The notes under the pieces: generated by a model
Seen by the model: only the letters and a program-made list of their open reading frames with translations
Databases searched by the model: none
Told to the model about the DNA's origin: nothing
Made by a program: the position numbers and the translations under genes
NCBI GenBank assembly: GCA_003169735.1
Contig: PNAP01000030.1
Coordinates: 1 to 49,357, forward strand
Direction of reading: 5' to 3'
DNA: 49,357 nt
Source: Chloroflexota bacterium
Lineage (GTDB): Bacteria > Chloroflexota > Limnocylindria > Limnocylindrales > CSP1-4
Shown here: positions 1-49,357 of the stretch, piece after piece
How the letters are laid out: each line of letters begins with the position of its first letter
Position numbering within the stretch: the stretch's first letter is position 1

Positions 1-2
1 CC

Positions 3-1346
3 ATGCTTGCCGACGTCGGCGCGAGCCACGCGGCCGCCTCGCTGAGCTTTGCGTATGACGTGACGGTCCAGGCCGGCCACATCATCGCGGTCGGCTTCTG
101 GATCGGCGGCCTGGTCGGGCTGGTGCTCAGCATCCGCGGCGAGCCCAGCGCCGAGAAGACGCGCATGGCCCATCGGTTCGCGACGACCGCGACGGTCGGC
201 ATCGCCATCGTCGCGGTGACCGGGCTGCTGCGCGCCATCTCCGAGGTCCAGACGGTCGATGCGCTGTTCAACACCGACTTCGGGCGCGTCGTCATCCTCA
301 AGAGCGCACTGTTCGGCGGCCTCGCTTTCCTTGGCGCCATGAATCACTTCCGCAACGTGCCGGGCGCCTCGTTCGGCCTGCACGGACTCCGGCGGGCGGG
401 CTCGATCGAGCTGGTCATCGCGGCGACCATCCTGCTCGCCTCGGCGTGGTTGGTGAACCTGGCGCCGCCCTCGGAACAGGGGCCGCAGGGCAACCAGTCA
501 ACCGCGTCGGCCGGTGCCAGGCCCAGCCCCATCGACATCGTTGCCAGCGACTTCGGCCGATCCGTCAACGTCGAACTCGTCGTGTCGCCCGGCACGCCGG
601 GCTTCAACAGTTTCCAGGCCACGGTCACTGGCTTCGACAGCAAGCAGCCCATCACGACCGCGGCCGGCGTCACGCTTCGTTTCGCGCTGCCGGCCCGGCC
701 CGACATCGGCCAGTCACGGCTCGACCTGACGCCGGCCGGCGCACCAGGAGTCTTCAGCTCGACCGGTGCCAACCTCTCGCTCGGTGGCGCCTGGACGGTC
801 ACGGCGACCGTGGTCAACGGCACGTCCAGCGTGGAGGTCCCGTTCACCGTCACCACCCTGGCTGCACCGCCGACGCCGACGGCTGCACCGACGACATCGG
901 GCTTGCCGGGGCCATCGGGCACACCTGGTCCATCGGGCACACCCACACCGTCCGGCCAGCCGACACCGACGTTGACCTCGCCGCCCAGCGCGTCCTGCAC
1001 CCGCGATGTCGCGGCGGGTCAACCGACCATCTATACGTGCACCGTGCCGAGCGGCAAGAGCGTCCAGGTCTACCTCGATCCGGGCTCCGCCGGCCCGAAT
1101 CTGCTGCACGTGACATGGTTCGACGCAGCGGGGAACGAGATCCCCATCACCACCATGACGGGCTCGCTCACGGCTCCCGACGGGACGGTCACGCAGCTGC
1201 CGTGGAGGCTCTATGACACCGGCGGCCACTTCATATCGGACACCAGGGAGGACGTCGGGACGTACGTGGCGACGGTCGGGGCTCATGCGCCGGACGGCGA
1301 AGACCTCGACATCAGCATCCAACTCGATGTCCCGCTCAACACATGA
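3..1346 (+). CDS. CopD-type membrane protein fused to YtkA-like and C-terminal beta domains (5' partial)
   Basis: The reading frame is open to the left edge, so the true N-terminus (perhaps a CopC domain and earlier helices) probably lies outside the window. The visible part has four hydrophobic segments at about residues 20-44, 59-79, 93-116 and 133-153. The first carries a His and a Trp in an AGHIIAVGFWIGG pattern typical of CopD copper-resistance membrane proteins. An extracytoplasmic YtkA-like beta domain follows at about 176-285, then a Pro/Thr/Gly linker, then a domain of about 110 residues (from about 334) that recurs in the next gene. The role is probably copper handling or redox sensing in the envelope. 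The stop overlaps the next ATG, so the gene heads (or is inside) a coupled envelope operon. The family call is good; the substrate is inferred. Confidence 0.7.
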   Translation: MLADVGASHAAASLSFAYDVTVQAGHIIAVGFWIGGLVGLVLSIRGEPSAEKTRMAHRFATTATVGIAIVAVTGLLRAISEVQTVDALFNTDFGRVVILKSALFGGLAFLGAMNHFRNVPGASFGLHGLRRAGSIELVIAATILLASAWLVNLAPPSEQGPQGNQSTASAGARPSPIDIVASDFGRSVNVELVVSPGTPGFNSFQATVTGFDSKQPITTAAGVTLRFALPARPDIGQSRLDLTPAGAPGVFSSTGANLSLGGAWTVTATVVNGTSSVEVPFTVTTLAAPPTPTAAPTTSGLPGPSGTPGPSGTPTPSGQPTPTLTSPPSASCTRDVAAGQPTIYTCTVPSGKSVQVYLDPGSAGPNLLHVTWFDAAGNEIPITTMTGSLTAPDGTVTQLPWRLYDTGGHFISDTREDVGTYVATVGAHAPDGEDLDISIQLDVPLNT

Positions 1347-1795
1347 ATCGGTCGATCCTGGGCGGAGTGCTGCTCGTCGCGGTCGTGGCGACCGGTTGCA
1401 ACATGGCCGCGACACCAGCGACATCGCCGAGTCCGCCACCCTCGCCGACAGTCACATCCGACGTCGAAGCTGGTCAGCCGACGATCTACACGGTCGCCTT
1501 TGCAAGCGGCAAGACGGTCGAGACGTACATCGATCCGGGCTCCGGCACGAGCCTGCTCCACGTCACCTATTTCGATGCACTGGGGAACGAGATGCCGATC
1601 AGCACGATGAACGGTTCGGTCCAGTCGCCGGACGGCACGAACGCGCCGCTGACGCTGACACTCCTGGAGCCCGGCCATTTCGTGGCCAGCACGACGAAGG
1701 AGGTCGGAACGTACAAGCTCACGGCGTCGGCCACGGCACCGGACGGGGAGGCCATCGCGTTCACGCTCGATCTGGTCGTTCCGCAGGACCAATGA
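1343..1795 (+). CDS. Small lipoprotein, paralogue of the upstream protein's C-terminal domain
   Basis: A 150-aa protein with an N-terminal hydrophobic stretch ending in the lipobox VATGC, so it should be a lipidated, membrane-anchored extracytoplasmic protein. After a short Ser/Pro/Thr linker the body starts DVEAGQPTIYTVAFASGK and contains LLHVTYFDALGNEMPI, APDGE and a final LDLVVP strand. It matches the last 110 residues of the upstream CopD fusion position by position, so the two domains are duplicates, one free and one fused. The fold looks like an all-beta FixH/YtkA-type sandwich, which is inference. The start ATG overlaps the previous TGA (ATGA) and its own stop overlaps the next ATG. 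No enzyme motif is visible, so a binding or structural role is most likely. Confidence 0.72.
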   Translation: MNRSILGGVLLVAVVATGCNMAATPATSPSPPPSPTVTSDVEAGQPTIYTVAFASGKTVETYIDPGSGTSLLHVTYFDALGNEMPISTMNGSVQSPDGTNAPLTLTLLEPGHFVASTTKEVGTYKLTASATAPDGEAIAFTLDLVVPQDQ

Positions 1796-2229
1796 AGCGC
1801 TCGATCGCCGCTGCGCTGATGATGCTGGCCATCGTCGGCTGTGGCGGTTCGGTGCCGTCCGATACGCCGGTCCCGAGCGGCTCGGCCACACCGATCCCGA
1901 CCTCGCCGGGGCCGCGTCCAGCATCCCCGGCGGTGCTCACGATCGTCTCGCCGACCGACGGACAGGTCATCACCGGCACGACCGTTCATGTCGTGCTCGG
2001 GCTCACCGGCGCGACCATCGTCGCCGCAACGACGACCAGCATCCGCCCGGACCAGGGCCATGTCCACCTGTACGTCGATGGCAACCTCGTCTCGATGAAC
2101 TACCAGTTGACGCAGGACCTGCCGGTCACCACCGGCACGTATGTCCTGAAAGCCGAATTCGTGGCCGCCGACCACGCTCCGTTCAACCCGCGCGTGTGGT
2201 CGGATCAGGTCGTTTTCACGGTGAAGTGA
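1792..2229 (+). CDS. Small lipoprotein with Ig-like HxH beta domain
   Basis: A 145-aa protein beginning MKRSIAAALMMLAIVGCGG, a signal peptide with lipobox AIVGC. A Pro/Ser/Thr linker leads to a beta-rich domain containing SPTDGQVITG, then RPDQGHVHLYVDGNLVSM, then HAPFNPRVWSDQVVFTV. The GHVHLYVDG strand resembles DUF4399-like or Ig-like domains, where closely spaced histidines can bind metal; this is a resemblance only. The start is the ATG overlapping the previous stop. A longer frame is open upstream but runs through the preceding gene and is not credible. The gene sits between another lipoprotein and a solute-binding lipoprotein, which points to an outward-facing role, possibly metal-related given the CopD neighbour. 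Confidence 0.65.
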   Translation: MKRSIAAALMMLAIVGCGGSVPSDTPVPSGSATPIPTSPGPRPASPAVLTIVSPTDGQVITGTTVHVVLGLTGATIVAATTTSIRPDQGHVHLYVDGNLVSMNYQLTQDLPVTTGTYVLKAEFVAADHAPFNPRVWSDQVVFTVK

Positions 2230-2242
2230 CATAGTCCCGTCC

Positions 2243-3673
2243 GTGGGACCACGAAGAGGGAATCTGGCGGTCGTGCTGCTGGTCACGGCCACGCTGATGG
2301 CGGCGTGCAGCGGACTGGCGAACACGCCGACCGCGCCGGACTCACCGGAAGCGAGTGCGCCGACGCCGGCCGTCGCGAGCCCGAGTGCCGGCCCGACGGC
2401 TGCGCCTCCGCCCATCCGCATCGGCGTGGCGCTGCCGCTGAGCGGCGCGCTGGCCGGTCTGGCCGGTCAGGAGTCGCTCGGCATCCGCATCGCGGCGGAT
2501 CTCGTCAATGCCGACGGTGGCGTCGGCGGGCGGCCGATCGACCTTGACGTGCGTGACCTCGAGTCCGCGGACGGCGCGCCGGCGGTGATGGCCGCGTTCA
2601 AGGCGGAAGGCGCGAGCGTCGTCATCGGGGCCTACTCGTCCGACCTGTCCATCCCGGCCAGTTCTGCTGCCGCCGCTGATGGGCTCGTCTATTGGGAGGG
2701 TGGCGCCGAAGCGGACCAGTTGACCGGCCGCGGCCTGCCGCTCGTCTTTCGGGTCGGCGCGAGCGGCGCGAACCTTGGCACGAACTCGGCGGACTTCGCG
2801 GCGACCGCGCTGGCGCCACGGCTCGGCGAGGCCGCCTCCGCGGTGCGCGTCGCGATCGTGGCGGCCAAGGACCCATATGCGAGCTCCGTGGCGGATGCCG
2901 CGCAGCAGACCGCGACGGCTGCCGGCATGCCCATCGTCGCTCGCCAGGACTACGACGTTGGCCTGCCGGTCTGGCCGGTCATCATGGCCGACCTGAAAGC
3001 CGCTCGACCCGACATCATCATCCTCGCCTCGCACATCCCGGATGGCATCGCGTTCCGCCAGGCCCAACTGGCGGCCGGCCTCACGGTCAAGGCGCTCATC
3101 GGCTCGACGATGGCCGAATGCGACCCCGACTTCGCCGGCGATCTGGGTGCCGATGCCATCGGCATCTTCGCGTCCGATCGACCGACGGGAGGTTTTCAGC
3201 CCGATGCGCTCGATCCGGCGGCTCGCGCCACGTATGACCGGCTGGCGGCCGAGTGGGCGCGCCTCGGGCCGGCCGCGGTGACGTCGCCTTCATCGTCGGC
3301 CGAGCCGTGGCCCTCGACGGACGCCGAATACCCGTTGACCGGGCCTGACCTGACCGCTGTTCCCGCCACGACGCCAACCGAAGAGGGATTGTCCGGGTTC
3401 ACGGCCGGTTGGGCGCTCTTCCACGACGTGCTTCCCGTGGCCGGCTCGCTCGATCCGAGCGGCATCGCGGCCGCGGCGCGGACGTTGGACCTGCCGACCG
3501 GATCGCTGCCGAACGGGGCCGGGTTGCGGTTCTCCTCCAGCGCCGACACGCTCGGCCAGAACCAGTTGGCTGCGGCCGTCATCTGGCAGTGGCAAGCCGT
3601 TCGGACGTACACCTTCGTGTGGCCATCGACCTACGCGACGGGGAACATCGCGTTCGTGCCGCTCCCGCGATGA
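2243..3673 (+). CDS. ABC-type substrate-binding lipoprotein, LivJ/periplasmic-binding type I
   Basis: A 476-aa protein with a signal peptide ending in LMAACSG (lipobox). The mature part starts after a Pro/Ser/Thr linker with IRIGVALPLSGALAGLAGQ, the usual opening of branched-chain-amino-acid-type binding proteins. It continues with IRIAADLVNADGGVGGRPI, VVIGAYSSDLSIPAS and VRVAIVAAKDPYASSVADAA, covering both lobes of a type I periplasmic-binding fold. Start is GTG at 2243; a possible CATAGT -10 box lies 7 nt upstream. No permease or ATPase of the Liv type lies nearby, so it may be an orphan receptor or may pair with a transporter elsewhere. The ligand cannot be read from the sequence. Its stop overlaps the next start. 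Confidence 0.8.
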   Translation: MGPRRGNLAVVLLVTATLMAACSGLANTPTAPDSPEASAPTPAVASPSAGPTAAPPPIRIGVALPLSGALAGLAGQESLGIRIAADLVNADGGVGGRPIDLDVRDLESADGAPAVMAAFKAEGASVVIGAYSSDLSIPASSAAAADGLVYWEGGAEADQLTGRGLPLVFRVGASGANLGTNSADFAATALAPRLGEAASAVRVAIVAAKDPYASSVADAAQQTATAAGMPIVARQDYDVGLPVWPVIMADLKAARPDIIILASHIPDGIAFRQAQLAAGLTVKALIGSTMAECDPDFAGDLGADAIGIFASDRPTGGFQPDALDPAARATYDRLAAEWARLGPAAVTSPSSSAEPWPSTDAEYPLTGPDLTAVPATTPTEEGLSGFTAGWALFHDVLPVAGSLDPSGIAAAARTLDLPTGSLPNGAGLRFSSSADTLGQNQLAAAVIWQWQAVRTYTFVWPSTYATGNIAFVPLPR

Positions 3674-4308
3674 CCGTCGCGCGGCCCACCGCACGGCGGG
3701 ACGTCTCGGGGTCGCCGAGCCTTCGGCTCGTCCTGCGCCCGATCCTCCTGGTGGCTGCGCTGTTCGTGGCCGTCGCGCTTCGCGTCGACATGGATCACCT
3801 GACGCTCCCGGCCATGTCCGTCGACGTTTTGTTCGCTGCCGCGCTGATGGCGCTCGCCGTTCGCGCCGGCTGGCGGCCGAGCGGCCTCGCGCGGCCGGGT
3901 TGGAGAGCGCGGCTGCGGCCGAGCAGCGTGGCGCTGGGTATCGGGAGCGGCCTCGTGCTGGTGCTCATCGCCGAGGTGTTCCGGCCGTACCCGGCGCTGG
4001 ACCTGGTCACACATCCGCAGTGGTTCCCCGCGTGGGCCGGCGTCACGGTCCTTGTCGCGACTGGAGAGGAGGTCTTCTTGCGCGGCGCGCTCTTCGACGC
4101 GTGCCGGGATCTCGGGGGACTGCCGCTGGCGATCGGCGCCACAACCGTTGCGTTCGCCCTGATCCACGTGCCTTTCTATGGCTGGCACGTCGTTCCGCTC
4201 GATCTCGGTGTCGGGTTGCTCTTCGCTGGACTGCGTCTCGTGAGCGGCGGCGTCGCCGCTCCGGCCATCGCCCACACCGTGGCCGACCTCGCCACGTGGT
4301 GGATGTGA
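3670..4308 (+). CDS. CPBP-family intramembrane metalloprotease (CAAX protease-like)
   Basis: A 212-aa polytopic protein with the three CPBP/Abi signature blocks. EEVFLRG near residue 133 supplies the paired glutamates. FALIHVPFYGWH supplies the second-block histidine. The last helix, GGVAAPAIAHTVADLATWW, supplies the third-block histidine with Asp in the usual Asn/Asp position. Members cleave within membranes or act in bacteriocin self-immunity and envelope maturation. The chosen ATG overlaps the previous stop (ATGA). The open frame further upstream is a shadow of the binding-protein gene. The gene directly precedes two tail-anchored exported proteins, which are candidate substrates; that link is inferred from position only. 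Confidence 0.82.
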   Translation: MTVARPTARRDVSGSPSLRLVLRPILLVAALFVAVALRVDMDHLTLPAMSVDVLFAAALMALAVRAGWRPSGLARPGWRARLRPSSVALGIGSGLVLVLIAEVFRPYPALDLVTHPQWFPAWAGVTVLVATGEEVFLRGALFDACRDLGGLPLAIGATTVAFALIHVPFYGWHVVPLDLGVGLLFAGLRLVSGGVAAPAIAHTVADLATWWM

Positions 4309-5270
4309 GCAGCGAGCGGCGCCTCGGTGCGGCGCTCGTCGGCATCGCCGTCCTTGCCGTCGCGGCCGCCCAGATGATGTCGCCGTTCGCCCAGCCACCG
4401 CTCTATGACGGGCCTCTTCCGAGCCCATACGTGTGGCTGGATGCCCCGGCCGGTCAACCGAGCGGGGCGCAGTCGGCGACCATGTCGTTCGAGCCGACCA
4501 AGGATCATTCGAACCCCTTGATCGTGCTCTCGACACCCGAATACACGCCGCAGGCCCAGTTCTTCGCCCTCGCCGGGTCGTTCACCGTGCCGGCTGGCAC
4601 GACCTCGATCCTCGCCACCATCACGCCGGTCGAGCCGGAAGCGCCGCCGCCCGCCGGATACATCGACGGCAACGTCTATGAGATGAGTGTCAACGACCAG
4701 GCCGGTGCGCCGCTGACCTTCGCGACCGGCGCGACGCCGATCACCGTCGCGATGCGCGGCATCAACGATCCTTCGGTCACGGGTATCACCGACGAGATGT
4801 GGCTCTACGAACCTGGCAGCGGCTGGCTGGATGCGCAGTCCAAGTACGCCGGCACCGCGGCGACGTATCTCGCCAACATGACGAACCTCGGCGTCTTCGC
4901 GCTCGTGGCGCCCGGCCAGGACCCGAATGCGACGCCGACGCCACCGGCCACGCCGACACAGCCTGGTGCAACGCCGACGCAGCCTGGTGCAACGGTGACC
5001 CCTTCGCCCGGCGCCTCGGCGACATCGTCGGCAACTTCGACGCCGCTCGCTTCGGGCACGCCGATCGCCTCGGCCACGCCAACGCCCATCGTGCCGCCAC
5101 CAGGGCCTGGGAGCGGCGGCGGCGGCGTTCCCATTCTTTCCATCGCGGTCCTGGCGCTGGTGGCCGCAGCCATCGTGGGCATCGGCCTCTTCGCCTATCG
5201 ACGCGCCAATCGGCCCCCAGCGCCTCCATCGCGACCGGTCCAGCGCCGACCCAAGCCCCGCCGGCGGTGA
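4305..5270 (+). CDS. Exported C-terminally anchored protein, tandem paralogue 1 (uncharacterised domain)
   Basis: A 321-aa protein starting at GTG overlapping the previous stop. It has an N-terminal hydrophobic export segment, a beta-rich ectodomain (about residues 30-205), a Pro/Thr linker with a tandem PTQPGAT repeat, one C-terminal membrane helix introduced by GVPILSIAVLAL, and a basic tail starting YRRA. Marker stretches are PPLYDGPLPSPYVWLDAP, QAQFFALAG, PAGTTSILATITPVEP, YIDGNVYEMSV and GATPITVAMRG. The same order occurs in the next gene, so the two arose by tandem duplication. I do not recognise the ectodomain family. Topology predicts outward display with the basic tail inside. The architecture (linker, GVPI, helix, arginines) resembles a sorting signal, but no sortase-type LPXTG motif is present. 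Confidence 0.68.
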   Translation: MSSERRLGAALVGIAVLAVAAAQMMSPFAQPPLYDGPLPSPYVWLDAPAGQPSGAQSATMSFEPTKDHSNPLIVLSTPEYTPQAQFFALAGSFTVPAGTTSILATITPVEPEAPPPAGYIDGNVYEMSVNDQAGAPLTFATGATPITVAMRGINDPSVTGITDEMWLYEPGSGWLDAQSKYAGTAATYLANMTNLGVFALVAPGQDPNATPTPPATPTQPGATPTQPGATVTPSPGASATSSATSTPLASGTPIASATPTPIVPPPGPGSGGGGVPILSIAVLALVAAAIVGIGLFAYRRANRPPAPPSRPVQRRPKPRRR

Positions 5271-6088
5271 TCCGCGGCCGAGCATGCGCAGATCGGCGCA
5301 TCGGTATTGTCATCGCCGTCGCTGCCATCGCCGCCGTGGCGGCAGCGCAGGCGGTCACACCGCTTCCCGCGCCACCGCTCTACGACGGCGTGGTGCCCGC
5401 CCCATATGTCTGGCTCGACCCCCCGCCCGGGGAGCGCGGAGGCCCGCAGTCGGCCACGGTCACCGACCCCCCGAACGCCGACGGCACCAACCCACTCATC
5501 ACCCTGAGCACGCCTGAGCTCCCCGCACAGGCGCAGTTCTTCGCCTTGTCCGGCGTGCTCTCGGCCCCGGCCGGCACGACGTCGATCGTGGCCACCATCA
5601 CGGCGGTCGAGCCGCTAGCCATGCCCGTCACCGGCCACATCGACGGCAACGTGTATCGCCTGAGCGTCGACAATCAGGCTGGCGTGCCACTGACGTTCGT
5701 CGCCGGTGCGACCCCCATCACGGTGGCGCTGCGCGGAACCGCTCAAGTGCCCGTGACGGGACTGTGGCAGTACTCATCAGAGGGCGGATGGCAGGACACG
5801 AACGCCAAGGACGCCGGTTTCCCGTCGACGCTGCTCGCCAACGTCACAAGTCTCGGGGACTTCGCGCTGATGGCCGCCGGTCCGCCCGGGGTCGTGCCGG
5901 TCTCGACGGGCGTGCCCATCCTGCCGCTTGCCTTGCTCGTGATGGTGATCGTTGCGGGAGGGGCGGTCGCTGGATTCGCCTACCGACGGGCGAGGCGCAT
6001 GGCTCAACGGCCGGCGCCGACGGTCGCTCCCCGCAGTCCAGCGCCGCAGGATCGACGCCGGCCGAAGCCGCGCGGCGGAAGTCGATGA
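5267..6088 (+). CDS. Exported C-terminally anchored protein, tandem paralogue 2
   Basis: A 273-aa protein whose GTG start overlaps the previous TGA. It repeats the layout of its neighbour: hydrophobic N-terminus, then PPLYDGVVPAPYVWLDPPPG, QAQFFALSG, PAGTTSIVATITAVEP, HIDGNVYRLSVDNQAG and GATPITVALRG, then a short linker (VVPVSTGVPILPLALL) into a C-terminal helix and a tail starting YRRARR. It lacks the long Pro/Thr repeat linker of paralogue 1, so linker length is the main difference. The two ectodomains look close to half identical by eye. Function is unknown; surface display next to a CPBP protease and a DUF998 protein is the only context. Confidence 0.68.
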   Translation: MIRGRACADRRIGIVIAVAAIAAVAAAQAVTPLPAPPLYDGVVPAPYVWLDPPPGERGGPQSATVTDPPNADGTNPLITLSTPELPAQAQFFALSGVLSAPAGTTSIVATITAVEPLAMPVTGHIDGNVYRLSVDNQAGVPLTFVAGATPITVALRGTAQVPVTGLWQYSSEGGWQDTNAKDAGFPSTLLANVTSLGDFALMAAGPPGVVPVSTGVPILPLALLVMVIVAGGAVAGFAYRRARRMAQRPAPTVAPRSPAPQDRRRPKPRGGSR

Positions 6089-6759
6089 TGCGTTCACCGA
6101 GGTCTGGCGTCGCGGCTGGTCGGTTGGCGGCACTCGGGCTCGTTTCCGTGGCCATCATCGGCATCGCGTCGGTGGTCGCGGCGATCCCGTATCGAGGCTC
6201 TGCGGGCGAGGGCTACTCGCCGCTCGACCACTACATCTCGGAACTCGGCGAGGTCGGTCAATCGCAACTGGCGGCGTGGTTCGATATCGCCCTGATCGTC
6301 GGCGGTGCCGGGTTGGCCGCCTTCGCCATCCTGCTCGGCGGGCGGATGTCCGGGCGGCTTCGGTATCTCTTCCTGCTGTTCGCCGTCGTGTCGGGGATCT
6401 CCGGCACGCTCGTGGGCGTCTTCCCGATGAACGACCTGCGCGTCCATCGGGTCGTCGCCGGGCTGTTCTTCGAGACCGGCTGGCTGATGGTCCTCGTCTT
6501 CTGCATCTGGCTGGCCCGCGGCGGTTCGGGGTTCGGACGGTGGTTGCTGATCCCCGGAGCGGTCGCCGTGGTGGCGTCCCTTGGCTTCATCCTCGTGTAT
6601 GCCGGCGCCGACGGCGGCTCTGCCTTCGCAGCCCCGACGGTCCGCCCCGCGATCTCCGCCATCACGGTGATGGAGTGGGCGGCGCTCATCACGCTGCTCG
6701 CCTGGTTCGTTGCCGTGGCGATCGACGTGGGCCGGCGCCGCGATCCGGCGACGCAGTAG
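6085..6759 (+). CDS. DUF998-like six-helix membrane protein
   Basis: A 224-aa polytopic protein starting at the ATG that overlaps the previous stop; a second ATG follows directly. Hydrophobic segments are separated by short loops. The first loop after helix 1 carries SPLDHYISELGEVGQ, the hallmark region of DUF998-type membrane proteins, and the middle has VFPMNDLRVHRVVAGLFF. The biochemical role of this family is not established. It is the last gene of the coupled envelope train, followed by a 134-nt gap before nagA. Confidence 0.72.
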   Translation: MMRSPRSGVAAGRLAALGLVSVAIIGIASVVAAIPYRGSAGEGYSPLDHYISELGEVGQSQLAAWFDIALIVGGAGLAAFAILLGGRMSGRLRYLFLLFAVVSGISGTLVGVFPMNDLRVHRVVAGLFFETGWLMVLVFCIWLARGGSGFGRWLLIPGAVAVVASLGFILVYAGADGGSAFAAPTVRPAISAITVMEWAALITLLAWFVAVAIDVGRRRDPATQ

Positions 6760-6817
6760 CTGCGTGGCAGAATGGCGCCATCCCCGTGAACCAGGCGACT
6801 CATGGAGGTCGGGCCTC

Positions 6818-6862
6818 ATGAAACGCGTCAGTGCCGCGGTCTGCGCGGCGACTCTCCACTGA
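6818..6862 (+). other. Possible 14-codon ORF upstream of nagA
   Basis: Between the DUF998 gene and nagA, an ATG preceded by a GGAGG-type Shine-Dalgarno (in tggaggtcgggcctc) opens a 14-codon frame, MKRVSAAVCAATLH, then TGA. The stop lies about 30 nt before the nagA start. It could be a leader peptide, the stump of a decayed signal-peptide gene, or chance. No attenuator hairpin is obvious. Confidence 0.25.
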
Positions 6863-6893
6863 TCCGCCGACTCAGCCGGGAGCTCAAGGCGTG

Positions 6894-8027
6894 ATGCTGA
6901 TCCGCGGCCGGCTCTTCGCTCCTGCCCCGCGCGGCAACGTCCTCATCGAGGTCAGCGGCGACCGGGTCACCGCCATCGAGCCGGTCGCGTCCGATGCTCC
7001 GGCACCCGCCGGCGCCCTCGGCGGACCCGATTCGGTCATCACGCCGGGTTTCATCGACGTCCAGGTCAATGGCGCGTTCGGCCAGGACTTCTCCGACCCG
7101 TCGGCGGATGTGGCGCTCGTCAGCCGGGGGCTGGCGGCCTTCGGGGTGACCGCCTACGTGGCCACGGTCATCACCTCGCCGCTCGAGCGCTATCCAGCCG
7201 TGCTCGACCATCTGGCCGCGGCCAGCTCGGGCCCGGACGGCGCGCGGCTGCTCGGCGTCCACCTCGAGGGTCCGTTCCTCAGTCCGCGCCAGCCCGGCAC
7301 CCACACCCCGACGTGGCTTCGGGAGCCATCCATCGAACTTGTCAACGGTTGGCTCGACCGGGCGCCGGTGCGGATCATGACGCTCGCTCCGGAACTCCCC
7401 GGCGCTCTCGAGCTGGTCCGAGCGCTGGTCGCCCGCGATGTCGTCGTCTCGCTGGGGCATACCGATGCGAGCTGGGATCAGGCCGCGGCGGCCGCCTCGG
7501 CCGGGGCACGCATGGGCACGCACCTGTTCAACGGGATGCGGCATTTCGACCACCACCATCCGAGCGTCGTCAACTTCCTGCTCTCCTCGGACCTGGCGGT
7601 CGGGGTCATCGCTGATGGCGTCCACGTGGATCGGCGGGTCCTGGACCTGGTCAGCCGGATGGCGTCACCCGACCGCCTCGTCGTCGTGACCGATGCCCTG
7701 GCCGGCCTGGGCATGCCCGAAGGTGACTTCCGACTGGCGGGCGTGGAACTCGTTTCGGACGGGGTCGTCGGGCGGCGCCGCGACGGCACCCTGTCCGGTT
7801 CGCTGCTGCCGCTCGACCACGCCATCAGCGATCTCATCACGGCCGGCATGGATCCCGAGCAGGCCTTCCGCGCCGTGACCGTCAACCCGGCGCGCGTCCT
7901 CGGGTTGGACGGCTCGATGGGTTCGGTCGCCGTGGGGCGGACGGCGGACCTGGTCATCCTGGATCCGGGCTGGCGCTCGTCGGTGACCATCGTCGGTGGC
8001 CAGGTGGCATACGCGGGAATTCGCTGA
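6894..8027 (+). CDS. nagA: N-acetylglucosamine-6-phosphate deacetylase
   Basis: A 377-aa amidohydrolase that deacetylates GlcNAc-6-phosphate in amino-sugar and cell-wall recycling. The metal and substrate motifs appear in order: HLEGPF near residue 122, LGHTDAS, GTHLFNGM, GVIADGVHVD and VVTDALAGLG (catalytic Asp), with PGFIDVQVNGAFG early in the barrel. The length is normal for NagA. The start is ATG 6894 (a GTG codon lies immediately upstream at 6891) with GGGAG about 10 nt upstream; the longer frame from 6831 lacks homology-like sequence. No nagB or transporter is adjacent. The following gene is on the opposite strand and converges, with a 29-nt gap. Confidence 0.93.
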   Translation: MLIRGRLFAPAPRGNVLIEVSGDRVTAIEPVASDAPAPAGALGGPDSVITPGFIDVQVNGAFGQDFSDPSADVALVSRGLAAFGVTAYVATVITSPLERYPAVLDHLAAASSGPDGARLLGVHLEGPFLSPRQPGTHTPTWLREPSIELVNGWLDRAPVRIMTLAPELPGALELVRALVARDVVVSLGHTDASWDQAAAAASAGARMGTHLFNGMRHFDHHHPSVVNFLLSSDLAVGVIADGVHVDRRVLDLVSRMASPDRLVVVTDALAGLGMPEGDFRLAGVELVSDGVVGRRRDGTLSGSLLPLDHAISDLITAGMDPEQAFRAVTVNPARVLGLDGSMGSVAVGRTADLVILDPGWRSSVTIVGGQVAYAGIR

Positions 8028-8056
8028 CCGAACGACCGGGCAAACCCCTGGTCTGG

Positions 8057-8782
8057 CTATCCGCGGGATCTCGCCTCGTCACAGGCTGCGGCGAACGCGT
8101 CGAGGGACGGGAAGATCCAGTCGGGCGTGACAAACGTCCGCGGGTCCGGCGTCGCGCCGACTCCCGGCTGGTCATGGCGCCGATCGATCCAGACCGTGGC
8201 CAGGCCGACGGCCTTTGCCGGTACATGATCGTGGTACAGGCTCTGTGCCACGTGCAGGAGCTTGCCAGGTGCGACGCCCAGACCGGCCGCAGCTTTCAGG
8301 AGCGCCGCGAAGTTCGCTGGGTCCGGCTTGTACGAACGAACATCCTCGGCGGTCACGATGGCATCGAAGGTGACCCCGAGATGGGCGTTGGTGGCCGCGA
8401 ACGATGCGCGGTCGACGTTGGAGAGGATGATCAGCCGATGATCCGACTTGAGGCGCGTGAGGGCTGCCAGCGAATCGGGGAAGGGCGGCCACCGTCCGAC
8501 CGAATCGCCGAAGTGGGCGGCTTCCTGGTACGTCGCTGGCTGCCCGAAGCGCTCGCCGATCGCCTGCATCACCAGCCGCAGGATGCGCGGATACGTCATC
8601 GTCGGGTTGGCTCGCTCCGCGGCCGCCTCCAGCGAGCCATGCGCCTCGAGGATCTCGTCGCGGCTGGTCGTGACGCCGGTCCGCTCGCGCCACGGTAGCG
8701 TCGCGTCCCAGATGCCCTGCTCCCAGTCGATGATGGTGCCGTAACAGTCGAAACTGAGAGCCTCGAAGTCGCTGAGCTTCAT
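8057..8782 (-). CDS. HAD-superfamily hydrolase, haloacid dehalogenase type II-like
   Basis: A 241-aa cytoplasmic HAD protein. Motif I is FDCYGTIIDW with the nucleophilic Asp near residue 13. Motif II is ILSNVDRAS. The motif III lysine is in VRSYKPDPANF. The last acidic motif is replaced by HVAQSLYHDHVPAKAVGLATVWIDR, the form found in type II haloacid dehalogenases and their relatives. Real dehalogenase activity is not assured, since many relatives are phosphatases. The ATG at 8782 has only a weak GAAG upstream. It converges with nagA; a strong hairpin lies immediately upstream at 8805-8837 and separates it from the csp transcript. Confidence 0.82.
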   Translation of the reverse strand: MKLSDFEALSFDCYGTIIDWEQGIWDATLPWRERTGVTTSRDEILEAHGSLEAAAERANPTMTYPRILRLVMQAIGERFGQPATYQEAAHFGDSVGRWPPFPDSLAALTRLKSDHRLIILSNVDRASFAATNAHLGVTFDAIVTAEDVRSYKPDPANFAALLKAAAGLGVAPGKLLHVAQSLYHDHVPAKAVGLATVWIDRRHDQPGVGATPDPRTFVTPDWIFPSLDAFAAACDEARSRG

Positions 8783-8804
8783 CGGCTCATCTTCGCAGAA
8801 TCAG

Positions 8805-8837
8805 CGAAGCCCCAGCCGATGTTCGGCCGGGGCTTCG
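8805..8837 (-). terminator. Strong GC-rich hairpin between csp unit and HAD gene
   Basis: A 15-nt arm (8805-8819, cgaagccccagccga) pairs with 8823-8837 (tcggccggggcttcg) around a 3-nt loop, with one A/C mismatch. It lies about 37 nt past the stop of the 61-aa gene, so it probably ends the minus-strand csp transcript. No T-tract follows on either strand, as is common in high-GC genomes. Confidence 0.6.
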
Positions 8838-8868
8838 TCCTGGTGACGGTCTGGAACGGTGGTCGAGT

Positions 8869-8882
8869 CGACCCTAGGGTCG
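8869..8882. repeat. Perfect 14-bp palindrome over a stop codon
   Basis: CGACCCTAGGGTCG is perfectly self-complementary and covers the TAG stop of the minus-strand 61-aa gene. It could be part of the end-of-transcript structure or a protein-binding site. Chance is possible. Confidence 0.35.
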
Positions 8883-9059
8883 CTTGCCTCGATTCGCCGC
8901 GATGTGGCCGGACCACTCGGACGTCCGAGCATCGGTCAAGACCGTGCTGCCATGCCACCCGCAGACGCAGGTGACGGTTTGGGCTCGATGCTTGTACTCG
9001 GCGATGACGTGCTTCGGGAACCCGTCGATCTCCGGTGGCCGTCGGATCGGTGGCGCCAT
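8874..9059 (-). CDS. Small CxC protein downstream of csp
   Basis: A 61-aa protein. The centre reads TVTCVCGWHGSTVL and the end SEWSGHIAANRG, a small Cys/His arrangement resembling a half zinc ribbon (CxC plus a C-terminal His). I do not recognise the family. The ATG at 9059 is preceded by AGGGGG about 10 nt upstream. The gene starts 26 nt past the csp stop on the same strand and is probably co-transcribed with it, ending at the hairpin at 8805-8837. The ordered Cys/His spacing and operon position argue that it is real rather than a chance ORF. Confidence 0.55.
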   Translation of the reverse strand: MAPPIRRPPEIDGFPKHVIAEYKHRAQTVTCVCGWHGSTVLTDARTSEWSGHIAANRGKRP

Positions 9060-9085
9060 TCGCGCGTTCGCCCCCTAACGGGAGG

Positions 9086-9292
9086 TCAGGCGGCCGCGAC
9101 CTTGACGGCTCGCGGGCCGCGCGGGCTTGCCTCGACTTCGAAGGCGACCTTCTCGCCCCCGACAAGGCGGTCGAAATCGAGCGAGCGATCGAGGCCGTCG
9201 CGGTGGAAGAAGTATTCCTTCCCGTCCTCGGCGGCGATGAACCCGAATCCGCGCTCGGAGACGACCTTCTTTACGGTGCCATTAGTGGCCAT
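9086..9292 (-). CDS. csp: Cold-shock domain protein
   Basis: A 68-aa single OB-fold protein: MATNGTVKKVVSERGFGFIA with RNP1-like GFGFI, then DGKEYFFHRDGLDRSLDF with an RNP2-like EYFFHR. The usual KW after the first strand is KK, and VFVH is YFFH, so it is a divergent CspA-type nucleic-acid-binding protein. The start is ATG 9292 with AAGGAT upstream; the frame is open further upstream but is non-coding in character. A leader of about 100 nt is predicted from the TACACT box at 9401-9406. A small CxC protein follows on the same strand. Confidence 0.88.
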   Translation of the reverse strand: MATNGTVKKVVSERGFGFIAAEDGKEYFFHRDGLDRSLDFDRLVGGEKVAFEVEASPRGPRAVKVAAA

Positions 9293-9538
9293 GGATGGAT
9301 CCTTGATCTCTTCTCGAACAGAGACGGACGACGCACGGCCGGCTCGAGAAGAACCATCGACCACGCGGGGCACCCTCGGGGAAACCCCTGAGAGAGCGAC
9401 AGTGTACTCCTCGAACACGCTTCGGAACGATGCCCGTTGAAATAGGCGGTGCTTTTCCCGCTGCCTTGCGCACGGCGCCGCTCGGACGGCCCCACACGGT
9501 CGTGGTGGCCGTGCCCTACCGCCGGGAGGCGCACTAGC
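9293..9538 (-). promoter_or_regulatory. csp promoter and structured 5' leader
   Basis: The 246-nt gap upstream of csp contains no gene. Read on the minus strand, a TACACT -10 box (9401-9406) predicts a start near 9394 and a leader of about 100 nt. A 9-bp perfect inverted repeat (9309-9317 with 9344-9352, tcttctcga/tcgagaaga) has its downstream arm directly next to the Shine-Dalgarno. A smaller GGGG-AAA-CCCC hairpin is at 9378-9388. This could be a temperature-responsive leader as in CspA genes. Further upstream, 9486-9512 forms a GC hairpin (acggcc/ggccgt with inner ccac/gtgg) that may terminate the preceding minus gene. Confidence 0.5.
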
Positions 9539-10678
9539 CTACGCGCCGTCCCAATCGATCTCGAGGTTCTGCTGGTTGGTCGGGTCGACGTGCACCGCCA
9601 CCGAGGCACCTGGCGAGATCCGCCCGACCGATGCCTCGGGGACCATCTCGACGTGTTGGACGGTGTAGGGCGACTGGCCGTCGGGCGTGACCTCGAGTTC
9701 GAGGCGCATCAGGCGCTTGCCCTCGCTCGCCACGGCGAGGTCGTCCGCCGTCTTGATGACCGCCCGGCCCGCCACGCCGTTCTTCTTGAGTGACTCCGCC
9801 GCCGATCCGACGTCCATCGTCACGTTCGGTGCGGCCGCTGCCGGAGGCACACCGGGGATCGTTGGCAGCAGGCCGGGTGTCGGCGTGGCGCCGGCCATCA
9901 TCATCCCGCCGGGCATCATCTGGCCGGACATCGAGAAGATGCGCGCGTTGTGCGCATTGGCCGCGTTGACGACCATCGAGGCGACCGGGCCCGAGATGTT
10001 GACGCCCATCGTGCGCAGGTACGCGAGCAGCGCCTCGCCGCTGGCGGTGCCCGTTCCACCCACCTGGGAGCCGAGCTGGACGACGTTCACGCCTGGCGCC
10101 GCGCCGAGCTGGTTCGGTGCCGCCACCGTCGGGCCCATGGTCGAGAGGGTATTGGGCTGGGGGATATGCGGGCTGATGCCGCCCGCCATCCCTCCCGCCG
10201 TCGCCCGGGCCGCCGACTGTCCACTCCACTCGATGACGACCTCGCTCGGGTTGGCCGGGTCGACCATGACGGGCACGGTCGCGCCGACGACCATCCGGCC
10301 CATGGCGTTCCAGGGCATGACCATGCGCTGCTGGATGGGGTAGGGCGCCTGGCCCGGGATGGTCACGGTGAGGGACAGGTTCAGGACCGGCCGCTCGTTG
10401 ACCATCATGTTGGTCTCGCCGATGTCGGTGATGGTCGCCTGGCCGGCGACGCCCGTCGCTTCGATGCGCTTCCGGTTCGCGGCCGAGCGCCGCGTGGCCA
10501 CGCCGATGCCGATGAATACCAGGCCGCCGATGAAGAAGGCGATGCCGCCGATGTCCATGCCGATGCCGCCGCCGGAGGCAGCGCCGCCGGCGAAATCCTG
10601 GCCCCCGAAGAGGTTCCCGATCCAGAAGAAGAGCGCGCCGATGGCGAAGAAGACGACGCCAAGGATGACCATGATCAT
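9539..10678 (-). CDS. Membrane protein with two DUF3592-like domains
   Basis: A 379-aa protein. Residues 1-62 hold two hydrophobic helices with a glycine-rich loop (NLFGGQDFAGG to GIGMDIGG), followed by TRRSAANRKR. A beta domain begins GVAGQATITDIGETNMMVNERPV and ends VPVMVDPANPSEVVIEW. A second copy begins GVAGRAVIKTADDLAVASEG and ends VAVHVDPTNQQNLEIDWDG at the C-terminus. This alpha-numeric pattern (GxAxI, DPxNP, E/DW) is typical of DUF3592-like or SHOCT-associated membrane proteins. A Met/Gly/Pro-rich linker separates the copies. The ATG at 10678 has AGAGGTGA upstream. The function is unknown. The gene diverges from an ABC transporter pair. Confidence 0.62.
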   Translation of the reverse strand: MIMVILGVVFFAIGALFFWIGNLFGGQDFAGGAASGGGIGMDIGGIAFFIGGLVFIGIGVATRRSAANRKRIEATGVAGQATITDIGETNMMVNERPVLNLSLTVTIPGQAPYPIQQRMVMPWNAMGRMVVGATVPVMVDPANPSEVVIEWSGQSAARATAGGMAGGISPHIPQPNTLSTMGPTVAAPNQLGAAPGVNVVQLGSQVGGTGTASGEALLAYLRTMGVNISGPVASMVVNAANAHNARIFSMSGQMMPGGMMMAGATPTPGLLPTIPGVPPAAAAPNVTMDVGSAAESLKKNGVAGRAVIKTADDLAVASEGKRLMRLELEVTPDGQSPYTVQHVEMVPEASVGRISPGASVAVHVDPTNQQNLEIDWDGA

Positions 10679-10770
10679 CGCGAATCACCTCTTGCGGTTG
10701 GAACTGTCATGGCGGGGAACGTACCAGAACGCACGAGCCCAGATGAAGGGCCCGCCGCGGGCGCGGATGC

Positions 10771-10776
10771 TAGGCT
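10771..10776 (+). promoter_or_regulatory. -10 box for leaderless ABC ATPase transcript
   Basis: TAGGCT followed by exactly 6 nt and then GTG 10783. A start site about 7 nt past the hexamer would coincide with the start codon. No Shine-Dalgarno is present. Confidence 0.5.
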
Positions 10777-10782
10777 CGGGGG

Positions 10783-11760
10783 GTGCCCACGCCCGACCCG
10801 TCCACTCCTGACCAGCGGCTGACCGGCAAGGCCATCGAGGTGCACGGCCTGCGCATGGCCTACGGCAAGCTCGAGGTCCTCCGGGGCGTCGATCTCGAGG
10901 TCGAGGCGGGCATGGTCTTCTGCCTGGTCGGGCCCAACGGCGCCGGCAAGACGACGACCATCGAGGTGCTCGAGGGTTACCGGCAACGGACCGCCGGCGA
11001 CGTCTCCGTCCTCGGCGCCGATCCGAGCCGTGGGGGCCGCGGGCTCCGCGATCGCATCGGCATCCTCCTCCAGGACGGCGGCGTCGAGCCATACCTGACC
11101 GTGCGCGAAGTCGTGGACGCCACGCGCGGCTATTACCGTCGGCCACTCCCCGCCGCCGAGTTGCTCGACATCGTCGGGTTGAGCGACCAGGCCAAGGTGC
11201 GCGTCCGGCGCCTCTCGGCCGGCCAGCGACGGCGCCTCGAGCTGGCGCTCGCCCTGGCGGGCGATCCGGAACTGGTCTTCCTCGATGAGCCGACGACCGG
11301 CTTCGACCCGCACGCTCGGCTGGCGGCGTGGGACGCCATCCGGCGGCTGACCGCACGCGGCACGACCGTCGTGCTCACCACCAACGTCATGGACGAGGCC
11401 CAGGCGCTGGCCGACCGCGTGGCCATCATCGTGGCCGGCCGGATCGTGGCGCACGGGACGCCACTCGACGTGGTCGGGGCGCGCGGCCCGGGCTCCGCCA
11501 TCCGCTTCCGGCTGCCCGAGGGCGGGCCGGCGCTGCCGCCGGAGCTGACGCGGATGATCGCCTCGTCGCGCGACGACGTGCTCGAGCTGCGAACGGTCGA
11601 GCCGGCGGCGCTGGTCAACACGCTCAGCGCGTGGGCACTCCAGAACGGATTGCCGCTCCATGACCTGGTGGTCGCTCCGCGCTCCCTGGAGGACGCGTAC
11701 CTGGAGCTGACCGCGGCCGCTGCAGCGTCGGCCCCGGGCGACGAGGTGGCCACGGCGTGA
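10783..11760 (+). CDS. ABC transporter ATP-binding protein (ABC-2 / DrrA type)
   Basis: A 325-aa ATPase that should energise the membrane partner encoded next. Visible motifs are Walker A GPNGAGKTTT, signature LSAGQRRRLELA (a variant of LSGGQ), Walker B ELVFLDEPTTG and the switch region TTNVMDEAQ, where the usual switch His is Asn (TTN rather than TTH). A C-terminal extension of about 80 residues after the nucleotide-binding domain matches the DrrA/NatA subclass of drug or sodium exporters. The GTG start at 10783 is placed by a TAGGCT box 6 nt upstream. The stop overlaps the permease GTG, indicating translational coupling. Confidence 0.9.
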   Translation: MPTPDPSTPDQRLTGKAIEVHGLRMAYGKLEVLRGVDLEVEAGMVFCLVGPNGAGKTTTIEVLEGYRQRTAGDVSVLGADPSRGGRGLRDRIGILLQDGGVEPYLTVREVVDATRGYYRRPLPAAELLDIVGLSDQAKVRVRRLSAGQRRRLELALALAGDPELVFLDEPTTGFDPHARLAAWDAIRRLTARGTTVVLTTNVMDEAQALADRVAIIVAGRIVAHGTPLDVVGARGPGSAIRFRLPEGGPALPPELTRMIASSRDDVLELRTVEPAALVNTLSAWALQNGLPLHDLVVAPRSLEDAYLELTAAAAASAPGDEVATA

Positions 11761-12512
11761 GGACCATCCGGCTCATGTTCCGGCAGGCTCGCCTGGAGCT
11801 TCGAGCGTTCTGGCGCAACCCCGCCGCGGCCTTCTTCACGGTCGTCTTTCCGCTGCTCTTCATGGTCGTTGCCAACGTCGCTCTCGGGCCCTCGTCGGGC
11901 GGCCAGCAACAGGCCGCCGAGTTCTACACGCCGGCCATCATCGCGTTCGCGCTCGTCACGGCGTGCTATACGAACCTGGCGATGGGCGTGGTCGTGGCGC
12001 GCGACGCGGGCATCCTGAAGCGCCTGCGCGGCACCCCCCTGCCTACGTGGATCTACCTCTGGGGACGTATCGCCACCTCGGTCATCGTGGCGGGCGTGAT
12101 GGTCGCCATCGTGGCCGGCTATGGGGCGCTGGCGTACGGCGTCTATCTGCCGGGCGAGCATCTGCTCGCGCTGGCCGTCACCCTCGTTGTCGGCGCCGCC
12201 TCGTTCAGCGCGCTCGGCCTCGCCATCAGCGGCCTCGTGCCCAACGCGGCCGCCGCGCCGGCCGTGGTCAACGCCACCATCCTGCCGCTGCTGCTCATCT
12301 CCAACGTGCTCGTCCGCATCGACGACGGGGCGCTGGCCGACATCGCCGGCATCTTCCCGGTTCGCCACCTGGCCGACGCGTTGTCGCGCGCTTACGACCC
12401 CGCAGCGCCCGCGCAGGGGTTCGCCCTCGATAGCCTCGCCATCGTCGGGGCCTGGGGCGTGGCCGGCCTCGTGATCGCCCTCGTGACCTTTTCGTGGCAG
12501 CCTCGGCGCTGA
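11757..12512 (+). CDS. ABC-2 type permease
   Basis: A 251-aa membrane protein with about six helices. It starts with a basic amphipathic segment (IRLMFRQARLELRAFWRNPAAAFF), then VVFPLLFMVVANVALG, the conserved ARDAGILKRLRGTPLP loop of ABC-2 permeases, and the late FPVRHLADALSRAY segment found before the last helix. It forms the channel for the preceding ATPase (GTGA overlap) and probably exports a small lipophilic compound, lipid or polymer; the cargo is not predictable. It converges with the glycosylase gene with a 28-nt gap. Confidence 0.87.
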   Translation: MRTIRLMFRQARLELRAFWRNPAAAFFTVVFPLLFMVVANVALGPSSGGQQQAAEFYTPAIIAFALVTACYTNLAMGVVVARDAGILKRLRGTPLPTWIYLWGRIATSVIVAGVMVAIVAGYGALAYGVYLPGEHLLALAVTLVVGAASFSALGLAISGLVPNAAAAPAVVNATILPLLLISNVLVRIDDGALADIAGIFPVRHLADALSRAYDPAAPAQGFALDSLAIVGAWGVAGLVIALVTFSWQPRR

Positions 12513-12540
12513 CGTCTCGTGGTTAGCCCCATCCAGTAGG

Positions 12541-13494
12541 TCAGAGCCGCGCGATGGAGCGGATGGGCATCCGTGGCGCGCGGCGCGGCGGCGTGATGCC
12601 GGCCAGTTCGAGCAGCCGCACCGCCCGCGCTCGCTGGCCGCGATACGGCTCGAGGAGTTCCAGCATCCGCGCGTCGTCGCCGCGTAGCTCGCCGGCCAGC
12701 GCCCAACACACCACGTGCGGCAGGTGGAAGTCACCGACGCTCACCGCATCCGGATCGCCGAAGGCCGCACGTGCCGCCTCGGCGGCGGTCCACGGCCCGA
12801 CGCCACGAACAGCCTGGAGTGCGGCCAGGGCCGCCTCCGCCGGCAGTTCCGCTGCCGCCTCCAGCCGCGGGGCCACCCGCGCCACGCGCCGCAGCGTCTC
12901 GGCTCGCCGCTCTTCAAGCCCGAGAGGGTGGAACGCGTAGGCCGGGATGCCGGCAAGCCGCTCGGGCGCGGGAACGACGAACAACTCGACCGGACCCGGC
13001 GCCCGTTCGCCGTACCGCCGGAGGAGTGCCCGGTAACTTCGCGACGCCTCGATGCCCGTGACCTTCTGCTCGATGACGGCCGGCACCAGCGCCTCGTAGA
13101 CGGTATCGCTTCGCCCGAAGCGCAGGCCGCGCCACCGCCGCGCCAGGTCCCGCAGCACGGCATGGCGTGGCTCGAAGGCATCCGGATCGTCTTCCGCGCC
13201 GAGGAGCCTGGGCAGCGCGACCACCGCCCACCCGCCGCCCGGACCCCAGGCGCTCACGCTCAACGCGGAACCGTCGCGCACCAGGCGCACCGTGGCGAGG
13301 CCCTCTGGCGTGCGCGTGGCGCGCCAGATCCCCTCACGACCGATGCGGACGCTCGGGTCCCACCGACCATGCTGGAGATGGCCAAGGGTGAGCCACGGAT
13401 CGACGACGAACCCGAGCTTGACGCGGGCCTCGATGGGGGTCGCCGCGCCGGTCTCGGGACGGCTTCCGGACCCGTCGGCGAGGTTCGTTGCCAC
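12541..13494 (-). CDS. DNA-3-methyladenine glycosylase II-like (HhH-GPD)
   Basis: A 317-aa base-excision repair glycosylase of the AlkA kind, removing alkylated bases. The C-terminal half contains EALVPAVIEQKVT, then the helix-hairpin-helix LQAVRGVGPWTAAEAARAAF, followed by the conserved catalytic Asp in AVSVGDFHLPH. The N-terminal part (DPWLTLGHLQHGRWDPSVRI) is the beta domain of AlkA-type enzymes. The GTG start at 13494 has GGAGG 5 nt upstream (tggaggccgc). No ada or ogt gene lies nearby. It is divergent from the GGDEF gene, and the two starts lie only 62 nt apart. Confidence 0.85.
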   Translation of the reverse strand: MATNLADGSGSRPETGAATPIEARVKLGFVVDPWLTLGHLQHGRWDPSVRIGREGIWRATRTPEGLATVRLVRDGSALSVSAWGPGGGWAVVALPRLLGAEDDPDAFEPRHAVLRDLARRWRGLRFGRSDTVYEALVPAVIEQKVTGIEASRSYRALLRRYGERAPGPVELFVVPAPERLAGIPAYAFHPLGLEERRAETLRRVARVAPRLEAAAELPAEAALAALQAVRGVGPWTAAEAARAAFGDPDAVSVGDFHLPHVVCWALAGELRGDDARMLELLEPYRGQRARAVRLLELAGITPPRRAPRMPIRSIARL

Positions 13495-13556
13495 GCGGCC
13501 TCCATCGACTCCGAGAGCGGTCCTAGGACCTCCGGATGGTAGTGCGGAGGAGTGGG

Positions 13557-14990
13557 GTGCGCGATGGTTCGGCCATGGCCGTGGTGCATCCCCAGTCGCC
13601 GGTCCTTGACCGTGTGCGACGTCTCTTCGATGGGCCAGCGCGCCCACTTCCGACCTGGCGCCGAACCGCGTCCTGGGTGGGGCCGGTGGCGACGATCGTC
13701 GCTGTCATCATCCTTGGCTTCCTCGCCAGCCATGGCGTCAGCATCCCCGACCCCACGCCCATCCTGGTCATCACGGTGGTCGCTGGGGCCCTTGTCGGCG
13801 GACTCCGGCCGGGCCTCGTGGCGGCGGCCATCGCCCTCGCCGATTGCCTGTTCTTCTTCATGGGCCAGCCGTATGCCAGCCAACCGGGCAACGCGCTCCG
13901 GGTGATCCTCCTGGCCGGCTTCATCCCGACCGTGGCGACACTCGTCGGCGCCGCGCGCGACCGCTTCATCGTCGACCGCACGGAGCTGATCCAGCGGCGC
14001 ACGTTCGATCGTGACCTCGACGCCTACGCCAACGCCCTCGTGCGAGAACCGATCGAGAGCCTCTTCAGTGCCATCGTCGACCGCATCCCGACGCTCATCC
14101 CGGGCGACCTCGTGGCCCTGACGCTGGCCGATCCCAGGGATAGCCGCCACTTCGTGCGTGCTGTCCACGGCGCCGATGCCTCGCTGGTCGGGGTCGAGAT
14201 CGTGCCCGGTGTCGGTGTCGCCGGAGCCGCCATCGTCACCCGCGATGTCGTCGTCGCCGAGCGCCTCCAGCCGAACGCCGGCACGGCGCCGGACGCCGCC
14301 CCCGGCTCGACCGTGCTCGGCGCTCCGGTCATCATCGACGGCCGCGTCATCGCCACCATCACCGTCGGGCGGACCACCAACGTCCACCCCTTCACGCCGG
14401 CCGAGCGTGAGCAGATGGCTCGCCTGGCGGGCGCCACGGCGCTCGTCCTCAAGAACGTCGAGCTGCGTACCGAACTGGCCGAGTCGGCGCTGCGAGACCC
14501 GCTCACCGGCCTCTACAACCGCTCCTACCTGGACGCGGCGCTGGACCAGCTGCTCGCGCTGCGTCGGCGGATGAAGCCGGACGACCGGGCAGCGCTGGCC
14601 GTGATCATGTTCGACGTCGACGGCTTCCGCCGCTTCAACGAAGAGCACGGTCGAGCGACCGGCGACCGGGTCCTCCAGGCCGTCGGTACCATCCTCCGGC
14701 AGCGTTTCCGGACGAGCGACACGATGGCCCGCATCGGGGGCGACGGGTTCATCGTGGTGCTGGAGGGCGCGGACCGCGTCATCGCCGCCAGGGCCGCCTC
14801 GGACGTGCGCGACATGGTCCGCAAGCTGACCCTGACCACGGCGCGCGGGGAACCGGTCAAGGTCACCGTCTCGGCCGGCGCGACCTCGTTCGATGACGCT
14901 GACCCCGGCGCCCAGGCGGTCATCCGGACCGTCGAAGCGGCGCTCGACACGGCGCGTTTCTCTGGGCGGGACACCATCGTCTCGGTCTGA
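13557..14990 (+). CDS. Membrane-GAF-GGDEF protein with degenerate active site
   Basis: A 477-aa protein. Residues about 35-125 form four membrane helices resembling the DUF4118/KdpD-type sensor membrane block. About 165-310 is a GAF-like domain (EPIESLFSAIVDRIPTLIP to LVLKNVELRTELAE). About 318-477 is a GGDEF domain (DPLTGLYNRSYLDAAL, MFDVDGFRRFNEEHG). The signature near residue 395 is GGDGF instead of GGDEF or GGEEF, so the metal-binding Glu is missing and diguanylate cyclase activity is doubtful. A receptor or scaffold role is more likely. The GTG at 13557 is chosen because GGAGGAG ends 4 nt upstream; ATG 13575 is an alternative. Confidence 0.85.
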   Translation: MRDGSAMAVVHPQSPVLDRVRRLFDGPARPLPTWRRTASWVGPVATIVAVIILGFLASHGVSIPDPTPILVITVVAGALVGGLRPGLVAAAIALADCLFFFMGQPYASQPGNALRVILLAGFIPTVATLVGAARDRFIVDRTELIQRRTFDRDLDAYANALVREPIESLFSAIVDRIPTLIPGDLVALTLADPRDSRHFVRAVHGADASLVGVEIVPGVGVAGAAIVTRDVVVAERLQPNAGTAPDAAPGSTVLGAPVIIDGRVIATITVGRTTNVHPFTPAEREQMARLAGATALVLKNVELRTELAESALRDPLTGLYNRSYLDAALDQLLALRRRMKPDDRAALAVIMFDVDGFRRFNEEHGRATGDRVLQAVGTILRQRFRTSDTMARIGGDGFIVVLEGADRVIAARAASDVRDMVRKLTLTTARGEPVKVTVSAGATSFDDADPGAQAVIRTVEAALDTARFSGRDTIVSV

Positions 14991-15020
14991 CGCCAGACCC
15001 GCCGACGCGCGGCTCCTGCC

Positions 15021-16418
15021 TTACTGGATCCCGAGGATCTGACCGAGCGACCAAACCATCGTCGAGCTGAGCACGGCCATGACCATCATCAGCGGCAGCA
15101 GCCGGGGGCGAACGCGTGCCGCTTCGTGCGACCCGGCCACGCTGCGCAGCGGGACACCGCCGCGTCGCACCCGCTGGGCGGCCGACGCACCGACGATGCA
15201 GCCGCCCACGACAGTTGCCAACTGCACGCCCCAGAGCAGGTCGGCCGGGATCCACGCGACGGCATGGAAGGTCGCCGTCCCGAACAGGTCCCAACCCTGC
15301 TGGAACGGGTCGGAGAGCGCCACGACGATGCGCTGACCGTCCACCAGCAGCGTCGAGAGCGAAGCCGCGATGAGGAAACCGGCCGCCACGGGGATGAGGC
15401 CCGCCGTCATCGCCGGAACGCCGACCGAGCGCGCCGCCCAGAGGATCGCGCCGACCAGGATGAGCAGGAAGATGGCCAGGACGATCGTCCCGCCGATCGT
15501 GTCGAGGAGCCCGAAGAAGTCGAAGAAGACCGATGTCTGCGCGACGCTCCCGTAGACCATGGAGCCGACGGCGAGGGCGATGAGCGCGAGCAGACTGGTC
15601 GACCAGGGGCCTTCGGCCAGGCCACTGGCGAAGCTGCGGCGCCGAACGCCGTTCGGGTCTTCGGCATCAAGCGCGAACGGTGCCATCCGCCCGAGCAACC
15701 GGAACCAGACGCTGAAGGTCTCGCCGCTCGAGCGCCAGGCGTCGCGCCCGAACTGGCCCATCGCAGCGACCGTAACGATCGTGTAGCCGACCAGCACGAG
15801 GCCGAGCAGGCGCGCGCCGGTCACGAAGAAGACCAGTTCGAGCCAGGCGAAGAAGGCGAAGCCGGCCACCGCCGGCCAACTCGCGAGCTTCGTCGCATCG
15901 CCGGTGACCACATCAGCCCTGACCGCGCCGCTGCCCGACCTGAGCCGCCGAGCAACGGCCGCCGCGATGTCATGGAGCGTCGCGAACGGGTCGATCCAGT
16001 TCCACGCCGGCCCGACGAGCGCCGAGACGATGGCCAGCCCGACCCAGCCGTAGGCCCACAGGAAGAGCGACGCGACATCCGCCTCGTTGTCGCCCCCGAC
16101 GAGCGCCTGGGCGACGATCCAGAGCCAGGCCACGAGCCCCGCTGCGCGCAATCCTGCGCGCAACCAGCGCGGAACGTGATGAACGCGGCCCGTCGCAGCA
16201 TCCCCGGACGGACCGGCATCGACCAGGGCGAAGAAACCGAATGAGAGCGCTACCGTCAGCGTCGCACCGCCCACGTAGACGAGCAGCGGCAACGCGGCGC
16301 CCACCGAGCCGCTCGCCACATGGGCCTGAGCTGTGCCCGGCAGCTCCACACCCAGCGCCGCCGCGGCCACGGTCGCCGTCGCGACCGCGCGCGTCACCCG
16401 ACCATGGGAGGCGGTCAC
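15021..16418 (-). CDS. Polytopic membrane protein, 'fenitrothion hydrolase'-annotated family type
   Basis: A 465-aa protein with an N-terminal signal-like segment ending AQAHVASGSVG and about ten further hydrophobic segments. WAYGWVGLAIVSALVGPAWNWIDPFATLHD and the F(F)FxWLELVF region resemble large membrane proteins of Actinobacteria and Chloroflexota often labelled fenitrothion hydrolase. That label has little biochemical support here. No catalytic motif is evident. The GTG start lies 19 nt downstream of the xth stop on the same strand, so the two are likely co-transcribed. It converges with the GGDEF gene with a 30-nt gap. Confidence 0.55.
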   Translation of the reverse strand: MTASHGRVTRAVATATVAAAALGVELPGTAQAHVASGSVGAALPLLVYVGGATLTVALSFGFFALVDAGPSGDAATGRVHHVPRWLRAGLRAAGLVAWLWIVAQALVGGDNEADVASLFLWAYGWVGLAIVSALVGPAWNWIDPFATLHDIAAAVARRLRSGSGAVRADVVTGDATKLASWPAVAGFAFFAWLELVFFVTGARLLGLVLVGYTIVTVAAMGQFGRDAWRSSGETFSVWFRLLGRMAPFALDAEDPNGVRRRSFASGLAEGPWSTSLLALIALAVGSMVYGSVAQTSVFFDFFGLLDTIGGTIVLAIFLLILVGAILWAARSVGVPAMTAGLIPVAAGFLIAASLSTLLVDGQRIVVALSDPFQQGWDLFGTATFHAVAWIPADLLWGVQLATVVGGCIVGASAAQRVRRGGVPLRSVAGSHEAARVRPRLLPLMMVMAVLSSTMVWSLGQILGIQ

Positions 16419-16437
16419 GGACGCGGGCCGGACGGCG

Positions 16438-17208
16438 TCAGTCGAGATCGATCCAGAGCGGGGCGTGGTCGGATGGCAGCTTGCCCTTTCGGGCGTCCCG
16501 GTCGATCTCGGCGGCCACGCACCGTTCTGCGACCGACCGAGTCACGAGCAGGTGATCGATGCGCATCCCCAGTCCCTTGTGGAAATTGCCGGCACGATAG
16601 TCCCACCAGGTGAATCGGCCGCCTTCGGGATGATGGATGCGATAAGCGTCCACCAGGCCCCAGTCGAGGAGCCGTTGAAATCCTCGTCGCTCGGGTGCCG
16701 AGGTGTGCGTCGTGCCAACGTACTCCGCGGGGTCATAGACGTCGGCATCGGCCGGCGCGACATTGAAATCACCACCGATGACCAGGTCGCCGTTCGGGTC
16801 GGCGTGACGCTCCAACCATTCACCAAGGCGGGCATACCATTCCAACTTGGCCGCGTAGAACGGCGTCTCGAGCGCGCGTCCATTCGGTGCATAGATGCTG
16901 ATGACCTGGACGCCACCGCAGACCGCACTGATGAAGCGGGCGCCATCGACATCGGGGCCACGGCCGTCGAACCCGAACGAGACGTCGGACAGGCCCACGC
17001 GACTGGCGATGGCCACACCGTTCCAGCGACCTTCACCGTGGTGGGCAAGCTCGTAACCAGCCATCCGAAAGGGCATCTGCGGCGCGGAATCATCGGCGAG
17101 TTTCGTCTCCTGCATCATCAGGACATCCGGGGCGCGTCCCATCAGCCATTCCTCGACCCGTGGCAGCCGGATCTTGAGCGAATTCACGTTCCAGGTGGCG
17201 ATGCGCAC
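16438..17208 (-). CDS. xth: Exodeoxyribonuclease III (AP endonuclease)
   Basis: A 256-aa Mg-dependent exonuclease/AP endonuclease of base-excision repair. Catalytic motifs appear in order: RIATWNVNSLKIRL (Asn), DVLMMQETKL (Glu), ISIYAPNGRALE (Tyr), VIGGDFNVAP (Asp/Asn), and the final SDHAPLWIDL (Asp-His). The GTG start at 17208 follows a strong AAGGAGG about 10 nt upstream and aligns with the usual N-terminus MRIATWNVNS. The 27 extra codons upstream in the frame are not family-like. With the AlkA-like glycosylase about 3 kb away it could act in the same repair pathway, though in a separate unit. Confidence 0.93.
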   Translation of the reverse strand: MRIATWNVNSLKIRLPRVEEWLMGRAPDVLMMQETKLADDSAPQMPFRMAGYELAHHGEGRWNGVAIASRVGLSDVSFGFDGRGPDVDGARFISAVCGGVQVISIYAPNGRALETPFYAAKLEWYARLGEWLERHADPNGDLVIGGDFNVAPADADVYDPAEYVGTTHTSAPERRGFQRLLDWGLVDAYRIHHPEGGRFTWWDYRAGNFHKGLGMRIDHLLVTRSVAERCVAAEIDRDARKGKLPSDHAPLWIDLD

Positions 17209-17324
17209 GGCCGTTGGGCCTCCTTGATCAGTGGCACGGCGCCCGGGAATTCTGCGGTCCTGCGCCTGGACGGCGATAGTGATCTTCACGCTGGGCCTTC
17301 AGGTTTGCCCGAGTATCGTATCCT

Positions 17325-17358
17325 GACGGTGGCCGCTGACGGTGGCCGCCGACGGTGG
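17325..17358 (+). repeat. Three 13-bp direct repeats at a promoter
   Basis: GACGGTGGCCGC(T/C) starts at 17325 and 17338, with a third partial copy (GACGGTGG) at 17351, an exact 13-bp period. A TATCCT -10-like box at 17319-17324 abuts the first copy, so the repeats occupy the predicted transcript start and leader of the 113-aa gene. They could be an operator array or an RNA element. Confidence 0.5.
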
Positions 17359-17416
17359 GGGGACCGCGTTCCAGCACTCGGACCCATCGGTGCACATACG
17401 AAAGGAACAGATACTC

Positions 17417-17758
17417 ATGGTCACCATCACTCGTTCGGATGTCGCCTTGATGGATCGTCCGACGCGCGCGACGGCCAAGCCGGCGCGCCAATTGACGCCT
17501 GCCCAGGCGGAACGCCTCGCGCAACAGAAGCAGTTCGCCAGGCTGGTCGGCCACCTCAACGACGCATCGGATGTCTATGAGGTCCGCCTGACCAAGGACG
17601 AGAAAGCCATCACCATCCGCCAGCGCCTTCTTCGCGCCGCGCAGGATGCGGGCAAGGAAGTGGCCGTCCGGCGCTCCACCCGTGGATTCCTGGTCGGCCT
17701 GATGACGCCCGACCGACGCTCCAACCGCGGCCGCAAGAAGGCTGCCCCGAAGGCCTGA
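17417..17758 (+). CDS. Small basic conserved-looking protein, function unknown
   Basis: A 113-aa protein starting MVTITRSDVALMDRP, with AAAGGAA about 10 nt before ATG 17417. The core YEVRLTKDEKAITIRQRLLRAAQDAGKEVAVRRSTRGFLVGL looks like a compact alpha/beta domain. The C-terminus SNRGRKKAAPKA is strongly basic, which could suit nucleic-acid binding. I do not recognise the family. It has its own leader of about 85 nt with the 13-bp repeats. The ArsC-like gene lies directly downstream in the same reading frame past a TGA. Confidence 0.6.
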   Translation: MVTITRSDVALMDRPTRATAKPARQLTPAQAERLAQQKQFARLVGHLNDASDVYEVRLTKDEKAITIRQRLLRAAQDAGKEVAVRRSTRGFLVGLMTPDRRSNRGRKKAAPKA

Positions 17759-17779
17759 CCTCCGGCCTCCATCCCTCCC

Positions 17780-18133
17780 CTGCGCGTCCAGGTCTTCGGC
17801 CGCCGCGACTCTCGCGAAACGCAGAAAGCGCTGCGCTTCTTCAAGGAGCGGCGGGTCGAGGTCAGTTTCGTGGACGTCGCCACCCACCCGCCGGCACCGA
17901 CCGAGTTGCGCCGCTTCGCCGATCGGCTCGGGGCGCGAGTGCTGCTCGACGACACCGGTCGCCTCTATCGCGACCAGGGCCTCGCCTACATGCGTCTCGA
18001 TGATGACGAGGTGCTCAGCCGGGTCGCCGCCGACCCGCGTCTGATCCGGCTGCCGCTGGTGAGATTCGGCCAACAGGTCGCGGCTGGTCCAGATGAACCG
18101 GCGTGGCGCGCGATGCTGGCGGCTGGCGCCTGA
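17780..18133 (+). CDS. ArsC/Spx-like thioredoxin-fold protein with apparent CTG start
   Basis: A 117-aa protein when read from CTG 17780: LRVQVFGRRDSRETQKALRFFKERRVEVSFVDV, then TELRRFADRLG, LDDTGRLYRDQGLAYMRLDDDEVL and RLIRLPLVRFGQQV. This is the ArsC-family layout, but the catalytic Cys of the CxxT motif is absent (GRRDSRET), so arsenate reductase activity is unlikely. No ATG, GTG or TTG lies between the upstream stop (TGA at 17756) and the family-like N-terminus. The first canonical start, GTG 17870, would delete the first strand and helix. CTG stands where these proteins usually have Met. Readthrough from the upstream gene in the same frame is the alternative. Confidence 0.68.
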   Translation: MRVQVFGRRDSRETQKALRFFKERRVEVSFVDVATHPPAPTELRRFADRLGARVLLDDTGRLYRDQGLAYMRLDDDEVLSRVAADPRLIRLPLVRFGQQVAAGPDEPAWRAMLAAGA

Positions 18134-18160
18134 CGGAGGTGGCCGCCGCCTGACGGGCGC

Positions 18161-19996
18161 CTAGTACGGAGTGGTCTTGTTCCAGTCGAGCGTCGCGTCG
18201 TCGAGGACCGTGCCGAGGGTCATCGCCGAGTAGGTGCCGGTAAGGGTCGCCAGCTGCGTGCCGGCGTCGCCGAGATCCGCGTACAGGACCAGGTCGCCGA
18301 AGCCGTCGTCGTTGGCGTCCGCCGCCCCGATCTTGAGCGAGTCGAAGACGAAGCCGTCGGCGTCGGCCGAGGTCCAGCGCGGCACCAGCGTATAGCCGAC
18401 GGTGGTGGTGCCCGGCAGCACGGTCGCCTTGAGCACCGAGATGGAGACCGAGCCGGCGGCATCGGCGGGATTCGGCATCACGATCCACAGGTCGTCGCGC
18501 CCGTCACGGTTGTAGTCTCCGACGAGGTTGCGGGTGGTGTCCCAGCGTTCGTCCGGCGCGGTGTACCACGGCGTCAGCACGTCCAGCCCGCCACCCTTGT
18601 GCAGCGACGACGCTACGTCATATTCGAGACCCTGGTCGCCCAGGTCGCGCACGACCATCAGGTCGGTTCGGCCGTCGCCGTTCGGGTCGCCGGCGTAGGC
18701 GCGGCTGGTCGTCATGTCGAGCGGGCCGGTCCACCAGGTGACCGGCGCGGCGAAGGCGCCGCCGTCGGTGTTGCGGTACATCTGGAGCGTGGCTGTGGGC
18801 GTCGGCGGGTCGGTCGAGGTGTCGGAGCCGGGGACGAGGATCGCCGCGTCCTGGTGGCCATCGCCATCGAAGTCGCCCGACAGGAGCGTCGATCCATCCG
18901 GCAGCGCCGTCTTGCCGGATGCCCACGTGGTCGGATCGGCATAGGCCGTGCCGTCGCTCGTCGACACGTCCAGCTCCCAGCCTGCGGTGGCGTCGTTCTC
19001 GAGCGCCAGCAGGTCGTCGTGGCCGTTCGCGTCAAGGTCGACGGACTGCGCGCCGACGAGATCAGCGGCACCCAGCGCAGGACCGGCGACGTCGGCGGGC
19101 GAGAGCGAGTCGGGAGCGACCGGCGAGAAGACGACCGGTGACTTGACATCGGCGGTGCGAACAAGCGCCGCCGCGTCACCGGCAGGGTCACCGACGATGT
19201 CGTGCGTGCCGGCCGTGACGATCTCGAGCTTGGGTTCGAGGTAGATGCGAAGGATCTGTTCGAAGTCCATGCCCTGGTGGCCGCAGCGCAGGATGCTGCG
19301 CTGATAGAGGCGCTTGCCGTCGGCGTCGATGCCGCAACTGAGCTTCGATGCGAAACCGGTGCGGTACTCGGCCAGCAGGAAGTCACTCGTGCCGGTCCCG
19401 GTGTGGAAGCGGCGAAGCGTGACACCCCACGTCTCCTGAACGGCCAGGGCCTGGTCGGGATAGACGTGCTGCTTCTCGGGGTTGTAGTTCTGGTCGGCCG
19501 ACGTGTCGCGGACGTCGTAGCAGTTGCCGAGGGCATCCTTGCCGCCGCGATAGACGATGGTGAAGTACCAGCCGTAGTTCTTGACCTGGACCGCGCCGGC
19601 CTTGAGCGACTCGAGCGGGTAGTAGGCCGGCCACTCGCTCGGCATGACCTGAGGCACGTAGTCCTTGAACGGCACGACCTGGACGGTGCCCTTGGCCGGC
19701 CCGCGGGTGCGGAAGACGCGGATGGTGTCGGGCGGGACGGAGGTACTCGTCCAGCCGGTGCAGCTCTTGTTGGTGGTGCCCGCGGCGACGGCTTCGGGCG
19801 CGGTATGGGCGAGCACGACCGCGTCGGCGGACCATGGGCGTCCGTTGACGGTGCGATCCGTGGCGCGGCCACTCGAATCGGCCGGGATCGCCGCAGCGGC
19901 GACCATGGGGAACAGCAGGACGAGGGCGGCAGCGGTGGCTGCGAGGACCGGAAGGCGCACGACACGCGTTCCGACCGCCCTGGGGTGGCGGTGCAT
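18161..19996 (-). CDS. Secreted SpoIID-domain protein with VCBS/FG-GAP repeats
   Basis: A 611-aa protein. A signal peptide (about residues 1-36) precedes a SpoIID/LytB-like domain with FKDYVPQVMPSEWPAYYPLE and LKAGAVQVKNYGWYF at about 107-146. SpoIID proteins are peptidoglycan lytic transglycosylases, and the conserved PSE glutamate is present here. From about residue 315 to the end come FG-GAP/VCBS repeats with Ca-binding loops: DLDANGHDD, GDFDGDGHQD, GDPNGDGRTD, GDYNRDGRDD and DANDDGFGD. These form a beta-propeller-like adhesion module. ATG 19996 is placed by a TAATCT box 6 nt upstream (leaderless). A wall-remodelling or surface role is inferred; no sporulation genes are seen. Confidence 0.82.
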   Translation of the reverse strand: MHRHPRAVGTRVVRLPVLAATAAALVLLFPMVAAAAIPADSSGRATDRTVNGRPWSADAVVLAHTAPEAVAAGTTNKSCTGWTSTSVPPDTIRVFRTRGPAKGTVQVVPFKDYVPQVMPSEWPAYYPLESLKAGAVQVKNYGWYFTIVYRGGKDALGNCYDVRDTSADQNYNPEKQHVYPDQALAVQETWGVTLRRFHTGTGTSDFLLAEYRTGFASKLSCGIDADGKRLYQRSILRCGHQGMDFEQILRIYLEPKLEIVTAGTHDIVGDPAGDAAALVRTADVKSPVVFSPVAPDSLSPADVAGPALGAADLVGAQSVDLDANGHDDLLALENDATAGWELDVSTSDGTAYADPTTWASGKTALPDGSTLLSGDFDGDGHQDAAILVPGSDTSTDPPTPTATLQMYRNTDGGAFAAPVTWWTGPLDMTTSRAYAGDPNGDGRTDLMVVRDLGDQGLEYDVASSLHKGGGLDVLTPWYTAPDERWDTTRNLVGDYNRDGRDDLWIVMPNPADAAGSVSISVLKATVLPGTTTVGYTLVPRWTSADADGFVFDSLKIGAADANDDGFGDLVLYADLGDAGTQLATLTGTYSAMTLGTVLDDATLDWNKTTPY

Positions 19997-20002
19997 GTCC
20001 GG

Positions 20003-20008
20003 AGATTA
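20003..20008 (-). promoter_or_regulatory. -10 box for leaderless SpoIID-like gene
   Basis: TAATCT on the minus strand, then exactly 6 nt, then ATG 19996. No Shine-Dalgarno precedes the ATG. Confidence 0.5.
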
Positions 20009-20099
20009 ACCGATGAGGTGACGCGCGAACGCGACCGATTCGTCCTATGGCCGGACCGGACCATCGCGTCCCATGGGCGCCCGAAGAGCGCCGCGCCTG

Positions 20100-20105
20100 T
20101 ACCCT
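20100..20105 (+). promoter_or_regulatory. -10 box for Rieske oxygenase gene
   Basis: TACCCT, the same hexamer as before two other genes in this window, followed by 10 nt and ATG 20116. The predicted leader is only a few nucleotides. Confidence 0.42.
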
Positions 20106-20115
20106 AGAGCCAACG

Positions 20116-21318
20116 ATGTCGACCCTCAGATCACCCGTCAGCGCCGCCGATGTCGCGCCGGTCCGGCGCCCGGTGGAACGGGCCCACCTCCTGCCGCCGC
20201 AGGTCTTCCACGACCCTGCCGTCTTCGCGTACGAGCAGGCGGCCTGGTTCGCGCGGACCTGGGTGTGCGTCGGGCGAGAAGAGGACGCCGCGGAACCGGG
20301 TGTCTATTTCGTGGCCACGGTCGCCGGCGAGAGCGTCATCGTGGTCCGCGACCGAGCCGGCGCGCTGCACGGCTTCCACAACGTCTGCCGCCACCGCGGC
20401 TCGCTCATCGTCACGGAGCCCGCGGGCACGCTGGTCCGTTTCCAGTGCCCGTATCACGCCTGGACGTACGGCCTGGACGGCGGCCTGCTGCGCGCGGCCC
20501 ACACCGAACGACTCGTCGACTTCGAGCCCGACGAGCAGAGCCTCCATGCCGTCGCGCTCGAGACCTGGCAGGGCTTCGTCTTCGTCGCCCTCGACCCCCG
20601 GGGCGAGGGGCTTGGCGATCACCTGGCCGACCTGCCCGGCCACATCGACCGTTGGCAGATGGCCGACCTGCGCCGGGCCCGCCGCATCGAGTACGAGGTC
20701 GGCGCCAACTGGAAGGTCATCGCCGAGAACTATTCCGAGTGCTACCACTGTCCCGGCGTCCATCCCCAGCTCAACAAACTGACGCCGTATGACCGCGGCC
20801 GGAACCTCGAATCGAACGGTCCGTGGGCGGGCGGCTGGATGGAGCTGGCCGGCGATGCGGGCACGATGTCGACCGACGGCGGGCGGCATGGCCGGCCGTC
20901 ACTGCCCGGGCTGCTGCCGGTCGATGACGGACGCATCTACTACTTCGTGCTCTGGCCGAACCTGCTGTTGAGCCTCCACCCCGACTACGTCATGACGCAC
21001 CAGGTCTGGCCGATCGATGCCGAGCGGTCGCGCGTCGTGTGCGAGTGGCTGTTCGAGCCCCAGACGATGGTCCGGGCGGACTTCGACCCTTCGGATGCGG
21101 TCGATTTCTGGGACCTCACCAACCGCCAGGACTGGGTCGTCTGCGAGCTCCAGCAGCAGGGCACGCGATCGCGCAGCTACGTACCCGGCCGATACACCCT
21201 CATGGAGGACATGGTCCACGCCTTCGACGTGATGGTCGCGGACCGCTACGCCGACGACGGCGTGACCACGCGCTTCGAGCCGCGCCACGACAAGTGGCGA
21301 GCCGAGCGCCGAACCTGA
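20116..21318 (+). CDS. Rieske-type aromatic-ring hydroxylating oxygenase, alpha subunit
   Basis: A 400-aa non-heme iron oxygenase. The Rieske [2Fe-2S] ligands are in NVCRHRGSLI and FQCPYHAWTYG (CxH...CxxH). The mononuclear iron site shows as ENYSECYHCPGVHPQL (two His) with an Asp in the C-terminal VDFWDLTNRQDW region. The family oxidises aromatic rings or demethylates quaternary amines; the latter subgroup also has this compact length. No reductase or ferredoxin gene is adjacent, so the electron donor must lie elsewhere, and the substrate is unknown. ATG 20116 is preferred over the upstream frame because a TACCCT box lies 10 nt before it and MSTLRSP begins sensible sequence. Confidence 0.87.
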   Translation: MSTLRSPVSAADVAPVRRPVERAHLLPPQVFHDPAVFAYEQAAWFARTWVCVGREEDAAEPGVYFVATVAGESVIVVRDRAGALHGFHNVCRHRGSLIVTEPAGTLVRFQCPYHAWTYGLDGGLLRAAHTERLVDFEPDEQSLHAVALETWQGFVFVALDPRGEGLGDHLADLPGHIDRWQMADLRRARRIEYEVGANWKVIAENYSECYHCPGVHPQLNKLTPYDRGRNLESNGPWAGGWMELAGDAGTMSTDGGRHGRPSLPGLLPVDDGRIYYFVLWPNLLLSLHPDYVMTHQVWPIDAERSRVVCEWLFEPQTMVRADFDPSDAVDFWDLTNRQDWVVCELQQQGTRSRSYVPGRYTLMEDMVHAFDVMVADRYADDGVTTRFEPRHDKWRAERRT

Positions 21319-21541
21319 TCTCGCCGCGTCGCGAGTCAACGGAACGAAGCTAGCGAGCTCAGGTCGCGCCCTCGGTTCCTATCGCGCTCGCCGCGCCCTC
21401 GGTTCCCCTTGCGCTCTGATGTGGTCGATGGCATCGAACGATCGGACGGTTCCGAGCCGTCGATGGCACGGGAGGGCGCCAGGTCCGAAGGTTCGAGCCC
21501 GAAGTGGTCGATGGCATCGACCGCGCGCTGCTCGGCCTGAT
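21319..21541. repeat. Convergent intergenic region with two direct-repeat pairs
   Basis: No convincing gene lies between the converging oxygenase and WecA-like genes. The 15-bp sequence cgcgccctcggttcc occurs at 21365-21379 and 21392-21406. The 17-bp gtggtcgatggcatcga occurs at 21421-21437 and 21504-21520. The region may be decayed coding sequence or a transcription-end region; no T-tract terminator is visible. Confidence 0.45.
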
Positions 21542-22582
21542 CTAGTCTCGCCGCCTCGACCAGCGTGGCAGGAGGCTGACCGCGGCCGCGAAGAGGGCGA
21601 ACGCCGCGCCGTACACCACGAGGATGCCGGCTTGGCCGACCGCATCGGCCGTCTCGTACGCTCGCGCCGCGACGACGCTCACGCCCACCGCCAGCGCGTA
21701 GCCGATGGCGATCAGCCACGGGCTCACGCCGGAGCGGGCGAGCACCTGGTAGAGATGGTCGTGGTGGGCCTGCATCACGTTCTTGCCGCGCAACAGCCGA
21801 CGGATGAGGGTGTAGCCCGTATCGAGCAACACGGGGGCGATGACGATGGCCGTGGTGACCAGCGGCACGGGCGCCGAGCCGCTCCCGACGAACCAGGCCC
21901 CGGCGATCAGGAAGCCCAGGAAGAGGCTGCCGCTGTCGCCCATGAAGATCGAGGCGCGCGGCCGATTCCAGATCAGGAAGCCGATGGCGGCACCTGCCAC
22001 GGCGGCGGGCAACGCGGCTGAGCCACCGATGGAGACGGCGATGACGCCGACCGCGGCGACCACGGTCACACCGGCCGCCAGGCCATCGAGGCCATCGATG
22101 AAATTCCACGCGTTGACGACGGCGACGATCCACAGCGCGGTGACGGCGATCGCAACAGCCCCATCGAGGGGCAGTGCCATGCCCGGCAGGTCGACGGTGG
22201 CGGTCGGCGCGACGGTCACCGCGAACGCCAGCGCGGTGCCGACCTCGGCAGCGAGCCGGATCGACGGCGGCAGCGGCCGCAGGTCATCGACAAGGCCGAT
22301 GAGGGCGAGCGCGCTCGCGCAGATGAGCAGGGTGAGCCTGGCGTCCGAATCGGCCGAGGTCGGTGCGAGGAGCGTTCCGGCCCAGACCGCCGCCACGATC
22401 CCCACGCCACCGAGGCGCGGCGTCGGTGTGACGTGGGCGCTGCGCCACGTCGGCCGGTCGAGGAGGTCGCGGCGGCGGGCGAGCCACTCGATGAGGCGGA
22501 CCGACGCGAAGGCCACGAAGACGGCGAGAAGGACGACCGACCAGGCGTTCAGCGGCGTGGTCGCCGCCACGACCGTGTTCAT
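21542..22582 (-). CDS. WecA/MraY-type polyprenyl-phosphate sugar-1-phosphate transferase (GT4 membrane family)
   Basis: A 346-aa protein with ten or eleven helices. It transfers a (HexNAc) sugar-1-phosphate from a UDP-sugar to undecaprenyl phosphate, starting surface glycan synthesis. Family signatures are LIGLVDDLRPLPPSIRL (the DD motif), NAWNFIDGLDGLAAG (NxxNFxDGxDG), FLIWNRPRASIFMGDSGSLFLG (FMGDSGS) and the cytoplasmic GKNVMQAHHDHLYQ histidine motif. The start ATG overlaps the upstream glycosyltransferase stop. As the last gene of the operon it supplies the membrane acceptor for the sugars and polymerase encoded upstream. Confidence 0.9.
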   Translation of the reverse strand: MNTVVAATTPLNAWSVVLLAVFVAFASVRLIEWLARRRDLLDRPTWRSAHVTPTPRLGGVGIVAAVWAGTLLAPTSADSDARLTLLICASALALIGLVDDLRPLPPSIRLAAEVGTALAFAVTVAPTATVDLPGMALPLDGAVAIAVTALWIVAVVNAWNFIDGLDGLAAGVTVVAAVGVIAVSIGGSAALPAAVAGAAIGFLIWNRPRASIFMGDSGSLFLGFLIAGAWFVGSGSAPVPLVTTAIVIAPVLLDTGYTLIRRLLRGKNVMQAHHDHLYQVLARSGVSPWLIAIGYALAVGVSVVAARAYETADAVGQAGILVVYGAAFALFAAAVSLLPRWSRRRD

Positions 22583-23847
22583 GGCGCGGCTGGCGCGGCC
22601 ACGAGCCCCAGCGCCACGGCCAGCCGCCGCGCCAGGACGTCGAGATCGTGGTCGCGCAGGACGACACTGCGGCCGCGGGCGCCCATCTCGTTCCGCTCGG
22701 CGCCCGTCATGGCCGCGAGGCGCGCGAGCGCGACTGCGACGGCATCGGCATCGTCGGCGGGGACGACCACGCCTCCCCCGGCCGCCGAGACCGGGTCGTC
22801 GGGCACGTTCGCGGAAAGAACGATGGGGATGCCGGCGTTCCAATAGTCGAAGATCTTGTTGAGGCTGAGGCCGTAGCGGTAGACCGCCAGGTCGGCCATC
22901 GCCACGAGCCCCACGTCGGCTGTCGCGATGACCGCGGTCGATTCATCCTTGGGCACGGGGTCGAGGAAGGTCACGTTCCCGAGCCCGAGCGCACGAGCGG
23001 ACGCCTGGAGCCGGGGTTTCTCCGGCCCGTCGCCCATCAACACGAAGGCGAGACCTGTCTCCGGATGGCGATCCTGCGCGGCGCGCGCGGCGCGCACCAC
23101 CACGTCCAACCGATTCACCAGCCCATGCGCTCCCGCGTACAGCGCGACCATCTCGCGTCGCTCATGGTGCGCCCGGATGGCCGCCAGCGCTGCCAGGCCT
23201 GCTTCCGAGACCGGTGCCACGCCGGTGGCGCGCGCATCGACCCCGTTGGGAACGTCCACGACCTTGTCCCGCGAGATGCCGTGCTCCTCGAGGTAGTCGC
23301 CCATGCGCGGCAGCAAGGCGACGATCCGGTCAGCGCGGCGGTAGAGGAAGAACTCCAGCGCGCTCAGCAGCCGCTCCGGCATCGAGCCCGCTCGCAGCGC
23401 TCCGACATCGACCAGCGTCTGCGGCCAGATATCGCCGACCTCGAACGAGAATCGAGCGCCGCGGCTGCGCGCCGCCATGTAGGCCGCCAGCGGTGCGAGC
23501 AGGTGCGCCGAGACGCCAAGCACGGCCGTCGGTGCCGGGAGGCGCCGCTGCACCAGCAGCGACATGACCACGTAGGCGCTCATGTTCATCACGCGGCGCG
23601 CTCCGTTGCCGCGATACCGCGGGGTGCGCAACCAGACGTAGCGAACGTTGCCGTATCGCTCGATGGAATAGAGGCGGCCGCCGCCGAGATGCTCCTCTCG
23701 GCCAGACCAGTGGTTGAACGACGACGCGAAGATGGTCACGTCGACGCCCATGTCGGCGATGCGTGTGGCGAAATCGAACGGGCGTGACATCCCCCCGCCG
23801 CCGGGCGGCAGCGCATAGTGGCTGAAGATCCAGAGCCGCTCGGTCAT
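22579..23847 (-). CDS. Glycosyltransferase family 4-like
   Basis: A 422-aa GT-B glycosyltransferase. The N-terminal glycine loop lies in HYALPPGGGGMSRPFDFATR. FSFEVGDIWPQTLVDVGAL and RRADRIVALLPRMGDYLEEHGI precede the VDVPNGVD linker between lobes. The donor-binding C-terminal lobe has VALYAGAHGLVNRLD, VLMGDGPEKPRL, LSLNKIFDYWNAGIPIVLS and GGGVVVPADD. It resembles WbuB/WcaI-type transferases acting on deoxy-amino sugars. Both ends overlap neighbouring genes by 4 nt (ATGA), so it is translated in a coupled series. Confidence 0.88.
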   Translation of the reverse strand: MTERLWIFSHYALPPGGGGMSRPFDFATRIADMGVDVTIFASSFNHWSGREEHLGGGRLYSIERYGNVRYVWLRTPRYRGNGARRVMNMSAYVVMSLLVQRRLPAPTAVLGVSAHLLAPLAAYMAARSRGARFSFEVGDIWPQTLVDVGALRAGSMPERLLSALEFFLYRRADRIVALLPRMGDYLEEHGISRDKVVDVPNGVDARATGVAPVSEAGLAALAAIRAHHERREMVALYAGAHGLVNRLDVVVRAARAAQDRHPETGLAFVLMGDGPEKPRLQASARALGLGNVTFLDPVPKDESTAVIATADVGLVAMADLAVYRYGLSLNKIFDYWNAGIPIVLSANVPDDPVSAAGGGVVVPADDADAVAVALARLAAMTGAERNEMGARGRSVVLRDHDLDVLARRLAVALGLVAAPAAP

Positions 23848-25097
23848 GGCAGTGCCGACACGTCGTGGTAGACACCGAGCAGCGCCTGGGACTGCGTCTC
23901 CCAGTTGAACGCGCCGCTCGCCGCCGCGAGGCCGCGCGCGCGCATCTCGCGTGCGGTCGCCGGGTCGAGCAGGCGCGCCACGCCCGCAGCGATGGATCCG
24001 GGCGACATCGGGTCGCAGACGGTGCCCGCCCCGGTCAGGTCGACGATGCGGCGGAGTTCGGGCAGGTCCGAGGCGAGGATGGGCAGGCCCGCGTTGATCG
24101 CCTCGAACAGCCGATTCGGCGTGGCCAGGAAGTGGTTGAGCCGATCCGGCTCCAGCAGCACGAGGCCGATGTCGGCGTCGGTGAGCCAGGAGCGTAGCTC
24201 GCTCGGCACGATCATCGGGTGCCAGTAGAAGCGGTCGCGGAGGGCCGGTTCGGCGGCTCGCTCGCGGACATGGTCGGCCAGCATGCCCTCGCCGATGACG
24301 ACCATGGCCAGGTCGCGCGGCAGCAGATCCATCGCTCCGAGGAACGCATCGATGCCACGCTGCGGGGAGAGGGCGCCGTGGTACAGCGCGACGGGCCGCT
24401 CGCCAAGCCCGAAATGGCGACGCAGGACGCCCGGCACGCCCGGCACGTCCGACCGCGCCGCGGAACCAGCCACGGCGGCTTCGTCCGGCCGGGGCGGGCA
24501 ATTCATGACCACCGCCGGCGCCACGCCGTAGCGCTGCTCCAACTCACGCGCGACGCCGTCATTGACGGTGATGACGGCCGCTGCGCGACGCGCCAGCCGG
24601 CCCTCATAGGCGCGCAGCGCCCTGGACACCGGCCACGGCAACGAACGCATGGCGCCACTCTCGAGGTACAGCTCGTGGCTGTCGTAGATGACACGCGGCG
24701 GCGGGCGGCCGCCACCCGCGGCCAGCGCGACCAGGCCGGTCAAGTCGTGGACGTGCCAGATGTCGGTCGTTGCGCCGAACTCCCGACGGGCTGCCGCACC
24801 CCATCGGCGCAGCCCGCGCCCGTAATCGATGGCCCATCCGACCGAGGCGCGCGCGCCACCGGCTCGCGGTTTGGCACCGCCGGGCAGCGCGGCCGTTTCG
24901 GTCGGGGCGCGCACGACCACGCGCAGGGAGGCATCGACCTCGGCGAGCGGACGCCGGGGAGCCGACGGGCAGACGATGGTCACGTCGAAGCCCGCATCGG
25001 CCAGGGTGCGTGCCTCGCGCAGCACGCGGTTGTCATAGGTGATGTCGGAGTAGAGGAGCATCGTGACGCGCGCGACAGCACGTCCGGGCGGGGTCAC
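23844..25097 (-). CDS. Glycosyltransferase family 4-like (second)
   Basis: A 417-aa GT-B transferase. LYSDITYDNRVLREARTLA is the typical opening of this clade. The acceptor lobe contains IWHVHDLTGLVALA and VIYDSHELYLESG. The donor lobe contains VALYHGALSPQRGIDAFL, MVVIGEGML, LATPNRLFEAINAGLPILAS and GAGTVCDPMSP. It should add one residue of the repeat unit; the sugar is unknown. The GTG start overlaps the upstream membrane gene's stop and its own stop overlaps the next ATG. Confidence 0.88.
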   Translation of the reverse strand: MTPPGRAVARVTMLLYSDITYDNRVLREARTLADAGFDVTIVCPSAPRRPLAEVDASLRVVVRAPTETAALPGGAKPRAGGARASVGWAIDYGRGLRRWGAAARREFGATTDIWHVHDLTGLVALAAGGGRPPPRVIYDSHELYLESGAMRSLPWPVSRALRAYEGRLARRAAAVITVNDGVARELEQRYGVAPAVVMNCPPRPDEAAVAGSAARSDVPGVPGVLRRHFGLGERPVALYHGALSPQRGIDAFLGAMDLLPRDLAMVVIGEGMLADHVRERAAEPALRDRFYWHPMIVPSELRSWLTDADIGLVLLEPDRLNHFLATPNRLFEAINAGLPILASDLPELRRIVDLTGAGTVCDPMSPGSIAAGVARLLDPATAREMRARGLAAASGAFNWETQSQALLGVYHDVSALP

Positions 25098-26407
25098 GGT
25101 GGAAGCGGCGGCGAACGAACGGGCACCTCGGGCGTGCCCCGACCGACCGCGACAAGCACGACGAGGAGGCCGAGACCGCCCGACAGGATCGCCGTCAGCA
25201 GGGCCGTGTTACAGAGGACGAAACCTGCGATCCCACCGATCCCGAGGAGGACCGCGGTGTCGTGGTGCATCGTGAAGGCGTCCAGAATCCAGAGTACCCC
25301 GCATAGACCGACGGTGAAGTAGATGATCCCGGGCAGGCCGAAGTTCGCGATCCCATCCGCCCATACGCTGGCGTTGGCATAAACGGCGACGCCATACGCG
25401 GGCCCGATGATCGAAGGGGGCGTCGCTTGACCATACGGTGACGGACCAAGGATCCTGAGGATGCTGTCGCGAAGCTCGAAGTACGGATGCCGCAGGAAGT
25501 AGTCGTCGTAGAAGGCCGTGAGCTGCCCGGAGACGATGATCAGGCGGTCGGTGAACAGCGTGGTCAGACCGGGCGATCGGATCGCTGAAAGGAACCCGGT
25601 CACGGCCACGCCGGCTGCGAGGATGACAGTCACGACCCACCCTCGGAGGTCCACCCGCCAGGCTCGCACTATCCTGCCGGCGAAGTGCCCGGCCGCGACG
25701 AGGAGGACGACGAAGACGGCCGACTTGAAGCCGGTGATCGAGTAGATCAGGAACTCCCCGGCCAGCCCGAACGCGATGAGACCGAACCTGCGGTCGCGCA
25801 GCCCAAGGCTGAGCAGCACCGGGAACACGGCATAGCACAGCCACGGCGCGAGGTAACCGAGGAGTGCATGGTCGGCCAGGGCGACCTTGTAGGCTGCCCG
25901 AGTGTCGTAGACCGCGTCGAGCGGCGGTGGGTTCAGATCGAGCCCGAATTGTTGGATGAGCAACAGGCTGCCGATGACGCCGATCGCCAGGATCGCGATG
26001 CCATGTCGTCTCGGTGAGAGGGCGCCGCCGAAGAGCGACCGCCGAGGGATGCGCTGCGCGAGCTCGAGCAGAGCCATCGCGCCCACCAAGGTGATCCCGA
26101 GCGGCAGCAGCCGGTCTTCTCCCGCCAGTCGATCGACCACGATGATCGATGGGACGTACACCAGCAGGTAGAGCGACCAGACGACGGTCTCGGAGGGCAA
26201 GCGGAGCGATCTTGAAAGGCCAAGGGCTGGTGCCCACGCGAGCAGCCCCGTGAGGGCCAGCTCAGTGAGATCAGAGGATCCCGGGAATGCGCCAGCCAGC
26301 GGGCGCTCCTGCTGGAGGAACGTGCTGAAGACCCACCAGAGGATCGCGATGTAGGCAGCAGCGGCCAGCGCCATGGCGATCGATCCCGTGGCCAGACGTC
26401 GGCGCAT
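25094..26407 (-). CDS. Polytopic membrane protein, candidate Wzy-like O-unit polymerase
   Basis: A 437-aa protein with about 11-12 hydrophobic segments and one large loop before the last helices (SIIGPAYGVAVYANASVWADGI). The sequence FGLDLNPPPLDAVYDTRAAY and the late YDDYFLRHPYFELRDSILRILG are reminiscent of oligosaccharide repeat-unit polymerases, which are too variable for a firm call. Position between glycosyltransferases and a nucleotide-sugar dehydrogenase fits Wzy. ATG 26407 lies 13 nt after the upstream stop. A GTG at 26473 would give 22 more residues but overlap the upstream gene by 53 nt. No separate Wzx flippase is seen in the window. Confidence 0.6.
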   Translation of the reverse strand: MRRRLATGSIAMALAAAAYIAILWWVFSTFLQQERPLAGAFPGSSDLTELALTGLLAWAPALGLSRSLRLPSETVVWSLYLLVYVPSIIVVDRLAGEDRLLPLGITLVGAMALLELAQRIPRRSLFGGALSPRRHGIAILAIGVIGSLLLIQQFGLDLNPPPLDAVYDTRAAYKVALADHALLGYLAPWLCYAVFPVLLSLGLRDRRFGLIAFGLAGEFLIYSITGFKSAVFVVLLVAAGHFAGRIVRAWRVDLRGWVVTVILAAGVAVTGFLSAIRSPGLTTLFTDRLIIVSGQLTAFYDDYFLRHPYFELRDSILRILGPSPYGQATPPSIIGPAYGVAVYANASVWADGIANFGLPGIIYFTVGLCGVLWILDAFTMHHDTAVLLGIGGIAGFVLCNTALLTAILSGGLGLLVVLVAVGRGTPEVPVRSPPLPP

Positions 26408-26420
26408 CACGCTGGCTGCT

Positions 26421-27785
26421 TCAGTCTCCGCGATCGGGCGTCTCGCCGTCCGCTCGTCCCCGGAGCCCGACACCGATGTAGGTCAAGTTCGGGGGGATCG
26501 CGAGATCGCGGAGGCTGTTCCGGCCATCGAAGAGCAGCTCGAGCTTCGGGAATCGGCCGAGGTCCATGCCTGACCAGAGCGGGTCGGCGGTCTGGGTGAT
26601 GATGGCGATGGCATCGCTCTGGGCACCCCATCGGTAGGCGCTTGCACCGAGTCGCTTGACCTCCGCGCCCGACAGGAGCGGGTCGTACGCCTGGACCAGC
26701 GCGCCGCGGGTGCGCAGCTCGTGGATGAGCGCGAGCGCCCGAGAGTTGGCGACCTCGCGGACGCCCCAGCGATAGGTGAGGCCAAGAACGAGGACGGGAC
26801 GGTCGGCCAGGTCGCCGACGACCGATTCGATCGATGTGACGGCGCGGCCGACCTGTTCCTCGTTTGCTCGGAGGGCAGCCTCGACCACCTCGAGCCGCTC
26901 GGCGTCGCCCCGGCCATGGATCAGGAAATGCGGATAGACCGGGATGCAGTGGCCGCCCACACCCAGGCCCGGCTGGTGGATGTGCGAGTACGGCTGGCTG
27001 TTGGCAGCCCGGACGACCTCGAGGATGTCGACCCCTGCCTGTTCGGCGACCCGCGCGAATTCGTTGGCCAGGCCGATGTTGACGTTGCGATACGTCGTCT
27101 CGGCGAGCTTCGCGAACTCGGCCGCCTCGGCCGTGCTCAGCGACCACACCTCGGCGTCGAGGACGCTGGTGTAGAAGGCCGTGGCGCGTTCCGTGCTGGC
27201 TCTGTCGACGCCGCCCACGAGCTTCGGGTAGCTGGCCAGATCGCTCAGGACTCGCCCGCTCGAGACACGCTCCGGGCTGTACGCCAGAAGGAAGCCAGAC
27301 TTCGAGTCGCCGACGGCCAGCCCGCTCGCGCGCTCCAGCAGCGGGCCGAAGCGGCGGCGCGTGTCGCCGATAGGTAACGTCGTTTCGTAGATGACGAGCG
27401 TTCCGGGTCGGAGGCCGCGGCCGACTGCCTCGCTGGCTGCGTCGATGGCGCGGTAGTCGGGCCGATCGTCGTCGGTGAGCATCAGCGGGACGATCATGAT
27501 CACGACATCGGAGCGGCTGGCTGCGCTCGTGTGATCCGCCGTGGCATCGAAACGCGCTTCGGCGTGAGCAGCCGCGATGCGTTCTGCGACGCCCGGTTCG
27601 TCATCGAATGGGACGTGCCCCATGGCGAGCGTCTCGACGATGACGGGCGCCACGTCCACTCCGACGACGGTCCAACCCGCATCGGCGTAACGCGCCGCGA
27701 GCGACTGGCCGATCTTGCCCATGCCGATGACGGCCACCGTGCCGGTCGTCTCCGAACGACCGTCCCAGCCCTCGGTGTCCGTCAT
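26421..27785 (-). CDS. UDP-sugar 6-dehydrogenase (WbpA/WecC-like)
   Basis: A 454-aa NAD-dependent dehydrogenase that should oxidise C6 of a UDP-HexNAc to a uronic acid. It has Rossmann VAVIGMGKIGQSLAARY, TLVIYETTLPIG, KSGFLLAYSPERV, the helix TAEAAEFAKLAETTYRNVNI with the catalytic-region Lys, and the nucleophilic Cys in GVGGHCIPVYPHF (about residue 278). The C-terminal domain begins VLVLGLTYRWGVREVANS; the Trp-Gly replaces the usual KpNvxD sequence. With the three neighbours upstream in transcription it forms the UDP-diacetamido-uronate pathway. The start ATG overlaps the previous TGA. Confidence 0.88.
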   Translation of the reverse strand: MTDTEGWDGRSETTGTVAVIGMGKIGQSLAARYADAGWTVVGVDVAPVIVETLAMGHVPFDDEPGVAERIAAAHAEARFDATADHTSAASRSDVVIMIVPLMLTDDDRPDYRAIDAASEAVGRGLRPGTLVIYETTLPIGDTRRRFGPLLERASGLAVGDSKSGFLLAYSPERVSSGRVLSDLASYPKLVGGVDRASTERATAFYTSVLDAEVWSLSTAEAAEFAKLAETTYRNVNIGLANEFARVAEQAGVDILEVVRAANSQPYSHIHQPGLGVGGHCIPVYPHFLIHGRGDAERLEVVEAALRANEEQVGRAVTSIESVVGDLADRPVLVLGLTYRWGVREVANSRALALIHELRTRGALVQAYDPLLSGAEVKRLGASAYRWGAQSDAIAIITQTADPLWSGMDLGRFPKLELLFDGRNSLRDLAIPPNLTYIGVGLRGRADGETPDRGD

Positions 27786-28825
27786 GCGACCTCCGGCGGG
27801 TCGATCGCGACGGCGCGACCACCGGCCGCGGACTCGAGCAGCGCTTCGGCCAGCACGAGCGCCCACAGGCCGTCGAGGGCACTGACCGGCGACGGGTGGC
27901 CCGCGCGCACAGCGCCGAAGAACGCGTCCAACTCGCGGCGCAGGGGCTCGGCCTTCGTCACGGGCAGCGCGACACGGTCACCCTGGAACGTTGGCGCGTA
28001 CCCGCCCACAAAGGAGGGCGACGGTTCGCTCATCCAGCTCGTGAACGTCAGTGACTGGTGCAGGTAGTCGATCTGGAAAAGCCCCTCCGGACCAAGGACC
28101 GCCATTTTCCGCTGCTTCTGCGGCGATAGCCAATCCACATCGACCTGGCCGAGCGCTCCGCCGGGAAACGCGAACAGCCCAAGGAGCAGATCCTCGTGCG
28201 CTGTGTGGACGCTCCGGGTCGCCTCGGCGTAGGCGCGAACCGGCCGCTCGCCGACCATCAGGCACATCAGATCGACATCGTGCGTCGCGAGGTCGATGGC
28301 CACGCCGACATCGCGGATGCGCTCCGGGAGCGGCCCTTCGCGAATGGTCTTGACGCTGTGGATGCGTGTCAGGGCACCATCGCGGAGGCGCGCCGCGAGA
28401 GCCTCCACGGCGGGGTTGAAGCGCTCGATGTGCCCCACCTGGAGGAAGCCTCCGCTCGACGACGCCACGTGAACGAGGTCGCGGCCCTCCGCGACCGTGG
28501 CTGCAAGCGGTTTCTCAAGCAGGACTGCGACGCCGTCCCGCAGGGCCGCCACGGTCAGCTCATGATGAAGCCGTGTTGGTGCGGCGATGATCATCGCGTC
28601 CAACCGCTCGTCGGCGAGGAGCGCCAGCGGATCCTCGAAGGCATGCGCATCCGGCAGGTCCACGAGGGCTGCGGCGCGCGCAGGTAGGCTCGGGTCTGCC
28701 ACGCCGACCACCCGTATGCCGGCCCGGCCGCGCAGGTTTCGGAGGTGATTCCGTCCCATCGTGCCGAGGCCGGCCACGCCGACCCGGATGGGTGCTGCCG
28801 ACGTACGAGCGTGCTCCTGAGCCAC
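27782..28825 (-). CDS. Gfo/Idh/MocA oxidoreductase (WbpB/WlbA-like)
   Basis: A 347-aa NAD(P)-dependent oxidoreductase. The Rossmann motif is VGVAGLGTMGRNHLRNL. The catalytic-lysine motif is VLLEKPLAA (EKP). The active-site region is DVGVAIDLATHDVDLMCL. Homologues in this context (WbpB, WlbA) oxidise C3 of UDP-GlcNAc-uronate, preparing it for the aminotransferase encoded upstream. The GTG start at 28825 has a TACACT box 6 nt before it, giving this and the downstream genes their own leaderless promoter inside the operon. Its stop overlaps the next ATG. Confidence 0.85.
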   Translation of the reverse strand: MAQEHARTSAAPIRVGVAGLGTMGRNHLRNLRGRAGIRVVGVADPSLPARAAALVDLPDAHAFEDPLALLADERLDAMIIAAPTRLHHELTVAALRDGVAVLLEKPLAATVAEGRDLVHVASSSGGFLQVGHIERFNPAVEALAARLRDGALTRIHSVKTIREGPLPERIRDVGVAIDLATHDVDLMCLMVGERPVRAYAEATRSVHTAHEDLLLGLFAFPGGALGQVDVDWLSPQKQRKMAVLGPEGLFQIDYLHQSLTFTSWMSEPSPSFVGGYAPTFQGDRVALPVTKAEPLRRELDAFFGAVRAGHPSPVSALDGLWALVLAEALLESAAGGRAVAIDPPEVA

Positions 28826-28831
28826 GAGCCG

Positions 28832-28837
28832 AGTGTA
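28832..28837 (-). promoter_or_regulatory. Internal -10 box before the Gfo/Idh gene
   Basis: TACACT on the minus strand, 6 nt before GTG 28825, inside the 47-nt gap after the aminotransferase gene. It would allow separate expression of the downstream half of the polysaccharide operon. Confidence 0.5.
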
Positions 28838-28872
28838 CTGGTGGTGAACGCCAGCGCGGCGCTGCGCCAGCC

Positions 28873-29955
28873 TCAGGCGAGGTCCCTCACCGCGGCGATG
28901 ATCTCCTCGAGCTCTGCCTCGGTCAGATCCGGGCGGACGGGCAGGGACAGCACTTCTGCCGCCAAACGATCGGTGACGGGCAGGTCTGGCTGAACGACCG
29001 CAGGCATCGCGACCGCCAGGTACGGCTGGTGATGGATGGGCACGGGGTAGTAGACGCGCGACTCGATGCCGCGTTCCGCCAGGCCCTGCGCCACGCGGTC
29101 ACGCTGACCCTGACCCGGAAACCGCACCGTGTACTGGTGCCAGGCATGCTCGCGGCCGTCAGGGACCCCGGGCGTCAAGAGGCCGCGAAGGCCTTCGGAG
29201 AGCCGGGCGGCGTTCGCTCGCCGCCGAGCTGCGCGCCCATCGAGTGCCGCCAACTGGACCTGCCCGATGGCCGCCGCGATATCGGTCGGCCGGAAGTTCG
29301 TGCCAAGCTCCTCGTGGGTGTATCTGGTCCGCATCCCCTGGTTCCGTTGGACGCGCAGCCGGTCGTCGAGTTCGGCATCATCGGTCGTGACCATCCCACC
29401 CTCGCCGCTGGTCACGTTCTTGGTCGCGTAGAGGCTGAACATCGCCGCCCCATAACTCCCCGCGCGGCGCCCGCGGTAGCTCGCGCCGATCGCCTGCGCT
29501 GCGTCCTCCACGATGCGCAACCCGTGGCGTTGAGCGATGGTCAGCAGCGGATCCATGTCGGCCATGAGCCCATACAGATGCACGGGCAGGACAGCGCGCG
29601 TCCGCGGGGTCACCGCCGCCTCGACCAGGTCGACATCGATGCAGAAGTCGTCGTCGCGGACGTCGACGAAGATCGGCCGAGCACCGACCCGCAGGATCGC
29701 ACTTGCGGTCGCGTTGAAGCTGAAGCTGGCGGTGATGACCTCGTCGCCCGGCCCGATGTCGAGGGCGCGCAGTAATGCCTCCAGCGCGACCGTCCCGTTG
29801 GCCATGAAGACCGCATGGGCAACGCCGCAGTAGTCGGCCCAGGCCGCCTCGAGGTCGAGCGTCCGCGCACCCATCGCGAGCTTGCCCGAGCGCAGCACGT
29901 CAAGGACCGCACGCTCCTCGGCTGTGCCGATCTCAGGCCGCGATAGCCCGATCAC
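28873..29955 (-). CDS. DegT/DnrJ/EryC1 PLP-dependent sugar aminotransferase (WbpE/WlbC-like)
   Basis: A 360-aa PLP enzyme. ANGTVALEALLRALDIGPGDEVI holds the phosphate-binding segment, VEDAAQAIGASYRG the PLP-nitrogen Asp, and SLYATKNVTSGEGGMVTTDD the Schiff-base lysine (about residue 178). GTNFRPTDIAAAIGQVQL is also family-typical. In this cluster it should aminate C3 of the UDP-3-keto-sugar made by the Gfo/Idh protein. The GTG start (VIGLSRPEIG) lies 16 nt after the acetyltransferase stop, with only a weak Shine-Dalgarno. The longer open frame upstream overlaps that gene and is rejected. Confidence 0.9.
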   Translation of the reverse strand: MIGLSRPEIGTAEERAVLDVLRSGKLAMGARTLDLEAAWADYCGVAHAVFMANGTVALEALLRALDIGPGDEVITASFSFNATASAILRVGARPIFVDVRDDDFCIDVDLVEAAVTPRTRAVLPVHLYGLMADMDPLLTIAQRHGLRIVEDAAQAIGASYRGRRAGSYGAAMFSLYATKNVTSGEGGMVTTDDAELDDRLRVQRNQGMRTRYTHEELGTNFRPTDIAAAIGQVQLAALDGRAARRRANAARLSEGLRGLLTPGVPDGREHAWHQYTVRFPGQGQRDRVAQGLAERGIESRVYYPVPIHHQPYLAVAMPAVVQPDLPVTDRLAAEVLSLPVRPDLTEAELEEIIAAVRDLA

Positions 29956-29971
29956 CGGCCGACGTCCGCCA

Positions 29972-30583
29972 CTACGGGATCGACTCCACGACCACCCCGT
30001 CCCTATCGACCGTGTATCGTCGCCCGTCTCGCAGGCAGCGGCCGACCCCCTGGCCGCCCTTGCCCCACGTCGCTTCGTCTCCCGCGAGGCGCTGCCCGCA
30101 TGCGCAGACCCAGCCCATCGGACGCGCCGGATTGCCTGCCACGAGCGCATGAGCGCGCACCGGATGGGTCACCACGGCCCCAGCGCCGACCATAGCGAAA
30201 CGTCCCACATCGCACCCTGCCACGACGATGGCACCAGCGCCGATCGAGCAGCCATGTCCCAGCCGAACCTCGCTGAGCGTCCAATCAGCCGGCCCAGCCG
30301 GTCGCCCGTCACGTCGGATGGCGCGTGGATGGCGATCGTTCGTGAGGATCGCACCCGGACCGATGAAGACGCCAGACTCCACGGTCGCTCCGCGATAGAC
30401 GAGTGCGCCGTTCTGGATCTTCACGCGATCGCCGATGCGAACGCCCGCATCGATGTAGACGTCCTTGCCGATGACGCAGTCGTCGCCGATGACTGCGCCC
30501 TCGCGCACCTGGGCGCCGTTCCAGATCGACGTGCCGTGTCCGATCCGCGCGTCGCTGGCGACGTCGGCGGTGGGGTGGATCAT
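29972..30583 (-). CDS. Left-handed beta-helix N-acetyltransferase (WbpD/WlbB-like) with Cys-containing tail
   Basis: A 203-aa hexapeptide-repeat acetyltransferase. Repeats such as IGHGTSIWNGAQVREGAVIG, GAVIGDDCVIGKDVYID and RLGHGCSIGAGAIVVAG run through residues 10-150, with NDRHPRAIR in the usual active-site region. It should N-acetylate the C3 amino group made by the aminotransferase. After the helix a tail of about 50 residues contains CACGQRL and a later CLRDG, a possible zinc-ribbon remnant that WbpD homologues often carry. The ATG overlaps the upstream stop. Confidence 0.87.
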   Translation of the reverse strand: MIHPTADVASDARIGHGTSIWNGAQVREGAVIGDDCVIGKDVYIDAGVRIGDRVKIQNGALVYRGATVESGVFIGPGAILTNDRHPRAIRRDGRPAGPADWTLSEVRLGHGCSIGAGAIVVAGCDVGRFAMVGAGAVVTHPVRAHALVAGNPARPMGWVCACGQRLAGDEATWGKGGQGVGRCLRDGRRYTVDRDGVVVESIP

Positions 30584-31674
30584 GTGCGCGGAGCTGACGA
30601 TGGAGTGGTCGATGCCACGATGACGGCCGTGGCGTCGAACAGCCGCCGTCGCGCCCTCTCGAGGTCGCCAGACGCGGCCAGCCGCAGCAGTTCGTCGATG
30701 AGCGCCGCAGTCCGTACCGACCGCCCACCTTCGCGGACCGCTCGCAGGATCTTCGCGTGCGCCGTCGTCACGACCGTCTCGGAAGGGTCGCTCAGGCGCT
30801 CAGTGAGGCGTTCACCAGGCCGCAAGCCTGTGACTTCGATGCCGATGGCGCCATCATCGTGACCCATGAGCTGCAGATAGTCGTGCGCCAGATCAAGGAT
30901 GCGGATCGGTTCGCCCATGTCGAAGATCAGCAGATCGCCTGGTTTCGCCATGGCGCCCGCGGTGAGGATGAGGTGGACGGCTTCCGCCACCGTCATGAAG
31001 TACCGCGTCATGTCGGGGTGCGTGACCGTCAGGGGCTGTCCGGCGGCGAGCTGCCTTTCCCAGATCGGCACGACGCTGCCGGACGAGCCGAGGACATTGC
31101 CGAAGCGGACCGAGACCCAGGGCCGTCCGAGGCGTTCGCTCCGTTCGATGACCATCAATTCGGCCAGCCGCTTCGTCGCGCCCATGACGTTCGTCGGCTC
31201 GACCGCCTTGTCCGTGGAGACGAGGACCAGCCGCGGCACGCCCGATTCCTCGGCCGCGTCGAGCACGTTGCGCGTGCCGCCGATGTTGACCTCGATCGCC
31301 GCCAGCGGATGCTCTTCCATCATCGACACGTGCTTGTACGCCGCCGCATGGAAGATGACGCCGGGTCTGGTCGCCCTCACGACGCGCGCCAGCGCATTCC
31401 TGTTGACGATGTCGACCAGTTCGAAGTCGATCGATCCATCGGCCCCAGTGCCGGCCATCTCGTTCTGGAGTTCGAACAGCGGACCCTCGGCCCGGTCAAG
31501 CAGGACCAGCTGACGTGGCTGGAGACGTGCGAGCTGACGGGCCAACTCCGATCCGATCGACCCGGCCGCACCTGTCACCAGGATGGCCTCGCCGGCGAAT
31601 ACGGTCATGAGGTCGACATCCGTCCCCGCGGGCACGAGCGCACGGTGCAGCAGATCTTCCAGTCTTGGTGGCAT
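30580..31674 (-). CDS. Soluble WbpM/CapD-type UDP-GlcNAc dehydratase (polysaccharide biosynthesis protein)
   Basis: A 364-aa short-chain dehydrogenase. NAD motif TGAAGSIGSELARQL, then AAAYKHVSMMEEHP, then LVSTDKAVEPTNVMGATKRL. The catalytic Tyr of the SYK triad is Met here (VMGATK), as reported for WbpM-type enzymes. SVRFGNVLGSSGSVVPIW and MTRYFMT are typical of this family. It lacks the N-terminal membrane half of WbpM, so it is a short, soluble form. It should convert a UDP-HexNAc to the 4-keto-6-deoxy sugar for another residue of the glycan. ATG 31674 (rather than GTG 31680) is supported by TATCAT 7 nt upstream. It is the first gene of the operon. Confidence 0.85.
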   Translation of the reverse strand: MPPRLEDLLHRALVPAGTDVDLMTVFAGEAILVTGAAGSIGSELARQLARLQPRQLVLLDRAEGPLFELQNEMAGTGADGSIDFELVDIVNRNALARVVRATRPGVIFHAAAYKHVSMMEEHPLAAIEVNIGGTRNVLDAAEESGVPRLVLVSTDKAVEPTNVMGATKRLAELMVIERSERLGRPWVSVRFGNVLGSSGSVVPIWERQLAAGQPLTVTHPDMTRYFMTVAEAVHLILTAGAMAKPGDLLIFDMGEPIRILDLAHDYLQLMGHDDGAIGIEVTGLRPGERLTERLSDPSETVVTTAHAKILRAVREGGRSVRTAALIDELLRLAASGDLERARRRLFDATAVIVASTTPSSAPRT

Positions 31675-31681
31675 TGCCACG

Positions 31682-31687
31682 ATGATA
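31682..31687 (-). promoter_or_regulatory. -10 box of the polysaccharide operon
   Basis: TATCAT on the minus strand, 7 nt before ATG 31674. The GTG 6 nt further upstream lies only 1 nt after the hexamer and could not be in a transcript starting here, so this decides the start. Confidence 0.5.
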
Positions 31688-31769
31688 CTGGTCGTCCCTG
31701 CTCAGGTTCGTCGCCGGTCATGGCGCCGGTCATCGCGCCCGTCCCCGCCGACCGACGAGGCGAAGCAAC

Positions 31770-31799
31770 CGATGCCCGGCCCGGGCGGGCAGGGCATCG
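31770..31799 (-). terminator. Hairpin downstream of small Rieske gene
   Basis: CGATGCCC (31770-31777) pairs with GGGCATCG (31792-31799), with inner CCCG/CGGG pairing. It lies about 57 nt past the stop of the minus-strand Rieske gene and upstream of the polysaccharide promoter. A separate palindrome, ATCGCAT-C-ATGCGAT, is at 31803-31817. No T-tract follows. Confidence 0.45.
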
Positions 31800-31855
31800 A
31801 TGATCGCATCATGCGATGGCGGGCCACCAACGGCGTGACCATGCCCATCGGTGAT

Positions 31856-32341
31856 TCACTCCGGTAGCGCGACCTCGATCGTCTCGCCAACGATGCGCAC
31901 CGGGTAGTAGCGGAAGCGCCGCACGCGCGTGAGTGCCCGGGCTCGGGCCTTCTGGTCGGACGGCTCCGGTTTGGGCGGCGAATCGGGTGGCGACCAGGGC
32001 GGGTGGTAGCCGCCGTCGGGGTCGAGGCCGCCGGTGGTCGGGAATCGCACCGTGCCACCGCCGGCCAGGTCGAAGCGGCCGTTGTGGAGCGGGCACTCGA
32101 CCTCGCAGCCGTCCAGCCGGCCGATCGAGAGTGGCGCCGACATGTGCGGGCAGCGGTCGTCGGTGGCCGCGAGGCCAAGTGGCGTGTGGGCGAGCAGGAG
32201 ATCCAGCTCGCCGAAGGTGACGCGCAGCATCGTGCCCGGCGGTAGGTCGGCCAGCGCTGCAACTCGCTGGAACGGCGCGCCGGCCGTGCCAGGGGCGGCG
32301 AGGCCGGCCGGGATGGGCAGGGCGGTCGGTTCGATGGTCAT
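31856..32341 (-). CDS. Small Rieske [2Fe-2S] protein
   Basis: A 161-aa protein whose central domain carries ATDDRCPHMSAPLSIGRLDG and ECPLHNGRFDLAGG, the CxH...CxxH Rieske cluster ligands. LPPGTMLRVTFGELDLLLAHT precedes it, as in stand-alone Rieske ferredoxins of oxygenase systems. An insertion rich in Pro and charged residues (GGYHPPWSPPDSPPKPEP) follows, then a C-terminal strand pair RRFRYYPVRIVGETIEVALP. It could donate electrons to the orphan oxygenase at 20116, but it is not co-located. ATG 32341 is chosen because TAGCAT lies 8 nt upstream; it diverges from the F420-type oxidoreductase. Confidence 0.8.
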   Translation of the reverse strand: MTIEPTALPIPAGLAAPGTAGAPFQRVAALADLPPGTMLRVTFGELDLLLAHTPLGLAATDDRCPHMSAPLSIGRLDGCEVECPLHNGRFDLAGGGTVRFPTTGGLDPDGGYHPPWSPPDSPPKPEPSDQKARARALTRVRRFRYYPVRIVGETIEVALPE

Positions 32342-32349
32342 CGCGGGCA

Positions 32350-32355
32350 ATGCTA
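32350..32355 (-). promoter_or_regulatory. -10 box of the small Rieske gene
   Basis: TAGCAT on the minus strand, 8 nt before ATG 32341, with no Shine-Dalgarno. Confidence 0.42.
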
Positions 32356-32411
32356 CCGCTGGATGCATCATGCTTCCGTCAGACCGAACCAATGCCAGAG
32401 GGAGCAGCCGG

Positions 32412-33380
32412 ATGCGTTTCGCGATCATGACCGAGCCGCAGCAGGGGCTCACCTACGAGGAGATCCTGGCCGTCGCGCGAACCGCGGAGGCGGCCGGCTT
32501 CGAGGCGTTCTTCCGCTCCGACCACTACGGCGCCTTCCCGGCTGACGCCGACCTGCCAACGACCGATTGCTGGGCGACGCTGGCGGGCCTGGCGCGGGAT
32601 ACCAAGTCGATCCGCCTGGGCACGCTCGTCTCTCCGGTCACGTTCCGGGTCCCGGGATCGTTCGCCAAGGTGGTCATGACGGTCGATGAGATGAGCGGTG
32701 GTCGGGTCGAGGTCGGCGTTGGCGCCGGTTGGAACGACGTCGAGCATGCTCAGCTCGGCATCCCCTTCCCCGAGATCACCGTGCGCGGCGACATGCTCGA
32801 AGAGGAGCTGGCGATGCTCAACGGGTTCTGGGAGGAACCGGACGGGTGGTCGTTCAGCGGGCAGCACTGGCAGGTCCGCGAGGCGAAGTTCCGGCCGCGC
32901 GAGCGGCCGGAGGGGGCGCGACCGGATGGGCGCCTGCGACCGAGCATCATCGTCGGCGGCACGGGCAAGGGCCGGTCACTCCGCCTGGCGGCGCGCTATG
33001 CGGACGAGTACAACATCAGCGGCATGGGTCCCGCGAATTGCGCCCAGATCGTGGAGCGGCTGGACGCCGCGTGTCGGGCCATCGGGCGTGACCCCTCCAC
33101 GCTGGTCTGTTCGGCGATGGTCGGCACGCTCGTCGCCGAGTCGGACGCGGCGATGACGGTGCGCGTCCAGGATCAGTTGCGCGCGTTCGGCATGGACACG
33201 GCGGGCGCAGAAACGTGGCTCAACGAGCGCACCGCACGCTGGATCTTCGGCACGCCTGATGCCGCGCGCGCCCGCATGGCCGAATTCGAAGGCGCCGGCG
33301 TGCAGCGCGTGATGTTCCAGGACTTCGTGCCGCGCGACCTCGAGATGGTCGGACTGCTGGGACGCATCTTCCTGTCCTGA
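32412..33380 (+). CDS. LLM-class F420-dependent oxidoreductase
   Basis: A 322-aa luciferase-like TIM-barrel protein: MRFAIMTEPQQGLTYEEIL, EAFFRSDHYG, SIRLGTLVSPVTFR, VTFRVPGSFAKVVMTVDEMSGGR, VGVGAGWNDVEHAQLGIPFP and SIIVGGTGKGRSLRLAARYADEYN. These match F420-dependent members of the luciferase-like superfamily (TIGR03560-like) rather than FMN monooxygenases. It implies the organism makes or salvages coenzyme F420. The substrate is unknown. ATG 32412 has AGGGAG upstream. It diverges from the small Rieske gene with 70 nt between starts. Confidence 0.87.
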   Translation: MRFAIMTEPQQGLTYEEILAVARTAEAAGFEAFFRSDHYGAFPADADLPTTDCWATLAGLARDTKSIRLGTLVSPVTFRVPGSFAKVVMTVDEMSGGRVEVGVGAGWNDVEHAQLGIPFPEITVRGDMLEEELAMLNGFWEEPDGWSFSGQHWQVREAKFRPRERPEGARPDGRLRPSIIVGGTGKGRSLRLAARYADEYNISGMGPANCAQIVERLDAACRAIGRDPSTLVCSAMVGTLVAESDAAMTVRVQDQLRAFGMDTAGAETWLNERTARWIFGTPDAARARMAEFEGAGVQRVMFQDFVPRDLEMVGLLGRIFLS

Positions 33381-33645
33381 GGAAGTCGGAGGAGTGGTGG
33401 CGGGGCCGCTGCCGGGCCCTTGTCAGTCACGTTCCACGCTCAGCTTGGGTCCGAATCAGCCTCGAGGTGGGTGGGATCCCCACGTAATGCCCACCGCGCG
33501 GGCATATGACAGGAAATGTGGTCGGCCGAGGAACGGAGCGAGCCGCCGAGCGGCCCGCGGCCTAGCCTCTGCCCCGGCGCCCGACGCGGCTCGAGGCCGA
33601 GGCTCTGCCCGGTTCCCCGAGCTGACGCGCCGGCGAGCGGCGCCC
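33381..33645. other. Convergent intergenic region without a gene
   Basis: The 265 nt between the LLM oxidoreductase stop and the sodX stop hold no convincing ORF. A TGCCC/GGGCA hairpin at 33488-33504 and GTGGG/CCCAC pairings near 33461-33494 could end transcription from either side. GC-rich repeated ctctgcccc/ctctgccc motifs follow at about 33568-33610. Confidence 0.35.
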
Positions 33646-34077
33646 CTACCCCACGCGCCCGAAGCGCCGCACCGGCCAGTACCGGAACCATGGCCGCCCG
33701 ACGATCGTGGCCGGGTCGATCGGCCCGAAGACGCGCGAGTCGGTCGAGGCGTCAGGGGCGTCGCCGACCAGTGCCACTCGGCCGTCAGGCTGGACGGCAC
33801 CGACGCGCTTGATCAGGACCCGCCGCGCATCGCGCGGGTCGGGTACCACGACGAGATCGCCCGTCCGCGCCGCGCGGCTGCGGAACGCATCGGGATCGAC
33901 CAGCAGCCAATCTCCGTCGACCAGGGTCGGCACCATGCTCGACCCCCGGACGGCGACCCTCGCGGACCAGGAGCGGAGAAGGCGCCGGAAGTCGGCCGCC
34001 CCCCCCGATGACGTGGAGCGCCCGCCGCCTAAGCGGTGTGCAGTCGGGTCGCGGCCGGCCCGCCGGTCTCGCGCCAC
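33646..34077 (-). CDS. sodX: Nickel superoxide dismutase maturation protease (S26/S24-like)
   Basis: A protease of about 143 aa when read from GTG 34077, overlapping the end of sodN by 49 nt. The signal-peptidase-like core is VRGSSMVPTLVDGDWLLVDPD (Ser in GSSM), VLIKRV (catalytic Lys) and LVGDAPDASTDSRVFGPI, with a terminal PWFRYWPVRR. SodX-type proteases remove the leader of NiSOD so that the free N-terminal His can bind nickel. No ATG, GTG or TTG lies between the sodN stop and the Met in SSM. The only in-frame upstream start is the GTG inside sodN, and an 8-C run (33999-34006) lies between them. Confidence 0.8.
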   Translation of the reverse strand: MARDRRAGRDPTAHRLGGGRSTSSGGAADFRRLLRSWSARVAVRGSSMVPTLVDGDWLLVDPDAFRSRAARTGDLVVVPDPRDARRVLIKRVGAVQPDGRVALVGDAPDASTDSRVFGPIDPATIVGRPWFRYWPVRRFGRVG

Positions 34078-34454
34078 ATCATGTCGATCTTGTCGATCAG
34101 GTCGAGCAGCTTCTGGGCCTCGGCGATGTCGACCGTCCGCTTCACCTGGGACGCCTGCTTGGACGCCTTCCAGCACACGTCGTGCAAGTCGGGGAACTTC
34201 TCGACGTGCTCCGGCTTGAAGTAGTCGTGCCACATCACGTCGATGTGGTGCTTGGTCAGCTCGGCGCGCTCCTCCTTGACGGCGAGGCAGCGGGTACGGA
34301 ACACGTCGTCGGAGGACTCGGCGTACTTCTGGATGATCTTGTAGCACGACTCCGCCTCGATGCGGGCCTGCGCCGGGTCGTAGACACCGCACGGGATGTC
34401 GCAGTGGGCGTGGACGGTTCGGCGGGGCGCGAACGCGCGCAACAGGATGTTCAT
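34029..34454 (-). CDS. sodN: Nickel superoxide dismutase
   Basis: A 141-aa NiSOD precursor. A 16-residue leader (MNILLRAFAPRRTVHA) is followed by HCDIPCGVYDP, the nickel hook in which His1, Cys2 and Cys6 of the mature protein bind Ni. The four-helix body includes SCYKIIQKY, LTKHHIDVMWHDYFKPEHV and KLLDLIDKIDMMWRETG, all typical of this family. It dismutates superoxide. ATG 34454 follows GAGGAG at a good distance. sodX follows immediately and overlaps, the usual two-gene arrangement. The leader lacks a Sec or Tat signal, so the enzyme is probably cytoplasmic. Position 4 of the hook is Ile rather than the common Leu. Confidence 0.96.
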   Translation of the reverse strand: MNILLRAFAPRRTVHAHCDIPCGVYDPAQARIEAESCYKIIQKYAESSDDVFRTRCLAVKEERAELTKHHIDVMWHDYFKPEHVEKFPDLHDVCWKASKQASQVKRTVDIAEAQKLLDLIDKIDMMWRETGGPAATRLHTA

Positions 34455-34578
34455 CTTCAGCTCCTCGACCATGCGGACGCTCGTGGACGTTTGGCGCGAA
34501 CTCGGATTCGAGCATCCGTCGGTCCCGATTGTGCGCCGCCCGGCCGGGGCGTGCACACGGCGGAGCGCTCGCTGGTCG

Positions 34579-34584
34579 TACCCT
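34579..34584 (+). promoter_or_regulatory. -10 box for leaderless lipoprotein gene
   Basis: TACCCT followed by exactly 6 nt and GTG 34591. Confidence 0.5.
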
Positions 34585-34590
34585 GAGGCC

Positions 34591-35097
34591 GTGACCACCC
34601 GTTCGACCCTCCTGGCGGGCGCACTGCTGGCCAGCGTCGCGGTGGCCTGTGCGTCGGCAAGCCCGTCACCGACACCCGACCCGAGCGACAGCGCTGGTGC
34701 CTCGCCGACGGTCGCGCCGCTGGCCACCATGCGCCTTCTCGCGAGTTTCCCGCCGGAGGCCGGCTGGCGACCGATCCTCGAGCTCGTCTCGGGCGCCGGC
34801 GGCCTGGACCATGGCACCTTCGACCCCAGCGGCACGTACCGCATCGAGTTCGACTGCGTCGGCGCGGGCAGCTTGAAGGTGCGCGTCGAGTCGGCCGTCG
34901 TCGCCAGCCGCGACTGCACGCTCGACCAGATCGACGATCCGACCATCATCCACGGTGCCAGCGGCAAGCTGCGTGCCGCCGTCACGGTCGATGTCGCGGC
35001 CACGGCGGGCGCCACCAGCGGCGGCGCCACGGCCACGGCCACGGACGCCAACGTCGATTGGATCGTCCGCTTCGAGGTGCCCGTTCCTACTGAGTGA
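34591..35097 (+). CDS. Small lipoprotein, unknown
   Basis: A 168-aa protein starting VTTRSTLLAGALLASVAVACAS, a signal peptide with lipobox VAVAC, then a Ser/Pro/Thr linker. The ectodomain has WRPILELVSGAGGLDHGTF, YRIEFDCVGAGSLKVRVES and SRDCTLDQIDD, so two cysteines (in FDCVG and RDCTL) could form a disulfide. An Ala/Thr-rich stretch precedes the C-terminal strand DWIVRFEVP. The family is not recognised. It starts leaderless 6 nt after TACCCT. It ends convergently with the TauE gene, overlapping it by 11 nt. Confidence 0.62.
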   Translation: MTTRSTLLAGALLASVAVACASASPSPTPDPSDSAGASPTVAPLATMRLLASFPPEAGWRPILELVSGAGGLDHGTFDPSGTYRIEFDCVGAGSLKVRVESAVVASRDCTLDQIDDPTIIHGASGKLRAAVTVDVAATAGATSGGATATATDANVDWIVRFEVPVPTE

Positions 35098-36052
35098 GGC
35101 TCCAGGCCGCGAGGCCGATCGACAGGAACGTGATGGCGACCGTCGCCTTCTCGCGTCCGATGCGCGTGACGACGAGCGCGCCGGGGATCATCGGCGCGAC
35201 CGAGCCGGCCAGAATCGGGATGACCAGCCACCAGTCTGGCTGGATGCCCTTGAACGCGGTCGCGGCGATGACGTATGCCACGACCGCCGCCGACGCCATG
35301 AAGACTCGCGCGACGAGCGACGAACCGATAGCCTTGCGCGGGTCGAAGCGCGACAGGATCAACATCTTGACGCCGATCGGGCCCCAGCCGGCGCCCGAGA
35401 TGCCCGTCGCAAAACCCGCCACGAGCCCGATCCCGCCGACCCGAACGGCAGGCACGTCATTCTCGTCGCGGACCGTGCCGAGGTTGCCGAGGCGCAGGGT
35501 CGCCAGCACGAGGACGCCGACAGCGATGATCACGACCGCCACGATGTGGGCGAGATCGGGCTTGCCGAGGACCTTGTTCGACAGCACGTAGCCGCCCACC
35601 AGCGGCCCGATGAACGATCCGATCATGCCGCCGACGATCAAGGGCATCGCCAGCTTCCGCGAGAAATTCCCCAGTCGATAGTGCGTGCCCGCGCCGATGG
35701 GGATGACGACGACCTGCACGAAGACCGACATGGCTGCGATGAACGCCGGATCGATCGCGCCGGGTCCGCGAAGGACGAGCAATCCCGGGACGAGCACGCC
35801 GCCGTAGACGCCGATGGCCGTGGACGACAACCCCGCCACCAGCGCCACGATCGTCGCCCAGAAGATGAGGTAGTGCTCCTGCGGGGCGCCCGGAGCGTCG
35901 GCCGGCGCGGCGAGGTACGTGGCCACGATGGCCACGACGCAGAGGACGGGCAACGCGATAGCGATCGCCGTGCCGCGGGTCGTCCTCTGCGACGTACTGG
36001 CACCGATCGGCGGGAACGGCTGACCGCTGGGCGCGGAGGAGGAGTCGGGCAC
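35087..36052 (-). CDS. TauE/SafE-family sulfite/sulfonate exporter-like permease
   Basis: A 321-aa protein with about eight helices in two similar halves: FWATIVALVAGLSSTAIGVYGG in the first and GGIGLVAGFATGISGAGWGPIG in the second, the paired glycine-rich signatures of TauE/SafE. It probably exports sulfite, a sulfonate or another small organic anion. The gene diverges from cysDN, supporting a sulfur role. I choose GTG 36052 because a TAGTAT box lies 7 nt upstream; ATG 36079 would place the -10 box inside the coding region. Confidence 0.83.
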   Translation of the reverse strand: MPDSSSAPSGQPFPPIGASTSQRTTRGTAIAIALPVLCVVAIVATYLAAPADAPGAPQEHYLIFWATIVALVAGLSSTAIGVYGGVLVPGLLVLRGPGAIDPAFIAAMSVFVQVVVIPIGAGTHYRLGNFSRKLAMPLIVGGMIGSFIGPLVGGYVLSNKVLGKPDLAHIVAVVIIAVGVLVLATLRLGNLGTVRDENDVPAVRVGGIGLVAGFATGISGAGWGPIGVKMLILSRFDPRKAIGSSLVARVFMASAAVVAYVIAATAFKGIQPDWWLVIPILAGSVAPMIPGALVVTRIGREKATVAITFLSIGLAAWSLTQ

Positions 36053-36058
36053 GGCGGG

Positions 36059-36065
36059 TATACTA
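36059..36065. promoter_or_regulatory. Overlapping divergent -10 boxes (TauE and cysD)
   Basis: The 7-bp sequence tatacta reads TATACT rightwards (36059-36064) and TAGTAT leftwards (36065-36060). Left, it is 7 nt before the TauE GTG 36052. Right, it predicts a cysD start near 36071 with a leader of about 60 nt. Two polymerases could not open it at once. Confidence 0.5.
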
Positions 36066-36130
36066 CCGACCTTCGACATCAACGCGAACGCCCGTCCGCA
36101 AGCCCACCTTGAGCAGGTCAAACCCCCCGC

Positions 36131-37066
36131 ATGATCGAAACCTCGCTGATTTCTGAGCGCGCCCTCCGGCGCGGCCTGTCGCATCTTGACGCCCTCGAGG
36201 CAGAGTCCGTCTTCATCATGCGCGAGGTCGCCGCTGAGTTCGAGCGGCCCGTGGTGCTCTTCTCCGGCGGCAAGGATTCGATCGTGCTGCTGCGCCTGGC
36301 GGAGAAGGCATTCCGGCCGGCGCGCTTCCCGTTCCCGATCATGCACATCGACACGGGCCACAACTTCCCCGAGGTGCTCGACTTCCGCGACCGCCGCGTG
36401 GCCGAGCTCGGGGAGCGGCTCATCGTCGCCTCGGTGCAGGAATCGATCGACAAGGGTCGCGTGCGGGAAGAGCCGGGCAATCCGTCACGCAACCGCCTCC
36501 AGACGACGACCCTGCTCGACGCGATCCTCGAGCACCGCTTCGATGCCGTCTTCGGTGGCGCGCGGCGCGACGAGGAGAAGGCACGCGCCAAGGAACGCAT
36601 CTTCTCGCTGCGCGACGAGTTCGGGCAGTGGGAGCCCAAGTCGCAGCGCCCCGAGCTGTGGAGCCTCTTCAACGGCCACCTCCGCAAGGGCCAGCACATG
36701 CGCGTCTTCCCCATCTCCAACTGGACCGAGATGGACGTGTGGCAGTACATCCAGCGCGAGAACCTGGAAGTGCCGTCCATCTATTTCGCCCATCAGCGGC
36801 CCGTCTTCCGCCGCGACAACATGTGGCTGGCGACGAGCGACTTCCTGCCCAACGGCCCGGACGAGGCGGTCCAGACGATGGTCGTCCGCTACCGCACCGT
36901 GGGCGACATGACCTGCACAGGCGCTGTCAGCTCGACCGCCGCGGACCTGGCCGAGATCATCGCCGAGGTCGCCGCCGCGCGGATCACGGAACGCGGCGCG
37001 ACCCGCGCCGACGACGCGTTCTCCGAGACGTCGATGGAAGACCGCAAGCGCGAGGGCTACTTCTAG
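36131..37066 (+). CDS. cysD: Sulfate adenylyltransferase subunit 2
   Basis: A 311-aa PP-loop ATPase-type subunit that forms adenosine 5'-phosphosulfate from ATP and sulfate with CysN. Motifs: VVLFSGGKDSIVLLRLA (SGGKDS PP-loop), HIDTGHNFPEVLDFRD, GGARRDEEKARAKERIFSLRD, FPISNWTEMDVWQYIQRE, and the C-terminal YRTVGDMTCTGAVSS with SMEDRKREGYF ending. Length is normal. The leader of about 60 nt has only a weak AGGTC Shine-Dalgarno. Its stop overlaps the cysN GTG by one base. No cysH, cysI or cysC lies nearby, so APS may feed sulfation or a distant reduction pathway. Confidence 0.95.
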   Translation: MIETSLISERALRRGLSHLDALEAESVFIMREVAAEFERPVVLFSGGKDSIVLLRLAEKAFRPARFPFPIMHIDTGHNFPEVLDFRDRRVAELGERLIVASVQESIDKGRVREEPGNPSRNRLQTTTLLDAILEHRFDAVFGGARRDEEKARAKERIFSLRDEFGQWEPKSQRPELWSLFNGHLRKGQHMRVFPISNWTEMDVWQYIQRENLEVPSIYFAHQRPVFRRDNMWLATSDFLPNGPDEAVQTMVVRYRTVGDMTCTGAVSSTAADLAEIIAEVAAARITERGATRADDAFSETSMEDRKREGYF

Positions 37067-38370
37067 TGGACCTGCTGCGTTTCTCCACGGCCGGCTCGGT
37101 CGACGACGGCAAGAGCACGCTCATCGGGCGGCTGCTGTACGACTCCAAGGGCATCTTCGAGGACCAGCTGGCGGCCATCGAGCAGACCAGCCGACGCCGC
37201 GGCTACTCCCAGGTGGATCTGGCGCTGCTGACCGACGGCCTGCGCGCCGAGCGCGAACAGGGCATCACCATCGATGTCGCGTATCGCTACTTCGCCACGC
37301 CGCGCCGCAAGTTCATCATCGCCGACACGCCCGGCCACGTGCAGTACACCCGCAACATGGTCACCGGCGCGTCCACTTCCGATCTGGCGGTGGTACTCGT
37401 GGACGCCCGCAAGGGCGTGCTGGAGCAGTCGCGGCGTCACGCGTTCATCGCTGCGCTGCTGGGCATCCCCCACATCGTCGTGGCGGTCAACAAGATGGAT
37501 CTCGTCGGCTATGACGAGAAGACGTTCGATGACATCCAGCAGGACTTCTCCGAGTGGGCCGCCAAGCTCGACGTCCACGACATCACGTTCATCCCCATCT
37601 CGGCACTCCACGGCGACAACGTGGTGACACGCTCACTCTCGATGGCGTGGTACCAGGGCCCGTCGCTGCTCTACTACCTGGAGCACGTCTACACGGCGTC
37701 GGATCGGAACCTGATCGACGCGCGCTTCCCGGTGCAGTACATCATCCGGCCGCAGACGACCGAGCACCACGACTATCGCGGCTACGCCGGCATGATCGCG
37801 GCAGGCGTCTTCAAGAAGGGCGACGAGGTGGTCGTCCTGCCGTCCGGCAAGCGGACGCGCATCAAGCGCATCGAGACGTTCGATGGTGAGCTCGAGGCGG
37901 CGGCTCCGCCGCTCTCGGTCTCGATCCTGCTCGAGGACGACATCGATATCTCGCGCGGCGACATGATCTGCCGGCCATACAACCAGCCGACGGTCTCGCA
38001 CGAGCTCGATGCGATGGTCTGCTGGATGGCCGATGCTCCCCTGCGCCAGGGCGGTCGATACATCCTCAAGCACACCAGTCGGACGGTCAAAGCCACCGTC
38101 GACGAGCTTGTCTACCGCATCGACGTGAATACGCTCCACAGCCATCGCGAGGCGGAGCAGCTCGGGCTGAACGAGATCGGGCGTGTCCGGCTGAAGGTCA
38201 GCAAGCCGCTGATGCTCGACGAGTACCGGTCCAGTCGGATCACCGGCGGCTTCATCCTCATCGACGAGACGACCTACGACACGGTCGGCGCGGGCATGGT
38301 CGAACATGCCGGGCCTCCGCAGGAGGTCATCGAGGACGACGCCGAAGCCGAGACCGAGGCCGCCGCGTAG
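37066..38370 (+). CDS. cysN: Sulfate adenylyltransferase subunit 1 (GTPase)
   Basis: A 434-aa translation-factor-like GTPase that drives APS formation with CysD. G1 is GSVDDGKSTLIGRLL, the switch region has EREQGITIDVAYRYF, G3 is ADTPGHVQYTRNM, and G4 is AVNKMDL. Domains II and III follow (YAGMIAAGVFKKGDEVVVLP, YRSSRITGGFILID). No C-terminal CysC kinase domain is fused. It starts at GTG 37066, the last base of the cysD TAG; a longer open frame upstream is a shadow of cysD. Confidence 0.95.
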   Translation: MDLLRFSTAGSVDDGKSTLIGRLLYDSKGIFEDQLAAIEQTSRRRGYSQVDLALLTDGLRAEREQGITIDVAYRYFATPRRKFIIADTPGHVQYTRNMVTGASTSDLAVVLVDARKGVLEQSRRHAFIAALLGIPHIVVAVNKMDLVGYDEKTFDDIQQDFSEWAAKLDVHDITFIPISALHGDNVVTRSLSMAWYQGPSLLYYLEHVYTASDRNLIDARFPVQYIIRPQTTEHHDYRGYAGMIAAGVFKKGDEVVVLPSGKRTRIKRIETFDGELEAAAPPLSVSILLEDDIDISRGDMICRPYNQPTVSHELDAMVCWMADAPLRQGGRYILKHTSRTVKATVDELVYRIDVNTLHSHREAEQLGLNEIGRVRLKVSKPLMLDEYRSSRITGGFILIDETTYDTVGAGMVEHAGPPQEVIEDDAEAETEAAA

Positions 38371-38431
38371 CCTCTCAACGCTGCGGGTCCCCGCGCATCA
38401 CGCGCGGCAGGTCCCCGAGGCTGTCTGGCCG

Positions 38432-38437
38432 TATCAT
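38432..38437 (+). promoter_or_regulatory. -10 box of the LysM gene
   Basis: TATCAT, 8 nt before ATG 38446; no Shine-Dalgarno. Confidence 0.42.
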
Positions 38438-38445
38438 CGGGCCCG

Positions 38446-39696
38446 ATGACCGAACGGCCGCCGCAGTACGGGCTCGAGCCCCAGGCGTGCCCCTTCATCG
38501 CCCTCGACGAGGATCGCGATCGGCGGCTCGACGTCCCCGACGCACGGCATCGGTGCTACGCCGAGCCCGTCCCCCAGCCACGAGCCGAAGCGCATCAGCG
38601 GGCGTATTGCCTCACGCCTGCCTTTGCGGCGTGCCCGATCTTTCTCGACTGGGCCGCCCGAGCCTCAGCTGACCCGATCGCCACGCGGCGGACGGTCCCG
38701 ACCCCGGCGCAACTTGCCCGGCCGGGCGACGATAGTCCGGCCCCGCGGCCGACCGACCCGGGCCAGCGCGCCTGGGCGGCACCGCCACCGTGGACGGGCG
38801 AGGGCGCCCTTCAGCCCCGACCGACGCCGGCGAGCGAGCAGCTCGGCGCGTTCGCGGAGCCGAGCGATCCACCCGATCGTGATCTATCGCTCGGAGGCAT
38901 CTCGTCGGATACGGCGGCGGCTCTGGCGGCGGCGCGGGCGCCCGTGCCGAGTGCCAGCGCGCCAGAGGCCGCCGTGCCTGCCGAGGCTCCCGAGGCTCTC
39001 GAAGCTCCCGCCGTCTTCCCGATGGATGACGAGGTGCCAGGCTTCCTGGCCGGGCGCGACCGCGCCACCGATGCCCCCTCGGCTGATCTGGCGACCGTTT
39101 CGGCCGGGACGTTGCGTCCCACGCTTTCGCCGAGCCTCGCCGCGCTCAGCGCCCCGCAAGATGAGTCAGCCGTCCCGACGGCATCGCCTCGCTTCACCAG
39201 CCAGGCCAAGCCCGCGCCGCCCAACCGTCCCGGCTCCGGCGGCGAGTGGTCCGGACAGCGACGCTATGAGGGATACTCGATGGCCCGCACCAAGATCGGT
39301 TGGCAACAGGCGCCGGGAATCATCATCGCCTTCATCGGCGTGCTCATCACCGTACTTGCCATCTACCTGGTCATGGGGGTGCAGGGCGGCGGTTCCGTCG
39401 GGCCCGATGCGACCCGCGACCGCGGGGGTTCCCCGACGCCGTTCGTCTCACCGACCCCGACGCCCAGCCCATCGCCCTCGCCGGTGACCTATACCGTCAA
39501 GAGTGGCGATTCGCTGTTCACCATCGCCAAGCACTACGGCATCACCGTCGACCAGATCGCCTGCTTCAACGCCATCACCGATCCGAACATCCTCCAGGTC
39601 GGCCAGGTCCTGGCCATCCCCGAGGATACCTACGCGTGCCCCGGCGCCAGCGCCAGTGCGTCACCGAGCGCGGGGTCGTCCAGCAGCGCGCCGTAG
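38446..39696 (+). CDS. Four-cysteine N-terminal domain protein with one TM and extracytoplasmic LysM
   Basis: A 416-aa protein. Residues 15-63 hold four cysteines in ACPFIAL, HRCYAE, AYCLTP and ACPIF (C15, C37, C55, C63), a possible metal or Fe-S site. A long disordered Ala/Pro/Glu-rich region leads to one membrane helix at about 289-312 (PGIIIAFIGVLITVLAIYLV). A Ser/Pro linker leads to a LysM domain at about 347-391 (YTVKSGDSLFTIAKHYGITV) that binds peptidoglycan. By topology the Cys domain is cytoplasmic and the LysM outside, so the protein could link cell state to the wall. It converges with an NTF2-like gene (12-nt gap). Confidence 0.77.
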   Translation: MTERPPQYGLEPQACPFIALDEDRDRRLDVPDARHRCYAEPVPQPRAEAHQRAYCLTPAFAACPIFLDWAARASADPIATRRTVPTPAQLARPGDDSPAPRPTDPGQRAWAAPPPWTGEGALQPRPTPASEQLGAFAEPSDPPDRDLSLGGISSDTAAALAAARAPVPSASAPEAAVPAEAPEALEAPAVFPMDDEVPGFLAGRDRATDAPSADLATVSAGTLRPTLSPSLAALSAPQDESAVPTASPRFTSQAKPAPPNRPGSGGEWSGQRRYEGYSMARTKIGWQQAPGIIIAFIGVLITVLAIYLVMGVQGGGSVGPDATRDRGGSPTPFVSPTPTPSPSPSPVTYTVKSGDSLFTIAKHYGITVDQIACFNAITDPNILQVGQVLAIPEDTYACPGASASASPSAGSSSSAP

Positions 39697-39708
39697 GAGC
39701 GCTGCGGC

Positions 39709-40038
39709 CTACCTCGGCGAGACGTTGATGGCGGTGATCCGGCCGGCCTCCACACGGAAGGTGGCGTCGAGGTGCTGCGATGGCGCGCCGGGTCGGACCA
39801 CGAGCAGGTCCGCCTCATAGGTGTTGCCCATCTCGCGCACGGCGCCCGGGATCATCTTGAGGCCGGCATCGGCGCGCAGGAACCAGCCACCGATCTGCTC
39901 GGAGCCGCGCAACGTCCGGACGTTGCCCTGGACGTGGACGCGCATCTCGGCCTTTTCGTCCATCAGATCGAGCGCGCCCTTTCGGTCGCCCGAATTGAGC
40001 TTCTCGAAGAACGTCTCCATCGTGTCGATCGCACCCAT
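39709..40038 (-). CDS. NTF2/SnoaL-like protein
   Basis: A 109-aa cone-shaped alpha+beta fold candidate: MGAIDTMETFFEKLNSGDRKGALDLMDEKAEMRVHVQG, then LRGSEQIGGWFLRAD and LDATFRVEAGRITAINV. This is the usual order of helices and strands in the NTF2-like superfamily, which includes both enzymes and binding proteins; no catalytic pair can be assigned. ATG 40038 is placed by a TAGACT box 6 nt upstream. Monocistronic by position. Confidence 0.72.
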   Translation of the reverse strand: MGAIDTMETFFEKLNSGDRKGALDLMDEKAEMRVHVQGNVRTLRGSEQIGGWFLRADAGLKMIPGAVREMGNTYEADLLVVRPGAPSQHLDATFRVEAGRITAINVSPR

Positions 40039-40044
40039 CCGGCG

Positions 40045-40050
40045 AGTCTA
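40045..40050 (-). promoter_or_regulatory. -10 box for leaderless NTF2-like gene
   Basis: TAGACT on the minus strand, exactly 6 nt before ATG 40038. Confidence 0.5.
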
Positions 40051-40072
40051 GCAATGCTGCCAGAAGCCGCTG

Positions 40073-42445
40073 CTAGAAGCCGCCTCCTGCGCCGCCACCG
40101 CCACCGCCGCTCCCGCCGCCACTGAAGCCGCCGGAGCTGAACCCGCCGCCTCCGGAGCCGGTCGACGCGGGTGAGTTTCCGACCGTGCCGATGGCCGACA
40201 TCATGCCGCCGAAATCGGGCAGGGCACCGCTCGACATCAGGCCCGGTGCGAAGCCGCCGAAGCCGCCGCCCCCACCCACGCCGGCGAGGCTGCTTCCGTA
40301 CCAGGCCGGGAACCAGATGTTGGTCGTGGTCACCGAGCCCGAGTTGACATCCTCGATGCTCCGCTGGAGCACGTCTTGGACCTGGGCCTGGAGGCCGAGC
40401 GCGACGCCCCACACGGCGGCCTGGTCGGGCGTCTCGATCCACGGCAGGTTGGCGTCCTTGACCACCTGGTCCATCGAGCGTGCCTGCTCCATCGTCTTCT
40501 GGAGCGTCCGCCGATACGCTTCGAGCATGGCGTAGAGCATCGCCCCGGCCATCGTCCGCTGCGGCATGACGCGGCTGAGGATGATGGTCACGACGCCGGC
40601 CGCGATGACCGCCACGCCCGCCGCGAGGAGCCCGGAACTGGGCAGGTTGAAGGCGATGATGGCGATGACCACGCCGAGGATCAGCTCGAGCGAACCGCGG
40701 ACGCTCCAGCGCTCGATGGACTTGCGCGGCGCCTCGCGGAACCACTTGCGCTCGGTGACGTGGTCCTCCAGCTTGGCATCGAACGCGTGCACGGACTTGC
40801 CGAACTCGAGCAGGTCGTCGGGCTCGATGTAGCCGGCGCCCTCGGTCCCGGCGATGGTGTGGAGCCGCTCGAGGGCGTACAGCTCGGCGGCATCGAGCGG
40901 GCGCTTGCGGTTGAGAGCGACACTCGGGTCATTGGTATCCGGCTCGGTCAGTTTGATGCCGACCTTGTCCTCCTCCTGTTGGAACGCCACTTCGCCATGA
41001 CTGGCAAGGTCGAGCATCGCCGTGGTCAGGGCGTGGCGACTCGAGGAACCGCCGTACAGGAGTGCGCCGGCCGGCGGCGTCAATTCGGCGGGCGGCGCGG
41101 GCATCAGGATCGACGGATCGTCGAGGTAGTGCGGGTCCCGGCCGTAGCGCAGCCAGGACTCCGCGGCCCAGCCGGCAAGGATGAGGAACGCGACCGGCCC
41201 GACGATGAGGCCGAGGATGGCGTTGATCTGGCGCGCCTGGTCGAGGGCCGCGGCATGTTCCGGCGTCGCGTTGGCGTCGACCGCGTCGATGGCTGCCATC
41301 AGGGCGCCGTCGAGGTCGCACCCCTCGAGCAGCGGCAGCATCTGGTCGTTGAAGATGGCCTGGCGCTCGTCGTTGGTTAGATACGCGGCCCGATAGCCGT
41401 CGGCGCCGAAGAGGGAGACCTGGCCGTGGCACAGGCTCCGATCCATATCGAACACGATGGCCAGCCCGTCATCGAAGCCGGCCCGGCCGACGTGCCATTG
41501 GTCGATGAGCGCCTGGGCATCGTCGTCCGCGCTCTGGGCCGTGCTGTCCGGCTTGACCTGCGTGTAGACGACGACCTCGGCGCCCGTCCGCTGTTCGATG
41601 CCGGCGATGATCTTGGACGCGGCGGCGACCGTCGACGGCGCGAAGACACCGGCGTAGTCGTACACCACCTGGCCGGTGATCGGATCCGGATAGGGCGGTC
41701 CGGCGGCCGGCGGCGGTCCGACATCAGGACCGAAGCTCCGGCTCGGGCTCGGGCTGGGCGAGGGAGTCGTGCCCGGAGCCGGCGTAGGGGTCGGCGCTGG
41801 GATCGCGCTCGGTTCCGGGATCGGCGTGGCCGATGCGATCGGCGCGGCGACGGTGACGGCGGTGGTGGCCGAGGTCAGCGATCCCAGCCAATGGCCCCCG
41901 CTCAGCTCATCCGCAGTGGCCGAATCGACCACCGTCTGGACGGCGTCACTGTCGAACCCCTGGACCTGGAGTCCGACCGACGCGGCCCCGCCGATGACGG
42001 CCGTGGTCTGGTTCGCGTCGAATTCCCAGATGAGGGCGACCGCGCGGACGTCGGGGCCGCCGAGGTCCCACTGGTTGAGCAGCAGTTCGGCGTCGCCGCG
42101 GGCGATGCCCTCCGAACCGGACGCGTCCGGCTTGACCTGCGTGTAGACAATGATGTCGAGCTTGCTCGTCGATGCCAGCTGACGGAGGTTCTGGTTGGCC
42201 GTCTGCCGCGCGGCCTGCAGGAAGACCCCCGCCTGATCGTAAACGTACCTGTCGGGGACCTGATCGATGAACGGCGGACCGGCGTTGTCGCCCGGTGCTC
42301 CGTCGGCGATGCCGCCGGCAAGGAGAAGCATCGCCAGCCCCGCGAAGCCCGCCAGCAGGGCCGCGGCCGTCCACCGAGCAGGCCGATCCCTCACCCGGCC
42401 CGGCGTGGATGCGTGACGCACCGTCTGTGTCGCTGCCACCGGCAC
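40073..42445 (-). CDS. Double-TPM-domain membrane protein with DUF2207-like part and Gly-rich tail
   Basis: A 790-aa protein. After a signal/anchor (about 25-48) there is a first TPM-like domain from about 60 (YVYDQAGVFLQAARQTANQ, DIIVYTQVKPDASG) and, beyond a Pro/Ser linker, a second from about 260 (VVYDYAGVFAPSTVAAASK, EVVVYTQVKPDSTAQ). A helix near 420 (LGLIVGPVAFLILAGW) leads to a cytoplasmic region with LTPPAGALLYGGSSSRHALTT as in DUF2207 proteins. Two helices near 595-640 and a Gly/Ser-rich tail follow. The TPM copies look like an internal duplication. Function is unknown. The start is GTG 42445; GTG 42439, 8 nt after a TACCGT box, is an alternative. Confidence 0.78.
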   Translation of the reverse strand: MPVAATQTVRHASTPGRVRDRPARWTAAALLAGFAGLAMLLLAGGIADGAPGDNAGPPFIDQVPDRYVYDQAGVFLQAARQTANQNLRQLASTSKLDIIVYTQVKPDASGSEGIARGDAELLLNQWDLGGPDVRAVALIWEFDANQTTAVIGGAASVGLQVQGFDSDAVQTVVDSATADELSGGHWLGSLTSATTAVTVAAPIASATPIPEPSAIPAPTPTPAPGTTPSPSPSPSRSFGPDVGPPPAAGPPYPDPITGQVVYDYAGVFAPSTVAAASKIIAGIEQRTGAEVVVYTQVKPDSTAQSADDDAQALIDQWHVGRAGFDDGLAIVFDMDRSLCHGQVSLFGADGYRAAYLTNDERQAIFNDQMLPLLEGCDLDGALMAAIDAVDANATPEHAAALDQARQINAILGLIVGPVAFLILAGWAAESWLRYGRDPHYLDDPSILMPAPPAELTPPAGALLYGGSSSRHALTTAMLDLASHGEVAFQQEEDKVGIKLTEPDTNDPSVALNRKRPLDAAELYALERLHTIAGTEGAGYIEPDDLLEFGKSVHAFDAKLEDHVTERKWFREAPRKSIERWSVRGSLELILGVVIAIIAFNLPSSGLLAAGVAVIAAGVVTIILSRVMPQRTMAGAMLYAMLEAYRRTLQKTMEQARSMDQVVKDANLPWIETPDQAAVWGVALGLQAQVQDVLQRSIEDVNSGSVTTTNIWFPAWYGSSLAGVGGGGGFGGFAPGLMSSGALPDFGGMMSAIGTVGNSPASTGSGGGGFSSGGFSGGGSGGGGGGAGGGF

Positions 42446-42473
42446 TAACGGTAGCCGATGCGCGACCGCGTGT

Positions 42474-44429
42474 TCAGGCCGGCGCTCGCGCGGCCTCGGG
42501 CACGGTGGCGCGGATGCGACGCACCAGCTCGGCGCCCATCTCGTACCGGCCGAAGCTGGGCATGATGTAGGTGCCCTGGACGAGGCCGCGCATCTGGCTG
42601 ATCAGGTCGAGTGCCATCTCCAGGCCGACCTCCGCGCCCCGATCGCCCGCCGCGGCCATCGCCGCGCGGACCGTGTCCGGGATTGAGATGCCGGGCACCT
42701 CGTTGTGGAGGAACTCGGCGTGGCGCGCCGTATGGAGCGGGAGGACGCCGAGCAGCACCGGGCGCGGCAGGTGATCGCCCCACCGCCGCGCGGCACGCTC
42801 CATGAACCGCTCCCATTGCTCGCGGGCATAGATGGGCTGGGTCATCACCAGGTTCGCACCGGCATCGAGCTTGCCGGCCAATCGGTCGAGCTCCTGTTCC
42901 GGGTCGGCCGAGGTGGGGTCGACGGCGCAGGCGATGGTGAAGCCGGCCGGCGCGCCGATCGACTTGCCAGCCTGGTCCTCGCCCCGGTTGAGGCGCTGGA
43001 GGATGCCGATGAGGCCGGTCGAATCGATGTCCCAGATGCCCGTCCCGGTGGGGTAGTCGCCGACGCGGGGCGGGTCGCCGGTGAGGGCCAGGATGTTTCG
43101 GACGCCGAGGGCATGGGCTCCCAGGAGCTCCGATTCGAGCGCCATCAGGTTGCGGTCGCGGGTCGTGAAGTGGACCAGGCACTCGAGGTCGAGGTCGTGC
43201 TGGATGCCGAAGGCGACGGCCATCGCACCCATGCGCACGCGCGCCATCGCACTGTCGGAGATGTTCACGAGATCGACGCCGGCGTCCTGGAGGAGGCGGG
43301 CGGCCTCGATCGTGCGCTCGATGCGGACGGAGCGCGGCGGGTCGATCTCGACGCTGATGACGAAGCGTTTGTCGGCGAGGGCCTGGGCGAGCTGGGTCGG
43401 CGGTGGTGGCTCCTGGATGGAGCTGCTGGAGCCAGTGGGCCGGTCGCTGAGCGAGGCGCGCGGCGAGGCGCCCTGGCCAAGCGGCTCGGCCGAGGTGGCG
43501 GCGGCCGTGCCGCGTTCACGGGCGAGCGCCTGGTCGAGAGCTTGCCGCATGGCCGCGATGTGCTCGGGTGTCGTGCCACAGCAACCGCCGATGATGCGCG
43601 CGCCGGCGGCCAGGAAGCGCTTGACCGCCTCGGCGAAGTAGTCCGGGCCGGCAGCGTAGACGAACTGGCCCTCGGTGCGCTGGGGGAGGCCGGCGTTGGG
43701 CATGATGACTCGGGCCAGGTCGGCCGAGGGACGGCCCATCTGCTGGAGCGCGTCCAGGCAGACGATCGGCCCGACACCGCAGTTGACGCCGACCGCATCG
43801 ACGCCGACGGAGGCCAGGGCCGTGGCGGCGGTCTGCGGATTGGTGCCGTCCATGGCCACCAGCTCCTCGCCGAAGGTCATCTCGGCGATGATCGGCAGGT
43901 CGCATATGGCGCGGGCCTCGTCGATGCCGAGCAGGAGTTCGTCGAGGTCGCTGAACGTCTCGAAGACGAGCAGGTCGGCGCCGCCCTCGAGAAGGCCTTC
44001 GATCTGCTCGCGGAAGGCTGAGCGGATCTCGGCGGTCGGCGGGCGGTCCGGGCCGCGAACGGCTGCGCCGAGGGGTCCGATGCTGCCGGCGATGAGCACG
44101 TCCCTGGCCGCCACGTCGCGGGCTTCCCTTGCGAGCTGAGCCGCGCGGCGGTTGAGCTGGGAGGCTCTGGCGGCGAGGCCGTACGGCGCCAAGCGGAGGC
44201 GATTGGCCCCGAAGGAGTTGGTCTCGATGGCGTCCGCGCCAGCCCGGATGTACTCGCGATGGATCGCCCCGATCAGGTCCGGGTGCGTCTCGACCAGCTC
44301 GTCCAGCGAGGCTCTCTGCGGGATGCCGCGACTGAAGAGCAGCGTGCCCATCGCGCCGTCGAAGAGGATCGGCCGGGCAGCCAGCCGCTCAGCGAACGCG
44401 AGGCGCGGATGCGGCAGTGGAACGGCCAT
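42474..44429 (-). CDS. Bifunctional homocysteine S-methyltransferase / methylenetetrahydrofolate reductase
   Basis: A 651-aa fusion. Residues about 1-310 are a Zn-dependent homocysteine methyltransferase domain with FDGAMGTLLFSRG, ETNSFGANR, and the Zn cysteines in VGVNCGVG and IIGGCCGTTPEH. After a Ser/Pro linker, residues about 340-640 are MetF-like: VISVEIDPPRS, NILALTGDPPR, the IACAVDPTSADPEQELDRL region and GANLVMTQPIYA. It makes 5-methyl-THF and a methyl transfer to homocysteine, but has no cobalamin domain, so the methyl donor for the first domain is uncertain. ATG 44429 lies 7 nt after TACCCT. Confidence 0.92.
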   Translation of the reverse strand: MAVPLPHPRLAFAERLAARPILFDGAMGTLLFSRGIPQRASLDELVETHPDLIGAIHREYIRAGADAIETNSFGANRLRLAPYGLAARASQLNRRAAQLAREARDVAARDVLIAGSIGPLGAAVRGPDRPPTAEIRSAFREQIEGLLEGGADLLVFETFSDLDELLLGIDEARAICDLPIIAEMTFGEELVAMDGTNPQTAATALASVGVDAVGVNCGVGPIVCLDALQQMGRPSADLARVIMPNAGLPQRTEGQFVYAAGPDYFAEAVKRFLAAGARIIGGCCGTTPEHIAAMRQALDQALARERGTAAATSAEPLGQGASPRASLSDRPTGSSSSIQEPPPPTQLAQALADKRFVISVEIDPPRSVRIERTIEAARLLQDAGVDLVNISDSAMARVRMGAMAVAFGIQHDLDLECLVHFTTRDRNLMALESELLGAHALGVRNILALTGDPPRVGDYPTGTGIWDIDSTGLIGILQRLNRGEDQAGKSIGAPAGFTIACAVDPTSADPEQELDRLAGKLDAGANLVMTQPIYAREQWERFMERAARRWGDHLPRPVLLGVLPLHTARHAEFLHNEVPGISIPDTVRAAMAAAGDRGAEVGLEMALDLISQMRGLVQGTYIMPSFGRYEMGAELVRRIRATVPEAARAPA

Positions 44430-44436
44430 GCGCGAG

Positions 44437-44442
44437 AGGGTA
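44437..44442 (-). promoter_or_regulatory. -10 box of the methyltransferase/MetF gene
   Basis: TACCCT on the minus strand, 7 nt before ATG 44429; no Shine-Dalgarno. Confidence 0.5.
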
Positions 44443-44570
44443 CAGGCAGGTGCCAAGTGAGGGTGGTTGGTCGGCCGCACGGGAAACACCGTTGATTGGG
44501 TGTACGGTGCGGCGGATCGGAGCCATTGCCCATCGCGCCCGCGCTCGAAGCACGCTCGTGGAGGTCATTC

Positions 44571-44939
44571 ATGGATGAGCAGGATGTTCGGGTACGCGCA
44601 GAGGCGCTGTGTGCCGCGCTCGTGGGTGGCGATGTCGACAAGGTGATCGCGGACTTCAGCGAAGAGCTCCATCACAACCTCGGGGAGGTGTTGGCCCTGC
44701 TGTTGCTTCCATCGAGCGAAGCGACCATCGAATCGATCGATCATGGCGCCGGCTCTGGTTTCGTGGTCGTCCTTCGACTCCGTGGCCCGGCCGAGGAAGT
44801 CCAGATCCAAACGCGGTGGAAAGATCGCGACGACCGGCCGACCGTCATCGAATTGAGCCACCTGAGCAGGACCGAGTTGACCGCCCAAGCCGTGGACGAG
44901 GGCGAGGCGACCGACGGCGAGGCAGCCGAGTCGAACTAG
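44571..44939 (+). CDS. Small acidic protein, possibly NTF2-like
   Basis: A 122-aa protein starting MDEQDVRVRAEALCAALVGGDVDKVIADFSEEL, with LLLLPSSEATIESIDHGAGSGFVVVLRLRGPAEEVQIQTRWKDRDDRPTVIEL forming alternating strands and an acidic C-terminus. The order of helices then strands resembles NTF2-like proteins, but the call is weak. ATG 44571 has GGAGG 7 nt upstream. A TACGGT box at 44503-44508 predicts a leader of about 55 nt, so this is a leadered gene divergent from a leaderless one. Confidence 0.55.
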   Translation: MDEQDVRVRAEALCAALVGGDVDKVIADFSEELHHNLGEVLALLLLPSSEATIESIDHGAGSGFVVVLRLRGPAEEVQIQTRWKDRDDRPTVIELSHLSRTELTAQAVDEGEATDGEAAESN

Positions 44940-44990
44940 CGACGCACCGATCAGTGACAGAGCCTCAGGCGTGGGTGCGACGATGCGCGC

Positions 44991-46256
44991 ATGTCGCTCG
45001 ATACGCCCACGTCGGCTGAGCCGGAGGATCGGTCGTACCGCGCCCTGTTCCGGGTTCCGACGCTCGGTCGGATCCTGATCTCGATGCAGCTGGCCCGCAT
45101 CGCCCAGTCGATGCTGACCGTGGCGCTGGTGCTGTTCGCCCTGGCCGAGTACCACTCGCCGGCGCTCGCCGGCATCGTCACGTTCGTGAGCGTCGCGCCG
45201 GGCCTCGCCGCTGCGCCCATCGTCGGGGCGTTGCTCGACCGTTATGGCCGCCTCCGCCTGATGACGCTCGACTATCTCGTGACGACCGCGGCGATGGTGC
45301 TCGTGGCGACGCTCGCCACGATCCACGAGCTACCCGATTGGCTGCTCGTGGCCATCACGTTCGTGTTCGGCGTCACGTCGATGTTCAGCTCCTCGGGGCT
45401 GCGCAGCCTTTTCCCGCTCATCGTCCCGACGCATCTCTGGGAACGTGTCAACGCCATCGACTCGAACGGCTACCTGCTGGCGACCATCGTCGGGCCGCCG
45501 GTCGCCGCCACCCTGGTCACGACCATCGGCGGACCGGCCACGTTCGGCCTGATGGCCATCCCCTTCGCCGTCGCCGCGGTAGCGCTCGTGGGGGTGACGG
45601 AACCCGTGGCGTCCGGCAGCGCGCCGGGTGGCTTGCTGCGTGAAGCGCTCATCGGGATCCGCTACTTCTGGCGCAACGCCACATTGCGCGGCCTTGGCGT
45701 GGCATTCGCCGTCAGCAACGTCGCCGGCGGTTTCGGCACCATCCTGATCCCCGTCATCATCCTCGATCGACTCTCCGCCCCGGCGCCGATGGTCGGCTTC
45801 GCCTTCGCCGTGTCGGGCGTGGTGGGTGTCGCATCGGCGCTCCTAGCGGGGCGCATCGACTCGAATGGCCGCGAGTGGCGGATGCTGGTCGTTGCCATGA
45901 CCGGGCTCGCGGCGGCGTCCGCGCTGCTCTACCCGGCGGCCACGGCGGGCGACCAGTTCGTCGGCCTCGCCTGGATCTTCGGCGCGATGGCCATCCTCGG
46001 TCTCAGCAGCGGGCTGTCTGACGTGGCACTTTTCACCGTCCGGCAACGGCGCACGGATCCCCAGGTGTTCGGCCGTGCCATCACCATCTCGATGGCGTTC
46101 AACTACTCGGGTTTCCCGATCGGTGCGGCCATCGCCGGATCGCTGGTCACGGCCTCGCTCGAGTTCGCCATCGTCCTGGCCGTCGTCGCAGGCGTCGTCG
46201 GCATGCTCCTGGTCGCGGCGATGGTGCCGCGACTCGTGCCGATGAGGGCTGATTGA
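44991..46256 (+). CDS. MFS transporter
   Basis: A 421-aa permease with about 12 helices. The loop between helices 2 and 3 reads GALLDRYGRLRLMTLDYL, the major-facilitator GxLaDrxGrrr signature. The central region has LWERVNAIDSNGYLLATIVGPPV, typical of enterobactin-exporter-like (EntS) or DHA3-type efflux proteins. It is probably a drug or siderophore-type exporter; the substrate is not predictable. It begins 51 nt after the small acidic gene. Confidence 0.88.
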   Translation: MSLDTPTSAEPEDRSYRALFRVPTLGRILISMQLARIAQSMLTVALVLFALAEYHSPALAGIVTFVSVAPGLAAAPIVGALLDRYGRLRLMTLDYLVTTAAMVLVATLATIHELPDWLLVAITFVFGVTSMFSSSGLRSLFPLIVPTHLWERVNAIDSNGYLLATIVGPPVAATLVTTIGGPATFGLMAIPFAVAAVALVGVTEPVASGSAPGGLLREALIGIRYFWRNATLRGLGVAFAVSNVAGGFGTILIPVIILDRLSAPAPMVGFAFAVSGVVGVASALLAGRIDSNGREWRMLVVAMTGLAAASALLYPAATAGDQFVGLAWIFGAMAILGLSSGLSDVALFTVRQRRTDPQVFGRAITISMAFNYSGFPIGAAIAGSLVTASLEFAIVLAVVAGVVGMLLVAAMVPRLVPMRAD

Positions 46257-46278
46257 GGGCGCTGCGGAGCGGAAGCCA

Positions 46279-46284
46279 TATCCT
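46279..46284 (+). promoter_or_regulatory. -10 box for leaderless MgtA-like gene
   Basis: TATCCT followed by exactly 6 nt and GTG 46291. Confidence 0.5.
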
Positions 46285-46290
46285 CTGCCA

Positions 46291-48906
46291 GTGCAGGGCG
46301 CTGGCGGGGCTATCTCGACCGATCCGGCGGTCACCCGATTCTGGGATCTGCCCGTCGCCGATGCCTTCGCCCGCGTTCAGAGCGGCCCGGATGGCCTGAC
46401 CAGCACCGAGGCGGCCACGCGCCTCGCTCGCGTCGGGCCCAACGTGATCGGCACCGGCCGCCAGACGAGCGACCTCGGCCTGCTGGCTCGTCAGTTCGCG
46501 AGCCCGATCATCCTGATCCTGGTCTTCGCGACAGTCATCGCCGGCCTCCTCGGCGACGCCACCGACACGGTGATCATCCTTGCCATCATCGCGCTGAGCG
46601 GCCTGCTCGGGTTCTGGCAGGAACGCAGTGCCAACCGTGCGGTGGCCGCGCTGCTCGCCGTCGTCCAGGTCAAGGTCGAGGTCCGGCGAGGCGGCACGGT
46701 CGTGGAAGTGCCCTCGACCGAGATCGTGCCCGGCGATCTGGTCGTGGTCAACGCCGGCGACGTCATCCCCGGCGATGGGCTGATCGTGGCGTCGAACCGG
46801 CTGCTCATCGACGAGGCGGCGCTGACCGGAGAGACCTATCCCGCCGAGAAGACGCCGGGTGTGGTGGCCGCCGACGCGCCCATCGCCAGCCGGACGAACT
46901 GCGTCTTCATGGGCACGCATGTCAGCAGCGGCAGCGGCACCGCGCTCATCATCCTGACCGGCGCGAATACCGAATTCGGGAAGGTCTCGGCGCGGCTTCG
47001 CGTCCGTCCTCCGGTGACGAGTTTCCAGCGCGGCCTGACCGCGTTCGGGTACCTGCTCGTACGCGTGATGCTCGTCCTGGTGGTGGCGATCTTCGTGGTC
47101 AACGTCGTCCTCGCACGGCCGCTCCTCGATTCAGCGCTCTTCTCGCTGGCGCTGGCGGTCGGCCTCACGCCACAGCTGCTGCCGGCCATCGTGACCATCA
47201 GCCTTTCGGAGGGCGCGCGGCTGATGGCGCGTGACCGGGTCATCGTCAAGCGTCTCGATGCCATCGAGGACTTCGGGGCGATGACCATCCTGTGCACCGA
47301 CAAGACGGGCACGATGACCTCCGGCGACGTAACGCTCGAGGGCGCCCTCGGCACCGACGGACATCCGAGCGCGCGGGTCGGACGGCTCGCCTACCTCAAC
47401 GCCAAGCTCCAGACCGGCTTCACCAACCCCATCGACGATGCTGTCGTCGCGGCCGGCGGTCCCGCTGCGAGCGGCGGCGATGGCAAACGGGTGGCGGAGC
47501 TGCCGTACGACTTCCAGCGCCGCCGGTTGAGCGTGCTCGTCGCCGGAGCGGGCGTCGCCGGAGCGGGCGCCGGTCCGGGTCCCGACCTGCTGATCACCAA
47601 GGGCGCGCTCGACGGCATCCTCGCCGTGTGCACGACGGCGCGCGATGCCGCCGGGGCGGCCGTCGCCATCGCGCCTGTCAACGCCAAGATCCAGGCGCAG
47701 TTCAGCGCCCTGAGCGGCCAGGGCTACCGAGTCCTTGGTGTCTCGAGCCGCGACCTTGCCGGTCGAGACACCGTCACGGACGCCGATGAATCGGGCATGA
47801 CCTTCGAGGGCTTCCTGACCTTCCTCGATCCGCCCAAGCCGGACGCCGCGGCGACCATCGCGGAACTCGCCGCGAGCGGCATCTCGGTGCGCATGATCAC
47901 CGGTGACAACCGCCTCGTGGCCGCCCACATCGGCGGCCTTGTCGGCCTCGATGCCGACCAGGTCCTGACCGGCGATCGCATCGATGCCCTGTCCGACCCG
48001 GACCTGGCGACGCAGGCCGCGAAGACGGCAATCTTCGCCGAGATCGAGCCGACCCAGAAGGAGCGCATCATCCGCGCCCTCAGGGCGAGCGGTGCGACGG
48101 TCGGTTACCTCGGCGACGGCATCAACGACGCGCCCGCCCTGCACGCCGCGGACGTCGGCATCTCCGTCGACACGGCCGTCGATGTGGCCAAGGAATCGGC
48201 CGCCATCGTGCTGCTCGACAAGGACCTCGGGGTGCTCCTGCACGGCGTTCGGCAAGGTCGGCGGACGTTCGCGAACACCATGAAGTACGTGTTCACGACG
48301 ACGAGCGCGAACTTCGGGAACATGATCAGCATGGCCGGCGCGGCAGTCCTGCTGCCGTTCCTGCCGTTGCTCCCGTATCAGATCCTGCTCATCAACTTCC
48401 TGACCGACCTCCCGGCCACGACCATCGCGACCGACCGGGTCGACCCGGAACAGCTCGACCGCCCGCACAGCTGGGACATCGGCTTCGTGCAGTCGTTCAT
48501 GATCGTCTTCGGGCTGGTCAGCTCGGTGTTCGACTTCCTGACCTTCGGCGTCCTGCGCCTCAGCTTCACCGCCGACGCCACTCTTTTCCGAAGCGGCTGG
48601 TTCCTGGAATCGGTGGCGACCGAGCTGGCGGTCATGTTCGTGCTACGCACGCGGCGGCCGTTCTTCCGGAGCCAGCCGAGCGTCCTGCTGACTGCGGCGA
48701 GCCTCGGCCTGCTCGGGGTGACGCTGCTCGTCATCGAGACGCCGATCGGCTCGCTCCTCGGCCTCGAGCCGTTGCCACTGGGGGTCTTCGTGGCGCTCGC
48801 GGTCATCACGCTGGGCTACGTGGCGACCACCGAGGTCGCCAAGTGGTTCTTCTATCGAGGCGATCGGGCCGCGGCCGTCCTTGCGCCGCGTGGCCCCCGG
48901 CCGTGA
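46291..48906 (+). CDS. P-type ATPase, Mg2+ importer (MgtA/MgtB, IIIB) type
   Basis: An 871-aa P-type ATPase. The N-terminal cation-ATPase domain (FWDLPVADAF) leads into helices 1-2. The actuator has VPGDLVVVNAGDVIPGDG and LTGETYPAEK (TGET for TGES). Helix 4 is AVGLTPQLLPAIVTISLSEG, matching the GLTPEMLP signature of MgtA. The phosphorylation site is ILCTDKTGTMTSGDV (Asp337), followed by MITGDN and GDGINDAPALHAADVGISV. Six C-terminal helices include LINFLTDLPATTIATDRVD. It probably imports Mg2+ driven by ATP. The TATCCT box 6 nt before GTG 46291 leaves no room for an MgtA-style regulatory leader. Confidence 0.9.
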   Translation: MQGAGGAISTDPAVTRFWDLPVADAFARVQSGPDGLTSTEAATRLARVGPNVIGTGRQTSDLGLLARQFASPIILILVFATVIAGLLGDATDTVIILAIIALSGLLGFWQERSANRAVAALLAVVQVKVEVRRGGTVVEVPSTEIVPGDLVVVNAGDVIPGDGLIVASNRLLIDEAALTGETYPAEKTPGVVAADAPIASRTNCVFMGTHVSSGSGTALIILTGANTEFGKVSARLRVRPPVTSFQRGLTAFGYLLVRVMLVLVVAIFVVNVVLARPLLDSALFSLALAVGLTPQLLPAIVTISLSEGARLMARDRVIVKRLDAIEDFGAMTILCTDKTGTMTSGDVTLEGALGTDGHPSARVGRLAYLNAKLQTGFTNPIDDAVVAAGGPAASGGDGKRVAELPYDFQRRRLSVLVAGAGVAGAGAGPGPDLLITKGALDGILAVCTTARDAAGAAVAIAPVNAKIQAQFSALSGQGYRVLGVSSRDLAGRDTVTDADESGMTFEGFLTFLDPPKPDAAATIAELAASGISVRMITGDNRLVAAHIGGLVGLDADQVLTGDRIDALSDPDLATQAAKTAIFAEIEPTQKERIIRALRASGATVGYLGDGINDAPALHAADVGISVDTAVDVAKESAAIVLLDKDLGVLLHGVRQGRRTFANTMKYVFTTTSANFGNMISMAGAAVLLPFLPLLPYQILLINFLTDLPATTIATDRVDPEQLDRPHSWDIGFVQSFMIVFGLVSSVFDFLTFGVLRLSFTADATLFRSGWFLESVATELAVMFVLRTRRPFFRSQPSVLLTAASLGLLGVTLLVIETPIGSLLGLEPLPLGVFVALAVITLGYVATTEVAKWFFYRGDRAAAVLAPRGPRP

Positions 48907-49265
48907 TCGTCGCAACGATCCTGGTCGTCCTCGTCGCGCTGCTGCACGTCTGGTTCCTTGCCCTCGAGATGTTCCTGTGGCAGAAGCCGCTCGGGCTGCG
49001 GACCTTCCGCATCACCCCCGAGGACGCGCGCACGACCGCGACGCTCGCCGCCAACCAGGGCCTCTACAACGGCTTCCTCGCGGCCGGCCTGGCCTGGGGA
49101 CTGCTCGCGGCTGACCCAGTCGGATTCCAGGTCAAGGTTTTCTTCCTTGCCTGCGTCATCGTCGCCGGGGTCTACGGCGCCTTGACCGTGCAGCGCGGCA
49201 TCTTATTTGTGCAGGCGTTGCCCGCCGCCCTCGCGCTCGGTGCCGTGTTCCTGGCGCGCACCTGA
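48903..49265 (+). CDS. DUF1304-family small membrane protein
   Basis: A 120-aa protein with four helices: VIVATILVVLVALLHVWFLALEMFLW, then the conserved loop LRTFRITPEDARTTATLAANQGLYNGFLAAGL, and two more hydrophobic segments ending VFLART. The NQGxYNGFLAAGL motif is the DUF1304 hallmark. Function is unknown. The GTG start overlaps the ATPase stop (GTGA), so it is likely translated with the MgtA-like pump. Confidence 0.83.
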   Translation: MIVATILVVLVALLHVWFLALEMFLWQKPLGLRTFRITPEDARTTATLAANQGLYNGFLAAGLAWGLLAADPVGFQVKVFFLACVIVAGVYGALTVQRGILFVQALPAALALGAVFLART

Positions 49266-49275
49266 CCGAGGAGAG

Positions 49276-49320
49276 TGGAGCCGACACTCGGATCTGAACC
49301 GAGGACCCGCTGTTTACGAA
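49276..49320 (-). tRNA. 3' half of a tRNA-Thr(CGU), broken at the anticodon loop
   Basis: On the minus strand the sequence reads anticodon loop TTCGTAA, stem ACAGC, GGGTC, the T arm CTCGG-TTCAGAT-CCGAG, acceptor TGTCGGC, T and the CCA tail. The part 5' of the loop should be GCTGT and a D arm, but the bases at 49321-49357 (ending ACGGG before the loop) do not pair. The gene is therefore cut exactly at the anticodon loop. T-loop position 58 reads G instead of the near-universal A. It may be an integration-site remnant, a pseudo-tRNA or an assembly edge. Confidence 0.6.
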
Positions 49321-49357
49321 CCCGTATGGCCGCCGGTCGGGAACCCTACCCGCGCAT

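Follow-up and report, generated by a model that had tools for sequence, protein, structure and literature searches.

A TANNNT box at a narrowly defined distance from start codons, and probably leaderless mRNAs, in an uncultured Chloroflexota genome

TANNNT boxes in front of genes in the window

The window (the whole stretch of 49,357 nt that was analysed) contains a series of genes whose start codons are closely preceded by the hexamer TANNNT. An earlier note on this DNA had listed 11 of these hexamers as putative -10 boxes, and a sequence check located all 11 where it had placed them, with 6-8 nt between the box and the start codon (hereafter, the spacer). In six cases, the start codon is exactly the one chosen by a gene caller that is blind to the upstream sequence. 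Three of these genes are on the forward strand and encode an ABC transporter ATPase (TAGGCT at 10771..10776, 6 nt before GTG 10783), a LysM protein (TATCAT at 38432..38437, 8 nt before ATG 38446), whose box is the best conserved of the set, and a P-type cation ATPase (TATCCT at 46279..46284, 6 nt before GTG 46291). The other three are on the reverse strand and encode a Rieske protein (TAGCAT at 32350..32355, 8 nt before ATG 32341), a SnoaL-like protein (TAGACT at 40045..40050, 6 nt before ATG 40038) and a homocysteine methyltransferase/MTHFR (TACCCT at 44437..44442, 7 nt before ATG 44429).

Four further starts, all on the reverse strand, are in frame with the blind call and lie 12-39 codons 5' of it. 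They belong to a SpoIID/FG-GAP protein (TAATCT at 20003..20008, 6 nt before ATG 19996; 12 codons), a GFO/IDH/MocA oxidoreductase (TACACT at 28832..28837, 6 nt before GTG 28825; 16 codons), a polysaccharide biosynthesis epimerase (TATCAT at 31682..31687, 7 nt before ATG 31674; 13 codons) and the gene starting at GTG 36052 (TAGTAT at 36060..36065, 7 nt upstream), the weakest of the four and an uncertain start, at 39 codons from the blind call. The last box, TACCCT at 34579..34584 on the forward strand, lies 6 nt before GTG 34591, the putative start of a 168-aa protein without a Pfam match. The blind caller did not call this gene because a call on the opposite strand (34029-34730) overlaps it. 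Codon statistics of the segment 34591-35097 prefer the forward frame (+27 versus at most -3), and the only homologues are weak ones (E ~3e-5 to 4e-4), too weak for testing the start; a real gene is plausible here. In addition to the boxes listed in the earlier note, the window contains a candidate TACCGT on the reverse strand (42448..42453, 8 nt before GTG 42439) and a weak candidate TACCCT on the forward strand (20100..20105, 10 nt before ATG 20116).

At least 11 of the 34 heads of transcription units in the window carry a box, as compared with a control rate of ~3.2-3.4% (P ~4e-9 to 9e-9). Because TANNNT is short and some of the above starts were taken upstream of the blind call, the possibility has to be weighed that a short degenerate motif, combined with a free choice of start codons, produced these matches by chance.

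Genome-wide position of the box and Shine-Dalgarno sequences

The genome comprises 3.06 Mb in 124 contigs, with an estimated completeness of 92.65% and a GC content of ~69%. Genes were called on 791 kb of it using a self-trained, home-made codon model that ignores the sequence upstream of the start. Among 234 divergent heads with blind starts, TANNNT occurs 26, 14, 8, 6 and 5 times at spacers of 6, 7, 8, 9 and 10 nt, respectively, and not once at a spacer of 5 nt, against a background of ~1.07 per position; the peak at spacer 6 places the first T at -12. Among 216 operon-internal genes, the corresponding counts at spacers of 6, 7, 8 and 9 nt are 7, 2, 1 and 4. The box is therefore biased towards operon heads, as the earlier note had proposed: it is present at a spacer of 5-8 nt in 48 of the 234 divergent heads versus 10 of the 216 internal genes.

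Since blind starts are imprecise, a second test accepted every in-frame start up to 40 codons away, with the remaining spacings serving as the control. A box at spacer 6-8 was found in 113 of 442 heads outside the window, and non-overlapping windows of three spacings elsewhere yielded 7-19 of 442 (binomial P ~8e-64). Under the same rule, ~35% of the divergent heads (81/234) have a box. A second sample of the same genome (310 kb) gave 19 head boxes versus 1.5 expected. The earlier note had itself proposed a genome-wide scan for TANNNT as a sequence test of its claim, and the claim withstood it: off-peak spacings are near background, and internal genes are far poorer in the motif. After background subtraction, an estimated ~22% of heads have a box at spacer 6-8; for the complete gene set the figure is ~17%. 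Both values are rough and depend on the gene caller. Chance is refuted by these controls, because equally free control spacings give ~2-4% of heads versus 26% at the peak; with the signal repeated in further samples and the box kept in 28 of 29 LysM relatives (see below), we regard a coincidence as practically negligible.

The sequence logo of the box consists of T, A, three weakly constrained bases and T, and no clear positional excess of a TTGACA-like element was detected 16-18 bp upstream of it, so that the absence of a -35 element noted for some of the window genes extends to the genome-wide scale. Counting back from the box, the second base is a G in 53-66% of cases, and other bacteria have their extended -10 G at this same place.

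Genes with a box show no excess of Shine-Dalgarno (SD) sequences (3.9% versus 3.5% in shuffles). In heads without a box, by comparison, the SD frequency is 17.8% versus 5.2% in shuffled sequences, and in internal genes without a box it is 19.4% versus 5.0%; the SD is most frequent ~7 nt from the start codon. The two coexisting classes of genes suggested in the earlier note are thus borne out, one with a box and without SD enrichment, the other, made up of the remaining heads and internal genes, with SD enrichment. By the strict five-base SD test used, many genes have neither a box nor an SD.

These data bear on the proposal that the motif is a translational element, such as an AT-rich or protein S1-binding site in the leader, rather than a promoter. 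Its location is one where such elements occur. However, a translational element should serve internal genes as well, yet the box is concentrated at operon heads; the spacing to the start codon is cut off sharply at 6 nt; and the information resides mostly in the T, A and T, the middle not being AT-rich. We consider this proposal very improbable.

Conservation of the box and its distribution among Chloroflexota

The box is conserved between species. Of 29 sequences from the family of the LysM gene (ATG 38446), that of the window included, 28 keep GTAT[C/G]AT 6-9 nt before the start; the G-T-A at the front of the motif and the A-T at its end do not vary in these 28 boxes. Most columns of the box are near 2 bits in the alignment, and the columns upstream average 0.35 bits. 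The three relatives with a GTG start all have spacer 6, and those with ATG mostly have 7 or 8. As to the protein itself (38446-39696; L182-L210), its N-terminal part includes a conserved stretch rich in Cys, and matches to the protein are present in 40 of the 41 family genomes searched, some of them to the LysM domain only. The base preceding the GTAT[C/G]AT box is also nearly invariant in the 28 sequences.

The near invariance of GTAT[C/G]AT in this family, and its presence also before 31674, would fit a dedicated alternative sigma factor for leaderless genes, or at least for those with this variant. Against this, TAT[C/G]AT is not over-represented genome-wide (12 versus 10.4 expected from the base composition of the columns), GTAT[C/G]AT is only slightly in excess (7 versus 4.4 expected), and no conserved element was seen upstream of the box. 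A separate GTATSAT regulon was rejected, being unsupported by the genome-wide counts, and a dedicated sigma factor in general appears improbable.

Among the 41 Limnocylindria orthologues of the MTHFR gene at 44429, 29 have a box 6-10 nt before the start and 12 do not; where the N-terminus is longer or shorter, the box shifts along with the start codon. None of 10 Thermomicrobia-type orthologues, the proteins of which share ~50% identity with the 44429 product, has a box. In three of them (L096, L118 and L119), the start is preceded by GGAGGTGA, an SD, in contrast to the leaderless-type box of this gene in Limnocylindria (L044-L085). For the ABC transporter gene at 10783, an identical box at identical spacing is present in one relative (L213); conservation in 2 of 6 sequences, including the window itself, is uninformative for this gene, which has many paralogues.

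The nearest relatives of the MTHFR protein are from Chloroflexi MAGs, some of them labelled Candidatus Limnocylindrales (58-84% identity), which rules out an actinobacterial host, as the motif had suggested. The size and GC content of the genome are in keeping with the published averages of Ca. Limnocylindria, 2.39 Mb and 68.9% (PMC10608941). Judged by this protein and these class averages rather than by a genome tree, the host is an uncultured member of the Chloroflexota of the Ca. Limnocylindria type. The promoter architecture described in the earlier note holds genome-wide and across related species, but the groups it named for leaderless genes, Actinobacteria and Deinococcus, are not those of the host. 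That the host is outside these groups makes the observation more interesting.

In blind gene calls, the signal was present in all four sampled families of the class (f1-f4), in f3 on the basis of only two heads (0.3 expected) and in f4 with six head boxes (0.3 expected). Outside the class, it was detected in families f44 and f9, whereas f14, f21, f30 and Thermomicrobia-type loci showed no signal or no more than background, and f22 gave an equivocal result. Whole-genome counts of the pattern relative to the reversed pattern are in broad agreement, with median ratios of 2.0 in f1, 1.9 in f2, 1.6 in f3 and 2.0 in f44, as well as ~0.8-1.1 in f14, f22 and f21 and ~0.9 in f4; these counts are only a coarse screen, which misses f4 although this family is positive at the gene level. 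The same pipeline yielded 9 head boxes versus 1.0 expected for the positive control, Thermus thermophilus pTT27, and none versus 1.0 expected for the negative control, the Thermomicrobium roseum megaplasmid. In one genome (G133) of the Chloroflexota family f44 (L134-L138 and L165-L168), which is outside the class, five head boxes were found versus 0.5 expected.

Probable transcription starts and relation to known leaderless genes

In our judgement, TANNNT very probably serves the housekeeping sigma factor as its -10 box, and the mRNAs of box genes are very probably leaderless or nearly so and lack an SD. RNA polymerase would start ~7 nt downstream of the last T of a box presumably recognised by this sigma factor. 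At spacer 6, +1 would thus coincide with the initial base of the start codon, and at spacers of 7-8 nt the mRNA would begin either exactly there or 1-2 nt earlier; by this -10 geometry, the 5' ends of the mRNAs should coincide with the start codon or adjoin it. Messages without an SD would then be read by ribosomes recognising a 5'-terminal AUG or GUG, and a share of the remaining heads and the operon-internal genes would use ordinary SD initiation.

The sole gene with a sigma70 region 1.2 in the genome is the primary sigma gene, in which unread bases break the sequence near region 2. A stand-alone CarD was considered as an explanation for promoters lacking a -35 element and was rejected; the sole PF02559 match is in a 1262-residue open frame that most likely encodes a repair-coupling factor. 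This CarD-domain match is located at G000:C80:30401-30577. Neither a stand-alone CarD nor a 16S rRNA was found in the 92.65% complete assembly, in which two short contigs, L247 and L248 (G000:C8 and C9), have 0% GC and apparently no readable bases.

A variant of the -10 reading holds that transcription begins slightly upstream of the start codon, with leaders of 1-5 nt and hence mRNAs that are not strictly leaderless. It would account for the spacers of 7-10 nt that are common in ATG genes and for the frequent purine just before ATG at spacer 7-8. However, divergent heads of the genome most often have spacer 6 and never 5, and GTG genes prefer spacer 6 and, at spacer 7, have a purine at -1 only very rarely. 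Short leaders as a general rule are therefore unlikely, albeit the most serious of the alternatives considered.

The GTG data come from a pool of the genome itself and other Limnocylindria (L044-L085, L124-L143, L161-L164, L177-L180 and L261-L280). The ratio of spacer 6 to spacer 7-8 is 68:28 for GTG and 97:109 for ATG (p=1.2e-4, uncorrected, pooled and noticed post hoc). At spacer 7, a pyrimidine immediately precedes the start in 21 of 22 GTG genes versus 49 of 81 ATG genes (p=0.0015, uncorrected and post hoc), and GTG genes at spacer 6 do not avoid purines (24/68; p=0.005 between spacers, uncorrected). When the other Limnocylindria genomes are taken by themselves, both effects are weaker and non-significant (p=0.07 and 0.33). 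We would expect this pattern if the polymerase prefers to start at a purine and GTG is functional only when it forms the very 5' terminus. The codons downstream of the box are almost exclusively ATG and GTG. TTG is the start codon of 0 of 77 box genes versus 23 of 399 others in a first set (p=0.036) and of 8 of 310 versus 59 of 1421 in the pooled set (p=0.25); TTG starts are thus rare, but in the pooled set not significantly depleted.

The TANNNT class of leaderless genes was defined by Zheng et al. (2011; PMC3160421), who reported an average of 19.2% of genes in Actinobacteria. Only 4 of 12 Chloroflexi genomes had leaderless genes in that study, at 4.0-5.7%, and the signal of medium-GC Chloroflexi was TAtaaT. 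The architecture found here shares with the Actinobacteria/Deinococcus-Thermus class the TANNNT motif, a first T ~12 bp upstream and the presence of SD genes alongside, and it differs in lineage; the ~17% of genes estimated here and the 19.2% of Actinobacteria are only roughly comparable, as the methods differ. On Thermus thermophilus pTT27, from a different phylum, the same pipeline found a spacer peak at 6-7 nt, as here. In mycobacteria, Shell et al. (2015; PMC4633059) found an ATG or GTG at the 5' end to be both required and sufficient for translating leaderless mRNAs. As there, leadered genes of the present genome use SDs, and its boxes stand almost exclusively before ATG and GTG; the mycobacterial evidence comprises RNA-seq, ribosome profiling and reporters, and the leaderless state is here deduced from the DNA. 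Our literature search, which included two surveys of translation initiation, returned no report of Limnocylindria as leaderless; the GeneMarkS-2 genome tables, which possibly contain relatives, were outside the search. The architecture is thus of the known TANNNT leaderless kind, in a Chloroflexota class for which no report was found.

We give roughly even chances to a broader proposal, namely that Ca. Limnocylindria are rich in leaderless genes at a level like that of Actinobacteria, that Thermomicrobia-type relatives keep SDs for the orthologues, and that GTG leaderless starts are more tightly constrained so that the mRNA begins exactly at the GUG. If this is true, an uncultured environmental lineage would join the leaderless-rich bacteria, and the phylum would offer a comparison between a class with a leaderless version of a gene and a class whose orthologue is led by an SD, which would open the gain and loss of leaderlessness to study. 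Gene finders expecting an SD may misplace starts in Limnocylindria genomes, for which the conserved distance between box and start could serve as a ready predictor of start sites, and the GTG effect provides a testable prediction on start-site choice. In addition, the Eisenbacteria loci L087, L088, L093, L094, L108, L114, L117 and L123, which together contain few genes, have boxes at spacers of 7-10 nt (5 among 23 heads, with a background of 0.18 per position).

Follow-up and report, generated by a model that had tools for sequence, protein, structure and literature searches.

A nickel superoxide dismutase operon from a Chloroflexota bacterium with no ordinary sodX start codon after the sodN stop

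The closest described system to the locus analyzed here is the sodN-sodX operon of Streptomyces and other bacteria, and its gene neighbors in Streptomyces have been described (PMC3919588). Our locus comes from a Chloroflexota bacterium and lies on the minus strand of contig PNAP01000030.1; the whole stretch of 49,357 nucleotides that was analyzed is referred to as the window. Adjacent genes, the same nickel hook, and a SodX of the same S26-like family are common to both. Unlike the Streptomyces-type operon, the window carries a sodX without an ordinary start past the sodN stop, placed in the −1 frame relative to sodN and open into sodN. Two other systems offer partial parallels. Coupled starts 38 nt (fr) and 50 nt (MS2) inside the upstream gene are established experimentally for coat/lysis pairs (PMC12548453), and the likeness lies in a downstream gene whose translation would begin in another frame, about 50 nt before the upstream gene ends. 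However, the window provides a candidate GTG only, known here from sequence, and no significant hairpin. The sigR gene of Streptomyces coelicolor, whose GTC start is held low by IF3, is similar in being an oxidative-stress gene of high-GC DNA with apparently no suitable ordinary start. A strong ribosome-binding site precedes the GTC of sigR (PMC5472188), whereas none was seen at the sodX of the window, in which no GTC occurs in the sodX frame from the sodN stop to the conserved domain either.

The gene pair is itself an ordinary, known Ni-SOD/SodX operon, and what is unusual is the translation start of sodX. The sodN gene (34029..34454, minus strand) encodes a nickel superoxide dismutase of 141 residues that scored above the curated cut-offs of both TIGR02753 (145.8 bits, cut-off 90) and PF09055 (136.8 bits, cut-off 25). 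Its short leader ends before the HCDIPC nickel hook of HCxxPC type (34389..34406, minus strand, read directly from the sequence), which would be exposed once the leader is cleaved. Read from the overlapping GTG, sodX (33646..34077, minus strand) encodes an S26 maturation protease of 143 residues, which matched PF10502 with 65.2 bits and TIGR02754 (sod_Ni_protease) with 65.7 bits against a cut-off of 63.25, a small margin that is backed by adjacency to sodN. These matches bear out the nickel hook and the S26-like protease recognized in the first-pass annotation. The catalytic serine codon is AGC at 33937..33939 (motif SMVPTL, S47 invariant in the alignment), the catalytic lysine codon is AAG at 33808..33810 (motif IKRV, K90 invariant), and the sodX stop lies at 33648-33646, all on the minus strand. 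Profile match and alignment show an intact catalytic domain in which every invariant residue is kept and neither a stop nor a frameshift occurs. The sodX product is a predicted SodN maturation protease with the SodN leader as its putative substrate. A profile search of the draft genome (3.06 Mb, 124 contigs, 92.65% complete) gave no second SodX, the sole other match being a 40-residue partial, and Rfam, promoter, and terminator scans of the sodN-sodX region gave no matches. On the plus strand, a divergent frame at about 34590-35097 beginning MTTRSTLLAGALLASVAVACASAS looks like a lipoprotein, and its wider ORF had no Pfam match.

The sodN stop TAG (34031-34029, minus strand) is separated from the catalytic serine codon by 89 nt. 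This interval contains no ATG, GTG, or TTG in any of the three frames, a stronger result than the absence of a start claimed in the first-pass annotation. Nor does a start codon share bases with the sodN stop in the manner of ATGA or TGATG, the junction reading TTAG / GGC; some other family members do show GTGA, ATGA, or 1-nt overlaps at the sodN-sodX junction. The nearest ordinary in-frame start is a GTG within sodN (34075..34077, minus strand), which gives a 49-nt overlap. It had been described as the only in-frame start; the frame and the overlap hold, but it is the nearest rather than the only one, as four further GTG codons (−148, −205, −319, and −364) and one ATG (−487, at 34515) lie farther upstream in this open frame. 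The conserved region of SodX (33646..33984, minus strand) runs from RRLLRSW, which contains Arg32 of the alignment and the first invariant column, to the stop, and begins about 15-17 residues ahead of the serine. With a 7-row alignment as input, AlphaFold2 gave a model of mean pLDDT 74; numbering from the GTG, order sets in at about residue 26, and residues 7-25 have pLDDT below 50. Given this conserved domain and ordered model, SodX translation must begin upstream of about 33984, which leaves only GTG 34077 as an ordinary candidate and an ACG (34012..34014, minus strand), 25 codons ahead of the serine, as a near-cognate one. Among the near-cognate codons considered (CTG, ATT, ATC, ATA, and ACG), this ACG alone occurs in frame with sodX in the interval from the sodN stop to the conserved domain.

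A run of eight C on the plus strand, or eight G in the mRNA (33999..34006), starts 22 nt past the sodN stop and does lie between GTG 34077 and the catalytic core, as noted at first pass. Homopolymers are prone to sequencing error and the assembly is a draft in 124 contigs, so an error in this tract, or slippage on it, might conceal a normal start. A tract of seven or nine bases would join sodX to the sodN frame or to the third frame. The former is closed by the sodN stop, the last stop of the latter lies 53 nt ahead of the sodN end, and neither contains an ATG, GTG, or TTG after its last stop; only the eight-base tract links sodX to a frame that has a start. An indel or slippage would therefore worsen the problem rather than help. 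The proposed sequencing indel hiding a normal start fails on these grounds, as does the proposed control of SodX level by slippage, since the sodN stop precedes the tract and the connected frames have no start. In addition, no frame contains an ATG, GTG, or TTG past the sodN stop, and same-genus relatives without the C tract are also start-less. We consider error or slippage highly improbable, and both were rejected by the frame analysis. The tract itself is not remarkable, as the window contains one run of eight C or G where dinucleotide shuffles predict 3.9 (sd 2.5), and it is irrelevant to the sodX start.

To place the junction among relatives, PF09055 was searched against 107 genomes of the family, 88 of which contained sodN, and against 400 further genomes of the phylum, 103 of which did. 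The relatives found by sequence are Chloroflexi MAGs, CSP1-4 among them. DNA around sodN was extracted and the junctions were scored, yielding 105 distinct GC-rich sodN-sodX junctions after two loci were left out, one for an N run (L115) and one for a mis-assigned motif (L014). A junction was called start-less when no ordinary start lay at least 8 residues ahead of the serine. Eleven junctions were start-less (the window, L004, L008, L007, L012, L089, L010, L070, L073, L079, and L177), and seven of these had no start whatever. The only same-genus relatives with a sodN-sodX pair, L004 and L008, both have no start after the sodN stop. The sodX frame is in the −1 phase relative to sodN in 10 of the 11 start-less junctions, compared with 36 of the 94 others (Fisher p 0.001, or 0.009 counting one per genus), a bias that we treat as a lead because the test was post hoc and the lineages are related. 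This phase is where starts near or over the stop (ATGA, GTGA, TGATG) fall, and in it a reading frame can also continue out of sodN uninterrupted by the sodN stop. As relatives repeat the missing start in the same phase, the arrangement is a recurrent one and not a local error. A missing start arises easily by chance in such DNA, since 99 of 210 control frames (47%) had none. The true frame is start-less in only about 10% of junctions, which indicates that selection usually keeps a sodX start and sometimes does without it; a start-less sodX must then be served in some other way.

Several individual junctions had features of their own. In L004, three tandem near-copies of an 18-nt unit of the CTGAACGGTCGGAGTCGG type occupy offsets −4 to about +50 and span the sodN stop and the sodX 5′ end, and in-frame duplication may be how this junction grows. 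In L007, a Shine-Dalgarno-like AGGAGGA lies at the sodN stop (GGTAGGAGGACG), yet no in-frame ATG, GTG, or TTG occurs before the SodX serine. Two genomes, G011 (L009/L044 with L116) and G106 (L043 with L114), each carry a second, divergent sodN, and no sodX was found within 1 kb of it. The queries used also detected no SodX within 1 kb of many sodN loci from other parts of the phylum (L122-L128, L182-L188, and others), where it may be absent, located elsewhere, or too divergent.

Composition was examined for signs of translation ahead of the serine. From the sodN stop to Ser-48, position-wise GC in the start-less loci was 0.81/0.71/0.81, compared with 0.80/0.70/0.82 in translated N-termini and 0.76/0.73/0.76 in untranslated spacers. 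This coding-like pattern, although a weak effect, points to translation of the stretch from the sodN stop to the serine in start-less loci. Within one genus (L070, L073, and L075), a substitution test gave a clear third-position bias only from the serine onward and little or no codon-position bias in the first 60 nt past the sodN stop, and did not locate the coding start.

If sodX were instead decaying, with its start lost and SodN left unprocessed or cut by another protease, the lack of a good start would be expected, and several sodN loci do have no SodX detected nearby. Some cyanobacteria also carry sodN without sodX (PMC8346466). However, the intact catalytic domain, with every invariant residue in place and no stop or frameshift, and the persistence of the arrangement with full-length sodX frames in same-genus species at about 60% identity make decay improbable. 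Programmed −1 frameshifting near the end of sodN, which would yield a SodN-SodX fusion, fits the nearly constant −1 phase of start-less sodX genes and the frame that is open across the sodN stop. Against this, the last 90 nt of sodN contain no X XXY YYZ heptamer in 10 of the 11 start-less loci, and the DNA sequence of the sodN tails is not conserved. Frameshifting was rejected for the window, which is among the loci without a slippery heptamer, and we regard it as very unlikely overall.

The explanation that we favor, tentatively and at slightly less than an even chance, is that SodX translation begins within sodN, most likely at the −1-frame codon GTG 34077, and that it is coupled to sodN and gives a low dosage. 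SodX initiation would then depend on, and be throttled by, sodN translation, with little protease made per SodN, and the additional N-terminal residues of SodX, about 25, would form a disordered tail before the conserved helix RRLLRSW. The first-pass annotation had raised such a coupled overlapping start, and of its three options this is the best supported, although it is unproven and background sodN genes carry the GTG as well. It had also named relatives with the same overlapping GTG as evidence to look for against its reading of the locus, and a GTG homologous to 34077 was found in sodN of both same-genus relatives, L004 (−61) and L008 (−52). The GTG within sodN follows from the codons for a conserved Met-Trp or Ala-Trp (xxG TGG) and occurs in 4 of 10 start-less loci compared with 26 of 94 others; being forced by SodN codons and not enriched, it is not independent evidence for an overlapping start. 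Nearly all relatives likewise have an open −1 frame in sodN, so an open frame by itself is no proof. Judged against the long overlaps of MS2 and fr, the window does have a GTG at −49 in the other frame, as background sodN genes also do. No Shine-Dalgarno-like sequence precedes GTG 34077. The last 160 nt of sodN contain no ordinary start in the sodX frame in start-less L012, L070, L073, and L079, and one common mechanism would need something else. A review (PMC12548453) cites one reporter study in which a −25 nt overlap abolished coupling, which counts against coupling here. A 9-bp helix is predicted over GTG 34077, but an MS2-like hairpin masking the GTG was rejected, as the helix does not exceed chance expectation (p 0.14) and is not common to relatives.

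These weaknesses of GTG 34077, which is forced, not enriched, without a Shine-Dalgarno-like sequence, and without a usable counterpart in sodN of four start-less relatives, make a non-standard start at or after the sodN stop a serious alternative and a close rival, which we nevertheless consider somewhat unlikely. SodX would begin at ACG 34014 in the window and at CTG in relatives, and the weakness of such a start would limit the amount of protease. The relatives' CTG lies over TGA as CTGA, or just ahead of the stop at TTC TGG, and each of the 10 −1-phase start-less loci, including the four without a usable start in sodN, has a CTG or ACG close to the stop or beyond it. ACG 34014 lies just upstream of the ordered helix, and its distance from the serine is within the usual range of the ordinary starts of relatives. 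A GTC start for dosage control is proven for sigR of high-GC Streptomyces (PMC5472188). On the other hand, CTGA is not enriched, being found in 5 of 10 start-less loci and no more commonly than in others, and a Shine-Dalgarno-like sequence is absent. The phase bias would also be left unexplained unless the codon overlaps the stop, and the overlapping codon in the window is TTA. To our knowledge, ACG starts are very rare in bacteria. Weighing these points, we infer GTG 34077 as the more probable start.

As the evidence stands, the locus is mainly an annotation puzzle within a well-known operon, in a lineage represented here by draft assemblies of metagenome type alone. A broader reading, which we consider rather doubtful, is that sodX in this Chloroflexota family has repeatedly, in seven sampled genera, come to do without an ordinary start codon when it lies behind sodN in the −1 frame, and that a phase-dependent route coupled to sodN, using either a non-standard start codon or reinitiation by the terminating ribosome, would fix a low ratio of protease to enzyme. 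If this is true, routine start calling would fail in about one in ten of the GC-rich sodN-sodX junctions sampled, and a maturation enzyme would be kept scarce through the loss of its start codon.
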